Assembly: GCF_026151205.1 (NCBI RefSeq)
Contig: NC_087078.1
Coordinates: 19,456,265-19,520,264, forward strand
Length of the DNA: 64,000 bases
Reading direction: 5' to 3'
Source: Bolinopsis microptera
Taxonomy: Eukaryota > Ctenophora > Tentaculata > Lobata > Bolinopsidae
The notes below the pieces were generated by a model. The model saw only the letters and a list, made by a program, of their open reading frames with translations. It had not been told where the DNA came from and did not search any database. A program made the position numbers and the translations under genes. Below are positions 1 through 64,000 of this stretch, piece by piece. Each line of letters begins with the position of its first letter. Position 1 is the stretch's first letter.

Positions 1-325
1 ATTTGCGAATCTACTGAATCTTTGATGGCAAAAATAAAAAATTATCCTGTCTAACAGACGTCTGCCAAAAATCATAAATTAAGATCAACAAAATATTTTT
101 TAAATTGTAGGTTTATACATGCTGCATGCAACATTCTCAAGCAATAAAATCAAAAGCAAAAAAAAACAAAAGAGAAAAAAATCAATATATCCTAGCTTAA
201 AACTTACTTAAAATTTCTCACCCCATTCCATAAATTTCATCAATCATGCACTCATTACTCAACCTATATTATCAAGGGATCCATTTTTACCACAATCGAC
301 AAAAATGTTAAACTCCAAACATTCT

Positions 326-3300
326 CTATTTAGGATTTATCTGGACCTTGTTATCGTGTCCCAGATGTACGAACGGATCATTAGTAGCATGGTCATTAGT
401 TACACGTGTCAACATCAGAATGCACGTTAGAAGGACAATTACACCGATAATAAATAAGATAATCCAGCGCCGCAAGTTTGCAGATAAGGGATCATCTCTA
501 TCTTTGCTTATTGAGTGCAATCTGAAATGAGTCATAACGTTAAAGCTGTAGAATATTTCCCTTGTAGATGTTTTCTATCTTTACAATAATCTGGGTCATA
601 TTGACAACTTCAAATCACAGAGGGATTTTATTTTACAAATAGTGATTATGTTTTCTATCGTTTCTACACTCTACAGTGGTCACGTGATTTAAACAAGAGG
701 ATGGCGTGTTTAAGGGGGCCGGGGTCTTTAACTGAACCCCCGGCCCCATTTACCTAAACCCCCCGGCCCCATTAACCTAAACCCCCGGCCCCATTAACCT
801 GAACCCCCCGGCCCCATTAACCTGAACCCCTCGGCCCCATTAACCTAAACCCCCCGGCCCCATTAACCTGAACCCCCCGGCCCCATTAACCTTAACCCCC
901 CTTTTTAAGAAAGGGGAAAAGGTCGATTGCTGCCAACTATCGACCGGTATCTCTAACATCCATCCTCATAAAGATGTTCGAGACCAGCACGGCTTTCAAG
1001 CTGTCTTACTCAACTTCTTCACCACGTCCAAGACATCATGGATCTTCATACCGTCCCCGACACCCCTCCTACCCCTGGATATACAGGGGCTAATGGCAAT
1101 TCAATCTTGGAATGGGCTGTGAGCAAGACATGATAACGGAGACACCAGTGGTGGAGACACAATATGTCTTGGCCTGGGCGTGCTAGCCCGAAACGAACCC
1201 AAGGTAGGTAGGCCCCATTTACCTGAACCCCACCCCGGCCCCATTAACCTGAACCCCCTGGCCCCATTAACCTGAACCCCCGGCCCCCTTTACCTGAACC
1301 ACCCAGCCGCCTTTACCTGAACCCCCGGCCCCTTTACCTGACCCCCCCTCGGCCCCTTTACCTGAACCAACGAGTTAGCCACTCTCTCAAACTCCTCCGC
1401 CTGTATTTGTCTTCATCGCAATCAAACGCAGACACGCTAGGTCTCGTGGGCTCTGCGTCGCGCGTGTCTACCACCATGTTCTTACGATCGTAGGACCCTG
1501 AATAAAATTGTAGTCATACCAGTGAATAATACCAGCGTCCTTATTTCAATATACAAAAATAAGTTTTACACTTCCCATTCTAGAGGGTTTATAATTACGT
1601 TGAGATCGTGAAACGTAATCCAGTGAATTATATACTACCAACAGGTATCTTGCTATCCTAAACACTGACCAGAAACAGGAGTAACAACCCCAACAGGTAT
1701 CTTGCTATCCTAAACACTGACCAGAAACAGGAGTAACAACCCCAACAGGTATCTTGCTATCCTAAACACTGACCAGAAACAGGAGTAACAACCCCAACAG
1801 GTATCTTGCTATCCTAAACACTGACCAGAAACAGGAGTAACAACCCCAACAGGTATCTTGCTATCCTAAACACTGACCAGAAACAGGAGTAACAACCCCA
1901 ACAGGTATCTTGCTATCCTAAACACTGACCAAAAAAAGGAGTAACAACCCCAACAGGTATCTTGCTATCCTAAACACTGACCAGAAACAGGAGTAACAAC
2001 CCCAACAGGTATCTTGCTATCCTAAACACTGACCAGAAACAGGAGTAACAACCCCAACAGGTATCTTGCTATCCTAAACACTGACCAGAAACAGGAGTAA
2101 CAACCCCAACAGGTATCTTGCTATCCTAAACACTGACCAGAAACAGGAGTAACAACCCCAACAGGTATCTTGCTATCCTAAACACTGACCAGAAACAGGA
2201 GTAACAACCCCAACAGGTATCTTGCTATCCTAAACACTGACCAGAAACAGGAGTAACAACCCCAACAGGTATCTTGCTATCCTAAACACTGACCAGAAAC
2301 AGGAGTAACAACCCCAACAGGTATCTTGCTATCCTAAACACTGACCAGAAACAGGAGTAACAACCCCAACAGGTATCTTGCTATCCCAAACACTGACCAG
2401 AAACAGGAGTAACAACCCCAACAGGTATCTTGCTATCCTAAACACTGACCAGAAACAGGAGTAACAACCCCAACAGGTATCTTGCTATCCTAAACACTGA
2501 CCAGAAACAGGAGTAACAACCCCAACAGGTATCTTGCTATCCTAAACACTGACCAAAAAAAGGAGTAACAACCCCAACAGGTATCTTGCTATCCTAAACA
2601 CTGACCAGAAACAGGAGTAACAACCCCAACAGGTATCTTGCTATCCTAAACACTGACCAGAAACAGGAGTAACAACCCCAACAGGTATCTTGCTATCCTA
2701 AACACTGACCAAAAAAAGGAGTAACAACCCCAACAGGTATCTTGCTATCCCAAACACTGACCAGAAACAGGAGTAACAACCCCAACAGGTATCTTGCTAT
2801 CCTAAACACTGACCAGAAACAGGAGTAACAACCCCAACAGGTATCTTGCTATCCCAAACACTGACCAAAAAAAGGAGTAACAACCCCAACAGGTATCTTG
2901 CTATCCTAAACACTGACCAGAAACAGGAGTAACAACCCCAACAGGTATCTTGCTATCCTAAACACTGACCAGAAACAGGAGTAACAACCCCAACAGGTAT
3001 CTTGCTATCCTAAACACTGACCAAAAAAAGGAGTAACAACCCCAACAGGTATCTTGCTATCCTAAACACTGACCAGAAACAGGAGTAACAACCCCAACAG
3101 GTATCTTGCTATCCTAAACACTGACCAGAAACAGGAGTAACAACCCCAACAGGTATCTTGCTATCCTAAACACTGACCAGAAACAGGAGTAACAACCCCA
3201 ACAGGTATCTTGCTATCCTAAACACTGACCAGAAACAGGGGTAACAACCCCAACAGGTATCTTGCTATCCTAAACACTGACCAGAAACAGGGGTAACAAC

Positions 3301-4939
3301 CCCAACAGGTATCTTGCTATCCTAAACACTGACCAGAAACAGGAGTAACAACCCCAACAGGTATCTTGCTATCCTAAACACTGACCAGAAACAGGAGTAA
3401 CAACCCCAACAGGTATCTTGCTATCCTAAACACTGACCAGAAACAGGAGTAACAACCCCAACAGGTATCTTGCTATCCTAAACACTGACCAGAAACAGGG
3501 GTAACAACCCCAACAGGTATCTTGCTATCCTAAACACTGACCAGAAACAGGAGTAACAACCCCAACAGGTATCTTGCTATCCTAAACACTGACCAGAAAC
3601 AGGAGTAACAACCCCAACAGGTATCTTGCTATCCTGGCGGGTAACTTTAGTTTGTTCTACAAGGACTGGTTCCACCACGGAGCTAACGGTAGGAGCTGGT
3701 TGAGGAGCTGGTTGTGGTACTGGCACTACCGCTGCTGCTGCTGCTGGGGTGGCGGTGGGAGGCTTTGATGTGTGCTCAGGGAAGACTGGAGGTGCTGAGA
3801 GGAGAAACGTTTAAGTCAAACTTTAAATAATAGCGGTTAAATCTATTTATCAAGCCTGGCGGGAGCTGATTTACTTAAAACTTAGCAATTTTTAACCAAC
3901 GATAGCATGGAAATAGGAACTAAGTGAAGCTTGTTTGGCAGTACTAGTATAAATTGGTCACGTGATAAAATAACCAGTTCTGTGGGGAGCAGGAGTGCTA
4001 GCGAGCTGAGGAGGGCCTGGAGGACCATTATCCGGGATCCTCTCTCGTACTGGCAAACCTAGCCCTGGTCTGGCCCAAGTTTCTGTCGCAAGGGACTTCC
4101 GCAGCGCTTCAGCAATTGGGGATTTGTTACTGGCATCAGGAAATATCCCCTCCTGGAAAGTAGGAGTAGTAGTAGCGGTATTAAATTGAAAGTAAATTTA
4201 AAATAGTACTTAAAATGAATTAACACTTTATATAAAAAGGTTGCTCATATTATGTACATTGAAAGCACAGGACCAAACTTGTCAAGTTTAAGGATGCCTA
4301 AACTAAATTCTAAAAACCTTTTCAATAGAAACTGATAGTAAGGTTTCAAGGTGTTAGTAAAGTGTTAGTAAAGTGTTAGTAAAGTGTTAGTAAAGTGTTA
4401 GTAAAGTGATAGTAAAGTGTTAGTAAAGTGTTAGTAAAGTGTTAGTAAAGTGTTAGTAAAGTGTTAGTAAAGTGTTAGTAAAGTGTTAAACTGATAACCT
4501 ACCTGGCAAGTAAGACAAGTGTAGCTAGCAGGGGCGGTGGTGGGAGGTAGGGACTGAGCGTGGTTAGTGAGACAGTGTTTGTGGTACACATGGAGACAGG
4601 AGAGACGGACTGTAGGGTGCTCGTTAAGTAGCGTGTTACAGAGTCTACACTGGGGCACGTACTCGGAGTCTTGCAGCCACTTTAGGTATGTTTGGACTAT
4701 ACACTGGAGGGTTTTTGGTTGTGGTTATTTGGTGGTTATTTTACAACTGTAGATTGTTCATAAGATAATATGTCAAGAATATTAAAGAAGAATATATTAG
4801 ATTTCTGACGATTAAATTTAAAACTATCAACTCTTACCTGAGCATGATTAGAGAGGAGGCAACTGTCACAAACATTAACCCTGTGTTCAAAACAGAAAAG
4901 ATTGGTTACTTTCTTTAAGGGGCATTTACATAGTCCCAT
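326..4939 (-). CDS. ZFPL1: ZFPL1 homologue, Golgi RING-like zinc-finger membrane protein, 5 exons
   Basis: ZFPL1 is a cis-Golgi integral membrane protein with two N-terminal zinc-binding modules and a C-terminal transmembrane helix. Exons read by eye: 4939-4838, 4703-4503, 4152-3975, 3794 to about 3635, and 521-326. The first three junctions join in phase with GT-AG borders. Exon 1 opens with [20 protein letters not shown], the diagnostic ZFPL1 start. Exon 2 holds the RING-like part (CRLCNTLL through YTCLTCQ). Exon 3 carries the conserved WARPGLGLP stretch. Exon 4 is Pro/Ala-rich. The last exon has one hydrophobic helix ([18 protein letters not shown]) and a short polar tail, matching the family's tail-anchored topology. 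The 3' end of exon 4 is uncertain: its frame runs into the 52-bp array for about one unit before a stop, and the junction to exon 5 could not be fixed. The predicted protein is ~280 aa, close to the usual ~310. Confidence 0.82.
717..905. repeat. GC-rich short tandem repeat, left block
   Basis: About eight imperfect copies of a ~22-bp unit built on CCCCCGGCCCCATTAACCTG. It is strikingly GC-rich in an AT-rich neighbourhood. It lies in ZFPL1 intron 4 and abuts the RT relic. Confidence 0.85.
902..1060 (+). pseudogene. Non-LTR reverse transcriptase relic
   Basis: In the frame beginning at 902 the translation contains [17 protein letters not shown], the conserved RT motif between fingers and palm of CR1/L2-like non-LTR elements, preceded by a lysine/glycine-rich KGKRS. 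A second frame just downstream (from 987) starts with QHGF, the next conserved RT block, so the fragment is deleted and frameshifted. No endonuclease or catalytic FADD box remains. It is sandwiched between two blocks of the same GC-rich repeat inside ZFPL1 intron 4. Confidence 0.7.
1209..1372. repeat. GC-rich short tandem repeat, right block
   Basis: Degenerate copies of the same CCCCGGCCCC...TTAACCTGAA unit as at 717-905, with variants reading TTTACCTGAA. The two blocks bracket the RT relic. From 1373 to 1639 I see no gene or repeat. Confidence 0.75.
1640..3635. repeat. 52-bp tandem array, ~38.4 copies
   Basis: The unit begins AACAGGTATCTTGCTATCCT and repeats every 52 bp from 1640 to 3635 with very few differences. 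A seven-A variant starts at 1931, 2555, 2711, 2867 and 3023, so the last four are spaced exactly 156 bp (three units). Other variants are CCC for CCT and GGGG for GGAG. The array lies in ZFPL1 intron 4, directly against exon 4. Confidence 0.97.
4351..4488. repeat. 11-bp tandem repeat (GTGTTAGTAAA), ~12 copies
   Basis: Near-perfect 11-bp units, one with GTGATAG. Located in ZFPL1 intron 2, ending just short of the 5' splice site after exon 2 at 4503. Confidence 0.93.
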
Positions 4940-5361
4940 TCCTAAAAAGAATAAAGCAAATTACATTTTATATACATAATACAATTGTGCACTTATTAAG
5001 ATAATACATACCACATAATCATTAATCACGATAGCCTGACATAATCAAGGAATTTTAGGTGGAAGCTCAATTGGACGTGGCATGAAATTTAGATTCGATT
5101 TTCATACTTCAATACTGTACGAGACACTATGTTCTCACAAAGCAGTAGTTTATCACGCCATATAGTGTCCATGACATTTACACGCAATGTTAAATTCTCT
5201 GCACACTATAAAATTGTGAAAAGTTGATAATCGGCCAGTAACGCACTACGTTCATTATAAAGAATAACGTAGAAAATACGATTCAACTATTCAGACCAGG
5301 AATCTAGAACAATTTCTGCCTGCTTTTACATCCCGTAGTACAATCAATTTAAAGTCCGATT

Positions 5362-6470
5362 CAAAGCATATTACGAGGAGGTAACAAAGCATATTACGAG
5401 GAGGTAACAAAGCATATTACGAGGAGGTAACAAAGCATATTACGAGGAGGTAACAAAGCATATTACGAGGAGGTGACAAAGCATATTACGAGGAGGTAAC
5501 AAAGCATATTACGAGGAGGTAACAAAGCATATTACGAGGAGGTAACAAAGCATATTACGAGGAGGTAACAAAGCATATTACGAGGAGGTAACAAAGCATA
5601 TTACGAGGAGGTAACAAAGCATATTACGAGGAGGTAACAAAGCATATTACGAGGAGGTAACAAAGCATATTACGAGGAGGTAACAAAGCATATTACGAGG
5701 AGGTAACAAAGCATATTACGAGGAGGTGACAAAGCATATTACGAGGAGGTAACAAAGCATATTACGAGGAGGTAACAAAGCATATTACGAGGAGGTAACA
5801 AAGCATATTACGAGGAGGTAACAAAGCATATTACGAGGAGGTAACAAAGCATATTACGAGGAGGTAACAAAGCATATTACGAGGAGGTAACAAAGCATAT
5901 TACTAGGAGGTAACAAAGCATATTACTAGGAGGTAACAAAGCATATTACGAGGAGGTAACAAAGCATATTACGAGGAGGTAACAAAGCATATTACTAGGA
6001 GGTAACAAAGCATATTACGAGGAGGTAACAAAGCATATTACGAGGAGGTAACAAAGCATATTACGAGGAGGTAACAAAGCATATTACTAGGAGGTAACAA
6101 AGCATATTACGAGGAGGTAACAAAGCATATTACGAGGAGGTAACAAAGCATATTACGAGGAGGTAACAAAGCATATTACGAGGAGGTAACAAAGCATATT
6201 ACTAGGAGGTAACAAAGCATATTACGAGGAGGTAACAAATCATATTACGAGGAGGTAACAAAGCATATTACGAGGAGGTAACAAAGCATATTACTAGGAG
6301 GTAACAAAGCATATTACGAGGAGGTAACAAAGCATATTACGAGGAGGTAACAAAGCATATTACGAGGAGGTAACAAATCATATTACGAGGAGGTAACAAA
6401 GCATATTACGAGGAGGTAACAGAGCATATTACGAGGAGGTAACAGAGCATATTACGAGGAGGTAACAAAG
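5362..6470. repeat. 23-bp tandem array, ~48 copies
   Basis: Unit CAAAGCATATTACGAGGAGG plus TAA, period 23 bp. Variants (TACTAGG, GGTGAC, AAATCAT, CAGAGC) are interspersed. A C12 run follows at 6481-6492. The array lies in the gap between ZFPL1 and flower. The rest of 4940-5361 and 6493-7207 shows no gene that I can support. Confidence 0.97.
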
Positions 6471-7207
6471 TACGGTATGGCCCCCCCCCCCCACCATATT
6501 ACGGTAACGTGCTGCCAATGATCATATAAGGAATAATTATTGGTGCATTATCTCACATCTCTTATAAAATAAGACTGCAAATTGCAGAATAAGCAGATTC
6601 GTTCTTTAAAGGTCAAACCCCAGAAATGTGAATTCACCATGACAAAGAAACTGGGGATTAAAGTTATTAGTTAACACAATTTTTTAATTTTAATTTGAAA
6701 CTAAGACAATAATATATCAGGGTACACATAATCTAGAAAAGAAGATCACAAATCAATAAATAATATCAAATGACTATAAATATTTGTGCAGCAACGTGAT
6801 ACGTTTATCATTGGTATATGAACATCAAATGTGATCAAGTGAACAAAATGGATAATTATAGATAATTATAGATAAGATCTCAATCGAACAAAATTAAATT
6901 CCACACTCAATCACACGATCAAACCCAGATCACTAGCACAACCAAATAAATACAAATTTAAAATGTTTCAGTTAAGATTCTAGATTCATAATATTTATTC
7001 TATATTTTTTTATCTTGTAGAGTTATATTATTCCTGATCCAACGTCATTCAATTTTACATATTTAATTTAAACAAAATGTTGATTACAATTTTTAAAAAT
7101 CAAATAATTTTTAAGATTTACCCATTAGATACATCTAAATTACATATTATAATACATCCATCTAAGGAAACTAGGAAGCACTTGGATATAACTATGTGCT
7201 ATGCTCT

Positions 7208-7715
7208 ACCTTACAAGACTTTTTTGTGGCGGACCAATTTGCGACGACCGAAATTTTGGCGGTCCGAAAATATGGCGAAATTGAACAAAAACCGTCACAT
7301 TTCGGACGTCACAGAAAATAAGGGTATTTTTCATCATTTTTTGTGACAGTAAGCAGTAAGGAAATTTCTGATATTCGGTAAAATCATGTTCAAACTTAGT
7401 CTGTATTAAGACTGTAAGACTTTCATGTTAGCACATACATGTATTTTAATGCAAATTTAAATTGTATTGCTTGACATTCAATTCGTCATTGATGTGGTGA
7501 TAATTTGTCCCAAGATGCCAGAATTTATTAATTTATTTTACTTGATATTACTTTTTAGAAACAAAATAAAGCAGTGAGGGCACAGTCATTGAAATAAGCT
7601 AAAAGATAATGCGACGGATTCTATTACGACGACCGAAATTTTGACGGTCCGAAAATATGGCGAAATTTTCGGAAAACCGCCACATTTCGTACGTTATAAA
7701 TATGTCTTGTAAGGT
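7208..7715. mobile_element. Putative inverted-repeat DNA element with internal direct repeat
   Basis: Ends are an exact 12-bp inverted repeat: ACCTTACAAGAC at 7208-7219 and GTCTTGTAAGGT at 7704-7715. Inside, a ~75-bp segment beginning near GACGACCGAAATTTTGGCGG (around 7243) recurs in the same orientation near 7628 with a few changes. No coding capacity beyond a short chance frame. I did not find a clear target duplication. Confidence 0.55.
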
Positions 7716-7986
7716 AATTTTACATATTTACAGCACGCAATAGCTATTGCTGATTGGGTAAAGATATTGAAAGACAACATAGAGGAATTGCTCGCGACCA
7801 GCACGATTTTTATAAAAATAGTTCATTATTCTTTATATTAATCAGTGAGAAGAGACTTTTTAGATCGATATCGAAATTCATCCAGTCATCTTTATGATCA
7901 TTCAAGTTCAACCAGGAGCTCAAACTGTCAATTATGCCAAAGTTTAAGTTTAGTAATTATTTAATTATAGCTTCGTACCAGGACCC

Positions 7987-10900
7987 TCAAGCAGCTATGT
8001 CGTCAATCTGTCTTGTATAGGGAAGATTGCCAGAACCCTGTGGAGGTGCCGATCCCCTGAAGTAGGATAGTTTAAATGTGGTGTTAATATAACCGCGATA
8101 AATATAATGCACTTTGTAGTATTATTTAATTATATGACATTTAAACCGTGAATTGTAAACATTTAAAAAAATTAAAAAGATGAAATGATGGTTATGGCGG
8201 TATTGTTGGGAAACATTATAAGAGATCAGAAGAGATCAAATGAAATGATTAACAAAACTGGATCTAACTCAACAGCATATATATATATAACTCTAAAACT
8301 CTGGTCACAAGAGCAACTGCCTAAACTCAACAGCAACAATTTAGAAACATTGTCTTACTTAGGACCGATAGTAAGAACCATGTAGCACATTCCAGCGAGT
8401 ACAAAGCCAAGAGATCCGACATAGCTTGTGGTTGAACCACATATGACTGGGCCAGGAATACACATTCTGAAATTGAGAGTGTTACAGGTATTAAAATTAT
8501 TAGATGTGTGACTACTTGAAAAAATTGATTCTGCTTATTTGGTTCACAGGTTTTTCCTAGACTTTTTGTTCGAACTTTAGCTTTCTGTACAAGATTTTTT
8601 GTTATCTTAGAATTAATTCCGCATTTATATTATTCCCACTCTCGACTCCTTGCTAGCAGTCCGGTTAATTTAGTACCTCTAGGTAACTTCTCATTTAATC
8701 ATGAGGACTTATTAAAGAACATCTCACCCTCTACTTGAAAAAATTGATTCTGCTTATTTGGTTCACAGGTTTTTCCTAGACTTTTTGTTCGAACTTTAGC
8801 TTTCTGTACAAGATTTTTTGTTATCTTAGAATTAATTCCGCATTTATATTATTCCCACTCTCGACTCCTTGCTAGCAGTCCGGTTAATTTAGTACCTCTA
8901 GGTAACTTCTCATTTAATCATGAGGACTTATTAAAGAACATCTCACCCTCTAAGAAAACTCCGTTTGAAGATATTTTGTATTATTATCTATGTCATAAAT
9001 TTTGCTTGTGTTTGAATTCTGTCACTTTTTAACTGTTTCTAGTATTTGTTATTTTCGGACGATTTCTGCACTTTTTCACTGGGTCATCTTCATATTTTCT
9101 GGGATGGAGACGACGCATATCAGCATTTAAGGAAGAGTTACTTCATTAGACTCTTCTGGTCAAGGTTTGTAATCACCTTCTTCACTCACTATTTGGATGT
9201 GACTTTATCACTCCCACTCTCGTTACTTCTCCTCATACCTTTTACGCTTGTTCATTTTTATTTTGAACTGCACATTTACGTGTAACTGTTAAGCATTGCC
9301 TGCCACACTACCCGTTCATAGCGTTTATCTTTATAATTAATTTCTACTTGGGAATTTATATCACAGATTTTCTACCACTTGATTCATTTTAACATTTACT
9401 TACTCACCAAGGAGAACTTATTACATTCATGGCAGTTATTCATCAACTGTATCACCTGATTAAACACGTGGGGCCACCTCCTGCCTTCCCTTATTATACC
9501 AACACGAGTCGCGATCTGGCCTCTTCGCCTAAACCGGTAGATCATCATTTGTCATGGCTTCTACCCTTCTCTTAACTCTTTGACTATGAGTCTTCTTGTT
9601 AGACATTACCTTTTCATAATTATACCTCCTTGATTCATCTTTGCTAAAAACAAGTTGAAATTTTTTTATTTTTATTAACTTATTGCTTATTCCCCTCCTC
9701 TATACTTTACAGATTACTATACTTTTTACTTTTACCCGTCCTCTATTTGTTAACATTTCAGCGATTTAACATGAATAAGAATCAAACCTCTGCAATCAAT
9801 GTAAACAGGCAACTTATACAATTCCTCCAACTAAATTGTCACAAATCTCTGGTTCCCACATCCTTCCTTGGACCCGAACTTCTTGCCTCAGCTCCATTCA
9901 TTGCCATAATTAGCGAACCTCCGCTCAAACGCAAAGACTCCAAATTAGATGGTTTCCACCACCAACACTCGGCGTTCTACTCGACTAAAACAGGAGCTCC
10001 ACGAGCAGCCATTATAACATCTACCAACTTCGCCCCTATATCTTCAACACTTCATAGATTCTCCAACAGAGACATGATCACAGTGCGGTTCGACAACCTA
10101 GTAGTTTCATCCATATATTGGCATCCTGACAACAAAACTCTCCCGGAGGAACTCCCATCGCTGATAGATTGGTGTCGGGACAACTCCATGAAACTGGTCA
10201 TAGGCGGAGACTTCAACGCCCACCACGAACTATGGAAAAGCAACAAAACCTCACCGAAAGGTCGCATTATAAGTGACCTAATTAACAATAAGAATCTGAT
10301 ACTTCTCAACATTGGATCGGAGCCCACTTGGTGCAGCCGTGGCCTTAACAGCATCATTGACCTGACTCTTTCTTCTTCAAACATTTCGGCTGATATTGCA
10401 GAATGGAAAGTATCTGATAAGAACATGTACTCCGACCATAAGCTGATTACTTTCACACTCAATCAATCGAAACAAGGTAAAAGATTCAGACCAACGACAA
10501 AGAAAACTTGCATAGATTATGATAAGCTCCGAATAGAACTGACCCCCCAACTTCAAAATGTGGACTGGAATCATCATGCAGACAACCTGGACGAACTCAA
10601 TTACAAGGCTTCATCCCTCCATCAGTCCATCTCCGAAAGCATCGAAAAATCCACCTCAAAAATATACTATAAAGCAAAAATATCAGAAGCAGAATGGTGG
10701 AATGAAGAGATTCAAGAAAACAGAGACAAACTGTTAGAGGCCAACTCAAATTTTGAAGACGACAAAGACTCAATCGAATTGTACGAACATCTAAAAGATG
10801 CCCAATCTACTTACAGTAAATCAATTCGTAGGGGTAAATTCCAATCGTACCAAAACTTCTGTTCTTCACGGAACAGGGCTGAATCGTCCAAACTCATCAA

Positions 10901-13900
10901 GCAGCTACAAAATCCGCTACACAGCGTTCGGTTCAGTTGTCCGAGTATCACTAACGAAAATAACGAGCACTTCTCGAGTGACAGTGATGCTCTAAAGTTT
11001 ATGGTCGATACACTCGCACCCGGCACATCCTTCAAGGATTCTGAAGACATCCCTAGGAGCGATTATGTAGGATTACCAATCGACTTCGAAGAATATATCG
11101 CTCTTGTTAGGGAGGTGGAACAAATATGTTCCAATTCTCGTATCAAAGAACTAATGAAGAACACAAACACGAAGTCAGCCCCAGGACCAGATGACATATC
11201 CTACAAAATTCTTGAGCACTGTTGGGATATGCTAGAAGTGCCTGTAAAATATATCTTCATGGACTGCTTTCTTCTGGGGGCCATCCCAGATATCTGGCTA
11301 TCATCCTCGGGAATTTTCATTCCTAAACCTGGTATAAAAGAACATGTAAGTCCCAAATCTTATCGCACTATCAACCTTTCTCCTTGTATACTAAAATGCC
11401 TGGAAAGATTAATCATATGGCATCTTGAAATTGATCTGGACCTGGAATCCTACCTTCACCATAGTCAATATGGGTTTAGGAGAGGGAAATCATGTGACCA
11501 CGCGATTAGCAGTCTGGTACATAAGATCGAACAGTCCTTAGTAGACAGGGGGATTACTGTGGGTATCTTCATAGACATATCTGGAGCATTCGACAACGTT
11601 TCAACAGAGTACATCCTCAAAGTGCTACGGAACTCTCCGGTATCAAAATCAGTTTACAACCTAATAAAGTACCTCCTTTCCAACCGGAGAGTGACGTATA
11701 CACTTGGCAAAGCGATCATTATAAGACTGCTACTTAAAGGTTTTGCTCAAGGAGGACGTCTAGGCCCAACTCTTTGGAACTTAGTAGTCGACCTCCTACT
11801 GAAGAGGATTAGTATTGAGGAATTTATTCAGGCATTCGCTGACGACATTGCATCCCTTATATCCGGCACAGAGATAACTGACATCAGACAAAGGGCGCAA
11901 TCAGTTGTACGGACAATTGAAACTTGGTGTACGGAAGCGGGTCTCCAAATAAATACACAAAAGTCAAAGGTCGTAATATTCACGCACCGACATAATGTAT
12001 CTTTGGACCAACCAATACTGTACCAGGGGACCCCCCTTCCAGTTACAACTACGGTTAAATACCTAGGAGTGCACCTAGACTCCAAACTGTCGTGGATTAC
12101 CCACTTGGAAAAAAAGATAACTGCGGCCAACATCCAACAAGCAGCGATCAAGAAAACTACGGCAAGGAATTGGGGCCTTAACCCAACAACCCTCAGATGG
12201 ATATATAAATGCGTGACAAGGCCAACGATCACTTATGGAAGTCTCTTCTGGGCCAATTCTGCCATGCAGAACAAGAGCATGAATAACAAGTTAACTAAAG
12301 TCTTCAACACGGCAGCCAGATCTATAACAGGAACATCTAAGTGTTCGCCACTCACTAGCACAACTTCTATAGCAAATATTGAACCGGTTAACCTTAGCGT
12401 AAAAAGAACGGCTTTCTTGACTTTAAACCGGATACAGTCATCAAGCCCTTATATATAGAAGCTTTACCACCCAAAGGCAAATTCACTCCCCACTCTAAGT
12501 TTGGAAAGGACCTTCAGCAGAATATCTTTGACCAAAACCTACCATTTGAATCGGTGGACAGAACCATTAAACCATTCTATAATATAGACAGGCAATTCAC
12601 CGTCGATACCTCACCCAATATCGACATGTCGGATTTCTACGACCTACCCTTCTGCTCCCTAGTTTTTACGGACGGATCAAAAACTTCAGAGGGTAAAACT
12701 GGATCCGGCTGGGCCATCTTCCACTGTCAAAATCCGGCAGAGCCCAACTGTGGAAAGATCCGGATATCAGACCATTCAACTGTATTCCAAGCCGAAATGT
12801 TTGCAATCTGTGCAGCTACACTTAACCTGCTTGATAACCCGGACTTTATCAATCGGAACATTCATTTCTTCAGCGACAGCATGAGCTCTCTCCATGCGCT
12901 GTCAAACCATTATCCCACTTCAACTATGACAATAGACACCATAAAAGCCTTGAACTCCCTAGGTTTGAAATCAAAGATAACGCTTCACTGGGTAAGAGGC
13001 CACACAGGGGTAACGGGAAACGAACTCGCGGACAGCCTGGCAAAAGAAGCCACCAGTCTTGATAGTGTAGGACAGGTTACCCCCGTTCCGTACTCCAGCT
13101 TCAAAGCCAAACTCAAAAGTTGGTCTTTCGCCCAAAGCAAATCATCTTTAGAAGCATCACCCTCCACTAATAAGCTTCATAAGCTAGTTGTCTCCCTCCA
13201 TAAGAAAGAATCATTATCCACCATCACAGAAATGACAACAGCGGACCTTCATAAACTTACCAACATACTTTCTAACAGAGCACCTCTATACTCATTTTTG
13301 TTTAAAATAAAAAAGAAACCTACAGATATCTGTCCTCGATGCCATCTAGAACCAGAAGACAATGTCCATTTTCTTTGTAATTGCCCATTTTTATTCACCT
13401 TACGAAGCGCTACCTTTGGTTTTCCAGTTCTTAAAATTAATGACCTTGTCAAAATAAAATCCTTTAAATTATTATCATTCATTAAAAAAAGCGAAATTTT
13501 CCTTAGACAATACGTACAATGATTTACATTACTATACAATTATTTCTATTGCTAATTCTTGAGGGTCCGATTAACTATTTTTCATACCGTAACTACATTA
13601 TACTGTAGCCTTCCGTTTTTTACAATTTAGGATTTTTTTCACTTCACTCAGGATACATTACTTATAAACCCCTCCGGGATAGAATAAGATTATGATAATC
13701 CCGGCTCCCGCTAAATAGATTCTGATAATCCCGCCTCCCGCTGTTAGTTTTTTCCCGCTGAATAAATAACCCCGGCACAACTTCTATAATCCCGCCCCGC
13801 TAATTTGGCTCAACAAGATTTGTTTTGTTTTGATATTCCATGAGAATTTCAACTGCGCACTGTCACGTGTTTTGATGACGTGTATCACGTGACTAACTAC

Positions 13901-15005
13901 TACGACGCGCATTGGTAAAAAATGTCACGTGACCTATGGCTTAACGTAAGAACTATAAATACACTTGATCTACGTATCGGTCTAATTGCAGGCGCTGGCA
14001 AAACTCCAGCACACTGCTTACATTACTTAAACTCTTACATTAATAGGACCAGTTCCAGAACTTGTCTCGACGGTTACATTTGATTTTGTCCGGTTAATTT
14101 TGTCGTGTTTGATATAAGCCATGTATTATAGTCGTCTACTTTGATGAACTTCATGACACGATATCATTATTAGCTCCACCTTTTATCGCTTGCCAGGCTT
14201 AACTCGACGCCCCTTTATATCGATATTCATATTCATTCAACGTACTTCTGACTGAGGAATAATGTTTAGATATAACGCCAATTTCAAATGTCATAGTACC
14301 TTAGTTGTATTTATTTCAATTTGGTAGTCCCCAATTCCATTTCATATTTTCCATACTGATCTCATATGGCTAGAATTAAGAGTAAAATGTCAAATTTGTT
14401 GGTCCTAGCACTAACCCGGAGGGGTTTATAACACATAACACCGGCACGCTTAAGTTATATTAAAATAACCCCTCGTGCTAAAGCACGTCGGGGTTATTTT
14501 CATAATAATCCCTCGTGCTTCGCACTCGAAATTATTATAAATTTTTCCCGCGCGTCGCGGGAAAAATTGAAATATAATCCCTGCGCATGCCGGGGTTATG
14601 TGTGTTATATTCACTTATGATACATTGCAATTAATATTCCATCATACACTTCTTTTACTCAATGTACTTCTTCTTCATTAAAAAAAAAATCAAATAAAAA
14701 ATCAAAATAAAAATAAATATCTTCAAGCTACGCTACTCTACACACGATAAAACACGTTAGCCCATAAATAACACGCTTTAGAAATTATCATCACAGGACA
14801 ACATGACACCTAAAACTTTGAACATAACACGAGGAAACATGGACAAAACTGAACAAGAACCACATTCGAAGACTGAAACATCTGAATGACTCTGCAACCC
14901 AGGAATCCACTACTCAGTTATCATCGCTAAATGATCGGTTTGGTATCGACGTTACATACTTTATTATTTTTTTTTTTAAAAAGAAAAAGAGGCTGATTTT
15001 AGTTT

Positions 15006-15038
<33 letters not shown>

Positions 15039-16136
15039 CTTCCTTCAAAACATTCCAGTACATTGTGCAGAAAGTTGGAGATGAAGCCGTAGTACGTACA
15101 TGTAGCATTCTACTGGATCGAACTTGCAGAGTGTGGTTTCCTTCAAACTGGGCCGCGCGTTTATATAAACATACACGGCGCAGATCGACTGGAGGAGATT
15201 GCACTATGTAGGCTCCGGTGTAATGTGATATGTATGTACTACGGCTTTACAAATTTTGGAAGCATGTAAGGATATATATCTGATACCTATCGTATATACT
15301 AAAAATACTCTAGCACAATTGTAACTGCAGTTTCACAGAACTCTAAATGCTTAATGAACACTCTTGCAGGTACCACCCGTATTCACACTCAGACCTGAGT
15401 TTAGTCATTTCCCGATACGAGATTGGGGACGGGTTCTATAAACAAACACTTGAAAAAATTACGTACAAGTATGAAGTATATTTAGAACTCAATTATTTTC
15501 CTATTTAATTGCTGTAACTTACGCAAAGTAGAAGAACATTTTCATCCAAGGCTTTATCTTGTCAGATTTTTCATTAAGCCATTTTCCTATGTCTAAAAAC
15601 AAGAAGCACATGGTGGCTTCAAGCATGAGCACACAAATTCCAGCAGCTCTGAAAATAGAATTATAATACAAGAAAGTTTCAAAATTGCATTTCATAATCA
15701 TATTCAAATATATTTTGACAACTAACTATGATTCAATTTGATTATTCAATTTTGCAACACCATACAACTACAAGATGGACATTCAATACTTCAAATTTAT
15801 AAAAATCGTGCTTCTTATTGTGGGACTACCTTTCTTGAGTCAAGATCTACACTAAAATAATACTTACATCTGGAATATTCCCATGGCAACACATTTTGCA
15901 GAAAAGGAGATAAGGACAAATATACCAGTTATACAGGCAACTGAAAGAAATTAATTTTAGATTTGATTACTAATGAGTTTTGAGAACAACAAACTTTCCT
16001 TTTTCAATGAAGTTTACTTACTACCAGATCGTTCAGGAATAGCACAAATAATAGACTTACGGAGAGCGCCAAGAGTAGAGACACCTTTGGCTAAATTTCT
16101 GATCCAAAAAGTGCCCCCTTCAGCCTCCTCAGCCAT
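7987..16136 (-). CDS. CACFD1: Flower/CACFD1 homologue, 4-pass vesicle membrane protein, 5 exons
   Basis: Flower proteins are small tetraspan proteins of synaptic and secretory vesicles, linked to calcium entry, endocytosis and cell competition. Exons on the minus strand: 16136-16061, 15940-15868, 15648-15523, 8466-8359, 8056-7987. All four junctions are GT-AG and all phases agree, giving a 150-aa protein starting MAEEAEGGTFWIRN and ending QIDDIAA. The second and third exons contain GIFQIAAGICVLMLEATMCF and exon 4 reads MCIPGPVICGSTTSYVGSLG, matching the family's GILQ..AGF.VMLLEAP.CF and AMAIPPIIL.FG.ASL blocks. Intron 3 is ~7 kb because it holds an opposite-strand retrotransposon and two inverted-repeat elements. 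All exons are open and splice sites intact, so the gene is probably functional. Confidence 0.85.
8512..8949 (+). repeat. 219-bp perfect tandem duplication at the 5' end of the retrotransposon
   Basis: A segment starting CTACTTGAAAAAATTGATTC at 8512 is repeated from 8731 with, by eye, no differences. It lies ~0.8 kb upstream of the retrotransposon ORF. It is best read as a duplicated 5' UTR/promoter monomer, as known for some other non-LTR elements, or as a recent local duplication. Confidence 0.9.
9771..12458 (+). CDS. Retrotransposon ORF2, endonuclease-reverse transcriptase part
   Basis: Start chosen at the ATG at 9771 (MNKNQTSAIN), although the frame is open from 9747. Endonuclease signatures: LQLNCHKS, GGDFNAHHELW, WCSRGLNSIIDLTLS and YSDHKLITF, i.e. 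the catalytic Asn, His and Asp boxes of the exonuclease-endonuclease-phosphatase fold. RT signatures in order: SAPGPDDISYKIL, YRTINLSP, QYGFRRGKSCDHA, IDISGAFDNV, AQGGRLGPTLWN and the catalytic AFADDIASL. The frame ends at TAG 12456-12458 just after SSSPYI. The next ORF continues the protein in another frame, so this copy carries one indel. The protein copies the element's RNA at a nicked target. Confidence 0.93.
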   Translation: MNKNQTSAINVNRQLIQFLQLNCHKSLVPTSFLGPELLASAPFIAIISEPPLKRKDSKLDGFHHQHSAFYSTKTGAPRAAIITSTNFAPISSTLHRFSNRDMITVRFDNLVVSSIYWHPDNKTLPEELPSLIDWCRDNSMKLVIGGDFNAHHELWKSNKTSPKGRIISDLINNKNLILLNIGSEPTWCSRGLNSIIDLTLSSSNISADIAEWKVSDKNMYSDHKLITFTLNQSKQGKRFRPTTKKTCIDYDKLRIELTPQLQNVDWNHHADNLDELNYKASSLHQSISESIEKSTSKIYYKAKISEAEWWNEEIQENRDKLLEANSNFEDDKDSIELYEHLKDAQSTYSKSIRRGKFQSYQNFCSSRNRAESSKLIKQLQNPLHSVRFSCPSITNENNEHFSSDSDALKFMVDTLAPGTSFKDSEDIPRSDYVGLPIDFEEYIALVREVEQICSNSRIKELMKNTNTKSAPGPDDISYKILEHCWDMLEVPVKYIFMDCFLLGAIPDIWLSSSGIFIPKPGIKEHVSPKSYRTINLSPCILKCLERLIIWHLEIDLDLESYLHHSQYGFRRGKSCDHAISSLVHKIEQSLVDRGITVGIFIDISGAFDNVSTEYILKVLRNSPVSKSVYNLIKYLLSNRRVTYTLGKAIIIRLLLKGFAQGGRLGPTLWNLVVDLLLKRISIEEFIQAFADDIASLISGTEITDIRQRAQSVVRTIETWCTEAGLQINTQKSKVVIFTHRHNVSLDQPILYQGTPLPVTTTVKYLGVHLDSKLSWITHLEKKITAANIQQAAIKKTTARNWGLNPTTLRWIYKCVTRPTITYGSLFWANSAMQNKSMNNKLTKVFNTAARSITGTSKCSPLTSTTSIANIEPVNLSVKRTAFLTLNRIQSSSPYI
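12440..13522 (+). CDS. Retrotransposon ORF2, RNase H and zinc-motif part (frameshifted continuation)
   Basis: Reading the frame of 12554 backwards to ~12440 gives PLYIEALPPKGKFTPHSKFG, which follows naturally from the previous ORF. A one-base change in the TTATATATA tract therefore explains the break. RNase H catalytic blocks are complete: VFTDGSKTSEG (Asp), AEMFAICAA (Glu), FFSDSMSSLHAL (Asp) and WVRGHTGVTGNELADSLAK (His/Asp). A C-terminal CPRCHLEPEDNVHFLCNC motif (C-x2-C-x8-H-x4-C) is the nucleic-acid-binding knuckle seen after RNase H in these elements. The stop is TGA at 13520-13522. Confidence 0.9.
   Translation: MKPLYIEALPPKGKFTPHSKFGKDLQQNIFDQNLPFESVDRTIKPFYNIDRQFTVDTSPNIDMSDFYDLPFCSLVFTDGSKTSEGKTGSGWAIFHCQNPAEPNCGKIRISDHSTVFQAEMFAICAATLNLLDNPDFINRNIHFFSDSMSSLHALSNHYPTSTMTIDTIKALNSLGLKSKITLHWVRGHTGVTGNELADSLAKEATSLDSVGQVTPVPYSSFKAKLKSWSFAQSKSSLEASPSTNKLHKLVVSLHKKESLSTITEMTTADLHKLTNILSNRAPLYSFLFKIKKKPTDICPRCHLEPEDNVHFLCNCPFLFTLRSATFGFPVLKINDLVKIKSFKLLSFIKKSEIFLRQYVQ
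13662..14431. mobile_element. Non-autonomous DNA element with 17-bp terminal inverted repeats
   Basis: TTATAAACCCCTCCGGG at 13662-13678 is the exact reverse complement of CCCGGAGGGGTTTATAA at 14415-14431. The inside is non-coding. It has degenerate ATAATCCCG-CTCCCGCT repeats near the left end, two TCACGTGA octamers (13885, 13925) and a TATAAATA box near 13956. The palindromic TTATAA end hides the exact target duplication (TA or TTATAA). Confidence 0.7.
14427..14609. mobile_element. Foldback element made of four consecutive hairpins
   Basis: The outer ends TATAACACATAACACCGGCA (14427-14446) and TGCCGGGGTTATGTGTGTTATA (14588-14609, with small mismatches) are inverted. Between them lie hairpins at 14463-14500 (AATAACCCCTCGTGCT arm), 14502-14537 (ATAATAAT...CGTGC arm), 14540-14567 (AATTTTTCCCGCG arm) and 14574-14599 (ATAATCC...GCGC arm). 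No coding potential. From 14610 to 15522 there is only AT-rich sequence plus a T33 run at about 15007-15039. Confidence 0.65.
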
Positions 16137-16379
16137 GTGATATCAGTGACCTCTATATCAGTGTACAAATATGTACCTAAATGTGGTAATCAGTTAATTT
16201 TGGCATCAATATTAAATTAGTTAAATCACACATTAGTAAAAATTTTTAAAAAATTATTCAAACAATATTATATATACACATACTGTAACAATAACCCTAT
16301 ATAAAAATTCAATAAAAAATCTTAGAAAATTTCATAAAAACCCTTTGTTGTAGTAGTAAAAGTAGCCAATTCAATTTGT

Positions 16380-16640
16380 TGGCTTTAAATTAATATCTAA
16401 ATCTGATATCTTAACTATACTACCACTTTTTATCCCTCTTTCTAATTCTCCTCTAAGAGCAATAATTGTCGTTCTTAGTCAAATCTTATTTTTTTCCTGA
16501 TACAAGTCATCGCTTCACTGTATCTTTGGCCTGATTTTCTAGACATTCTATCAGCTAACTTTTTGAAGAACGTATTTGCTTCTCTTCCCATTCCACCTGT
16601 TGTTGATAGGACTATCACACATTAGTAGATCAGTCACAAC
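16380..16640 (-). pseudogene. RLE-type retrotransposon 3' fragment (copy D)
   Basis: On the minus strand the sequence encodes PIVLSTTGGMGREANTFFKK and then LADRMSRKSGQRYSEAM, the C-terminal block of the restriction-like-endonuclease retroelements seen intact at 22.2-24.8 kb. Stops and shifts follow. Its 3' flank (16260-16350) resembles 20820-20910, the 3' UTR of copy B, so D and B are probably the same subfamily. Confidence 0.65.
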
Positions 16641-16799
16641 AATATTTTCTGTTCCTTAGCACAAAACATCATTACTCAGTAAGGCAAAGGTTGCAACTCA
16701 AGGATGGAACACACAAGTTGCTAGCACATTGTAGAGGATAAATTCGACCAGGTATAAATTCGTAAGGGGGAAATTAAACACCCTTTACTTAAATGGGGT

Positions 16800-17251
16800 A
16801 ACAATACTGATAAGGCCAGGCTTGATATATCAGCAAGAGGAGTGTGGAGCACGTTTGAGAGTACTTTCTTTGACGTGCGTATCTTCAACCCTAAACCGCT
16901 TTCATAGATTATGCCACAACTTTACACCCTGCACAAGAACGAGAAGAAAAACCAGTACTGAGTGCAGTGGCGTAACGTAGGGCCCCGCTGACTAAACCAA
17001 AGTACTAGCAAAACGGGGGGGGGGGGGGTGGGGGGCGCCAAAATGCATTGTTACGCCACTGATTGAGTGCTACCAGAATTGAACTGAGTGCTACAACCGA
17101 GTGCTACGATTGGAGAAAAGATCATTCGTCCCCCTTGTATTTACCACTACAGGAGGAATAGCACATGAAGCCAAGCGTTTTATTAAGAGACTTGCCGAAC
17201 TGATGGCCGTCAAGACGAAGGAGAACTACAAGAGAACTACGGATGTGTAAC
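16800..17251 (+). pseudogene. RLE-type retrotransposon 3' fragment (copy A)
   Basis: Frame pieces read ARLDISARGVWSTFESTFFD followed by VRIFNP, which is the endonuclease core. After a short decayed stretch and a MITE insertion come RSFVPLVFTTTGGIAHEAKR and FIKRLAELMAVKTKENY, then a stop near 17250. Only the C-terminal part is present, with stops. The fragment is head-to-head with copy D. Confidence 0.7.
16965..17061. mobile_element. 97-bp hAT-like MITE
   Basis: The ends CAGTGGCGTAAC and GTTACGCCACTG are perfect inverted repeats of the CAGTGGCG type common in hAT transposons. Flanks ACTGAGTG (16957-16964) and ATTGAGTG (17062-17069) form an 8-bp target duplication with one mismatch, the hAT length. 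The interior contains a G15 run. It interrupts retroelement fragment A. Confidence 0.8.
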
Positions 17252-17689
17252 ATCAGGACACACCTGAGTATGGATATTGATTGAAATAAATTTTCGTGCA
17301 CATACAGAATTCAAATGGTTAATAATTTAATATATATGTAGACCAAGGTCTGTGCACGGGATGCTTCCTGGAAGAATCCAGTTCTTTTAGCGGGGCACCC
17401 TACCTAAAGCCAAATTGAGATATAATAATCATATTCCTAAGAAATAATCAGAAATCGAATACCAATCAAATAATATGATATATAGGAGTAGTAACCATAT
17501 TTACTATGCAAAATGCCCCAACCACATAGTGTAAATTTATATAGAATTCAAATTCCATATCATCATTAAACCTCAATAGTCAATATAATAGCCCAAGCAA
17601 AATTGAATAACTTCTTATATACCTTACTGTCATACTACAAATTAATTAAACATATGAAATCTGTTAATCAGAGAATAAATTTCTAAACC

Positions 17690-20580
17690 TAATGCAAGTG
17701 TGCCTAATGAGGAGTGTGCTAGTAACAGTAATAGGTGTGCGTGGGAAGGCGAACAAGGCATGGACCGTCCCTATTTTATTGTAAATTTTCTCACTGATGA
17801 CCTCGGACATACACAACTTATTAGCTCCCCTACTCACAAGTCAGGCAACACCTTAGATCTTGTGTTCACTAACATTCAAAACCTTATTAAGAATGTTAAA
17901 GTTTTAGATCAAAACGAAATGTGTCCGACCACTTTTGTATCACATTTGACATTGATATTAAGACCAAGTATATTAAGCAGCCTAAAAGAAAGATCTTTAA
18001 TTATAGTAAAGGTAATTTTAGGGGCCTGAATTCTGAGTTATTTAGCATCGATTGGGATAGTATATTTGAGTGTAATGATCCTTATCTTGCCTGGAGTCGA
18101 TTCAGAGGAGTTCTCGGTGCAGCCTGTGACCGATGGATCCCTAAAAAGACCATTAAGTCTCAGTTCCAGCCCCCATGGTATGACTCCGAATGTGATCGTC
18201 TCCTACGAAATAAGGAGAAATGGAGAATAAGGCATAAGGGGAGCAACTCTGAGTCTCATAAACAAAAGTTTCGTACATTTCGCACAAAATTTAAAAATTT
18301 GATGGACGAAAGAATGAGACTCAGTGTTGAGGATGACTCCGATAATGCTCTTATCTCCAAGAAATTCTGGACCTACGTTAAATCTAAATCAAAGTCAACC
18401 AGGATCCCTGAAACTGTCAAATATCATAATCGCTTTCGAAACAATCCATCTGATCAAGCTGCCCTTTTTAACGAATATTTTTATGAGCAGTTTTCTCAAG
18501 AGAGCGATTATGGCATTGACATAGATTTTCGTGATGATTGTTTTTCAAGTCTTGTGTTTAGTACAGAAGATGTTCTGTTGATTCTTAAAAAGTTAAATCC
18601 TAACAAGGCCCCTGGCCCTGATGGGATTCATGGGAGAGTCCTCAAAAACTGTGCCCAAAGCCTTGCATACCCACTTAGTGTTTTATTTAACCTGTCTTTC
18701 TCGAGCGGATGCATACCCCCTGATTGGAAGCTGGCACTTGTAGTACCAGTACACAAAAAGGGCGATAAGTCTTCGGTTGAGAACTACAGGCCTATCTCGT
18801 TAACATCTCTTGTAATGAAAGTCTTTGAAAGGTGCATAAAGACTGCATTCTAGCTGCATGTTCTGATCTGTTGGATGACCGACAACACGGTTTTGTTGAT
18901 GAACGTTCATGCACAACCCAAATGATACCTTTCACGGACAATCTTGCACTTGCATTGAATAACAGGTCCAGGACTGATATAATATATTTTGATTTTGCGA
19001 AAGCCTTTGATAGCGTTTCGCATGACCTCATTTTAAGTAAATTAAAGAATATTTTTAATGTCGATGGACTAATGCTTAAATTTATTAAGTCCTACCTTGA
19101 GGGGCGACAACAACAAGTAGTGATAGGAGGCCAAACGTCTTCTTCTCTACCAGTTCGGTCTGGTGTCTCTCAAGGTTCTATACTTGGCCCTTTATTGTTT
19201 GTAATATTTATAAATGACATGTTCTCCTGTGTCTCTGAAGGCACCAATATCGCCCTTTATGCAGATGACACTAAAATTTGGAGGGAGATCCTTGGTTACC
19301 CTGACCATCACATAATCCAAAATGACATCAACAGATTATATGATTGGTCAGTGAGAAATCGAATGAAGTTCCACCCACAAAAGTGCAAAGCCCTCTCTGT
19401 GTCCCTGCAAAGAAACGTGCTGGATAACTTGCCATTCAATACCTTCTTTTATAAACTTTCTGGAAGTGATATTGACTTTGTGCCCTCTCAGTCAGATTTA
19501 GGAGTTGCAATAAACTCCAGGTTTAATTGGGGTGCACAATGTAAAGCGCTTGTTTCCAAAGCTACCTCTAGACTTGGACTACTTAAGAGAACATGTCATT
19601 TCACTACTGATAAAAGGCAGAAAAGATCGTTCTATTTAGCGTTAATTAGGTCTATATTTGAACATTGTTCTGTCATATATGGTCCCCTCAATCTGCAACT
19701 CATCTTCAACAGCTTGTTGCTATCCAAAAGAGGGCTATTAAATGGATCAATGGTGAACCTTACTCCAGTTATAATGACGATAAACTTGCTACAGAGCAAA
19801 AGAAACTAAATATTCTCCCTGTTAAACAGAAGTTTATTTATAACGATCTTATGACCTTCTATAAAATAGTGAATAGCATAATTCCAGTTTCGCTCCCTAC
19901 ATATATAGTCCTATGCCGTCCAGAGGGCACCCGATACACTAGGCACAATGCTCAAATAATTGATATGTCGGATACCTCAACTTACATGAGTACCACTGTG
20001 CCCTGCTCGGATGCCTTCCGAAATAGCTTTTTTCATAGATCTATGCTGAAATGGAATAGTCTACCAGTATGTATCCGGCAGTCAGAGCGGATTTCTACTT
20101 TTAAGGCCAAACTGATCAAGTACCTCTGGGCTGCCGATACTGTCTGGCCAGATTAGCTCATCAGTCTTATGAGTCTCAGAAATTTGTTTTTGTTGGTTAC
20201 AATTCTGTCCGTCCAATTTCCTATCTGCTTGTCCTTTTCTTTTTTTCTTTATCAGTTGTGACGGAATTGTAATGAACAAAATCCTTATAATTATTTATGA
20301 TATGTTTGATTTCTTGTTAATGTTTGTCATTCAAATTTGGTAGACGGCCCCAACGTTAATGTGGCTCTTGCTATGTGTTGGTTCAGCCGAATTAATTATT
20401 ATATAATCAAGTTTATTTTTCTCGTTAGTTGTCATCCGGCCAAACATTAAGCAACTTATATTGCAGTACCATTTATCATTTAGTATATCAAAATATGTCA
20501 TTGTAATTTTGCATGGCTGAAATGTAACGCTTGATTTATATATATAATGATTAATTGAATTTTCAAATAATAAAATATCA
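17690..20580 (+). pseudogene. CR1-like non-LTR retrotransposon, 5'-truncated, three frameshifts
   Basis: The element begins inside the endonuclease domain (SPTHKSGNTLDLVFTN near 17830), then shifts frame to SDHFCITFDI at 17921. RT blocks follow: NPNKAPGPDGIHGRVLK, ENYRPISLTSLVMKVFE, then after a shift near 18838 DDRQHGFVDERSCTTQ, YFDFAKAFDSVSHDL, VSQGSILGPLLFVIFIND and the catalytic LYADDTKIW. A third shift near 19680 leads into the thumb region (VAIQKRAIKWINGEPYSSYN) ending at 20156. The AT-rich 3' UTR ends near AATAAAATATC at about 20565. Broken in three places, so not able to encode its own RT. Confidence 0.88.
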
Positions 20581-20787
20581 TATATGCAGTGTCTGCTTCA
20601 ACATGATCCCGGAAGAGAATTAGAAGAGCTACTAAAAAAATGAGATTTATTGCTCATGATTAAGCAAACTTAAAGTTTAGGTTTAGGTTTCAATCAAGTG
20701 ACCAAGTTGGCCTCCTAGCAATTAAATGGCCACTGACAAGCTATTTTGACTGTTTTCCTCCTAAACAATAAATAAAAGAACCCATTA

Positions 20788-22193
20788 AATTTTTTTGCTG
20801 ATGTAAAAACAAGCTATTCAAACAATATACACATAATATAGCAATGACCCTATATAAAAATTCTGTAAAAATGGTACAAATTTAAAAACTGAGGTAAAAA
20901 TAAAACCCTTTGTAATAATATATATATATAAAATCCACTAAATCACATCACAACAAAAAGCAGTTTAGACCCCCATCCAACAAGCACTCCATGACCTTTT
21001 AGGGTTTAAGAGTGTTGATCAGGTTAAGGTCCAAATCACTTATTGCCGTGGGTGGAAGGGTTCTGGTACCTCTGTACCCCCTGATAGAGATTATACAGGT
21101 TCTGAGTAGATCAAAATGTTGTTTTAGGAACTGTGAAGCCTCGGTTGCCATTCCTCCTGTAGTACTGAACACCAGTGGCGTGAAGGTAGCCTTTTCAACA
21201 TTTAGGACTCTGTCATTGTACTCACGTTTTTTGCTTTTCTCGTGAGATTGGTACATCTGTGAGATGCTCTTGTCACTGTTGGACTGGGCTTGAGGGTGAA
21301 GTACCCTTACATCTGTGAATGCCCTGTCCAGCGGCGACCAAAACGATCTCGCACTGATGTCCAGTCTTGCACCATCGATCCTGTCTATTTGTTCCATTAG
21401 ATAGTTCAAGTGTGGGTGGAACGGAGAGAAGCTGGGGTTCTGTTTCAACGTCTTTGCAAACAGTGGTTAGGAGTTCAGCTATTGTATCTCTTAGTGAATT
21501 GTGTCTAAGTGAAACTTAGCCTCCGATTTTGCAGGTTAGGGTATGGTTGATATGATTTTGATTTCCACATACACATAGGGGACTTCTGTTAGCTGTAGAC
21601 AGTGTAAGATTATATCTGAGTGAGAGGGCATCAAAGAATTCTTGTTTGTCAAGGACGTACCCACATGCTTTTAGAGGGAGTGTGGATAACCAAATGGATG
21701 CTCCTTTTTCACTAAGGAGTTCTAATTGCCTTTGTGTTGATGGGGATACCTCATTCATAATAGTTTCACGTTGGTGTTTGTAAAGCTCTTCCTTACGCTT
21801 CTTTACTTCACTTATGATTTCATGCTGCAGTTCTTCGTTTAGATGGAAAGTAGTAAGCTGTTGAAAAACTGCTTCTGTGAGCTGTTTTGTAGCATTTGCT
21901 GAGTTAGTGTACTCCATCTCTGCTGTTGATGTGCAGTCTGGAATGCTCAGCCCGCCCATTCTTGCAGGAAGTGAAGCTATTTTTCTGATTTGCTCGGGCA
22001 CAAAACTTTTGCCCATAATGGCTGGTATAAAGTCTTCCTTGACACAATATTCCAAGAGTTTCAGATGGTCGGAAATCCCTGGGGTTGTACGGCAAACAAA
22101 ATTCCATCTTTTGGAGGTTCCGTAGATGAAAGCGGAGTAGGCTAGCTGGGGTTCGTTTGTAGCTATTTCGACCAGTCCAAGAATGTCTGCTTT
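20788..22193 (-). pseudogene. RLE-type non-LTR retrotransposon 3' half (copy B)
   Basis: The minus-strand frame opens at about 22193 in the RT thumb (EIATNEPQLAYSAFIYGTSK), runs through a zinc motif (CVCGNQNHINHTLTC, C-x-C-x7-H-x3-C), hits TAA at 21516-21518 and, after another frame change, continues as ARLDISARSFWSPLDRAFTD then VRVLHP, the restriction-like-endonuclease core, to 20999. The 3' UTR runs to about 20790. It is flanked by AAAGAACCCATTA at 20775-20787 and 22194-22206. Compared with copy C the protein is clearly diverged, so B belongs to a different subfamily. Confidence 0.82.
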
Positions 22194-22206
22194 AAAGAAC
22201 CCATTA

Positions 22207-25044
22207 GAAACCCAAGCAGAACACCAAATATCTAAAGGAAAGGCTTAAGTTGTGGGCAGACGGTGAAATTGATGCAATTATGAAACAATGCCATCAAATT
22301 CAGGCTCATCAGGACAAAAAGCAAAAAGACAGGGTCATGAATCATAAGAAAGCTTTCTGCAGATTGATGCTACAAGGGCGAGTCCAGAAAGCCCTTAAGT
22401 ACATCAATGATGAAGAAAAACTTAGCAGTGGTGTACATAATCTTACACAAGCAGTAATTGATGAGCTTAAGAAAAAGCACCCAGAAGCTAGCCCTGAACA
22501 TCCGGAGGTCATGCTAGAGGTCAAATCAGAGCTTCCTGATCAAGTAATTTATGAAAGTATTGATGCTGACCTGATTCAGAAAGTGGCAAAAGATCTAGAT
22601 GGGGCAGGAGGTCCAACAAAGATAAGTGCCCATATTTTCAAGCATATGATATGCTCAAGATTCCACAGCACTGAATCAGATAAGCTTGCCCAGACAGTAG
22701 CTGATCTGACTAAAAAGCTCTGCACAGAACAAACTCCATCTAGCTACCTAAAAGAGTTTGTTGCAGGAAGACTTATACCCCTTGACAAAGAGCCTGGCTC
22801 TATAGTTCCTGCCATAAGACCTATAGGAATTGGAGAAGTCCTTCGAAGAATCGTTGCCAAAGCAGTCACAAGAATACTCAAGTTGGACATCCAAATGGCT
22901 GCTGGGAGTCTTCAAACATGTTCAGGGACAGAGTCGGGCATAGAAGCTGCTATTCACGGAATGAAAGCAGTTTTTGAGGACGAAGACTGCGAAGCAGTGT
23001 TGTTGATCGATGCCAAGAATGCTTTTAACTCCCTCAATAGAAAGGTAGCACTAAACAACATAAGAGAACTGTGTCCATCTCTTCATTGCTTCCTCCAAAA
23101 CTGTTATCAAGATTCAACAGATCTATACATAGTGGATGAAAAGGGACAGCTTGAAATCATCAAGGGAGAAGATGGTTCAACCCAAGGCGACCCAGCAGCC
23201 ATGGCTAAATATGCAATATCAATAAGACCATTAATGGATGACATCACCAGAAACCAAGACCATGTGTTACCCTTAGCAAAACAAGCCTGGTTTGCAGATG
23301 ATGGAACAGCAGGGGGAAAACTTCTTCAGCTTAAGAAGCTCTGGGATACCTTACAACAGTTAGGACCAAAGTATGGCTATTTCCCAAATGCTACAAAGAC
23401 TGTGTTAATAGTCAAGGACCTAGTAAATCTTCCTGCAGCTAATGCTATCTTCAAAGACTCAGGGGTTCACATAAAGAGGGACGGAGACAGACACCTTGGG
23501 GCTGTTATTGGATCAGAAAACTACAGAGACCTTTATGTGAAAAATAAAGTTTCATCCTGGATTGAAGATGTTAAACAACTGGCTGAGATTGCCAAAGAAG
23601 AACCTCAAATAGCATATTCTGCTTACACTAAAGGGTTGAGTCATAGATGGTCTTTTGTTCAAAGAACAATTGGAGGGATATCAGAGCTGTTTAGACCCCT
23701 TGAAGAAGCAATTAGAACAATACTTCTTCCTTCTATATTCAATCGCCCAGTAACAGACCTAGAGAGAGACATGGTCGCACTACCTCTTAGACACGGTGGC
23801 TTAGGAATTCAAAATCCTGTTCTTACATGAGACAGAGAATATGAGGCGTCACAGAAAATCACAAAACCTCTGGCTAATCTTATCTATAACCAAGATCATG
23901 ATCTAGGCAAACTTGACCTCACAGCTATTGCAAACACCAAAGCAGCACTGAAAGCTGAAAAAGAAAAAGATTTTGCAGCAGAGAGACTCAGAATAGAAAA
24001 CGCAATAAGTTCTCCAGCAAAGAAAAGATCGTTTTCACTGGCTACACAAAAAGGCAGTTCATCCTGGCTGTCAGCCCTCCCAATGCAGTCTTATGGTTAC
24101 TGCTTGAACAAGAAGGACTTTAGAGATGGTATATGTTTGCGATATGGCTGGCCTATACAAGATATTGCTAAACACTGTGCGTGTGGAGAAAGAAACTCCG
24201 TCGATCATGCCCTTTCTTGTAAAAAAGGAGGGTATGTTTCCTTTAGACATACAGTGCTTGTAGAAACCGAAGCAGATCTACTACGTGAGGCTAAATGTAG
24301 AAACGTTTATACTGAGCCAGCTCTCTTACCAACGTCTCCAGAACTTCATCCCAAAGGAACTACTACTGACAGCGGAGCAAGGCTAGATATTGTTGCAACT
24401 GGATTATATGGCAGGAATGCCAGGACTTTCATGGATGTAAGAATAACACACCCAAATGCACCATCAAACCTTAATGTTCCCCTGGACAAGTTGTACAAGA
24501 GAAATGAGGAAGAAAAAAAAACTAAGTATAACTCACGAGTCATCAACACTGAAAGAGCGTCTTTCATTCCTCTAGTGTTTTCTACAGCAGGGACTACAGC
24601 ACCAGAATGTGACAGATTTCACAAACGTCTTGCTAGATTGATATCAAAGAAGAGAAAGGAGAGCTACACAGATGTTATCAACTACATCAGGACCAAGATA
24701 TGCTTTGCTATGCTTAAAAGCATAGTGGTATCAGTTCATGGTGTGAGGAGTCAAGAAGAAAAGAAAGTAACAAAAACGGTTGCTGACACAGCATTTGGAC
24801 TTATACCTAGTATGACCTCTTATGAGTGCCGTTAAATTATTAACAGGAAAATTGTTTTAACTTTGGTTGATCGAATGTTTTATATCAGATGTTGATTTTT
24901 TAAATATAGGTGTATATTTTTGCTATTATTTCTATGAAAGGGGAGGTACGGATAAAGTACCAAACCTTATTGTGTATATTTGGTTGCAACTCCGGTAAAT
25001 GATGAAACATGTCTCTTATGAGAGTGATACCGTGAGTTGCTTCC

Positions 25045-25076
<32 letters not shown>
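22207..25076 (+). mobile_element. RLE-type non-LTR retrotransposon (copy C) with poly-A tail
   Basis: This is a 5'-truncated but otherwise nearly intact copy: one long RT/endonuclease frame, a ~215-bp 3' UTR and an A-rich tail (about 25052-25077). It is flanked by AAAGAACCCATTA at 22194-22206 and 25075-25087, a 13-bp target duplication. Upstream of the coding frame there is no 5' UTR. Confidence 0.85.
22208..24835 (+). CDS. RT with C-terminal zinc motif and restriction-like endonuclease, one internal stop
   Basis: The frame is open from 22208 (no ATG needed; the element is truncated here) to 24835, except for a single TGA at 23828-23830. RT motifs: VPAIRPIGIGEVLRRI, VLLIDAKNAFNSLNR, GEDGSTQGDPAAM and the catalytic AWFADDGTAGG. 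After the stop the same frame gives KGSSSWLSALPMQSYGYCLN, then the zinc motif CACGERNSVDHALSC and the endonuclease core ARLDIVATGLYGRNARTFMD with VRITHP. This order (RT, C-x-C-x7-H-x3-C, PD-(D/E)xK-like nuclease) is that of the R2/NeSL/CRE/Hero group, whose nuclease often cuts specific sites. Only the single nonsense codon prevents a full-length product. Confidence 0.85.
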
Positions 25077-25078
<2 letters not shown>

Positions 25079-25286
25079 AACCCATTAAATGTATCACATT
25101 TCAAATCAGATAAGATCAGCGCACAACTAATTACGTTTTAATGAGTATGCAGAAAAGTATGCAAACAATTTACAAATAATTTAAGCAAATAATGATTGTC
25201 CAGCCATAAAGTTAGAAACCCTTATCGATATTTATATTCGATTGATAATGTCAATCTTTCGCATCTCGGCGTAGCCTTGGCCTTAT

Positions 25287-25586
25287 TTGACGATGTCAAT
25301 CCTTCGCAGCTCGGCGAGACCCAGTGGTGCATTTGGCCGATCTAACAAAAGTAGTTGCGAGAAGCATTATTATTGGATTCGCGGCGCGGTCCAGTAATGC
25401 ATCACGCTACAAATCGTAGCCCAATAGTACCTTGCGCTGATCTAACAAATAATTGATCATGATAAAAATGATTGAATTGCGATCAAAAATACTATTTGAT
25501 GCGCGTTCTAGTATTACTGGGCGTTGTACATTGTAGCGCGATGCGTTACTGTGCCGCGCCGCGCTGCAATGAATTGACATCGTCAA
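25287..25586. mobile_element. 300-bp inverted-repeat element ending in TTGACGATGTCAAT
   Basis: TTGACGATGTCAAT (25287-25300) and ATTGACATCGTCAA (25573-25586) are exact reverse complements. A second inner inverted pair, GCGGCGCGG..CAGTAATGC..CACGCTACAA (about 25381-25412) against TTGTAGCGCGATGCGTTACT (from about 25532), supports a fold-back structure. The outer TTGAC end matches the ends of the 23.8-kb element and its MITEs. A related inner block recurs near 53577. Confidence 0.6.
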
Positions 25587-25604
25587 TTAAGCGCTGATTA
25601 CCAA

Positions 25605-25724
25605 TTGACGGATGTTACTCGTCTAAATTTCTTCGAAGTAGCGCGCGCCGCTTTCTTCTCGAAATACCCGACGGCAAGTGCTACGAAGTAGAGCGCGCCG
25701 GGCCAAATCATTAACAATGGTCGA
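25605..25724. mobile_element. 120-bp MITE, internal-deletion derivative of the 23.8-kb element
   Basis: The left half (TTGACGGATGTTACTCGTCT...) equals the left end of the element at 28,085. The right half (CTACGAAGTAG..GCGCGCCGGGCC to ATTAACAATGGTCGA) equals its right end at 51.8 kb. It is flanked by a perfect 8-bp duplication ATTACCAA at 25597-25604 and 25725-25732. No coding capacity. Confidence 0.88.
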
Positions 25725-25730
25725 ATTACC

Positions 25731-25794
25731 AATTGGAACAAATTAACGTATACGCTAGGGTGATGATTAGCGTATACGTTAATTTGTTCCAATT
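25731..25794. repeat. Perfect 27-bp inverted repeat with 10-bp loop
   Basis: The arm AATTGGAACAAATTAACGTA plus TACGCTA (25731-25757) is followed by loop GGGTGATGAT and the exact reverse complement (25768-25794). It sits between the MITE and the point where the CR1/L2-like reading frame begins. Confidence 0.95.
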
Positions 25795-25798
25795 GTTC

Positions 25799-27923
25799 CA
25801 ATGATGCCAGGGAAAAGCATGCTAAGTTTACTGACAAACGTAGGAGACTTAAACACGTAATACGACTAGCTCAACGCCACTACACGTGCAACAAAATTGA
25901 GGAGTGTCAGGGTGACAGTAAAAAAACCTGGCAGTTAATTAATAAAGTGCGAGGAAAGCAAAATAAGCAAATGAAACCGTCATTCATGATAAACAATGAG
26001 CGTGTTATTTGTCGACGAGTTATTGCTCATGAATTTAACAAGTACTTTGTGTCAATCGCCTCCAATCTGAACGAGGTCTATGAGAGGAGGATTGATGAAG
26101 ATCCTATAATTGCTAAATCATTCACTGACTACTTGCCACAGTCCTGTCCGTCAAGTATTTATCTCGCTGAATGTACAAGCTCTGAAATAATACAAATTAT
26201 AAGTGAATTTAATAACGGTAAAGCTAGCGACATACCGGCACATGTAATGAAGCAGTGTAGTCAAACTATATCAGAACATCTTGCCAGAATTTATAACAAC
26301 TGCATGAATGAAGGTGTCTTCCCTGATCAACTGAAAACGGGTAAGATAACCCCGATATATAAAAAAGAAGATGAGGAATTACTCGAGAATTACAGGCCAG
26401 TATCAACATTACCAGTATTTGGCAAAATATTTGAAAAAATTATTTACAGTAGATTATACAACTTTTTCTTATCTCGAGGAATAATATTTGAAAATCAGTT
26501 CGGCTTTCGAAAAAACCACTCGACAAGTCATGCTCTTAATTACTCCGTAAATCATGTCGAAGAAAAACGGAATAATAAAAACCACGTATTAGGAATATTT
26601 ATCGATCTCTCTAAAGCATTTGATACCTTACCATTTGATATGCTACTTAAGAAACTTAGTAATTACGGAGTTAGAGGAAACGCACTAAAGCTGCTCTCCA
26701 GCTATCTAAATAATAGATACCAGTATGTTAGTGTACTTGGTGAAGAATCAGAGCCTCTCCCAGTTAAACTAGGCGTACCACAAGGATCCGTTTTGGGCCC
26801 CTTGCTCTTTCTTATCTATATAAATGACATCTATAGATGTAGTACATTAGGAAAGTTTGTACTATTTGCAGATGACACAAACATCTTTGTAGCTGCTGAA
26901 ACTAAGGAACTAGCATACAAAATAGCGAATGAAATTCTTGACTCTGTGTGCCAATATATGCGCCATAATCTACTGCACATTAATGTTAAAAAATCTTGTT
27001 ACATGTACTTCTCGCCTACTAAACGTAAGACCATTGATAATACTGAAAATGACTTGAATCTAGAAATTGATGGAATCCCGATCAAACAGGTTACTGAAAC
27101 GAAATTTCTAGGTGTTATTATAGATGACAAACTGAGTTGGACACCTCATATCGAGAAACTAACTAAGAAATTAAACAGTATATGTGGCCGTATTTATCGA
27201 ATAAAAAACTCCCTCCCCAGCCAGCTGTACAAACAGATATACCACACTCTTTTTGAATCTCATCTAGGATACGGTATAACTGTATGGGGTGGTGTATCAA
27301 TTAATAAGCTTTCACCGCTATTCCTTGCACAGAAGAAATGTGTCCGAATCTTATTTGGGGACTCGGAAGCATTTAGCGACAAGTTTAAAACTTGTTCTCG
27401 TAGCAGGCCAATCCAGTGCAGTATAAACAAGAAAGGTCAAATATCCAATGAATCAACTATACCTCACATTAAACCGTGTTCTATATGTATCAGCTTGAGG
27501 AAGACTGGTGATAGACAAGTAAGGCCACATCGCTGCCAAATACTTGGGGCAGAATTCCACTCTAGAGAATCAACAAAACCGATTTTCCAATCTAAGGAAC
27601 TAATGACAGTACATAACATATATAGATACAGATGCATTACTGAAACAATGAAGATAGTGAAGAGTCATCAGCCCATATCCATGTATTCTCTATTTAAAAA
27701 GTCTCAGCTCAGAGATGACAGATTTGTGACACCACACTCATCTCACAATTTCGCATATAAAGGGGCAAATCTATGGAATACGTTTCTTGAACAGTCAAAT
27801 GCACGTGGTAAAATAGGTTCTCTAGGCTCAATTAAATCCCAATTGAAGTATTCTATCATGAAGGCTCAACACCAACCTAACAATATTAACTGGCAGGACT
27901 TAAACTTCAACACTTTCCTATGA
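25799..27923 (+). CDS. CR1/L2-like retrotransposon reverse transcriptase, 5'-truncated, frame intact
   Basis: The open frame begins right after the 27-bp inverted repeat (NDAREKHAKFTDKRRRLKHV), well upstream of the first start-like codon at 25947, and runs uninterrupted for ~700 codons to TGA 27921-27923. RT blocks: NNGKASDIPAHVMKQ, ENYRPVSTLPVFGKIFE, ENQFGFRKNHSTSHAL, GIFIDLSKAFDTLPFD, GVPQGSVLGPLLFLIYINDI and the catalytic VLFADDTNIFV. The endonuclease domain is missing, so the copy is 5'-truncated and a dead retrotransposon despite its clean RT. The 3' UTR, rich in CACTCACTCC-type sequence, reaches about 28060. Confidence 0.88.
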
Positions 27924-28210
27924 AAAGACCCCCATTTATATTTATATCTTTTACATTTTACACCTGTCACTCACATCATATATACACCACAAAAGAAAAA
28001 GATTCATTCAATCATTACATTATACACTCACTCCACCAAACACGCACACAACCCATTGAATAAGGTTACACGCGGGTGTACCGTTTGACGGATGTTACTC
28101 GTCTAAGTTTCTTCGAAGTAGCGCGCGCCGCTTTCTTCTCGAAACGTTAGACGGGAGAGAAACGAAAGATCGAGCGCTCAACTTAGCGCAAACTTGACTA
28201 ATATCGCGCG

Positions 28211-30304
28211 TTACCGCGAGCACATTATATCATTTCTGCATAATATTGTGACACTGTGACAGCACGGATACTGGACAGAATTGATATGAACGTAATCTGG
28301 TAAGTTCGCTATATCGATTGAGTTCTTCATTATGTTGGCATTCAATAAATAGGCTTGGTCAATTTGAAGTGGTCTATCTAAGCAAGACAAGTCACAAGAA
28401 TTCGAATACATTTCATACCATCAATAACTCGTTTCAGTCAATATAAGTATGCCATTTGCCAACATGCACAACAGTTATAAGTTAAGTTTAATTGCACCCG
28501 CGATCAATTACAAAAGCCAAATATGATAAATAACATATGACATAAAACCAGTAAAGAGTTAAGTTTACAAGTAGAAATACAAGACCCCAAAATACTTTCA
28601 GTGCAGCTATCACAGATAATGCTAAAAAATTGCATATTACAAGCCGGGTTCACAGGCTTCCTGAAACATCGTACGTATGCAACCCACTGTCATAGTTATA
28701 ATATATAATATGTTATATAGTATGTATACTGGTCGAAGTAAATCCTATGATCATAATTCAAGGGTTGGGATTGTGTTCACATTTCACAGTTCAGTCACAA
28801 AATAATTGAAGGGTATTGTCTATCAAGTATTACATGTTGATGTAGCATTAAGTAGAAGGAATGTCCAATCGTTGATCTGTATAACATTTAACCAAGATTG
28901 ATGTCTTACGTTGTTCATCATGAAGCATATACTTAAGGCTGATCAAGCTGAATTTCTGATCTCCGGTTGCCTGTCGTTGCCTGCAGTCGACCTGCGACAA
29001 AATCGGAATATTATTGATAGCACTAATAGTAGTAAGATCCCTCTTGTATCTCACTAACACAATTGGATGTTCAAATGTTTTCAAGTCATTCAAGGAACAG
29101 AATATTCTTTAATTTATACATGCAATTTATACATTATACAATTTATATATACTTCAATAGTTAAATCTCGATCTTAAACTTCTAGAACTTGTCTTAGTTT
29201 GAACAGCAGTCTGAATGAGGGCAAGAGCAGGTTTTAGGGACTTGAGACACTGAAAATCTAGGTACCTGTAAAGAATGAATTTTAATCAACGTTATATTAA
29301 AATCTTGCAGAAAGTTTAGAAACTATACATGAAATACGGCCACATTGTTGCCTCCTCTCTCACAATTTCTCTTGTACCCCAAGGTCCAAAAATGTACCTT
29401 TATTGGCTCTGCGGCTCAGTGCATTGTGTCTTAAAGTCTCACTACTCACTAGTGTATTACTCTTTTCTAACATTTAAGACAGATCTAGAAATAATTGATT
29501 ATGTTATTAATTAGATTTCAACGTGTAAGACTAGGGAGGAAGAGATGAAGGTAGGACTAAGATTGATAGCGGCTAAGATTCCGCACCATCAATTTGGCGG
29601 CAATGCAGACTCACAGGATGATCCAAAGCAACCCGTAACTTAGACCCTAGCTAGACAGTACGTTACGCGTTGCGTAGTAGATTACGTAATGGAGTTTTTG
29701 TTCTAGCTAGACGGTAGTACGTGATCCTGTATTTGATTCTAACTAGACGGCACGTATTACAGTACCTGATATAGTATTTGATACTAGCTAGACCACATAA
29801 GACCTTCACGGACGTTCTACTAGAAGACGAAAATCCTTCCAGATTTCATCTGGATCGACCTAGGCAGGTAGGAACTAGGCAGGTGCTTGAAATCGGTAAA
29901 GGATACCAAGGTTGCAATGTCAGAGTTAATTAATTCAACGCATGTTACCTTACCATCAGTGAATCTAAGTTCTAACTACCTCCTTAGTGCTCTCGTAGTC
30001 ATCAATATAGTCTCTGTTCAGACTGTTTGAGGCCAGATAACCATCAAGTTGGGACTTGAGCTAATATATTTTGAATTCGATTTTTCTTCGTTGTATTTAA
30101 TAATTAAATTCATTTAGCTGTTAGCTTACGTTTCCGGCCGTAGGCTCAGTTTGAATTATCCCTACAATGTTTTCCCCCCTTGAAAGTCATCTCACTTGCG
30201 ACTGAGGAAGGGGGTGTCCAGAATGTTGGTTTTCCGCCTGCTCCAGCTTGTCCTTCAAATATCTGATCACCACGTTGTACGGAGATACGGGCCCGTCTGA
30301 AGTA
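28211..30304 (-). CDS. Unrecognised multi-exon gene inside the giant element
   Basis: I do not recognise the product. Phase-compatible exons with GT-AG borders on the minus strand: 30304-30196 (TSDGPVSPYNVVIRYLKDKL..., ends phase 0), 30060-29980 (LKSQLDGYLASNSLNRDYID...), 29859-29821 (VDPDEIWKDFRLL) and 29638-29615 (LRVALDHP), all phase 0. A further exon begins near 29269. Then come 28991-28910 (VDCRQRQATGDQKFSLISLK...) and 28377-28211 (RPLQIDQAYLLNANIMKNSI..., stop), which join in phase 1. The first exon and the link between the two groups are unresolved; they could be two genes. It is divergent from the transposase gene, so the region 31.6-32.0 kb may be a shared promoter. The function could be accessory to transposition or captured cargo. 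Confidence 0.5.
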
Positions 30305-30632
30305 CTGCGTAGGAGTTGGTCAGTTAAGATTCCAAGTCACTGCATGTATCATAACCTTTCTCTGATTGAGTCGTCAGTATCACTGTACCTTAAGAACGAC
30401 AAATTTAGTCTACCATAAATTTAGTCAAACTTTTGACCATGTGACTAAAATTGTTGTTAACCAAATTTCATGTGACTAAATTTTTCGGCGATTAATTTTG
30501 AAGTAGACCAAAATTTTAGTACGAATTAAATTTTATTGAGCCTAAATTCTTTATCATATGTTTAAGATAACAGTTAAATATCGCTAACTGTACACAGGTC
30601 CCTACTGCGTGTATAAATAAGAAATTGTATGC

Positions 30633-31575
30633 TAACGGGTGATGACTAAAAAATGGGACTTTTTTCAAGGGTCTTTTTAGTGTCGATAAAACTATTTTTG
30701 GTTCAAACCAATGAAACAGCGTTGTAAAGCGGGCAATTTTGAACAAGTATGGTCAATGACAAGCGCCCATGAGCCCATTTTGATTGGTTCAGGAGGGCTT
30801 CTTTCTTCAAGCTCAAAAATCCGTCTGTACAGTTGGGCCTAAAATCGTGTTGGCGCAGTCTCTTCTTTTGTGCCCTAGGGCTCATGTAGGCTTTCTAGCC
30901 ATATTTCGGGCATGTACATGTGTTGCCAGGACTCCAAAAAAGTCCTCTATGGGTTGAGATTGTCAAAATTTACTTTGGTCGATCACTTTTTGGACGAAAT
31001 TAACCCTACATATTTTTGAATTTGCTCACGACTTCTCATTTTTAGGTCTTATCTCTAATCCTAAAGGCTTTGACATCTTTCAAACAACAAACATTTAGTC
31101 ATGTGACTGCCCTGGAAATATAACCGAGAGTACAGCCAAAACGGATCACCAGGGAGCCGGTTATGTGGCTCACCAGCAGTTCCTACTGGGTCATTTTCGT
31201 AAGTGCCATAATACAGGATGGCATTTTTGTCTCTGTAGCTCTGGCTACCGACCTCTGCTGCTAAAATCGCTTTAGGATGTGATAGATGGGAAGTTTAGGC
31301 ATACTCTCTGCTAAAAAGTTTTTGGTATGGAAGCTTGAACTACCTGTGAGGCGACTTCTGTGAACAGTGCTTTACTGTAAAAATTTTATAGGACCCCTCC
31401 CCTAGTTCGAGACCATTATCGGGGACAAAGATCAACCAATTTGATCAAATGGGGGCGGAGACTGTTCGAGTATCGTTCAGAGTAACTGGTGGTTGTGGTA
31501 AAATATCAAAATGTTGTTCAGGTGGAAGCTGAGGGCTAAAAAACATGTAGTCCCATTTTTTATTCATCACCCGTT
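30633..31575. mobile_element. TA-flanked inverted-repeat element nested in the giant element
   Basis: ACGGGTGATGACTAAAAAAT plus GGGACT (from 30633) and AGTCCC plus ATTTTTTATTCATCACCCGT (to 31575) are inverted with one mismatch over 26 bp and flanked by TA on both sides, the Tc1/mariner-type target. Short frames inside look like chance. No complete transposase is visible. Confidence 0.65.
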
Positions 31576-32021
31576 ATGATATGTAACTAATGTATGTAAT
31601 GTTGGCTCGCCGTTGCAATGTTCCCAGATCGAGAACATTCCTCATTACAAAAATAGGGGCGTATGGTGTAAGCTACAGGATCACGAAGTTGATAATTTGT
31701 CCACGTGACCGTTTGGTGCGCGGTGTGCACGTGGGGCCATGGGAAATTTCGGATACAAGTGGACTACAAATTTGCGAAATTTGTGCTCCCCCAAGTCTGC
31801 AGGCCATAAAAAACTTTATCAAACTGTACGTCACATGTTGACTTTCACACACCCATATGCATAAAAACGATATATTATATTTCAATTTTGCATCGGCAAT
31901 TTAGGGCGGTGGAGGCAGACACATAAGTGATATACGGAATTGTAATTAATACTTAAACAAAAAAAACTATGTGACTGCTACAATTTGCTGATCACTTGAT
32001 CATATGGGAGGGGCCCTAGAA

Positions 32022-32050
32022 TATAAAAGCCCGACTCAAATCAATCAGTG
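32022..32050 (+). promoter_or_regulatory. TATA-box promoter of the transposase gene
   Basis: TATAAAAG at 32022-32029 is followed ~20-25 bp downstream by TCAATCAGTG, which resembles an initiator, and by the ATG at 32090, leaving a ~45-nt 5' UTR. The stretch just upstream (31577-32020) shows no supported exon. Confidence 0.6.
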
Positions 32051-32089
32051 ACCAAATCTCGCATTTTTAGTTTAAATCTTTAATAAGTT

Positions 32090-35000
32090 ATGCCAAGACC
32101 TAAGGTAGCATCTACAGCTTGTGATTTATGTGGGAAGCAGGAGCGAGGTTACACCCGGGTTGCCCCGGATGCAACTTCGGAAACAGCTAGCCAAGCGTTC
32201 ACCAGCATCGTTACTTTGTTAGGCGGGGTTTTCCCTTTTAAAGAGCTGGTGCTGTGCAGATCACACTGTTGGCGTTATGTGATTCATTTAGCTAAGGAAC
32301 TGAACAAGGTTATTTAAAGAATACTCACTTGAATTGTTAGTTGATTTATTAATATAGAGATCGTTCCGAGCATTCGTTTTTCTGATAGCGTCATCTCGTT
32401 TATACTACGTAACAAGTAAAAAAACAGGCCCGTCTTTAATCAATGTTATAATTTAACATACCAAATTATTGCATTCAGAGTAAAGTAATAGTACGCTCCT
32501 CCACTTCTTTTCGAAACCTACCGTTCGTTCATTAATATCAATATTCTAGAGTTACAATTAATAAACTAATATAAGACGTTTAGTCGATGAACTAAAAGTT
32601 GTTTTTTGAGTCGTCTACAAAACTTGACTCAGATTTGAATATGATTTATCAGGATGGCCTTCATTTCATTAAACGTGCTGCCCAATATTCTAGTATCCGA
32701 TCGCAATCATATTGTTACTTTGATTCTAATATTTCAGTATTATGACTGGCGTTTTATACTTCTAAGTTCTAATCTAGTTACAATAGTGAAGTATTACACA
32801 ATTTTGACGCATCAAGTCTCTTTACAATGCCTGGAAAAGTGCGAGTTGTGAATTCAGAATTGTTGTATTTTTATTCGCCAACATATTGTAATTAATTCAC
32901 CATATTACATTGGCGCGTGCCACCAAATCTCATTCGTGTAGTAAAGTAGTAAGAACATACGATATACCAACCGATCCGGTGTAAATTACACCATGGCGCA
33001 TAACTAATGCTAAATTAAAATTGCACAGTGTACCTCGTGTAACCGTGTTATAAAGGAATATCCCATAACAACTGTGAGTACGGTCAGATTCATGTATTAA
33101 CTGAACAAGCTATTTGTTACATGAACTATAAATGTTACTTCTAATCAAATCACAATATTTAAGTGTTACACTTCTAATCGTATCATAATATTTAAGTGTC
33201 CCACTTCTAATCTTGTTACAATATTTAAGTGTTACATTTCTAGTCATGTTACATTATCAAAGTGTTACACTTCTGAAAATGTCACAATAGATAATTGTGA
33301 CGCATCAAGTCTTGTTTCAATACCTGATCTGGAGTAATTGTAGTTCCCTCGCAAACTAAACTTGTCTCCTTGAAATCGGCCACATTGTCTCTTCAAAATG
33401 TTGTGCTGTGAATCAGTTCCTGCGATAAGTTGACTGATACAGTAATCATTACAGTTCTAAAGTTCAGCTTAAAATCAAAACTCCTCCTTCCACAGACAAA
33501 TTACATTACTGTCAATACCGTTAAATCGTTCAATAGTTAGAAACAGTAGGATTTAAGGACAGCTATGTGATTATATTAGTTAGCTAGATTATATTAGTAC
33601 TAGCAAGTTTCAAAGTCAAGTAAAATAGGTCCTGTGAAGTGTGAAAACACCAGATGTGTTACAATATATTAGTGAAGCGTGACACTTCTAGTCTTATTAC
33701 AATAAGGTGCTAGCCGGAGGCTCTTCTGACGTTTAGGATAACATGATATGAGCTAAAGCTTTCTTATTGTAAAGGCTGGAAAAGTGTGAGTTGTGAATTC
33801 AGAATTGTTGTATGTTTTTGTATTTTATTCACCATATTACATTAGCGCGTGCCACCAAATCTCATTCGTGTAGTAAGAACATACGATATATAACTAACCG
33901 ATCCGGTGTAAATTACACCATGGCGCATTACTAATACTAAATTAAAATTGCACAGTGTACCTCGTGTAACCGTGTTATAAAGGAATATCCCATAACAACT
34001 GTGAGTACGGTCAGATTCATGTATTAACTGAACAAGCTATTTGTTACATGAACTAATGTTACTTCTAATCAAATCACAATATTTAAGTGTTACACTTCTA
34101 ATCGTATCATAATATTTAAGTGTCCCACTTCTAATCTTGTTACAATATTTAAGTGTTACATTTCTAGTCATGTTACATTATCAAAGTGTTACACTTCTGA
34201 AAATGTCACAATAGATAATTGTGACGCATCAAGTCTTGTTTCAATACCTGATCTGGAGTAATTGTAGTTCCCTCGCAAACTAAACTTGTCTCCTTGAAAT
34301 CGGCCACATTGTCTCTTCAAAATGTTGTGCTGTGAATCAGTCCTGCGATAAGTTGACTGATACAGTAATCATTACAGTTCTAAAGTTCAGCTTAAAATCA
34401 AAACTCCTCCTTCCACAGACAAATTACATTACTGTCAATACCGTTAAATCGTTCAATAGTTAGAAACAGTAGGATTTAAGGACAGCTATGTGAGCGATTA
34501 TATTAGTACTAGCAGGTTTCAAAGTAAAGTAAAATAGGTCCTGTGAAGTGTGAAAACACCAGATGTGTTACAATATATTAGTGAAGCGTGACACTTCTAG
34601 TCTTATTACAATAAGGTGCTAGCCGGAGGCTCTTTTGACGTTTAGGATAACATGATATGAGCTAAAGCTTTCTTATTGTAAAGGCTGGAAAAGTGTGAGT
34701 TGTGAATTCAGAATTGTTGTATGTTTTTTGTATTTTATTCACCATATTGCATTAGCGCGTGCCACCAAATCTCATTTGTGTAGTAAGAACATACGATATA
34801 TAACTAACCGATCCGGTGTAAATTACACCATGGCGCATTACTTATACTAAATTAAAATTGCACAGTGTACCTCGTGTAACCGTGTTATAAAGGAATATCC
34901 CATAACTTAACTGTGAGTACGGTCAGATTCATGTATTAACTGAACAAGCTATTGGTTACATGAACTAATGTTACTTCTAATCAAATCACAATATTTAAGT

Positions 35001-38000
35001 GTTACACTTCTAATCGTATCATAATATTTAAGTGTCCCACTTCTAATCTTGTTACAATATTTAAGTGTTACATTTCTAGTCATGTTACATTATCAAAGTG
35101 TTACACTTCTGAAAATGTCACAATAGATAATTGTGACGCACCAAGTCTTGTTTCAATACCTGATCTGGAGTAATTGTAGTTCCCTCGCAAACTAAACTTG
35201 TCTCCTTGAAATCGGCCACATTGTCTCTTCAAAATGTTGTGCTGTGAATCAGTTCCTGCGATAAGTTGACTGATACAGTAATCATTACAGTTCTAAAGTT
35301 CAGCTTAAAATCAAAACTCCTCCTTCCACAGACAAATTACATTACTGTCAATACCGTTAAATCGTTCAATAGTTAGAAACAGTAGGATTTAAGGACAGCT
35401 ATGTGAGCGATTATATTAGTACTAGCAGGTTCAGAGTCAAGTAAAATAGGTCCTGTGAAGTGTGAAAACACCAGATGTGTTACAATATATTATGTGAAGC
35501 GTGACACTTCTAGTCTTATTACAATAAGGTGCTAGCCGGAGGCTCTTCTGACGTTTAGGATAACATGATATGAGCTAAAGCTTTGTTATTGTAAAGGCTG
35601 GAAAAGTGTGAGTTGTGAATTCAAAATTGTTGTATGTTTTTGTATTTTATTCACCATATTACATTGGCGTGTGCCACCAATCTCATTCGTGTAGTAAGAA
35701 CATACGATATACTAACCGATCCGGTGTAAATTACACCATGGCACATTACTTATACTAAATTAAAATTGCACAGTGTACCTCGTGTAACCGTGTTATAAAG
35801 GAATATCCCATAACAACTGTGAGTACGGTCAGATTCATGTATTAACTGAACAAGCTATTGGTTACATGAACTAATGTTACTTCTAATCAAATCACAATAT
35901 TTAAGTGTACACTTCTAATCGTATCATAATATTTAAGTGTCCCACTTCTAATCTTGTTACAATATTTAAGTGTTACATTTCTAGTCATGTTACATTATCA
36001 AAGTGTTACACTTCTGAAAATGTCACAATAGATAATTGTGACGCATCAAGTCTTGTTTCAATACCTGATCTGGAGTAATTGTAGTTCCCTCGCAACTAAA
36101 CTTGTCTCCTTGAAATCAGTCTCTTCAAAATGTTGTGCTGTGAATCAGTTCCTGCGATAAGTTGACTGATACAGTAATCATTACAGTTCTAAAGTTCAGC
36201 TTAAAATCAAAACTCCTCCTTCCACAGACAAATTACATTACTGTCAATACCGTTAAATCGTTCAATAGTTAGAAACAGTAGGATTTAAGGACCGCTATGT
36301 GAGCGATTATATTAGTACTAGCAGGTTCAAAGTCAAGTAAAATAGGTCCTGTGAAGTGTGAAAACACCAGATGTGTTACAATATATTAGTGAAGCTTGAC
36401 ACTTCTAGTCTTATTACAATAAGGTGCTAGCCGGAGGCTCTTCTGACGTTTAGGATAACATGATATGAGCTAAAGCTTTCTTATTGTAAAGGCTGGAAAA
36501 GTGTGAGTTGTGAATTCAGAATTGTTGTATGTTTTTGTATTTTATTCACCATATTGCATTAGCGCGTGCCACCAAATCTCATTTGTGTAGTAAGAACATA
36601 CGATATATAACTAACCGATCCGGTGTAAATTACACCATGGCGCATTACTTATACTAAATTAAAATTGCACAGTCTACCTCGTGTAACCGTGTTATAAAGG
36701 AATATCCCATAACTTAACTGTGAGTACGGTCAGATTCATGTATTAACTGAACAAGCTATTGGTTACATGAACTAATGTTACTTCTAATCAAATCACAATA
36801 TTTAAGTGTTACACTTCTAATCGTATCATAATATTTAAGTGTCCCACTTCTAATCTTGTTACAATATTTAAGTGTTACATTTCTAGTCATGTTACATTAT
36901 CAAAGTGTTACACTTCTGAAAATGTCACAATAGATAATTGTGACGCATCAAGTCTTGTTTCAATACCTGATCTGGAGTAATTGTAGTTCCCTCGCAAACT
37001 AAACTTGTCTCCTTGAAATCAGTCTCTTCAAAATGTTGTGCTGTGAATCAGTTCCTGCGATAAGTTGACTGATACAGTAATCATTACAGTTCTAAAGTTC
37101 AGCTTAAAATCAAAACTCCTCCTTCTACAGACAAATTACATTACTGTCAATACCGTTAAATCGTTCAATAGTTAGAAACAGTAGAATTTAAGGACAGCTA
37201 TGTGAGCGATTATATTAGTACTAGCAGGTTTCAAAGTCAAGTAAAATAGGTCCTGTGAAGTGTGAAAACACCAGATGTGTTACAATATATCAGTGAAGCG
37301 TGACACTTCTAGTCTTATTACAATAAGGTGCTAGCCGGAGGCTCTTCTGACGTTTAGGATAACATGATATGAGCTAAAGCTTTGTTATTGTAAAGGCTGG
37401 AAAAGTTTGAGTTGTGAATTCAAAATTGTTGTATGTTTTTGTATTTTATTCACCATATTACATTGGCGTGTGCCACCAAATCTCATTCGTGTAGTAAGAA
37501 CATACGATATACTAACCGATCCGGTGTAAATTACACCATGGCACATTACTATACTAAATTAAAATTGCACAGTGTACCTCGTGTAACCGTGTTATAAAGG
37601 AATATCCCATAACTTAACTGTGAGTACGGTCAGATTCATGTATTAACTGAACAAGCTATTGGTTACATGAACTAATGTTACTTCTAATCAAATCACAATA
37701 TTTAAGTGTTACACTTCTAATCGTATCATAATATTTAAGTGTCCCACTTCTAATCTTGTTACAATATTTAAGTGTTACATTTCTAGTCATGTTACATTAT
37801 CAAAGTGTTACACTTCTGAAAATGTCACAATAGATAATTGTGACGCATCAAGTCTTGTTTCAATACCTGATCTGGAGTAATTGTAGTTCCCTCGCAAACT
37901 AAACTTGTCTCCTTGAAATCAGTCTCTTCAAAATGTTGTGCTGTGAATCAGTTCCTGCGATAAGTTGACTGATACAGTAATCATTACAGTTCTAAAGTTC

Positions 38001-41000
38001 AGCTTAAAATCAAAACTCCTCCTTCTACAGACAAATACATTACTGTCAATACCGTTAAATCGTTCAATAGTTAGAAACAGTAGGATTTAAGGACAGCTAT
38101 GGTGAGCGATTATATTAGTACTAGCAGGTTTCAAAGTCAAGTAAAATAGGTCCTGTGAAGTGTGAAAACACCAGATGTGTTACAATATATCAGTGAAGCG
38201 TGACACTTCTAGTCTTATTACAATAAGGTGCTAGCCGGAGGCTCTTCTGACGTTTAGGATAACATGATATGAGCTAAAGCTTTGTTATTGTAAAGGCTGG
38301 AAAAGTGTGAGTTGTGAATTCAAAATTGTTGTATGTTTTTGTATTTTATTCACCATATTACATTGGCGTGTGCCACCAAATCTCATTCGTGTAGTAAGAA
38401 CATACGATATACTAACCGATCCGGTGTAAATTACACCATGGCACATTACTTATACTAAATTAAAATTGCACAGTGTACCTCGTGTAACCGTGTTATAAAG
38501 GAATATCCCATAACAACTGTGAGTACGGTCAGATTCATGTATTAACTGAACAAGCTATTGGTTACATGAACTAATGTTACTTCTAATCAAATCACAATAT
38601 TTAAGTGTTACACTTCTAATCGTATCATAATATTTAAGTGTCCCACTTCTAATCTTGTTACAATTTTAAGTGTTACATTTCTAGTCATGTTACATTATCA
38701 AAGTGTTACACTTCTGAAAATGTCACAATAGATAATTGTGACGCATCAAGTCTTGTTTCAATACCTGATCTGGAGTAATTGTAGTTCCCTCGCAAACTAA
38801 ACTTGTCTCCTTGAAATCAGTCTCTTCAAAATGTTGTGCTGTGAATCAGTTCCTGCGATAAGTTGACTGATACAGTAATCATTACAGTTCTAAAGTTCAG
38901 CTTAAAATCAAAACTCCTCCTTCCACAGACAAATTACATTACTGTCAATACCGTTAAATCGTTCAATAGTTAGAAACAGTAGGATTTAAGGACCGCTATG
39001 TGAGCGATTATATTAGTACTAGCAGGTTTCAAAGTCAAGTAAAATAGGTCCTGTGAAGTGTGAAAAACACCAGATGTGTTACAATATATTAGTGAAGCGT
39101 GACACTTCTAGTCTTATTACAATAAGGTGCTAGCCGGAGGCTCTTCTGACGTTTAGGATAACATGATATGAGCTAAAGCTTTCTTATTGTAAAGGCTGGA
39201 AAATTGTGAGTTGTGAATTCAGAATTGTTGTATGTTTTTGTATTTTATTCACCATATTACATTAGCATTTAGCGCGTGCCACCAAATCTCATTCGTGTAG
39301 TAAGAACATACGATATATAACTAACCGATCCGGTGTAAATTACAATATTTAAGTGTTACATTTCTAGTCATGTTAAATTATTAAAGTGTTACACTTCTGA
39401 AAATGTCACAATAGGTAATTGTGACGCATCAAGTCTTGTTTCAATACCTGATCTGGAGTAATTGTAGTTCCCTCGGAAACTAAACTTGTCTCCTTGAAAT
39501 CGGCCACATTGCATTACTGTTAATACCGTTAAAATTACATTACTGTTAATACCGTTAAATCGTTCAATAGTTAGAAACAGTAGGATTTAAGGACGGTTCT
39601 ATACTAGTTCTGTGAGCGATTATATTAGTGGCAGGTTTCAAAGTCAAGTATTCAAAGTCAAGTAAAATGGGCAATATGAAAATTATCCTGTATCAAGAAA
39701 AATTTTGAAGCCAGCCACTTTATGAGTGGTCTCAAGTCGACAAAAACTTTCCATATAATATGATTATTGAATATTAAATGTTAGTTAGGCGAGACATATT
39801 TTGTTTTATCATAATAATTAACCTAATTTACTTTATAACTGTTTCTTTTGCCAGATTGAAGACGTTCAGGGCCAAGTCGACCAGTTTCGTATTAACATAT
39901 TGGGGACAAGCAGACAGCCCAAAGCGTCCTCGACCACGAGAACAGCAGTTAGTTCATCTCGATCAAGATGTAAGTGAATTAGTGAAATTTGCCAAATTTA
40001 ATACAATTTAAAGCAACAATCATGTTTAAAAAAGTTTATAGTATGTCTATTATATTAAAACTTGACTATAAAAACTAATCTACACACAGTCAAAGAAAAC
40101 AGATTTCGAATTAAGATAACTTAATTTCTCAATTTTAACCTGGGTCAACTGTTATTACTTCCATGAAATCTAATATTGAAAACTCTTCAAATGCCAAAGG
40201 CCAAAGCCACTGCTATCTTAATTTGTAATTCCTTCTCTGTATCAGGAACAGTCGAGTTCTGCCCTCCTTGACACCTTGGTACGCTTGCTGACAAAAGAAC
40301 GACGGCAGCTACTCGCATTAGAAAATCCATCGATTTTGCGAATGAAAAATACGGAGATAATTGCAAGTGATGGGACAAAAAGTGGTAGGTTATTTTTCGC
40401 CTGATAATCTGATTGCTAACAACTGGTGTCTAATTGAAATAACTGGTAGGGATATAATGATTCGTTCGATGTGGAAATCATGACTACTATTTCAGAGATA
40501 TCAGACTACAGATGTCTTGAGATGGTGGACTCCTCAGCTGATAGCTGAGGAGTTATGCGATCGAGCATCGGTAACATACAAGATAATGTCAACACTCCTC
40601 CGGAAAGTAGACGACAAAGACGATGCTTTACAAAAGCGAATTGGCATCGCGACCGGAGTTATCATGAATTTAATGAGCCAGAAAATGAGTGTGTATGCTA
40701 CGAAGCTGGGTGTCACACTGGTTGCTTCAGGTAACCCATGTAATATTTCAGTAACATTATGCAAGAGTGGCCTGCCTGGCAAACCCCGTATTCTACTTTA
40801 ATATTCCACCTTCTAGTATATATATACTTGTAATTTTTCAATTTTCATTTTCTTATCGTATCGTATATGTTTACCTCGCCCGCCCGCGCCCGTCTGAGTC
40901 TGTGCATCTTATACCCTTGTATTTAATGTCTTCCATAGAAAAAATAGGCTCTAAATGGTTATAAGTAAAACTTCTTAGGTTTGTCGAACAGATCTATTGA

Positions 41001-44000
41001 CGTGTTGGGGTCAATGGGGATCACTTGTTCCAGCAAAACTGCCAGGGGAATTATTAAGCTTGCGGGAAATAAATGTGACGAAATGGCAATGATAATCCTG
41101 GAATTCCAGAAGAAAGCTATCACTCTACCAGATATCACTTTAAGTTCGCTCGCAGACCTGCTGGACGAGCTGATGAAGGCCCCGTACCTTTACTTTGGAA
41201 GAAACCGGTTTCCTCATAAGTTTGTGCTAAACGGTAAGATTAGCTGAAGACTATTTACACACGTATTTTGAAAGCTCTTGCAAATAAAATCTTTTCGTAT
41301 CACTTATATGTTTTAAATAAACCCCCTCCAGGTAAGATCACGTTCAAAGATTGTGACCAAATCACTAACATATCATATTTAAATTTACTTTTATTTCTTC
41401 CGAGATAAAATTTAACGATCGTCAACCACTAATCACTTGTACTGTTATTTCAGAGTCAGGGGGTATATCAATAGGATACGCTAATGTTGATTATCCTATC
41501 CCTACTCGTATTCTTGTTCCTCGTGGAGTGCTTGGTGGGGACAATTTCAACAGGGTAATAAAGACGCAGAGCTGGGGCAAGGAGACCCGGATAGATATAT
41601 TTCACCTCATGATTGTGATTCAGGGTGTGCGTGCTCCTATATCCATGTCGTGGACAAAACCTGAGATACCGATCAAGAACCTCACAGGTATTGTAGGTAT
41701 TATAACATGAAAATTGCTCTATACTAGCATTAGTACTTATATTATGAACTATGAAGATCCACAACTACGAACTTCTCGTAAGAGCGCTAATATTTATTGT
41801 AATTATTACATATCTAATAAAAAAAATTATTCACGTAAAATTATACAAACTAAAACTAAGCTATTTCAGAAGCTGATCTCAGACCCTCGTCGGCCGAGTG
41901 CGAGTTGCTCCAGAGCCAGTTCGTCGAGGAGGCTATGATTGAGATCGTGGACAAAGATCCGGATCTAACCTTCGCGAAGGAATGGTTTAATCCTCATCTT
42001 CAGCACAAACTGAGGAAGACCATGGATCTCGCCTCTGTCGTCGCAACCTGGGAATAGTGGACGAAAACCAGGTGTCAACCGCGGGAACCATTAAACATCC
42101 TGAAAACCGCAGCAAAATATTGCAATCTGGATGGGGTAAGTCTTTACGAATTTGTGTGTGTGTAACTTCATTGATCATTCCTTCGGTTTCGAGACTGATT
42201 TTCGTAAACTTAACTCTGGGCTTTAATAGGTGTGTTGTGATAACTTAATTAACTAAACAACAAAGTTGACGAAGAATAAAATATTCAGATCACATGGTTT
42301 TTTGGCGACCAGATGACACAAGAGAAAGTGCAGAATGCCAAGATCGCCATGGCAAGTGTCAACGACCCAGTACACAAGCACACGAGTACGACGGGAACTT
42401 TCACACCCTCATGACACTCCTCACGGTATGCGTTCTAATGAAAAATTAACTTATTCAGATCGTGTTGTTATTAAATGTAAGACCACACAGAATTGTTTCC
42501 GATGTTATAAATCCTTTGGAGTTGTTCCACGAGAACGCGCTGATAACCAACCTCACAGTTACAAGTTACTTAACTAAAGATTATCAATTCTGACATTTAA
42601 CTCTTGACCTTCTAAAACTTTATGTGTTCATTTTAAAATATATTTTATTTAAAAGCTAATAGTTAGTATGTGATTAGCATGAGTTACAAGAGTAACAAGA
42701 GTAACAAGAGTAACAATACATTTTTTTAAAAAAATATCAACATATCAGGCAATAATGAAGCTGGTCCACTCCGAAGAATCCAAACTAGAGAAGGCCTCTT
42801 TTACAGGAAGCTGCTACGCATTAGGTAATCCCAAGGCGGCCATCTCTAATGTCAAAAAGGCGTACCAGAAGTGTTTAAACGCCTGGACGCATTACTGGAA
42901 AGCAATGCTACTCAGTGCTTGGGATAATATGAAGGAAGACCACCCCGAGACGATGGAATTGTTATCTCAATCACAGGGAAAAGAGGCATTTATGACAGAG
43001 CTAAGGTTTGCATCAACATCGAGTTATAATCATAATCAGATCTCATATTTATAATCGTTATCTGCCACGAGTAAAACAAATTATTATTAGTTTCTCATAC
43101 AGTACTGTACAACTTTTTGAGAATAAAAGACGCGGTGTATTGGGTATTGAGTTAGTTAACACGTTTAATTTTTAGCTGACGTCATTTATTTTCAAGGTGC
43201 AGTGGTTACGAGGTTAATGGACAGGATACTCCAGTTTAAAGTTAGTGACTGGAGAACGAACTTTCCCGTGTTTCAGTGTCCTGTGATTGATTGCCAGGTA
43301 AAATTTATCACACTATTGACATTTGATACCTGACAGTCGTACCGTACCTTTAAAGTAAAATTCCTCGATCATTAGTTTTTAAATGAAAACTGTCTCAATC
43401 TTTTATAATCCAAGTTTTAAACAGCCTGAAATTTAACGACTGACAAAGCTGCTTAAATAGGAAAAACTCTCGTCTGATTTATTGCAATAAAGCATCCTAA
43501 TCTCAATTTACAAATGAACTCTAAAAAATATATCTATTGAAATTTGATACTGACCTGGACCATTATAATTATGCAGGGCTGAGAAAACTAACCGGGCACT
43601 TCTGGTGCGGCACCTAGAGAAAGATCACAAGAAGAAACCAGAGGTCGCGGAGAGAAATGTGGAGGACAGATACGGACATTTGAAATCCGATGACCCATTG
43701 TAAGTTTGATTTAAGCGTCAATTTTGTAATTCCACAAATGATGTACTATGATTATATTGACGGAGGGAGTGTTCATAAAACGTATCATACATCTACAATT
43801 AAAAGGACCATAGTTGTAGCCCAATCTTTATCAGGGATCGTATGAATCTTTATTCGCTGGTCTATTAGCAGATGATTAAATTAAAATATTCAGAATACAC
43901 TGCTCCATAACTTAACTTGAACTTATCAGGTTTAACTACGGAAGACAGGTTCTCTATCTAGGTCTGCTCAACCACAATTTGATAAAGGCCATCAGCTACG

Positions 44001-45384
44001 GGGACGGGGAAAGAGAAACGTTGTGCCTCAAGTTCACAACCTCCATCTTTCGGTCGCTGGGGCACAACAAATATGCGTACCTGATGGTGAAAAGGCAGAT
44101 AACCACCAAGAGCATTCTCCCAGAAGCTGCGGCCTATGAGTACGTTCACAACACAACAATCGGTAAGTTTCATCAACATTTTTTAAAGCTATGAAAGTTC
44201 ATAGATTTTCTTAAGTCTTCGTTGCTGCAAACATGTTAACCGAACGAAACAGTGTAATATTCCCGGATTCTCCAGGTATGGGAATCGACCCGGTAAGAGG
44301 AAGTCCATGGACTATGTGATGGAGTTAGCCAACCTCATCCTCTCGCAGCTGATGGGCCAATCTTTCACAAAGGACAGCATTGGTGTGTCTGCAAGAGCCA
44401 TCAACTATCTTGACGGTTTGAAAAAGGAAGTCGAAAATGAAATAAGAGGTAAACTATTTCAAAGATCAATTAATATTATTATTCTGTTATTAATGATTTA
44501 CCTAAATTTAGTAACTTGGCTCAACATGTGCTTTATTGCTTTATCCTCTTTCATGAGAATAATTTAAACTAAATGAATTAAACGAAATTTCTGACTTATT
44601 CACATACAGGTATTAGTAGAAAAAAGAGCAAGGCGGAGAAAGACGTGGAGGTCCACAGAAAACTTATGACAGTCATAAAGGGAAAAGACCTCTTCCGGTA
44701 CAACCGCAGGAAGAAAGCCTTTTCCTGGACTCAACACTGCTAGGAACCTGCACAAGGACAGCAGACACACCAAGACATTCAATCTCTATCTCGCGGACAG
44801 TAAGTTACATAGCTTTTATCAATACAATAACATTAACAATTATCTGTGATCAATAAGTGACAATTGTGGCAATTCTTTATGAACTGGCGTAGCTATTAAG
44901 CTACGCTGTATCCTTACGAGAAAGCTAAACAAAAGGTTACAAATAAGAGACAGGCCATACAGCAGTGCATATCGAGACATAAACTAAACTGAGCTACCAG
45001 CCGTTAGCTCATTATTATATCATTGAATCCTTTGGCTTCCTGTAATGGGTAGTTACACTTGTATCACAATGTGGCTGTTGGAAAGTCCGAAGTAAAATTA
45101 AGTGGGAGATTTTAAAAAACTGAAAACTATCACACGACTGCACTGGTTTAATTTATTATTTTGTGTTCACAGGTTTAAAAAACGCTATAAAAGGACACGC
45201 CAGAAAGAATATGGTGACAATTGAGGATCTGGCTGACGGTACAATGTTGGATGATGAGGAAGATGAGGAGGAAGCTGATGATGAAGAGCTCGCAGAGGAA
45301 GAAGATGAGTGTGAAGAAGACGACCTCCTTCTTAAACACCAGCTTATAGTTAACTTTACAAACTATTACAAAGACCAAGAATAG
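32090..45384 (+). CDS. Putative transposase, DUF6589-like GDQ-motif protein with N-terminal zinc finger, ~15 exons, frame-damaged
   Basis: Exon 1 (32090-32304) encodes a ZAD-like finger (C11-x2-C14...C56-x2-H59-C60). Later exons: 39855-39969, 40246-40388, 40496-40730, 40979-41233, 41454-41687, 41870-42135, 42289-42425, 42749-43005, 43197-43297, 43577-43699, 43930-44162, 44276-44448, 44610-44799, 45173-45384. Landmarks: GGDNFNRVIKTQSWG, ITWFFGDQMTQEKVQNAKIA, GSCYALGNPKAAISNVKKAY, a C2H2-like CPVIDC...HLEKDH, FNYGRQVLYLGLLNHNLIKA and SYGDGERE, then an acidic tail (LDDEEDEEEADDEELAEEE). The GDQ and GDG blocks match what I recall of the DUF6589 family of fungi and invertebrates, whose activity is not established. 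Frame breaks are visible near 42035, 42090, 42380 and 44725, and several exon junctions do not join in phase, so this copy is probably defective or the assembly has indels. Length ~950 aa. Confidence 0.72.
32829..39660. repeat. ~900-bp satellite, about 7.5 tandem copies, in transposase intron 1
   Basis: The landmark ACACCATGGC..CATTACT recurs at about 32989, 33916, 34827, 35735, 36634, 37535 and 38436, i.e. every 899-927 bp. Copies are highly similar, with small indels (CGGCCACATTG present or absent, TTAAC/AAC). Each unit contains a shorter internal repeat of ~35 bp (CACAATATTTAAGTGTTACA...CTTCTAATC) and the palindrome GGTGTAAATTACACC. The last copy (from about 39240) is truncated and rearranged. 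The array accounts for nearly all of the 7.5-kb first intron. Confidence 0.95.
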
Positions 45385-45902
45385 CCAGAAAATATTTTTA
45401 TTAAGGATCGTATTTAATTAGAAATTGAGTAGATATGATCCAATTGGAATAGAATTATAGCTGTACAAAAGGTGGAAAACTCCTCGAGAGTTGACAATTG
45501 TGTCTCCCGCTCATGCACTTATGGTGGATGATTGCAGAAACTGGTAGCGTTTTGATATTGACTTTTGTCTTAATCAGTTGTGTTACTTTTTCGTAAATAT
45601 CAGGGTGCCTCAATAATATGAAATGTACACACCTTCTTGGTTTTGTTATATTGTCTGTGTAAATGGTACATAATCCAGACTCATGTAAATACATCAATGT
45701 TTAACAACTTTCCACAACATACTTAATTACACTGTTTTATTCAATCTGCTAAGAATCAGAGAATGAACTAATTTACAATTGAAATACAAGAAACTATTTT
45801 ACGCCGAAATCCATATCTGGTAAATATATATCCGTAACCGTTGATTATCTATATTTGTAAGTTGGAAACTTACCAACAATTGATCTAACAAATTGTACAG
45901 CT

Positions 45903-48900
45903 ATGTTTGAGATAGAAAGCTCCCTCGCCCAACTGAACTTATCTGGTGAGAATTTGATATTTAAACGTAATACAAGATTTAAATTTGATCTACAAGTAAA
46001 CCAGTTTTAATCCTTGTTTCTTGTAAAACTAAAATAAAAAGTTCGACTTGCAAATTAATGTATATTCTGACACTTAAATAGAGTTTGATGATATTAACTT
46101 AATCCACTAATAATATCATTCATATAATCACTAATCAGCGGTTTAAGTTAATTTTGAAAAGTCATAGTCCGAGAGTAATAAAAGTGTTTTTCAGATGTCC
46201 AGTCTGACCTTTGGGGAGATTTCGCAATAACGATGACAGAAGAGCAAAAAACTGGGGTAGCAAATGTTCTGTCGGGAAAGGATGTCGTGGCAGCAATGCC
46301 GACTGGCAGCGGGAAGTCGCTTATCTTCCAAAGTATTACCTACTCGGCGGTCAAGCGAGGACTGAACTGCATAACATTGATAATAACACCATTAAAAGCA
46401 ATTTCATATACTCACGTTACCACATTCAAAGAAAAGGTTGGTGAAGTATCTTTATCGGACATATTCTTATTTTTAGCAGTGCTGATTTTTATAGCTATTA
46501 CCAGCTATTATCAGCTATTATCAGCTATTATCAGCCATGGTTCGACAATTTCCTTTATTCAATTTAAAAGCAATCGTTCTATGTGACTTTTAAAACTCAG
46601 GGTACCCATGATTAAAAACAGTATTCATCTCTCCGTAAGCGGAAGCACTCACAAAATTACAAAACTAATTGCAGTTTAGGGTCCGATGCTTGGATGCGGC
46701 AATTGATGATGTGGAGGCATTCAAAGGAAATGATTACAATGCGTTGGTGGTTCAGCCTGAGCTACTTGTCAGCTCTAAAGGAAAATTAGTGAGTGACAGT
46801 CGTTGATTATGCCAGATTGGAAACAAAATTATTTAAGAGTGATGTAGGACAGATTCTTAGGACTTAATGTGATAATACCTTGTACACTTATGACTTAAAA
46901 TACCTTGAAACCCCTTCGTTAGCTCTGAAATGACCGTACAATTTTTGTATCGTTAACTTACTGCAGATATTAGACGCTGTTGGAGAAAGGTGTACGCTGT
47001 ATGTGATAGATGAAGCTCATTGTTTAAAAACTTGGGGAGGAGGAGAACGGCCATTTAGAAAGAATTTTAAAGATCTCTCGCAGACAATCGCAAAATTAAA
47101 GGTAAGTCTTAATTTGAATCAGCAACTTTGTAGCAAAATTCGGTTGGTCTAGTAATCAGCACTAAAAAATACCTGTTAAATTTTTGTTTGAGTCATGATT
47201 CATATCTTAAGGTTTCAAATCATCTATGATCCGTCACCCACCACACCGTTTTCCTATTAAAGAGTAAGCAAATCATCAAAAATTAAATAGATGATCATTG
47301 AAACTCTTCAAATTCCGGACACTTTACAGTGCTTCAAAGTGTTTGTACTTTGTAAGCTAACTTTGTGTTTATTTTTATCAGAATAGACCAGTTATTCTTT
47401 GCCTCACTGCAACGATGAGCGAAATTTCTGAGAAAGTGACGATGAAAAGCCTGGGTATCGATCCGAAAACTGTAACCAAAATAGTAAAGAACCCAGTGAA
47501 CAGACGCATCAGTTATCATAACAGTAAGGGATGCCTCAATATACAGCCACTGATCGAACTTCTTTGTGCGGGAACCTGCCCAAGAGTGATCATATTTGAA
47601 AGTAGCTTGGTGAAGTGCGGAGAACGATATCTTGAAATGAAAGAGGTTTTCTAATAATTTGTTTTATAAATATTCCATGAGGCTCAGTCAGCAATACATC
47701 CGATCTAAAATTATATTGAAGTACACATTTTCAATAACTAATTATAAAACTTTTAATATTTCAAAACCGACAATGTGACAATAAAAACTTCAGGCCCTAT
47801 GTGATGCTGAGAGACCCGACCTGGTGGAAACAGTTGAGGTATTTCACTCCCAAATACCCGACATAAAACAAAACGAGATAGCCTCAAGCTTGATGACAGA
47901 GAATGGGATGGTGAGAATTGTTATCGCTACAAGTGCCCTAAGTATGGGGTTCGATGCAATAGGTAATTGTTACTATCTTAAGACTAAAAACAAAACAAAA
48001 AATAGAATAAGATACAGAAAAAAATCAAACAAATTATGCAAAACAATTAGCATGATTTAATAAGATGACATCTGCAATGAATGATTAAAATAAATGTTCT
48101 ACCTCACAGGAGTTCAGTACGTCATTCATGTACAAATGACAAAAACCCTCGAAGATTTTCTACAGATGTCCGGTGAGCTAAGCTTTGACGGTTTTTAAAT
48201 CATTCTTTGTGCTTGCGTACGCATTTTGATTTAACACGACCTTAGAAATGCTTCCAACCAACTACGCTACCACAAAACTTTAGCAATATATGATCCGTCG
48301 AATATTTTTTTGGAACCATCCGCTTACATATAAAAGCTACAAGTACATCTTTGAGGTTTTAAATTCAGATTCCCGTACAGGCCGAGCAGGACGGAAAGAG
48401 CATTTCAAAGCGTGCTGCCTTCTCTTTACAGATGACAAAACACGTGACATGGAGAAGTGCTGCGATCTGTATCGCAAACAAATGGATCAATGTCGAAGAA
48501 TGTTTCAGTCTTTGTACTTTGATGGTAAGTTAGACAATAATTATATTAGTGCAATGAGTAAATTAAAGCGTTTTACGGCGTGTGGGTACAGCGAATAGGT
48601 ATTATCAAGCAGACTAAAACTTAAAATACAAATTCAAAAACTTACCACATCCACGCTTTGCATGGCCGTGCTCCAGAGTCATCTTCTAAGTAATCGTTCA
48701 TGACTCATATGGTATCTTTTTCACCTGCAGAGTTGGACGAATTAAAAATTCAGGGTGACACTTATTAATGCTTTTTATACAAAGTTACAAACGGGTTACA
48801 ACTAAGTCTTCATATTATAATTATGTATCCTGGGTTTAGATAGGATATTACCCGCTTAAACATTTCCATCTTGTTACATAATACTCAAAAAATGTAATAG

Positions 48901-49693
48901 ATTTGTAGTGTTATAATTAGTTTAAACTTAACTAAGACTAAAAGTTTAACTTTAGACAAAACTTTAGAAAAAAACTCGAAATTTATCGAGGGGAAAGATT
49001 ATACAGTCTAGATTGCTAGATAAAAAGATATTAGACGATTAATAACTGAAAATTCGCACTCCTTTTTTAATTGACAACGACACTTGTTAGGGGAATGCGA
49101 GCCACACGACAATGTGGAAAACGATGGCTGCTGCGATATCTGTGACCCAGTTGTGAGTGACAACTTACTTAGGAATTTGTCAAAAGACAAACCGTCATCA
49201 ACCTCAAGTTACAAAGGTAATAACTAATTAATCACTATTTTGGAGAACATGAAATAGTTACACCAATTCTACAACTGTTGGTGTAAGATTTTATCTTTGA
49301 TATTGCACAGATTCGAGGTTGGATATCGTTTGATATTGGCTTAATTTCACAAAACTTCGCGTTATAAAGATGTTTTAATTGTTTAGTGGATCTAAAATTA
49401 TTAAAAACATCATCACTTTGACAAAAACATACTTTTCAGAGTTGGTTTTATGCAGAAGAGTAGCAGATAAAGACAAAGAAGACTTCAAAAAAGCTCTGGA
49501 ATACCAACAAACGTTCTACACCAACGAGATGCCGTTCGTTGATATTGGCTTAACGGACGGTATCGTTGCTTTGCTCGTTGCACATGTCAACAAAATAGCC
49601 AGCAGAGACGATATTCATCAATTAGTGCCGGGCTTAAGTGAAATCGTAGTAAAGGATATAATCTCGATTGTTAAAGACCTTTTTGATTTTTAA
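45903..49693 (+). CDS. RecQ-type DNA helicase, 521 aa, 10 exons, intact
   Basis: Exons: 45903-45945, 46195-46436, 46675-46788, 46967-47101, 47382-47645, 47794-47962, 48110-48172, 48369-48524, 49091-49216, 49440-49693. Every junction is GT-AG and in phase; the total is 1,566 nt. RecQ motifs in order: Q-motif Gln32, Walker A AAMPTGSGKSLIF (49-56), Ia ITPLKAI, QPELL, DEAH box VIDEAHCLKTWGG (148-151), III LTATMSE, IV VIIFESS, V VIATSALSMGFDAIG, VI SRTGRAGR, and the RecQ zinc module (CRRMFQSLYFDGEC...CCDIC). The ~85-residue C-terminus is unrecognised; no HRDC domain is evident. RecQ enzymes unwind DNA 3' to 5' using ATP. The gene starts 519 bp after the transposase stop in the same orientation, so it probably assists transposition or repair of the donor site. 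Confidence 0.88.
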
Positions 49694-49924
49694 ATCTTCT
49701 TTATTTCTCATTAGCCTTGGTGAAGTACCATGTAACAACTATATACATATAATAGGGACTTGGTTTTGCTAAATTTTATTTTACAGATTCTGTTAATGAA
49801 ATTCCATATTGACACTATTGATCTTGCAGAAACATAGAGAATCTACCATTTATTTTAAATTGCAGCATAAAATTACTATTAGTAGATATTAATTTGTTTA
49901 TCAGTGACAAGATTCGTTAAATTA

Positions 49925-50106
49925 ATAAGTATGAGTAGACAACTTGATATTTTGATTTTTGTTTCTGACATAACCAACCGGGAGGTCGTTGATAATCAAG
50001 TCCCCAGATACATTTCTGGTCCAAAGGTTGCCTGGTCGTAACTGTTAACACCATCAAGATCTGACTACTCCACTGCCTGAAATAATTTCTATTATATTTT
50101 GGCCTA
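49925..50106 (-). other. Possible decayed coding exon
   Basis: After a good acceptor (AAATTATTTCAG) the minus strand reads SDLDGVNSYDQATFGPEMYL and, one base out of frame, GDLIINDLPVGYVRNKNQN. These look like one protein segment broken by an indel, but a third frame is also open, so this may be chance. The rest of 49,694-51,300 shows no gene. It holds two hairpins: GTCTGTGTAAGT/ACTTACACGGAC at 50341-50370 and GGTATTTACTTA/TAAGTAAATACC at 50994-51019. Confidence 0.25.
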
Positions 50107-51310
50107 AATAAGCTGATCAGCGCTGACAAAATCTCGATATTTAGATTAAAACATATTCAGTTGATAAAACTTTCTCTGACTCACCATTTGGTACCATTAA
50201 CATATTATACTTGTTAACAGTATCTGATTAGTTTCCACGCATTGCAGGAGTATGGGCTAATGATACAGACGAAATTAACTTTGACTAGACTAAGAAAAAT
50301 ATAAAGCTTAATAATGTCCAAATATAGCTCGTCAAAATTAGTCTGTGTAAGTATAATAACTTACACGGACCGGCCAGGTTGCAAATCTCACATATCTCTT
50401 ATTTAACGTAATTAAATAAATCCAAATAGTAATTACGCCTAAGTCACAATCATTATGTTAAACGAAGAAATCGAGTTAAACACTATATTTTAAAGTTTTC
50501 TCACGCTTCGAATCTATGTTATTTCGATTTAGAATGATCAAACTTGTTATGACAGCTCATTAAAACAATTAGGCCCCGCGATCGATGCAAATGTATTTCT
50601 TCAAAAGCTAATGTACCAGTCACACAAAGCAATTTTTCACTGATTATACGAAATGTTCTAATTTCGAAGCGTAAATATGAAACACTGTTTTAGTTAAACC
50701 ATATCTAAATTGGGTTGCCATTTCATTCTGATGCAGAAAATAATTAGGCAAGAATAAAGTTGATGATTTAAATACCAAAAGAGCAACAGGCTGCAGTTCT
50801 GCAAGCTGATAAGCAGCAACAAATTACCAATCATGGACCCTCAGTTCTCACGCTTAAAATTTGAGCATTATCAAATTGGTGTTACAATTATCAAAACGTA
50901 TCAAGCCAGCTCGAAAAACAAATATCAAAAGACCACTGTAAATTATCTTCTTCAGGCAATGCAATAAAAAGAGAAGCTCATATGATAAACTACGGTATTT
51001 ACTTATGTAAGTAAATACCAGCTAACAGACTCCACAAATACCTCCTGCAATATGAGATCACTGATCACATCGCATTAATGTCATGACACAGCTGGTAGGG
51101 CAAAAGAAACACATGAAACCACAGAGAAGCTTAAAATAGTATAACACAATTGACAACGGTACAAAAACCTAACATCAAACTAACTTGCATTGATTCAAGC
51201 ATTGGATTTAATTGATTATTTAATTTATAATAATTGATTAGATAACACAAACTAGATAAACTGCTGCTTGATATTACAAGCTCTCCAAGATCTGAGAGTG
51301 ATACTGATTA

Positions 51311-51402
51311 TAGATAAGATTATAGATAAGAAATGATAGATAAGAAGTGATAGATAAGAAGTAATAGATAAGAAGTGATAGATTAGAAGTGATAGATAAG
51401 AA
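51311..51402. repeat. Short minisatellite (GATAGATAAGAAGT-like)
   Basis: About six to seven imperfect copies of a ~14-bp unit. Downstream (51545-51840) the right subterminal part of the giant element is unusually GC-rich, with two TCACGTGA octamers at 51629 and 51743. Confidence 0.8.
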
Positions 51403-52456
51403 GTCCTTCGAGGAATGAATCAACAATGAGCAGCAAGCGAATAACATGTAGCGTCGGAAAAATAACGAGCATACAACACGTACCAAGTACAGAGCGATTG
51501 AAACATAGCTTCTAGAATAATCCACATTCTTCTAGAACGGATCCAACGCGTGCTAAGATATACCATGTGACAATGTCAGATGATTCAAATCTGACGTCGC
51601 AATTGATTGAAATATATCACGCGCTGCATCACGTGACACAGTTTTCGGCCAATCGTAACCGCGCGTCTTGGTCACGCTTGGAGTACAGCGCTCACTTTCA
51701 GCGTGATCAAATTCTGGCCTTGTAATTGGTTGCGCGCGCACGTCACGTGACGTATCTCGTAGCCAATGTCATTCTACGGCACAAATCTGCCGTAAAACTC
51801 CTCGTTTTTCTATGGTCTGGCCCGATGGCAAGAGCTACGAAGTAGCGCGCGCCGGGCCAGATCATTAACAATGGTCAAGTGTACCGTTCGCTTTATCCGA
51901 AGGGAAAAATGATACTTTACGTAACGCGCGATTTACGTCTTGGTAGCTAAATTATTCAAGCGCTATTTGTCAGAGCGACACAAATACGCGCGGCGCGAGC
52001 GCTTGCGCGGCTCTCTTGTCCACCACTCATGTTTACATCGTACCAGGCAATGGTTCAGTTTAATTATGGTAAGGGCACAGCCTGTCAAAAACCCTTTTCG
52101 GATGATCCGTCGACACCGCCTGAAGGTGACTGCATAATAACGGATCATCGTGGAATCAAACGTTAATAAGCTTGCAGCTTCCGATGTCAATGTATTCATC
52201 CTGGTGTCGCATGCTTGAACTGGTTTTGGACCTCTTCATGCTTTTAATTTATTTATTATTGTTATTTAGTATTATGAGCTGATGTGTACATATACATACG
52301 GTATCTAAAAATTAAGCGTATAGCGAGCATATTTAAACAATTTTCAAGCAATAATGTATTGCAAGCAGCTTCAACTTAAATATCGCATAAAAATCATTTA
52401 ACTCAAAACTAAAATTTTATTGGAATATAGGAAAAACTAAAATAAAATTAATGTCA

Positions 52457-52560
52457 GACCCGTCGCCACTCTCAGCAGTCAACCAGGGCTCATAAAAGCT
52501 TAACAGCGCCTGGGTCCGTTCACCAACTGTGCTAATGTGAGTGGCGGTGTGGTAAGACCC
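52457..52560. other. Compact GC-rich segment with long-range pairing
   Basis: GACCCGTCGCCACTC at the left can pair with GAGTGGCGGTGTGGTAAGACC at the right, enclosing ~60 nt. It stands out from AT-rich flanks. It does not match a tRNA or 5S rRNA that I can recognise; it may be a SINE head or a structured RNA. Flanking sequence 51,888-52,456 and 52,561-52,884 shows no gene. Confidence 0.3.
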
Positions 52561-52884
52561 ATTTTTAACAGCGTGAATATTTATTAAATACAAGCGCGCT
52601 AGCTGCTAGCATACTTGTTTCATTTAATTTTAAATCAAATTTATTCGGATATATATTTATTGATTATGTATTGAATTGGTGATAAATAATAAAATTGTCT
52701 TTTCTCAAAAAATTGTCTTTTCTCTAATCACTATACACTGTCACGGAACTTTTTCAATCTGTTCTCTACTGGCTCTGAACGACTATTTAAATGTTAAAAC
52801 CTTTTTTAATTGTATCTGATCCCAACCATAACCCTTTCCCAACCTCTGATCACAAAAGCATGAGCCTATGCTAAAATTCTAACC

Positions 52885-53008
52885 TTGACGGATGTTACTG
52901 GTCTAAATTTCTTCGAAGTAGCGCGCGCCGCTTTCTTCTCGAAATGTTGGCCCGATGGCAAGTGCTACGAAGTAGCGCGCGCCGGGCCAGATCATTAACA
53001 ATGGTCAA
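52885..53008. mobile_element. 124-bp MITE, second internal-deletion derivative of the 23.8-kb element
   Basis: It starts TTGACGGATGTTACTGGTCT and ends ATTAACAATGGTCAA, joining ~63 bp of the left end to ~60 bp of the right end of the giant element. Flanks TTCTAACC (52877-52884) and TCCTAACC (53009-53016) are an 8-bp duplication with one mismatch. It lies ~1 kb beyond the giant element. From 53,009 to 55,005 I see no supported gene; 53,150-53,420 is GC-rich with CACGTGGTGAC-type repeats and small hairpins. Confidence 0.87.
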
Positions 53009-55012
53009 TCCTAACCCTAATAGAGAAATTCGACAACCTTGCTTTTAAGGTCATATCACGTGATCAAGATAATTTTTTGCCAATATCTCGTCAGGGGAAT
53101 ATTTTAACCCTATAATTGCTTTTTCACCTAACCATGTGCTTTCTCGAGGCCGGGCGGGCGGGCGCGCGCTACTGCAAGCGCAAGGGCTCTGGATAGAGCA
53201 AACTATCCAGTAGGTGAAACCTTTAACTTTGGTTTCACGTCGTGATCACTGATCCTCGTTGTCTTTTCACGTAGTCGTGATATGCTTGTATCACGTGGTG
53301 ACCCCCACGTGGTGACTCCCACTGTCGACGATACAGGGGGAGCCGTGCACTTTGTGCGCTGCGGGTCATACAACGTATGATAACGATATGCAGCCGCGGC
53401 GGGCCTACAACGTGAGGTAAGATAGCCGAGGAGTGTTAATTTTTGAAAGGCAATTTAAAAAAATTTAAAAGTGATACTGATCGTGCTTCGGCCATCATAA
53501 AAACATTATGTCATCGGGCTGGCTATGGCCGGGTGCATATGCAAAGTTATACAATTAATCATGTTTCAGAAATTTGTAGCGCGATGCACTTCTGGGCCGC
53601 GTCGCACATCCAATAATACTTTTTTCAACCTTCGTTTAGTCAGAAATCTGGTAATAATATACTGTCGTATAAATATTTTTTGGTGTATGGTAAGATCGAG
53701 CGCTCGCCTTACCATACAAGAAATTGTCCGACATTGTAACGAACGACAGCACTGTTACGACGTTGTTGCACTCCTCAGTAGTCGATTTACCTGGCCTTGA
53801 TCCATAGCCTTTACTTAAAGGTTTCATGTTTTACTTATTTCGCTAATTAATCAAAACTCTCTTCATCAGATAAGAATTGCTGTTCAGCTGTTATGTTGGA
53901 CTGTTAGCAATTTTCTTGAAGCACTGTCAACTGTTTGCAGTTTGCCGAAAATCATACTGATGTCTTTCGCTTTCGTCGTATGAAATGGACAATTTTTCTT
54001 TTTATCACTTGTGATATGCTGACATAGAAGACTTTTGACTTTCCGATGTTATTCTTTCATTTTTGCTGCATGGCATTTGATATAATTGGATATATTTTGT
54101 TGTCTCTTAGGACCAATGAACATTCTGGATCCTACGTTTATAGGGCGTCTCTTTATCCAATCTTCAATTATGTTATCCTGATTGTTTGGCTGAGTCGATG
54201 GAGCCATGTGCGGGTGTTATTTTAATAACACATTTTATTTCATAATACCGCGTTTTATTTTGTATATTATTATCCCTAATTTCAGTGTATAGATAGGTTG
54301 TAACAGCATAGACCATATAAATCTATGGTACATGGCGGACTCAAGCTGCAACCTTGAATTTTCCAGTTAAAAGTTATACCAGTGACCACTATTCAACCAA
54401 GTCCTTTAAAGAAGCCATCTATCCAAATCTTAGCCCTTAGTGATCTAATTAGTAGATGACCGACTATAACTGGGTGCCAAATCGGGATATTGAGACTCTC
54501 ACAACATTTCTTCCCTCACTGAAGATTTATTTGAATACAATTCTTATGTAATAAGAGGTTAAAACAACCTCCTTGGCCTCCAACCTCTGGCCATGATACT
54601 GCAGGTTACTCAAGTTTAAAGATCAGTAGTAACTAGGTATTTAATTTACTTATTTTGAAATGTTTCAAACAGTTACATCAAATCGATTTGGAACAGGGAG
54701 TTGTAGAGAAAGTGTTGTAACAAAAGTTGTACGCTTTCAAGATCCTACCCTAAAAAATTGATTTACTTAACAGACCAAAATGTCTTAAATTTCTGGCTCT
54801 TAGAGTGCTTCTGTTAGTGTTACCATGGTTACTTCAGGCTTATGAATATGACAGACACATGCTCTATGTGTTTATAGTCTATGATTTCAACTAATTTTAC
54901 TGCGAATAATGTAATTTTAACACTGTTTATTTGTTGGCCTGTTGTTTTCGTAATTGTAAGCTGTTATTAAAACCAATTAAGTTCTCAACAAATTTTTCAC
55001 TCCAGAAATTTG

Positions 55013-56629
55013 ATGACATTGTCAGTAATCCAAGTCCAAGAAGTTCAAGAAGTTGCAGAGGTTGACATTATTTCAACAAATGGAACTGTTAAGGTTCGAT
55101 CAACTACAATAAAACCTAAGAAGAAGAAGGTTCGTGTTTACTTGACCCGTACCAGCCTTCCTTCCTATTTACTGACAGATTCTCTGAAAGAGCTAGGATT
55201 CAGAGTTGATTTAATAGAATCTTCTTTTTTGCTAGCTGCCCACAGCAAGTTAAAATGCGATCTTCTTTGGTGTGGTTGTGAACATGATGAGGCTGTTCCA
55301 GCTAAACTGCAAAATAGGATACCGGCCATGAAGTTTGCTTGTAGAAAAGGTCCCATGTGCCAGTTGGTTAATCTAATGCATGAGCTCTTTCCTGGGCATT
55401 TCACATTCTTACCAATGTCATGGCCTATTCCCAGTCAGTATGCTGCTTTCTGTCATTATGCTTTTACTCAAAAGGATCCGAAGAATCCTCAGTTTTTTAT
55501 TTTGAAACCTGATGAAGGATCACAAGGTGATGGCATATATCTCTTCAAATCTCCAATGGACATTACCCAAGGAACAATGTCTCGTAATTGTGTAGTTCAG
55601 AATTATATACACAATCCTCTCCTGATTGAAAACTATAAGTTTGATCTGAGACTGTATGTCCTCATTTCTAAACTTGATCCACTTGAAGCTTATTTGTGCA
55701 AAGAGGGTCTGGCAAGATTTTGTACAGAGAAGTATGAAAAACCAAGCACAAAAAATCTTGCAAAATCATACATGCATCTCACTAACTACTCCGTGAACAA
55801 ATATAGCTCTGACTTCAACCGGGCAGAAGAAGTATCAGAGGGTTCTAAACGAACTGTGACCTCAGTTATGAAAACATTGGAGGCATTGGGCCATGACACT
55901 GAGAAAATATGGACATCAATCAAAGACATAGTGTTCAAGACTTTGATTTGTATTGCACCTCTAACAAAAGTAGAGCAACTCAACATGGACAATTTCAAGC
56001 CTAGCACCACCCAACACTTTCACTTGCTAGGCTTTGATATTTTGCTGGATGAAAATTTGAATCCATTTCTACTAGAAATCAATGGTTTTCCAAGCATGAG
56101 AACTGACTCAGAAATTTATGATGATCTGATGCAGAAAACGACTGTTCCCAGTCCTGTTGATGAAAAAGTTAAGAAAACTGCTCTAAAAGGAGCTCTTCAT
56201 ATACTGTTCAAAAATAAAGTTGATGAATCGTACTGTCCCGTTGTTGGCCCAGAAATATCGGATGACAGAAAACCTTATTTGATCTTTGAAGATTGTCGAA
56301 AGCTGTTCACTCTCTTCCTGAAGAAGTCAACACTACGCAAGGGTTCCATGTTGGGTTCATCCGGATTCAGGTCATTTGTGCGGTCTTGTAAAATACTCAG
56401 AATAATACCAGGTGTTACAAATGCAGACATGGACTTACTTTACATCAGTATCATTCAACAGAGCGATCAAAGCAGCCAGAAATGTTTATCATTCCTCTCA
56501 TTTTATAGACTGGTGTTAACTTTGGCAGTAAGAAAGTTTCCTGATGAGCTCCGATATCTGGCATTGAAGCAATTCATCGACTTGTGTTTTGCCAACTATG
56601 CTGCTCCAACCAAATACCACTTCATTTAG
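55013..56629 (+). CDS. Tubulin tyrosine ligase-like (TTLL) polyglutamylase, uninterrupted ORF
   Basis: TTLL enzymes add glutamates to tubulin tails with an ATP-grasp core. The 538-aa frame contains ATP-grasp signatures FFILKPDEGSQGDGIYLFKS, VVQNYIHNPLLIENYKFDLR, YMHLTNYSVNKYSSDFN and FDILLDENLNPFLLEINGFP, with the catalytic Glu/Asn pair (LLEIN) intact. The TKNL, TGSKRT-like and LDPLEAY blocks resemble the TTLL11/13 branch from memory, but the subfamily is not certain. Start taken at ATG 55013; the frame is also open 3 nt earlier. TTTTTCACTCCAG ends at 55005, seven bases before, a good 3' splice site, so the message has a 5' UTR intron or a trans-spliced leader. No coding introns, unlike ZFPL1 and flower: either an old retrocopy or a lineage that lost introns. 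From 56,630 to 57,830 there is no gene. Confidence 0.87.
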   Translation: MTLSVIQVQEVQEVAEVDIISTNGTVKVRSTTIKPKKKKVRVYLTRTSLPSYLLTDSLKELGFRVDLIESSFLLAAHSKLKCDLLWCGCEHDEAVPAKLQNRIPAMKFACRKGPMCQLVNLMHELFPGHFTFLPMSWPIPSQYAAFCHYAFTQKDPKNPQFFILKPDEGSQGDGIYLFKSPMDITQGTMSRNCVVQNYIHNPLLIENYKFDLRLYVLISKLDPLEAYLCKEGLARFCTEKYEKPSTKNLAKSYMHLTNYSVNKYSSDFNRAEEVSEGSKRTVTSVMKTLEALGHDTEKIWTSIKDIVFKTLICIAPLTKVEQLNMDNFKPSTTQHFHLLGFDILLDENLNPFLLEINGFPSMRTDSEIYDDLMQKTTVPSPVDEKVKKTALKGALHILFKNKVDESYCPVVGPEISDDRKPYLIFEDCRKLFTLFLKKSTLRKGSMLGSSGFRSFVRSCKILRIIPGVTNADMDLLYISIIQQSDQSSQKCLSFLSFYRLVLTLAVRKFPDELRYLALKQFIDLCFANYAAPTKYHFI

Positions 56630-57830
56630 TTAGGGTTTTGTAAATTTTGCAAAATTTTGATAAAACTGTGAATACATTATTATGTTTGAAATTATAGAGA
56701 AGTAATTGGAATCATTGATAATTGAATTTATTAGGTGCTTTATCATACTGTTATTAACGCAAACTATAGCTATGTAAGTTAATGTATAATGTACAATACG
56801 ATTTATTGGATCAAATTATTCGTTTTTAGTTAAAAGTCATACAAATACTAACCAAAAATTATGTTATATTCTTAATATGATAATACGATTTAAACATCTT
56901 TTTTAAACTTTATAAACTGTATAGTGTGTAAAGATACATATTCTGGTCATTACCCGTATTTTCCCTTAATGATGCAATTCTTTTTCTAACTATTGAGTAA
57001 GGTGAAGTTATATAGATCAGAGATTTTTAATGAGATTTAAAACAAAGTATTCTGATGCATTGTGCAGGGTTAAGTTTATTAAACATTCAAGACTGGTAAG
57101 TGGTATATGTCGATAATTTCACTAACTGTATGTATTTTAGCTACAATTCGCTCTGGTGCCAAGAATTCATAGCGACGATAAACCACTTATTTGTTATTAA
57201 ATCTTCTGCGATTTTCAACATTGAATTATTTGTTAAAGTCGTTTAGGTCTTTAGGTATAATGATAAGTTCTAGGTGTACGATCTAATTATTTCTAATATC
57301 TCTTATATTTCTGCCTGAGGTTGCAGGTATGGAGTTCAATTTGTGTTTAAATTTGTAAAACGTATTTTCTTTGATGTAAATGATTATTGTCTTTTATTAT
57401 AAGATTGGTAACTCGTGTTTTATAAATAACTCGTGTTTTTTATAACAGTCAACAAAAAACGAAGTTTCCTTCTTAATCTCTACAATCCCAGTATTAAAAT
57501 GTAATTTCCAGCAACTAAATTAAATTTGTACGGTCAACTTGATACCAGAATCGAGAACTTATAACTGCATTAACGTTAAAATGTTTACTTAAAGCGATAG
57601 GATCCCCATGAGAAGTGGCTTCTAACATGGGTGACGACTTCCTCAATTCATCTCTGTGTATCTGGGTGAGTTAATTGAGTACAGATTAGCTTTGATCTAC
57701 ATTCCACATGAATAATTCTCTACAAGTAGCGGACAACTGTTCACTTTCTTAGATCTTTATTAATCTGTCATCTTTAATTCATTGTACTCTCGAACACTTT
57801 TTGTGTATGGCCATGGTGCAGTCTTACTAT

Positions 57831-57870
57831 TTTACACTATTTTACACTATTTTACACTATTTTACACTGT
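57831..57870. repeat. 10-bp repeat (TATTTTACAC), left block
   Basis: Four copies of ACTATTTTAC. The same repeat reappears at 59752-59846 on the far side of the retrotransposon ORF. Confidence 0.85.
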
Positions 57871-58065
57871 TTTTATTATCAAACTTTACACAAATCCAAA
57901 GTAGTTACTGAGAACATCCTAAAGACCTGATAAGTCTACTTAAAAGACTTGTAGAACTGAAAACTTACTATAAATACAAAAAATGGAACTTAAAACTGAA
58001 CTTATCAAAATCAAAAATTATGCAAAAAATTGAACTTAAAACTGAAATTATCGAACTAATCAAAT

Positions 58066-59737
58066 TTAAAATAAATTTCTCCACAATTGGCGGTTCGAGG
58101 CTAAATACCTTAAGTCTGTCAAGTCGTCACTATTATTCAAATTAATATTTCTTTTATTCAAATCGTCTAAAATAGTTTTAAAAGTATTACATTGATGTCT
58201 ACCAATCCTTCCCCTCATATTTGACATACTATCAACAGCAAAATTTAGAGCTAGTTGTGGTGGTGAGTTGCAGTCGCTACGAAGAATGTGCCCAAACATT
58301 TTCCAGCGGGATTTATGAACTCTCTCTGAGAGTGGAGTTACATTGCAACGAGCATACAAGTCCTTGTTGCTGATGATGCGGGGATAGGTCATGTTGATGA
58401 TACGCCTTAGATGTTTGCGTTGACACACATCAACTTTATTGATAATGTTCTGTGGAGCTGCCCAGCTGTTACAGTTGTATAATAAAACAGGGGTAACAAA
58501 TGCTTCATACAGCTTGATTTTTACAGGAAGAGAAATGCGGGATTTCTCTGCCCATACCTTGCTGTATTTCTCAAAGGCAACGTAAGCAAGGATGCATCGG
58601 CGAGAGATATCAGCCTTACTGCAGAGCTTGGATCCAAGAGAAATAGTGTTGCGCCAGGGCTCTCTGTTCTTCACGGGTTCACCCTTGGCGTCTACCTCGT
58701 CCTTATCTGCAATGTAGAAGTGGACATGTTCTGTTTTGTCCTCGTTCACAAACAGGTTCCATTCTTCAAGGATCTCCTTACATATGGGCAGCATTTCTTT
58801 AAGAGTTTCCTCATCCTCGTCTGCAAAATCGCCATCGTCGGCGTATTCCCATTCAATAGGCATGAGGGTCTCGGGGTTGAACGGTGGGTTAGGCCGAATG
58901 GTAATCACTACTGCACGGAAGTGGTATAAAGCTTCAGCAAAGTACAGTGTGAAGAATGCACCAGATGCAGCATCACCTTGAAACGAACCCTCGGATGTTT
59001 CAAACTCTAAGGAAATGGTGTTGTTGATTTTTATCCTCAATTTGGTGTTGGAGAGCAAGTATCTCGCCAAACGAATGTCGTCCTCACAACAACCAGCATC
59101 AGCCAAAAGTTCCAGGATAACTGATCTCTTGATGGTATCGAAGGCCGAGCTCATGTCGATTCCCATCTTGTGGAACTCCCATCTCTTCTCTTTAACAACA
59201 GAAATCAGAATTCGTTGAGTCCAGACAATATTGGCACAACTATGACCAGCCTTGTAGGCATTTTGCCATGGTCCTGTGTACTCTGCAATTTGCCTTTGAA
59301 TTCTGTGTAGGGTAATCAAGGAGAGCAGTTTCCTAGTTCCATTCAGAAGGCAAAGAGGTCTGAGGCTCTTTAGAGGTCCTTTTGGTTTCCCTGGCTTCTG
59401 AAGAGGGGTTAGAAACCCTTCCGTAAAAGAGGGTACATGCTCATGTACTTCAAATGATCGATTAATGAGACATGCATATTGCTGGAAGAATACAGGTGGT
59501 GCGTACTTCAGCAGCTCGTTAGGAATCTCATCAGGACCTACTGCTTTCCCATTTTTCAACTTTGAAGCAGCATATTGGACTTCTAAGGAAGTTATAGGAG
59601 TATTCAGAGGACGTGGGGGTCCAGTGAAAGGTACCAAAGGAGGGTCTGAGCTGTTGTAGTGATTTTTAAACCACTCTCTAATGATACTTGCTTTCTCATC
59701 GTCACTTGCAACTAGCTGATTTTCAGAGTTGAAGACA
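58066..59737 (-). CDS. RTE-like non-LTR retrotransposon reverse transcriptase, 5'-truncated
   Basis: The minus-strand frame is open from about 59737 (VFNSENQLVASDDEKASIIR) to 58066. RT motifs: LKNGKAVGPDEIPNELLKY, LRPLCLLNGTRKLLS, NAYKAGHSCANIVW, MGIDMSSAFDTIKRS, SEGSFQGDAASGAFF and the catalytic EYADDGDF. The C-terminal segment SNKDLYARCNVTPLSERVHK followed by SRWKMFGHILR is the typical tail of RTE-type proteins. The endonuclease is missing at the truncated 5' end. The 3' UTR (57,871-58,065) is AT-rich with no poly-A. It lies between two blocks of the TATTTTACAC repeat. Confidence 0.85.
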
Positions 59738-59751
59738 GATATTGACAGATA

Positions 59752-59846
59752 TTACACTGTTTTACACTATTTTACGCTATTTTACACTATCTTACATTAT
59801 TTTACACTATTTTTCACTATTTTACACTATTTTACACTTTTAATTA
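59752..59846. repeat. 10-bp repeat (TATTTTACAC), right block
   Basis: About nine imperfect copies of the same unit as 57831-57870, next to the truncated 5' end of the retrotransposon. Confidence 0.85.
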
Positions 59847-60027
59847 CACTTAACCAAATTAACTTCTAAAAATCTTCTTTTTTCCTATTATATATTATTT
59901 TCCAATCTTCACATAGTACATTTCCAAAGGTAGAACATAACTTTGGTTTTACACTTTTTACACTACACTTTTGCCTTTTTTTTATGTATGGTGTAAAAAA
60001 TGTAGCGAGCCCCCCTATTTCTCTATT

Positions 60028-60255
60028 TACCACCTTTACCATCTTTACCACCTCTACCACCTTTACTACCTTTACTACCTTCACCACCTTTACTAAGTTA
60101 CTACCTCTATCACCTTTACTACCTTTACCACCTTAACCACCTTTAACACCTTAACCACCTTAACCACCTTTACCACCTTTACCACCTTTACTACCTTTAC
60201 CACCTTAACCACCTTTGCTACCTTTACAACCTCTCACCTTTACTACCTTTACCAC
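60028..60255. repeat. Pyrimidine-rich ACCTTT microsatellite
   Basis: Roughly 25 to 30 degenerate copies of ACC-TTT/ACT hexamers and nonamers on the plus strand. It ends just upstream of the candidate exon at 60273 and could serve as its polypyrimidine tract. Confidence 0.85.
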
Positions 60256-60272
60256 CTGGTGTTCTTTTTCAG

Positions 60273-60361
60273 TTAACACGGACATTTGAGCAGCTCCAGC
60301 CACCCACCAACCTCTTCCACTTGTCAGATGGAGAATTCCTCAACAAAATCATGGCAAATAT
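60273..60361 (+). CDS. Candidate HOOK-domain exon (CCDC88/girdin-like), partial gene
   Basis: Between a strong acceptor (GTTCTTTTTCAG) and a consensus donor (AATAT|GTAAGT) lies an 89-bp open exon reading LTRTFEQLQPPTNLFHLSDG then EFLNKIMAN. The TF...L.DG.FLN..M pattern resembles the N-terminal HOOK domain of CCDC88/girdin proteins, which bind dynein light intermediate chain. No other exon was found: the next intron is filled by the 29-bp array and a retrotransposon, and upstream is TTLL and another retrotransposon. It could equally be an isolated pseudo-exon. Confidence 0.4.
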
Positions 60362-60489
60362 GTAAGTGCCAATTTTGTAACCACGAGAACCATTGGATAT
60401 CAACTAATATTTGAATAATATGACTGCCAGAGACCAAGGAAAATGTTTTCAAACCCACTGTGTGGTTAAATCTTCTTGTCCCGACAGAT

Positions 60490-62231
60490 AATGCTGTAAT
60501 CTAGTATTTGTGGGAGATAGCGATGTAATCTAGTATTTGTGGGAGATAGCGCTGTAATCTAGTATTTGTGGGAGATAGCGCTGTAATCTAGTATTTGTGG
60601 GAGATAGCGCTGTAATCTAGTATTTGTGGGAGATAGCGATGTAATCTAGTATTTGTGGGAGATAGCGATGTAATCTAGTATTTGTGGGAGATAGCGATGT
60701 AATCTAGTATTTGTGGGAGATAGCGATGTAATCTAGTATTTGTGGGAGATAGCGATGTAATCTAGTATTTGTGGGAGATAGCGATGTAATCTAGTATTTG
60801 TGGGAGATAGCGATGTAATCTAGTATTTGTGGGAGATAGCGATGTAATCTAGTATTTGTGGGAGATAGCGATGTAATCTAGTATTTGTGGGAGATAGCGA
60901 TGTAATCTAGTATTTGTGGGAGATAGCGATGTAATCTAGTATTTGTGGGAGATAGCGATGTAATCTAGTATTTGTGGGAGATAGCGATGTAATCTAGTAT
61001 TTGTGGGAGATAGCGATGTAATCTAGTATTTGTGGGAGATAGCGATGTAATCTAGTATTTGTGGGAGATAGCGCTGTAATCTAGTATTTGTGGGAGATAG
61101 CGATGTAATCTAGTATTTGTGGGAGATAGCGATGTAATCTAGTATTTGTGGGAGATAGCGATGTAATCTAGTATTTGTGGGAGATAGCGATGTAATCTAG
61201 TATTTGTGGGAGATAGCGATGTAATCTAGTATTTGTGGGAGATAGCGATGTAATCTAGTATTTGTGGGAGATAGCGATGTAATCTAGTATTTGTGGGAGA
61301 TAGCGATGTAATCTAGTATTTGTGGGAGATAGCGATGTAATCTAGTATTTGTGGGAGATAGCGATGTAATCTAGTATTTGTGGGAGATAGCGATGTAATC
61401 TAGTATTTGTGGGAGATAGCGATGTAATCTAGTATTTGTGGGAGATAGCGATGTAATCTAGTATTTGTGGGAGATAGCGCTGTAATCTAGTATTTGTGGG
61501 AGATAGCGATGTAATCTAGTATTTGTGGGAGATAGCGATGTAATCTAGTATTTGTGGGAGATAGCGATGTAATCTAGTATTTGTGGGAGATAGCGATGTA
61601 ATCTAGTATTTGTGGGAGATAGCGATGTAATCTAGTATTTGTGGGAGATAGCGATGTAATCTAGTATTTGTGGGAGATAGCGATGTAATCTAGTATTTGT
61701 GGGAGATAGCGATGTAATCTAGTATTTGTGGGAGATAGCGATGTAATCTAGTATTTGTGGGAGATAGCGATGTTATCTAGTATTTGTGGGAGATAGCGCT
61801 GTAATCTAGTATTTGTGGGAGATAGCGCTGTAATCTAGTATTTGTGGGAGATAGCGATGTAATCTAGTATTTGTGGGAGATAGCGATGTAATCTAGTATT
61901 TGTGGGAGATAGCGCTGTAATCTAGTATTTGTGGGAGATAGCGATGTAATCTAGTATTTGTGGGAGATAGCGATGTAATCTAGTATTTGTGGGAGATAGC
62001 GATGTAATCTAGTATTTGTGGGAGATAGCGATGTAATCTAGTATTTGTGGGAGATAGCGATGTAATCTAGTATTTGTGGGAGATAGCGATGTAATCTAGT
62101 ATTTGTGGGAGATAGCGATGTAATCTAGTATTTGTGGGAGATAGCGATGTAATCTAGTATTTGTGGGAGATAGCGATGTAATCTAACTTATTTGTGGGAG
62201 ATAGCGATGTAATCTAGTATTTGTGGGAGAT
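60490..62231. repeat. 29-bp tandem array, ~60 copies
   Basis: Unit AGCGATGTAATCTAGTATTT plus GTGGGAGAT, period 29 bp. An A/C variant (GCGATG/GCGCTG) is scattered along the array, mostly near the left end and around 61,800-61,920. One unit near 62,184 has a 2-bp expansion (CTAACTTATT). Confidence 0.97.
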
Positions 62232-62305
62232 ATAAACAAAAGCTCTAAGAAACAGATGGTAAACAAAGTAAACATTTCTGTCCCCTAATCTTTCTCACAC
62301 AAAAG

Positions 62306-64000
62306 TCATGCAATTTGCATACTTCTCCATTTAACTCTATTTTGAGCGATTAAAGTTAAATAGTTTAAATCACATAAATTATTTAACGATAATTTTCGAA
62401 CACTAAGGTCGTGTAGAATCAGTGAGAAAAGGTTTGACTGCGGTCTTCCACGCCGCCCTTGAAGCTGTAAGGTGTTAACAGCAAAAACAAGCGACGAATA
62501 GGCTGGACCATCTGTAGGCCCACGCAGTACATGTCCGAGCATCCTCCACCGACTACGAGCCACTTTAGCTGACAATGGTTCGCTATTGCAGCGTTTATAC
62601 AAGTTCTTGTTGGAAATGATGTGAGGGTATTTGTAATTCAAAATTGATCGCAGATGACGTCTGTGAGCAATATCTAGTTTTTCCAATACTGATTTAGGGG
62701 CAGCCCAGCAAGATGAATTGTACATTAAAACGGATACTACCAGAGCCTCATACAATAGAAGCCTCTTGCTCAGAGGGATCTTATGGTTCCAAGCTTTCTT
62801 GTATTTGTTAAACGCGGCATATCCCAGACATATCCTTCTAGAGATGTCCTCCTTGCTACAAAGCATGGAGCCAAGCGTGATACTCTTTCTCCAGAGCTCG
62901 TTCCCTGCAATTGGCTTACCCTGATCGTCTTTAGCTCCCTTTTCAGCTAAGTACACATGAGTGAAATCAGTTTTGTCTTCGTTAACGAAGAGATTCCAAT
63001 CTTTAAGGACTTCTGTTGCAATAGGCAACAGCTCCCTCAAATTGTCCTCATCTTCATCATTGAAGTCGATATCATCAGCATACTCACTGTCAAGTGGAAG
63101 ACCGATATCGGTGATAGGTGGGTTAGGCCTATTCATTTCAGTTTCAAGCCTGTTACGGAGGTCACGCAAGGCACCCGCTAAGACAAGTGTGAACAAACAT
63201 CCAGACAGACAGTCACCTTGGAATGCACCGAGAAAACTCTGGAATTCAGCAGACAGTGTACCGTTGATGTTGACTTTGAGCTTGGTGTTGGAAAGCAAAA
63301 GTCTTACCAAACGGACTTCGTCATCATCACAGCCACACTCAACAAGAAGATCGAGGATGGTAGATCGTCGTATAGTGTCAAAGGCACTAGACATATCGAT
63401 CCCCATACGATGGTATTCCCACCTCTTCCTCTGGACAACTGATAACATCACACGCTGGCACCATACAATGTCAGCACATGATCTACCCTGCTTGTAAGCA
63501 CATTGCCATGGACCAGTGAAGGCATTGACTTTATTCTCAATTCTCTTCAAGGTTGCCATTGAAAGAATCTTTCTAACAGCATTTGAGAGAGTGAGGGGTC
63601 GTAGATTCTTCACTGGACCAATGGGCTTATTTGGCTTCTGTAAGGGGGTAATGTTTGCCTGTCCAATGGGGTCAAGGTAGGAATTGGTCTCGAAGCTTCT
63701 ATTGATAATGTCTGCAAAACGTCTGTGTACTGATCCAGTAGAATACTTGAGAAGCTCGTTAGGAATTCCATCTGGGCCGTTAGCTCGACCATTTTTGAGA
63801 CTTCTGGCAGCTGATCCGATTTCTTCACTAGTGAATGGCTTAACTAGTGGGCGAGGAGGTCCTACAAAAGGTTCTAAAGGTGCTTCATCACGAGTAAGTT
63901 GTTGCTCAAGGTACTTAGCAACTACGGCAGCTTTACCAGTGTCTGTTGCAATATTGCACCCTTTCTCATCATGAACACCAATACTAGAAGGGGCTTTAGG
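62306..64000 (-). CDS. RTE-like non-LTR retrotransposon reverse transcriptase, runs off the window
   Basis: The minus-strand frame is open without a stop from the window edge (PKAPSSIGVHDEKGCN) to 62306. Motifs: LKNGRANGPDGIPNELLKYS, NITPLQKPNKPIGPVKNLRP, CAYKQGRSCADIVW, MGIDMSSAFDTIRRS, FQGDCLSGCLFTL and the catalytic EYADDIDF, ending with SNKNLYKRCNSEPLSAKV and SRWRMLGHVLR. It is a sister of the element at 58.1-59.7 kb, same orientation, clearly diverged in sequence. The upstream part (endonuclease) lies outside the window, so this copy could be full length. Its 3' end stops ~70 bp from the 29-bp array. Confidence 0.87.
   Translation of the reverse strand, partial: PKAPSSIGVHDEKGCNIATDTGKAAVVAKYLEQQLTRDEAPLEPFVGPPRPLVKPFTSEEIGSAARSLKNGRANGPDGIPNELLKYSTGSVHRRFADIINRSFETNSYLDPIGQANITPLQKPNKPIGPVKNLRPLTLSNAVRKILSMATLKRIENKVNAFTGPWQCAYKQGRSCADIVWCQRVMLSVVQRKRWEYHRMGIDMSSAFDTIRRSTILDLLVECGCDDDEVRLVRLLLSNTKLKVNINGTLSAEFQSFLGAFQGDCLSGCLFTLVLAGALRDLRNRLETEMNRPNPPITDIGLPLDSEYADDIDFNDEDEDNLRELLPIATEVLKDWNLFVNEDKTDFTHVYLAEKGAKDDQGKPIAGNELWRKSITLGSMLCSKEDISRRICLGYAAFNKYKKAWNHKIPLSKRLLLYEALVVSVLMYNSSCWAAPKSVLEKLDIAHRRHLRSILNYKYPHIISNKNLYKRCNSEPLSAKVARSRWRMLGHVLRGPTDGPAYSSLVFAVNTLQLQGRRGRPQSNLFSLILHDLSVRKLSLNNLCDLNYLTLIAQNRVKWRSMQIA

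What the first reader, a model, noticed from the sequence alone, without database searches (positions are those of the whole stretch)
28085..51878. A 23.8-kb DNA transposon pairing a GDQ-motif putative transposase with its own RecQ helicase
Two distant sites share a perfect 9-bp direct repeat GTGTACCGT exactly outside sequences that act as transposon ends elsewhere in the window. Between them lie a ~950-codon zinc-finger/GDQ-motif protein, a complete RecQ-type helicase 519 bp downstream in the same orientation, and an orphan gene on the opposite strand. A chance 9-bp match at precisely these borders is unlikely. An intron-rich cut-and-paste element of this size that encodes a RecQ helicase is not a configuration I know as a described superfamily. 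If correct, it gives DUF6589-like proteins a role as transposases.
Basis: partly seen in the sequence, partly recalled or inferred. Interest (0 to 1): 0.95.

Follow-up and report, generated by a model that had tools for sequence, protein, structure and literature searches.

The report
Helicase-carrying DNA transposon in comb jelly
This 23.8-kb stretch of what appears to be a comb jelly's genome is a jumping DNA element that carries a putative transposase gene and a DNA-unwinding RecQ helicase gene; it looks like a new example of a transposon type already described as AcademH, and it suggests what an unnamed protein family (DUF6589) does.

Summary
Bases 28085-51878 form one inserted element: ends TTGACGGATGTTA.../...TAACAATGGTCAA, flanked by a perfect 9-bp duplication. 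The ends recur genome-wide. Of 29 end pairs examined, 18 have exact 9-bp and 2 exact 8-bp duplications; three further large copies show 9, 8 and 8 bp. Inside lie a DUF6589 gene (Pfam E 8.9e-21 on a draft splice; four frame breaks) and, 518 bp downstream, an intact 10-exon, 521-aa RecQ-family helicase. A predicted Mnemiopsis leidyi protein carries both parts in the same order (44% and 47% identity).

The claim of an undescribed configuration does not hold: DNA transposons with a helicase and 9-10-bp duplications are known as AcademH (Kojima 2020, seen only through citing papers). I file this as a probable AcademH member; the Academ transposase relationship and the DDD/E fold stayed untested. 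Apparently new: DUF6589 as probable transposase, and a ctenophore family with large non-coding derivatives and about 120-bp MITEs. Against: no second locus shows both ends around both genes, and five other large end pairs lack the genes. The opposite-strand orphan gene is unsupported.

The parts
28076..28084 (.). Left target-site duplication GTGTACCGT
28085..51878 (+). Whole element, 23,794 bp
   Evidence: ends plus exact 9-bp TSD; ends repeated genome-wide
28085..28097 (+). Left terminal sequence TTGACGGATGTTA (short imperfect inverted repeat with the right end: TTGACnnnTGTTA)
28114..28129 (+). Subterminal motif CGAAGTAGCGCGCGCC, left
28085..29793 (+). Left region shared with the non-autonomous copies
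   Evidence: A-E match 28085 to about 29.4-29.8 kb, with gaps
30634..31575 (.). Nested MITE-like insertion (inverted ends AACGGGTGATGA...); A-F are continuous across this place
32090..32308 (+). Transposase exon 1, Cys/His-bearing N-terminus (by inspection); present in copy F at 92% protein identity; its junction to exon 2 is not in phase in my model, so an exon may be missing
32900..39600 (.). About 900-bp tandem satellite (a 33-bp subarray recurs 7 times at about 900-bp spacing) between transposase exon 1 and the rest
39855..45384 (+). Remaining transposase exons: DNFN motif (exon about 41454-41686), GDQMT motif (exon about 42294-42426), C2H2-like finger by inspection (exons about 43196-43700), DUF6589 part; frame breaks near 42045, 42093, 42367, 44712
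   Evidence: DUF6589 E 8.9e-21 on draft splice; colinear with P0001; breaks
45903..49693 (+). RecQ-family helicase gene, 10 exons, open 521-aa frame, all nine introns GT...AG: 45903-45945, 46195-46436, 46675-46788, 46967-47101, 47382-47645, 47794-47962, 48110-48172, 48369-48524, 49091-49216, 49440-49693
51532..51878 (+). Right region shared with the non-autonomous copies
51838..51853 (+). Subterminal motif CGAAGTAGCGCGCGCC, right, in the same orientation as the left one
51866..51878 (-). Right terminal sequence, reads TTGACCATTGTTA on the minus strand
51879..51887 (.). Right target-site duplication GTGTACCGT
25605..25724 (+). 120-bp MITE with the same ends, 8-bp TSD ATTACCAA
52885..53008 (+). 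124-bp MITE with the same ends, 8-bp TSD with one mismatch

Best explanation
A helicase-encoding cut-and-paste DNA transposon of a ctenophore, most likely a member of (or sister to) the AcademH lineage. SHOWN: the unit 28085-51878 is flanked by a 9-bp target duplication, and its family makes 9-bp, sometimes 8-bp ones; its ends are reused by large derivatives without its genes and by about 120-bp MITEs; it carries a DUF6589 gene and an open RecQ-family helicase gene in tandem. INFERRED: the DUF6589 protein is the transposase. Its zinc fingers would bind the terminal TTGACnnnTGTTA and/or the subterminal CGAAGTAGCGCGCGCC sites, and an acidic active site (DNFN and GDQ motifs, probably RNase H-like) would cut both ends and join them to target strands 9 bp apart, repair of which gives the duplication. 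The helicase would open the ends, or help process or repair the excision or strand-transfer intermediate. Non-autonomous copies move in trans. The window copy's transposase frame is broken, so this copy could now move only with help from an intact source, which was not found here.
For: Exact TSD and ends. Of 29 end pairs examined, 18 have exact 9-bp and 2 exact 8-bp TSDs; copies A, B and C have 9, 8 and 8 bp. Ends recur: 40 left-end and 45 right-end matches, with 40 of 516 and 40 of 1360 candidates scored. DUF6589 E 8.9e-21. RecQ: PF00270 59.5 bits and PF00271 38.2 bits, both above cut-off; TIGR00614 E 2e-32; best solved matches BLM and RECQ5. Open 521-aa spliced helicase. Mnemiopsis P0001 matches both genes in the same order, 44% for the searched transposase region and 47% for the helicase. 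H carries both genes and the right end; F carries the left end and exon 1. AcademH: helicase and 9-10-bp TSD (PMC10045372, passage); RecQ in Academ (PMC3627910, passage).
Against: No second locus shows both ends around both genes: H lacks the left 471 bp, and no left end was found in the 15.6 kb read upstream of its break; F ends with its contig. Copies A-E (five large end pairs) and the 613-bp copy G carry neither gene by tblastn. 9 of 29 end pairs had no exact duplication. TSDs of 8 bp also occur, and AcademH is reported as 9 or 10. TIGR00614 is below its curated cut-off (112.6 of 219.8 bits). No Academ reference protein was available; both AlphaFold models failed (mean pLDDT 35 and 32), so the DDD/E fold is untested. 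The Kojima 2020 paper could not be read. The whole-genome DUF6589 search did not complete.
Confidence: 0.78

Rival explanations
1. An independent DNA-transposon superfamily: a DUF6589 transposase, not of Academ descent, that recruited its own RecQ helicase, as KolobokH apparently did in fungi.
For: RecQ helicases occur with two different transposase superfamilies, Kolobok and Academ (PMC9587614 and PMC3627910, passages). The Academ relationship of this transposase was not testable here. 8-bp TSDs occur beside 9-bp ones. No paper of the library names DUF6589.
Against: TSD length, helicase and presence in animals fit what is reported of AcademH. DUF6589 was probably named after the 2020 paper (recalled), so silence in print says little.
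Confidence: 0.15
2. A KolobokH element (Kolobok transposase plus RecQ helicase).
For: A RecQ helicase follows the transposase, as in KolobokH.
Against: Kolobok makes 4-bp TTAA duplications with 5'-RR...YY-3' termini, and KolobokH is reported only from fungi. Here the TSD is 9 bp of varied sequence and the termini are TT...AA.
Confidence: 0.01
3. Passenger genes: the ends belong to a family mobilised by another, unseen transposase, and this copy merely captured or surrounds unrelated DUF6589 and RecQ genes.
For: Five other large end pairs (A-E) lack both genes. Only the window locus is seen with both ends and both genes.
Against: H shares the coding interior and right end with the window copy, and F the left end and exon 1. 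A, B, C and E have large ORFs that read as retroelement insertions (by inspection). The gene pair recurs in Mnemiopsis in the same order. The pair is what a helicase-encoding transposon would be expected to encode.
Confidence: 0.05
4. Two separate MITE or solo-end insertions that happen to flank host genes, with a chance 9-bp match.
For: MITEs with these ends are common, and two lie just outside the element in this window.
Against: The 9-bp match at fixed borders has chance 6.5e-6. Left and right regions of about 1.7 kb and 350 bp, far longer than the MITEs' share, match the large copies. Between 27785 and 52200 the end patterns occur once each.
Confidence: 0.01

Closest known systems
AcademH (Kojima 2020, Mob DNA 11:15; known here from citing papers only)
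   Same: DNA transposon of animals and fungi encoding a helicase (title as cited); 9- or 10-bp target duplications (PMC10045372, passage); RecQ helicase in Academ (PMC3627910, passage).
   Different: 8-bp duplications in a minority; host is a ctenophore (whether ctenophores were in the 2020 survey could not be checked); the transposase carries Pfam DUF6589, a link not found in print here; relationship to Academ transposases untested.
KolobokH
   Same: RecQ helicase downstream of a DNA transposase (PMC9587614, passage).
   Different: Kolobok has TTAA 4-bp duplications and RR...YY termini, KolobokH fungi only; none of these fit.
AcademX
   Same: Same superfamily as AcademH.
   Different: 3-4-bp duplications and a nuclease rather than a helicase (PMC10045372, passage); here 9 bp, and no nuclease family matched in the Pfam scan of the two draft proteins apart from the helicase-type ResIII.
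Mnemiopsis leidyi ACHWQZ_G015565 (P0001)
   Same: DUF6589 domain followed by RecQ-type helicase; colinear with both window genes.
   Different: Annotated as one 1253-aa protein; window exons with the helicase N-terminus (Walker A part) have no counterpart in it.
Pfam PF20231 DUF6589
   Same: Both ctenophore relatives and the window draft protein match it above cut-off.
   Different: Described only as a family of unknown function; here it is tied to element ends and target duplications.

Membership tests
AcademH | Encodes a helicase besides the transposase | tested here: met
   Open RecQ-family gene 45903-49693
AcademH | Target-site duplications of 9 or 10 bp | tested here: met
   9 bp at this locus and exact 9 bp in 18 of 29 end pairs; 2 of 29 have 8 bp, 9 of 29 none exact; copies A, B, C have 9, 8, 8 bp
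AcademH | Transposase belongs to the Academ clade | not testable with these tools
   No named Academ protein available; three protein searches with capped candidate lists returned only two ctenophore relatives
AcademH | DDD/E catalytic core (RNase H-like fold) | tested here: inconclusive
   Both structure predictions failed (pLDDT 35 and 32); DN and GD motifs shared by the window protein and both relatives
AcademH | Characteristic termini of the lineage | not tested
   The 2020 paper is not held
KolobokH | 4-bp TTAA target duplication | tested here: not met
   9-bp varied duplications; definition from PMC9587614
KolobokH | Termini 5'-RR ... YY-3' | tested here: not met
   Termini TT...AA; definition from PMC9587614
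AcademX | 3-4-bp duplications and a nuclease | tested here: not met
   9-bp duplications; no nuclease family matched in either draft protein apart from the helicase-type ResIII
DUF6589 (PF20231) | Profile match above curated cut-off (27 bits) | tested here: met
   74.5 bits on the draft splice; 92.1 and 83.4 bits in the relatives
RecQ helicases | SF2 core with DEAD and Helicase_C domains most similar to RecQ | tested here: met
   Both Pfam domains above cut-off; TIGR00614 best NCBIfam match but below its cut-off, 112.6 of 219.8 bits; 48 distinct PDB sequences at E <= 0.001, best BLM

The most novel reading that the evidence does not exclude
DUF6589 proteins are the transposases of their own superfamily of large, intron-bearing DNA transposons with 8-9-bp duplications, distinct from Academ, which recruited RecQ independently; the ctenophore element would be an animal example with defined ends, duplications and an open helicase gene.
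Probability: 0.15. Interest if true: 0.75.

Novelty: new member of a known kind. Interest (0 to 1): 0.45.

Why it matters
It gives a functional reading, with ends and target duplications, to a Pfam family of unknown function that no paper in the 5.39-million-paper library names. It also gives an animal system in which the role of a transposon's own RecQ helicase could be tested. The genome holds large derivatives and many MITEs of the same family, so transposition substrates and minimal ends are already defined by nature.

Tried and rejected
Tried and rejected or failed. (1) Copies A-E as full autonomous copies: rejected; tblastn at E 1e-4 with the 30-aa-or-longer ORF peptides of 31900-32400 and 39600-51600 matched only F and H. 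A, B, C and E hold ORFs that read as retroelement insertions by inspection; D shows no such ORF (not every stretch of A, B, C and E was listed). (2) H as an old decayed copy: doubted. It differs from the window by 7.9% in helicase exons, 7.2% in helicase introns and 8.1% in the 3' region, with transition/transversion 0.39 and many short insertions over 39700-51530, while in the last 348 bp it has one mismatch and one 5-base insertion. Three control pairs of non-autonomous copies give 1.3-1.8, and three window-F pieces 0.43 (only 10 changes), 1.42 and 1.15. I read this as uncorrected long-read sequence of a near-identical young copy, an inference. (3) One 'exon' (about 42461-42584) in my draft transposase is not an exon: relatives join the neighbouring exons directly. 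It was still in the drafts used. (4) First protein search with the whole draft: no hit; the region search found two relatives; the alignment search found only P0001 again. (5) Structure: one model from P0002 alone, one from P0002 with P0001, both useless, so no fold search was made. (6) Minus-strand orphan gene: 10 ORFs scanned, two weak matches below cut-off, taken as noise. (7) A link of the GC-rich end motif to ctenophore chromatin-loop motifs: I read section 9 of PMC12221973; the motif's letters are not in the text, so nothing can be said.

Papers: passages only for PMC10799480, PMC10045372, PMC12210899, PMC8290104, PMC9587614, PMC3627910, PMC4522978, PMC9970103; passages plus section 9 for PMC12221973; other papers only as search listings; Kojima 2020 not seen (title and citations only).
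Full report
WHERE IT IS. The window is G000:C7:19456265-19520264 of a 264.65-Mb assembly in 232 contigs. A relative found by protein search, annotated Bolinopsis microptera LOC134818601 (P0002), lies on a contig of 26,206,493 bases, exactly the length of G000:C1. I therefore take the genome to be that of the ctenophore Bolinopsis microptera (taxonomy).

THE BORDERS. The element runs from TTGACGGATGTTACTCGTCT... at 28085 to ...TAACAATGGTCAA at 51878, with GTGTACCGT directly outside on both sides. A match of nine bases at two fixed borders has chance 6.5e-6 with this base composition. The short inverted repeat is TTGACnnnTGTTA. A 16-bp motif, CGAAGTAGCGCGCGCC, lies just inside both ends in the same orientation.

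THE FAMILY. The left end (175 bases) gave 40 matches and the right end (188 bases) 45; 40 of 516 and 40 of 1360 candidates were scored, so these are lower bounds. Among the loci then held, chosen from the best matches, 29 end pairs were examined: 18 have an exact 9-bp duplication, 2 an exact 8-bp one, and 9 none. Of these 9, the MITE at 52885 has 8 bp with one mismatch, and several others look nested or mispaired. Three large copies split over two loci were read separately: A (C9, 14.1 kb) AATAGGATA, B (C1, 13.3 kb) CAAAAGCC and C (C6, 9.7 kb) GCATTTGT. E (C8, 18.6 kb) has no duplication; another, inverted right end lies 5 bp beyond it. Nineteen 9-bp targets show at most a weak preference, G first and C at positions 7 and 9.

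WHAT THE OTHER COPIES CARRY. A-E share the first 1.3-1.7 kb (with gaps), some short inner pieces and the last 320-360 bp with the window copy, but none of the 30-aa-or-longer ORF peptides of 31900-32400 and 39600-51600 matched them at E 1e-4. They resemble one another. Large ORFs in A, B, C and E read as retroelement insertions by inspection, for example a gag-pol-like pair in E and a LINE-like ORF in A (no profile search made). I take them to be non-autonomous derivatives. Two loci share the interior: H (C10), colinear with 28556-51878, with right end but without the left 471 bp, and with no left end in the 15.6 kb read upstream; and F (C87), with left end and transposase exon 1 before the contig stops.

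THE TRANSPOSASE GENE. A draft splice matches DUF6589 at E 8.9e-21, 74.5 bits against a cut-off of 27. Mnemiopsis P0001 (44% identity over the searched region) and Bolinopsis P0002 (40%) match it at 1.1e-116 and 2.3e-99, and both carry DUF6589 above cut-off. Shared motifs include DN[FY]N, GD.[LM]T, DGNFHT, HSE.SKLEK and YGDGERET. A Cys-Cys-His-His finger is seen by inspection; zinc-finger profile matches in the relatives are below cut-off and absent for the window draft. In this copy the frame is broken twice in the exon near 41.9-42.1 kb, once near 42.37 kb and once near 44.71 kb. Exon 1 is separated from the rest by a stretch that holds about 900-bp satellite units, and its junction to exon 2 is not in phase in my model.

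THE HELICASE GENE. Ten exons, with GT...AG at all nine introns, give an open 521-aa protein from 45903 to 49693. TIGR00614 (RecQ family) is the best NCBIfam match at 2e-32 but below that model's own cut-off, 112.6 against 219.8 bits. The best solved relatives are BLM and RECQ5. It is 47% identical to the helicase part of P0001 over 437 columns. P0001 thus holds the DUF6589 part and the helicase part in the same order as the window, independent evidence that the pair travels together in ctenophores. That the two are fused in Mnemiopsis may be an annotation artefact, since the helicase N-terminus is missing there.

MECHANISM. Shown: target duplications of 9 bp (sometimes 8), shared ends, two linked genes, one with an open frame. 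Inferred: DUF6589 is the catalytic transposase, zinc fingers recognise the ends, and the RecQ helicase melts ends or resolves the intermediate. The DDD/E fold was not shown; both AlphaFold runs failed.

WHAT IS KNOWN. DNA transposons with helicases are not new. AcademH makes 9- or 10-bp duplications and encodes a helicase, AcademX 3-4 bp with a nuclease (PMC10045372, passage). 'RecQ Helicase in Academ' is mentioned in a 2013 paper (PMC3627910, passage). KolobokH has RecQ downstream of its transposase but only in fungi, and Kolobok makes TTAA duplications (PMC9587614, passages). AcademH is low-copy in several fungal phyla (PMC10799480, passage). The defining paper (Kojima 2020) is not held, so I could not compare termini, catalytic residues or host range. 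DUF6589 occurs in no paper of the library. Searches for Academ with Mnemiopsis (10 of 27 papers listed; the term also matches 'academic') or with ctenophore (1 paper) showed no title on this subject; these are limits of this library and of the listings, not proof of absence.

VERDICT. A real, well-bordered helicase-encoding DNA transposon; probable AcademH member; the useful new points are the DUF6589 assignment, the ctenophore host and the family structure. The strongest weakness is that only one locus shows both ends around both genes. The whole-genome DUF6589 search that would have tested this did not complete (calls listed in Tried and rejected).

Noticed in passing
G000:C10:864514-888444 (L051, L052, L057): About 8% uniform differences from the window copy with transition/transversion 0.39 and many short insertions, but only one mismatch and one 5-base insertion in the last 348 bp: looks like uncorrected long-read gap fill rather than real divergence.
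   Followed up: partly
window 30634-31575: MITE-like insertion with inverted ends AACGGGTGATGA(A/C)TAAAAAATGGGAC inside the element; copies A-F are continuous across this place.
   Followed up: partly
window 32900-39600: Tandem satellite of about 900-bp units between transposase exon 1 and the rest; copy A has its own tandem array of roughly 790-800-bp spacing.
   Followed up: no
window, from about 1480, 5200 and 60340 onwards: Long minisatellite arrays with 52-, 23- and 29-bp units.
   Followed up: no
window 9648-13522, 18829-19809, 22208-23830, 25767-27923, 58066-59751: Reverse-transcriptase ORFs of LINE-like retroelements; the first with an endonuclease domain and a following RNase H ORF; the one at 22208 is just below the Pfam cut-off.
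   Followed up: no
window 54971-56629: Tubulin-tyrosine-ligase-family ORF, uninterrupted over 552 codons, perhaps the nearest host gene.
   Followed up: no
G000:C8:10539698-10539757 (L047): An inverted right end lies 5 bp beyond the right end of copy E, which has no target duplication: possible end-to-end insertion into an existing copy.
   Followed up: no
L055-L056 (C10, copy J): An older-looking subfamily, roughly 71-79% like copies A-D on its left side but 91-97% on its right: suggests exchange between subfamilies.
   Followed up: no
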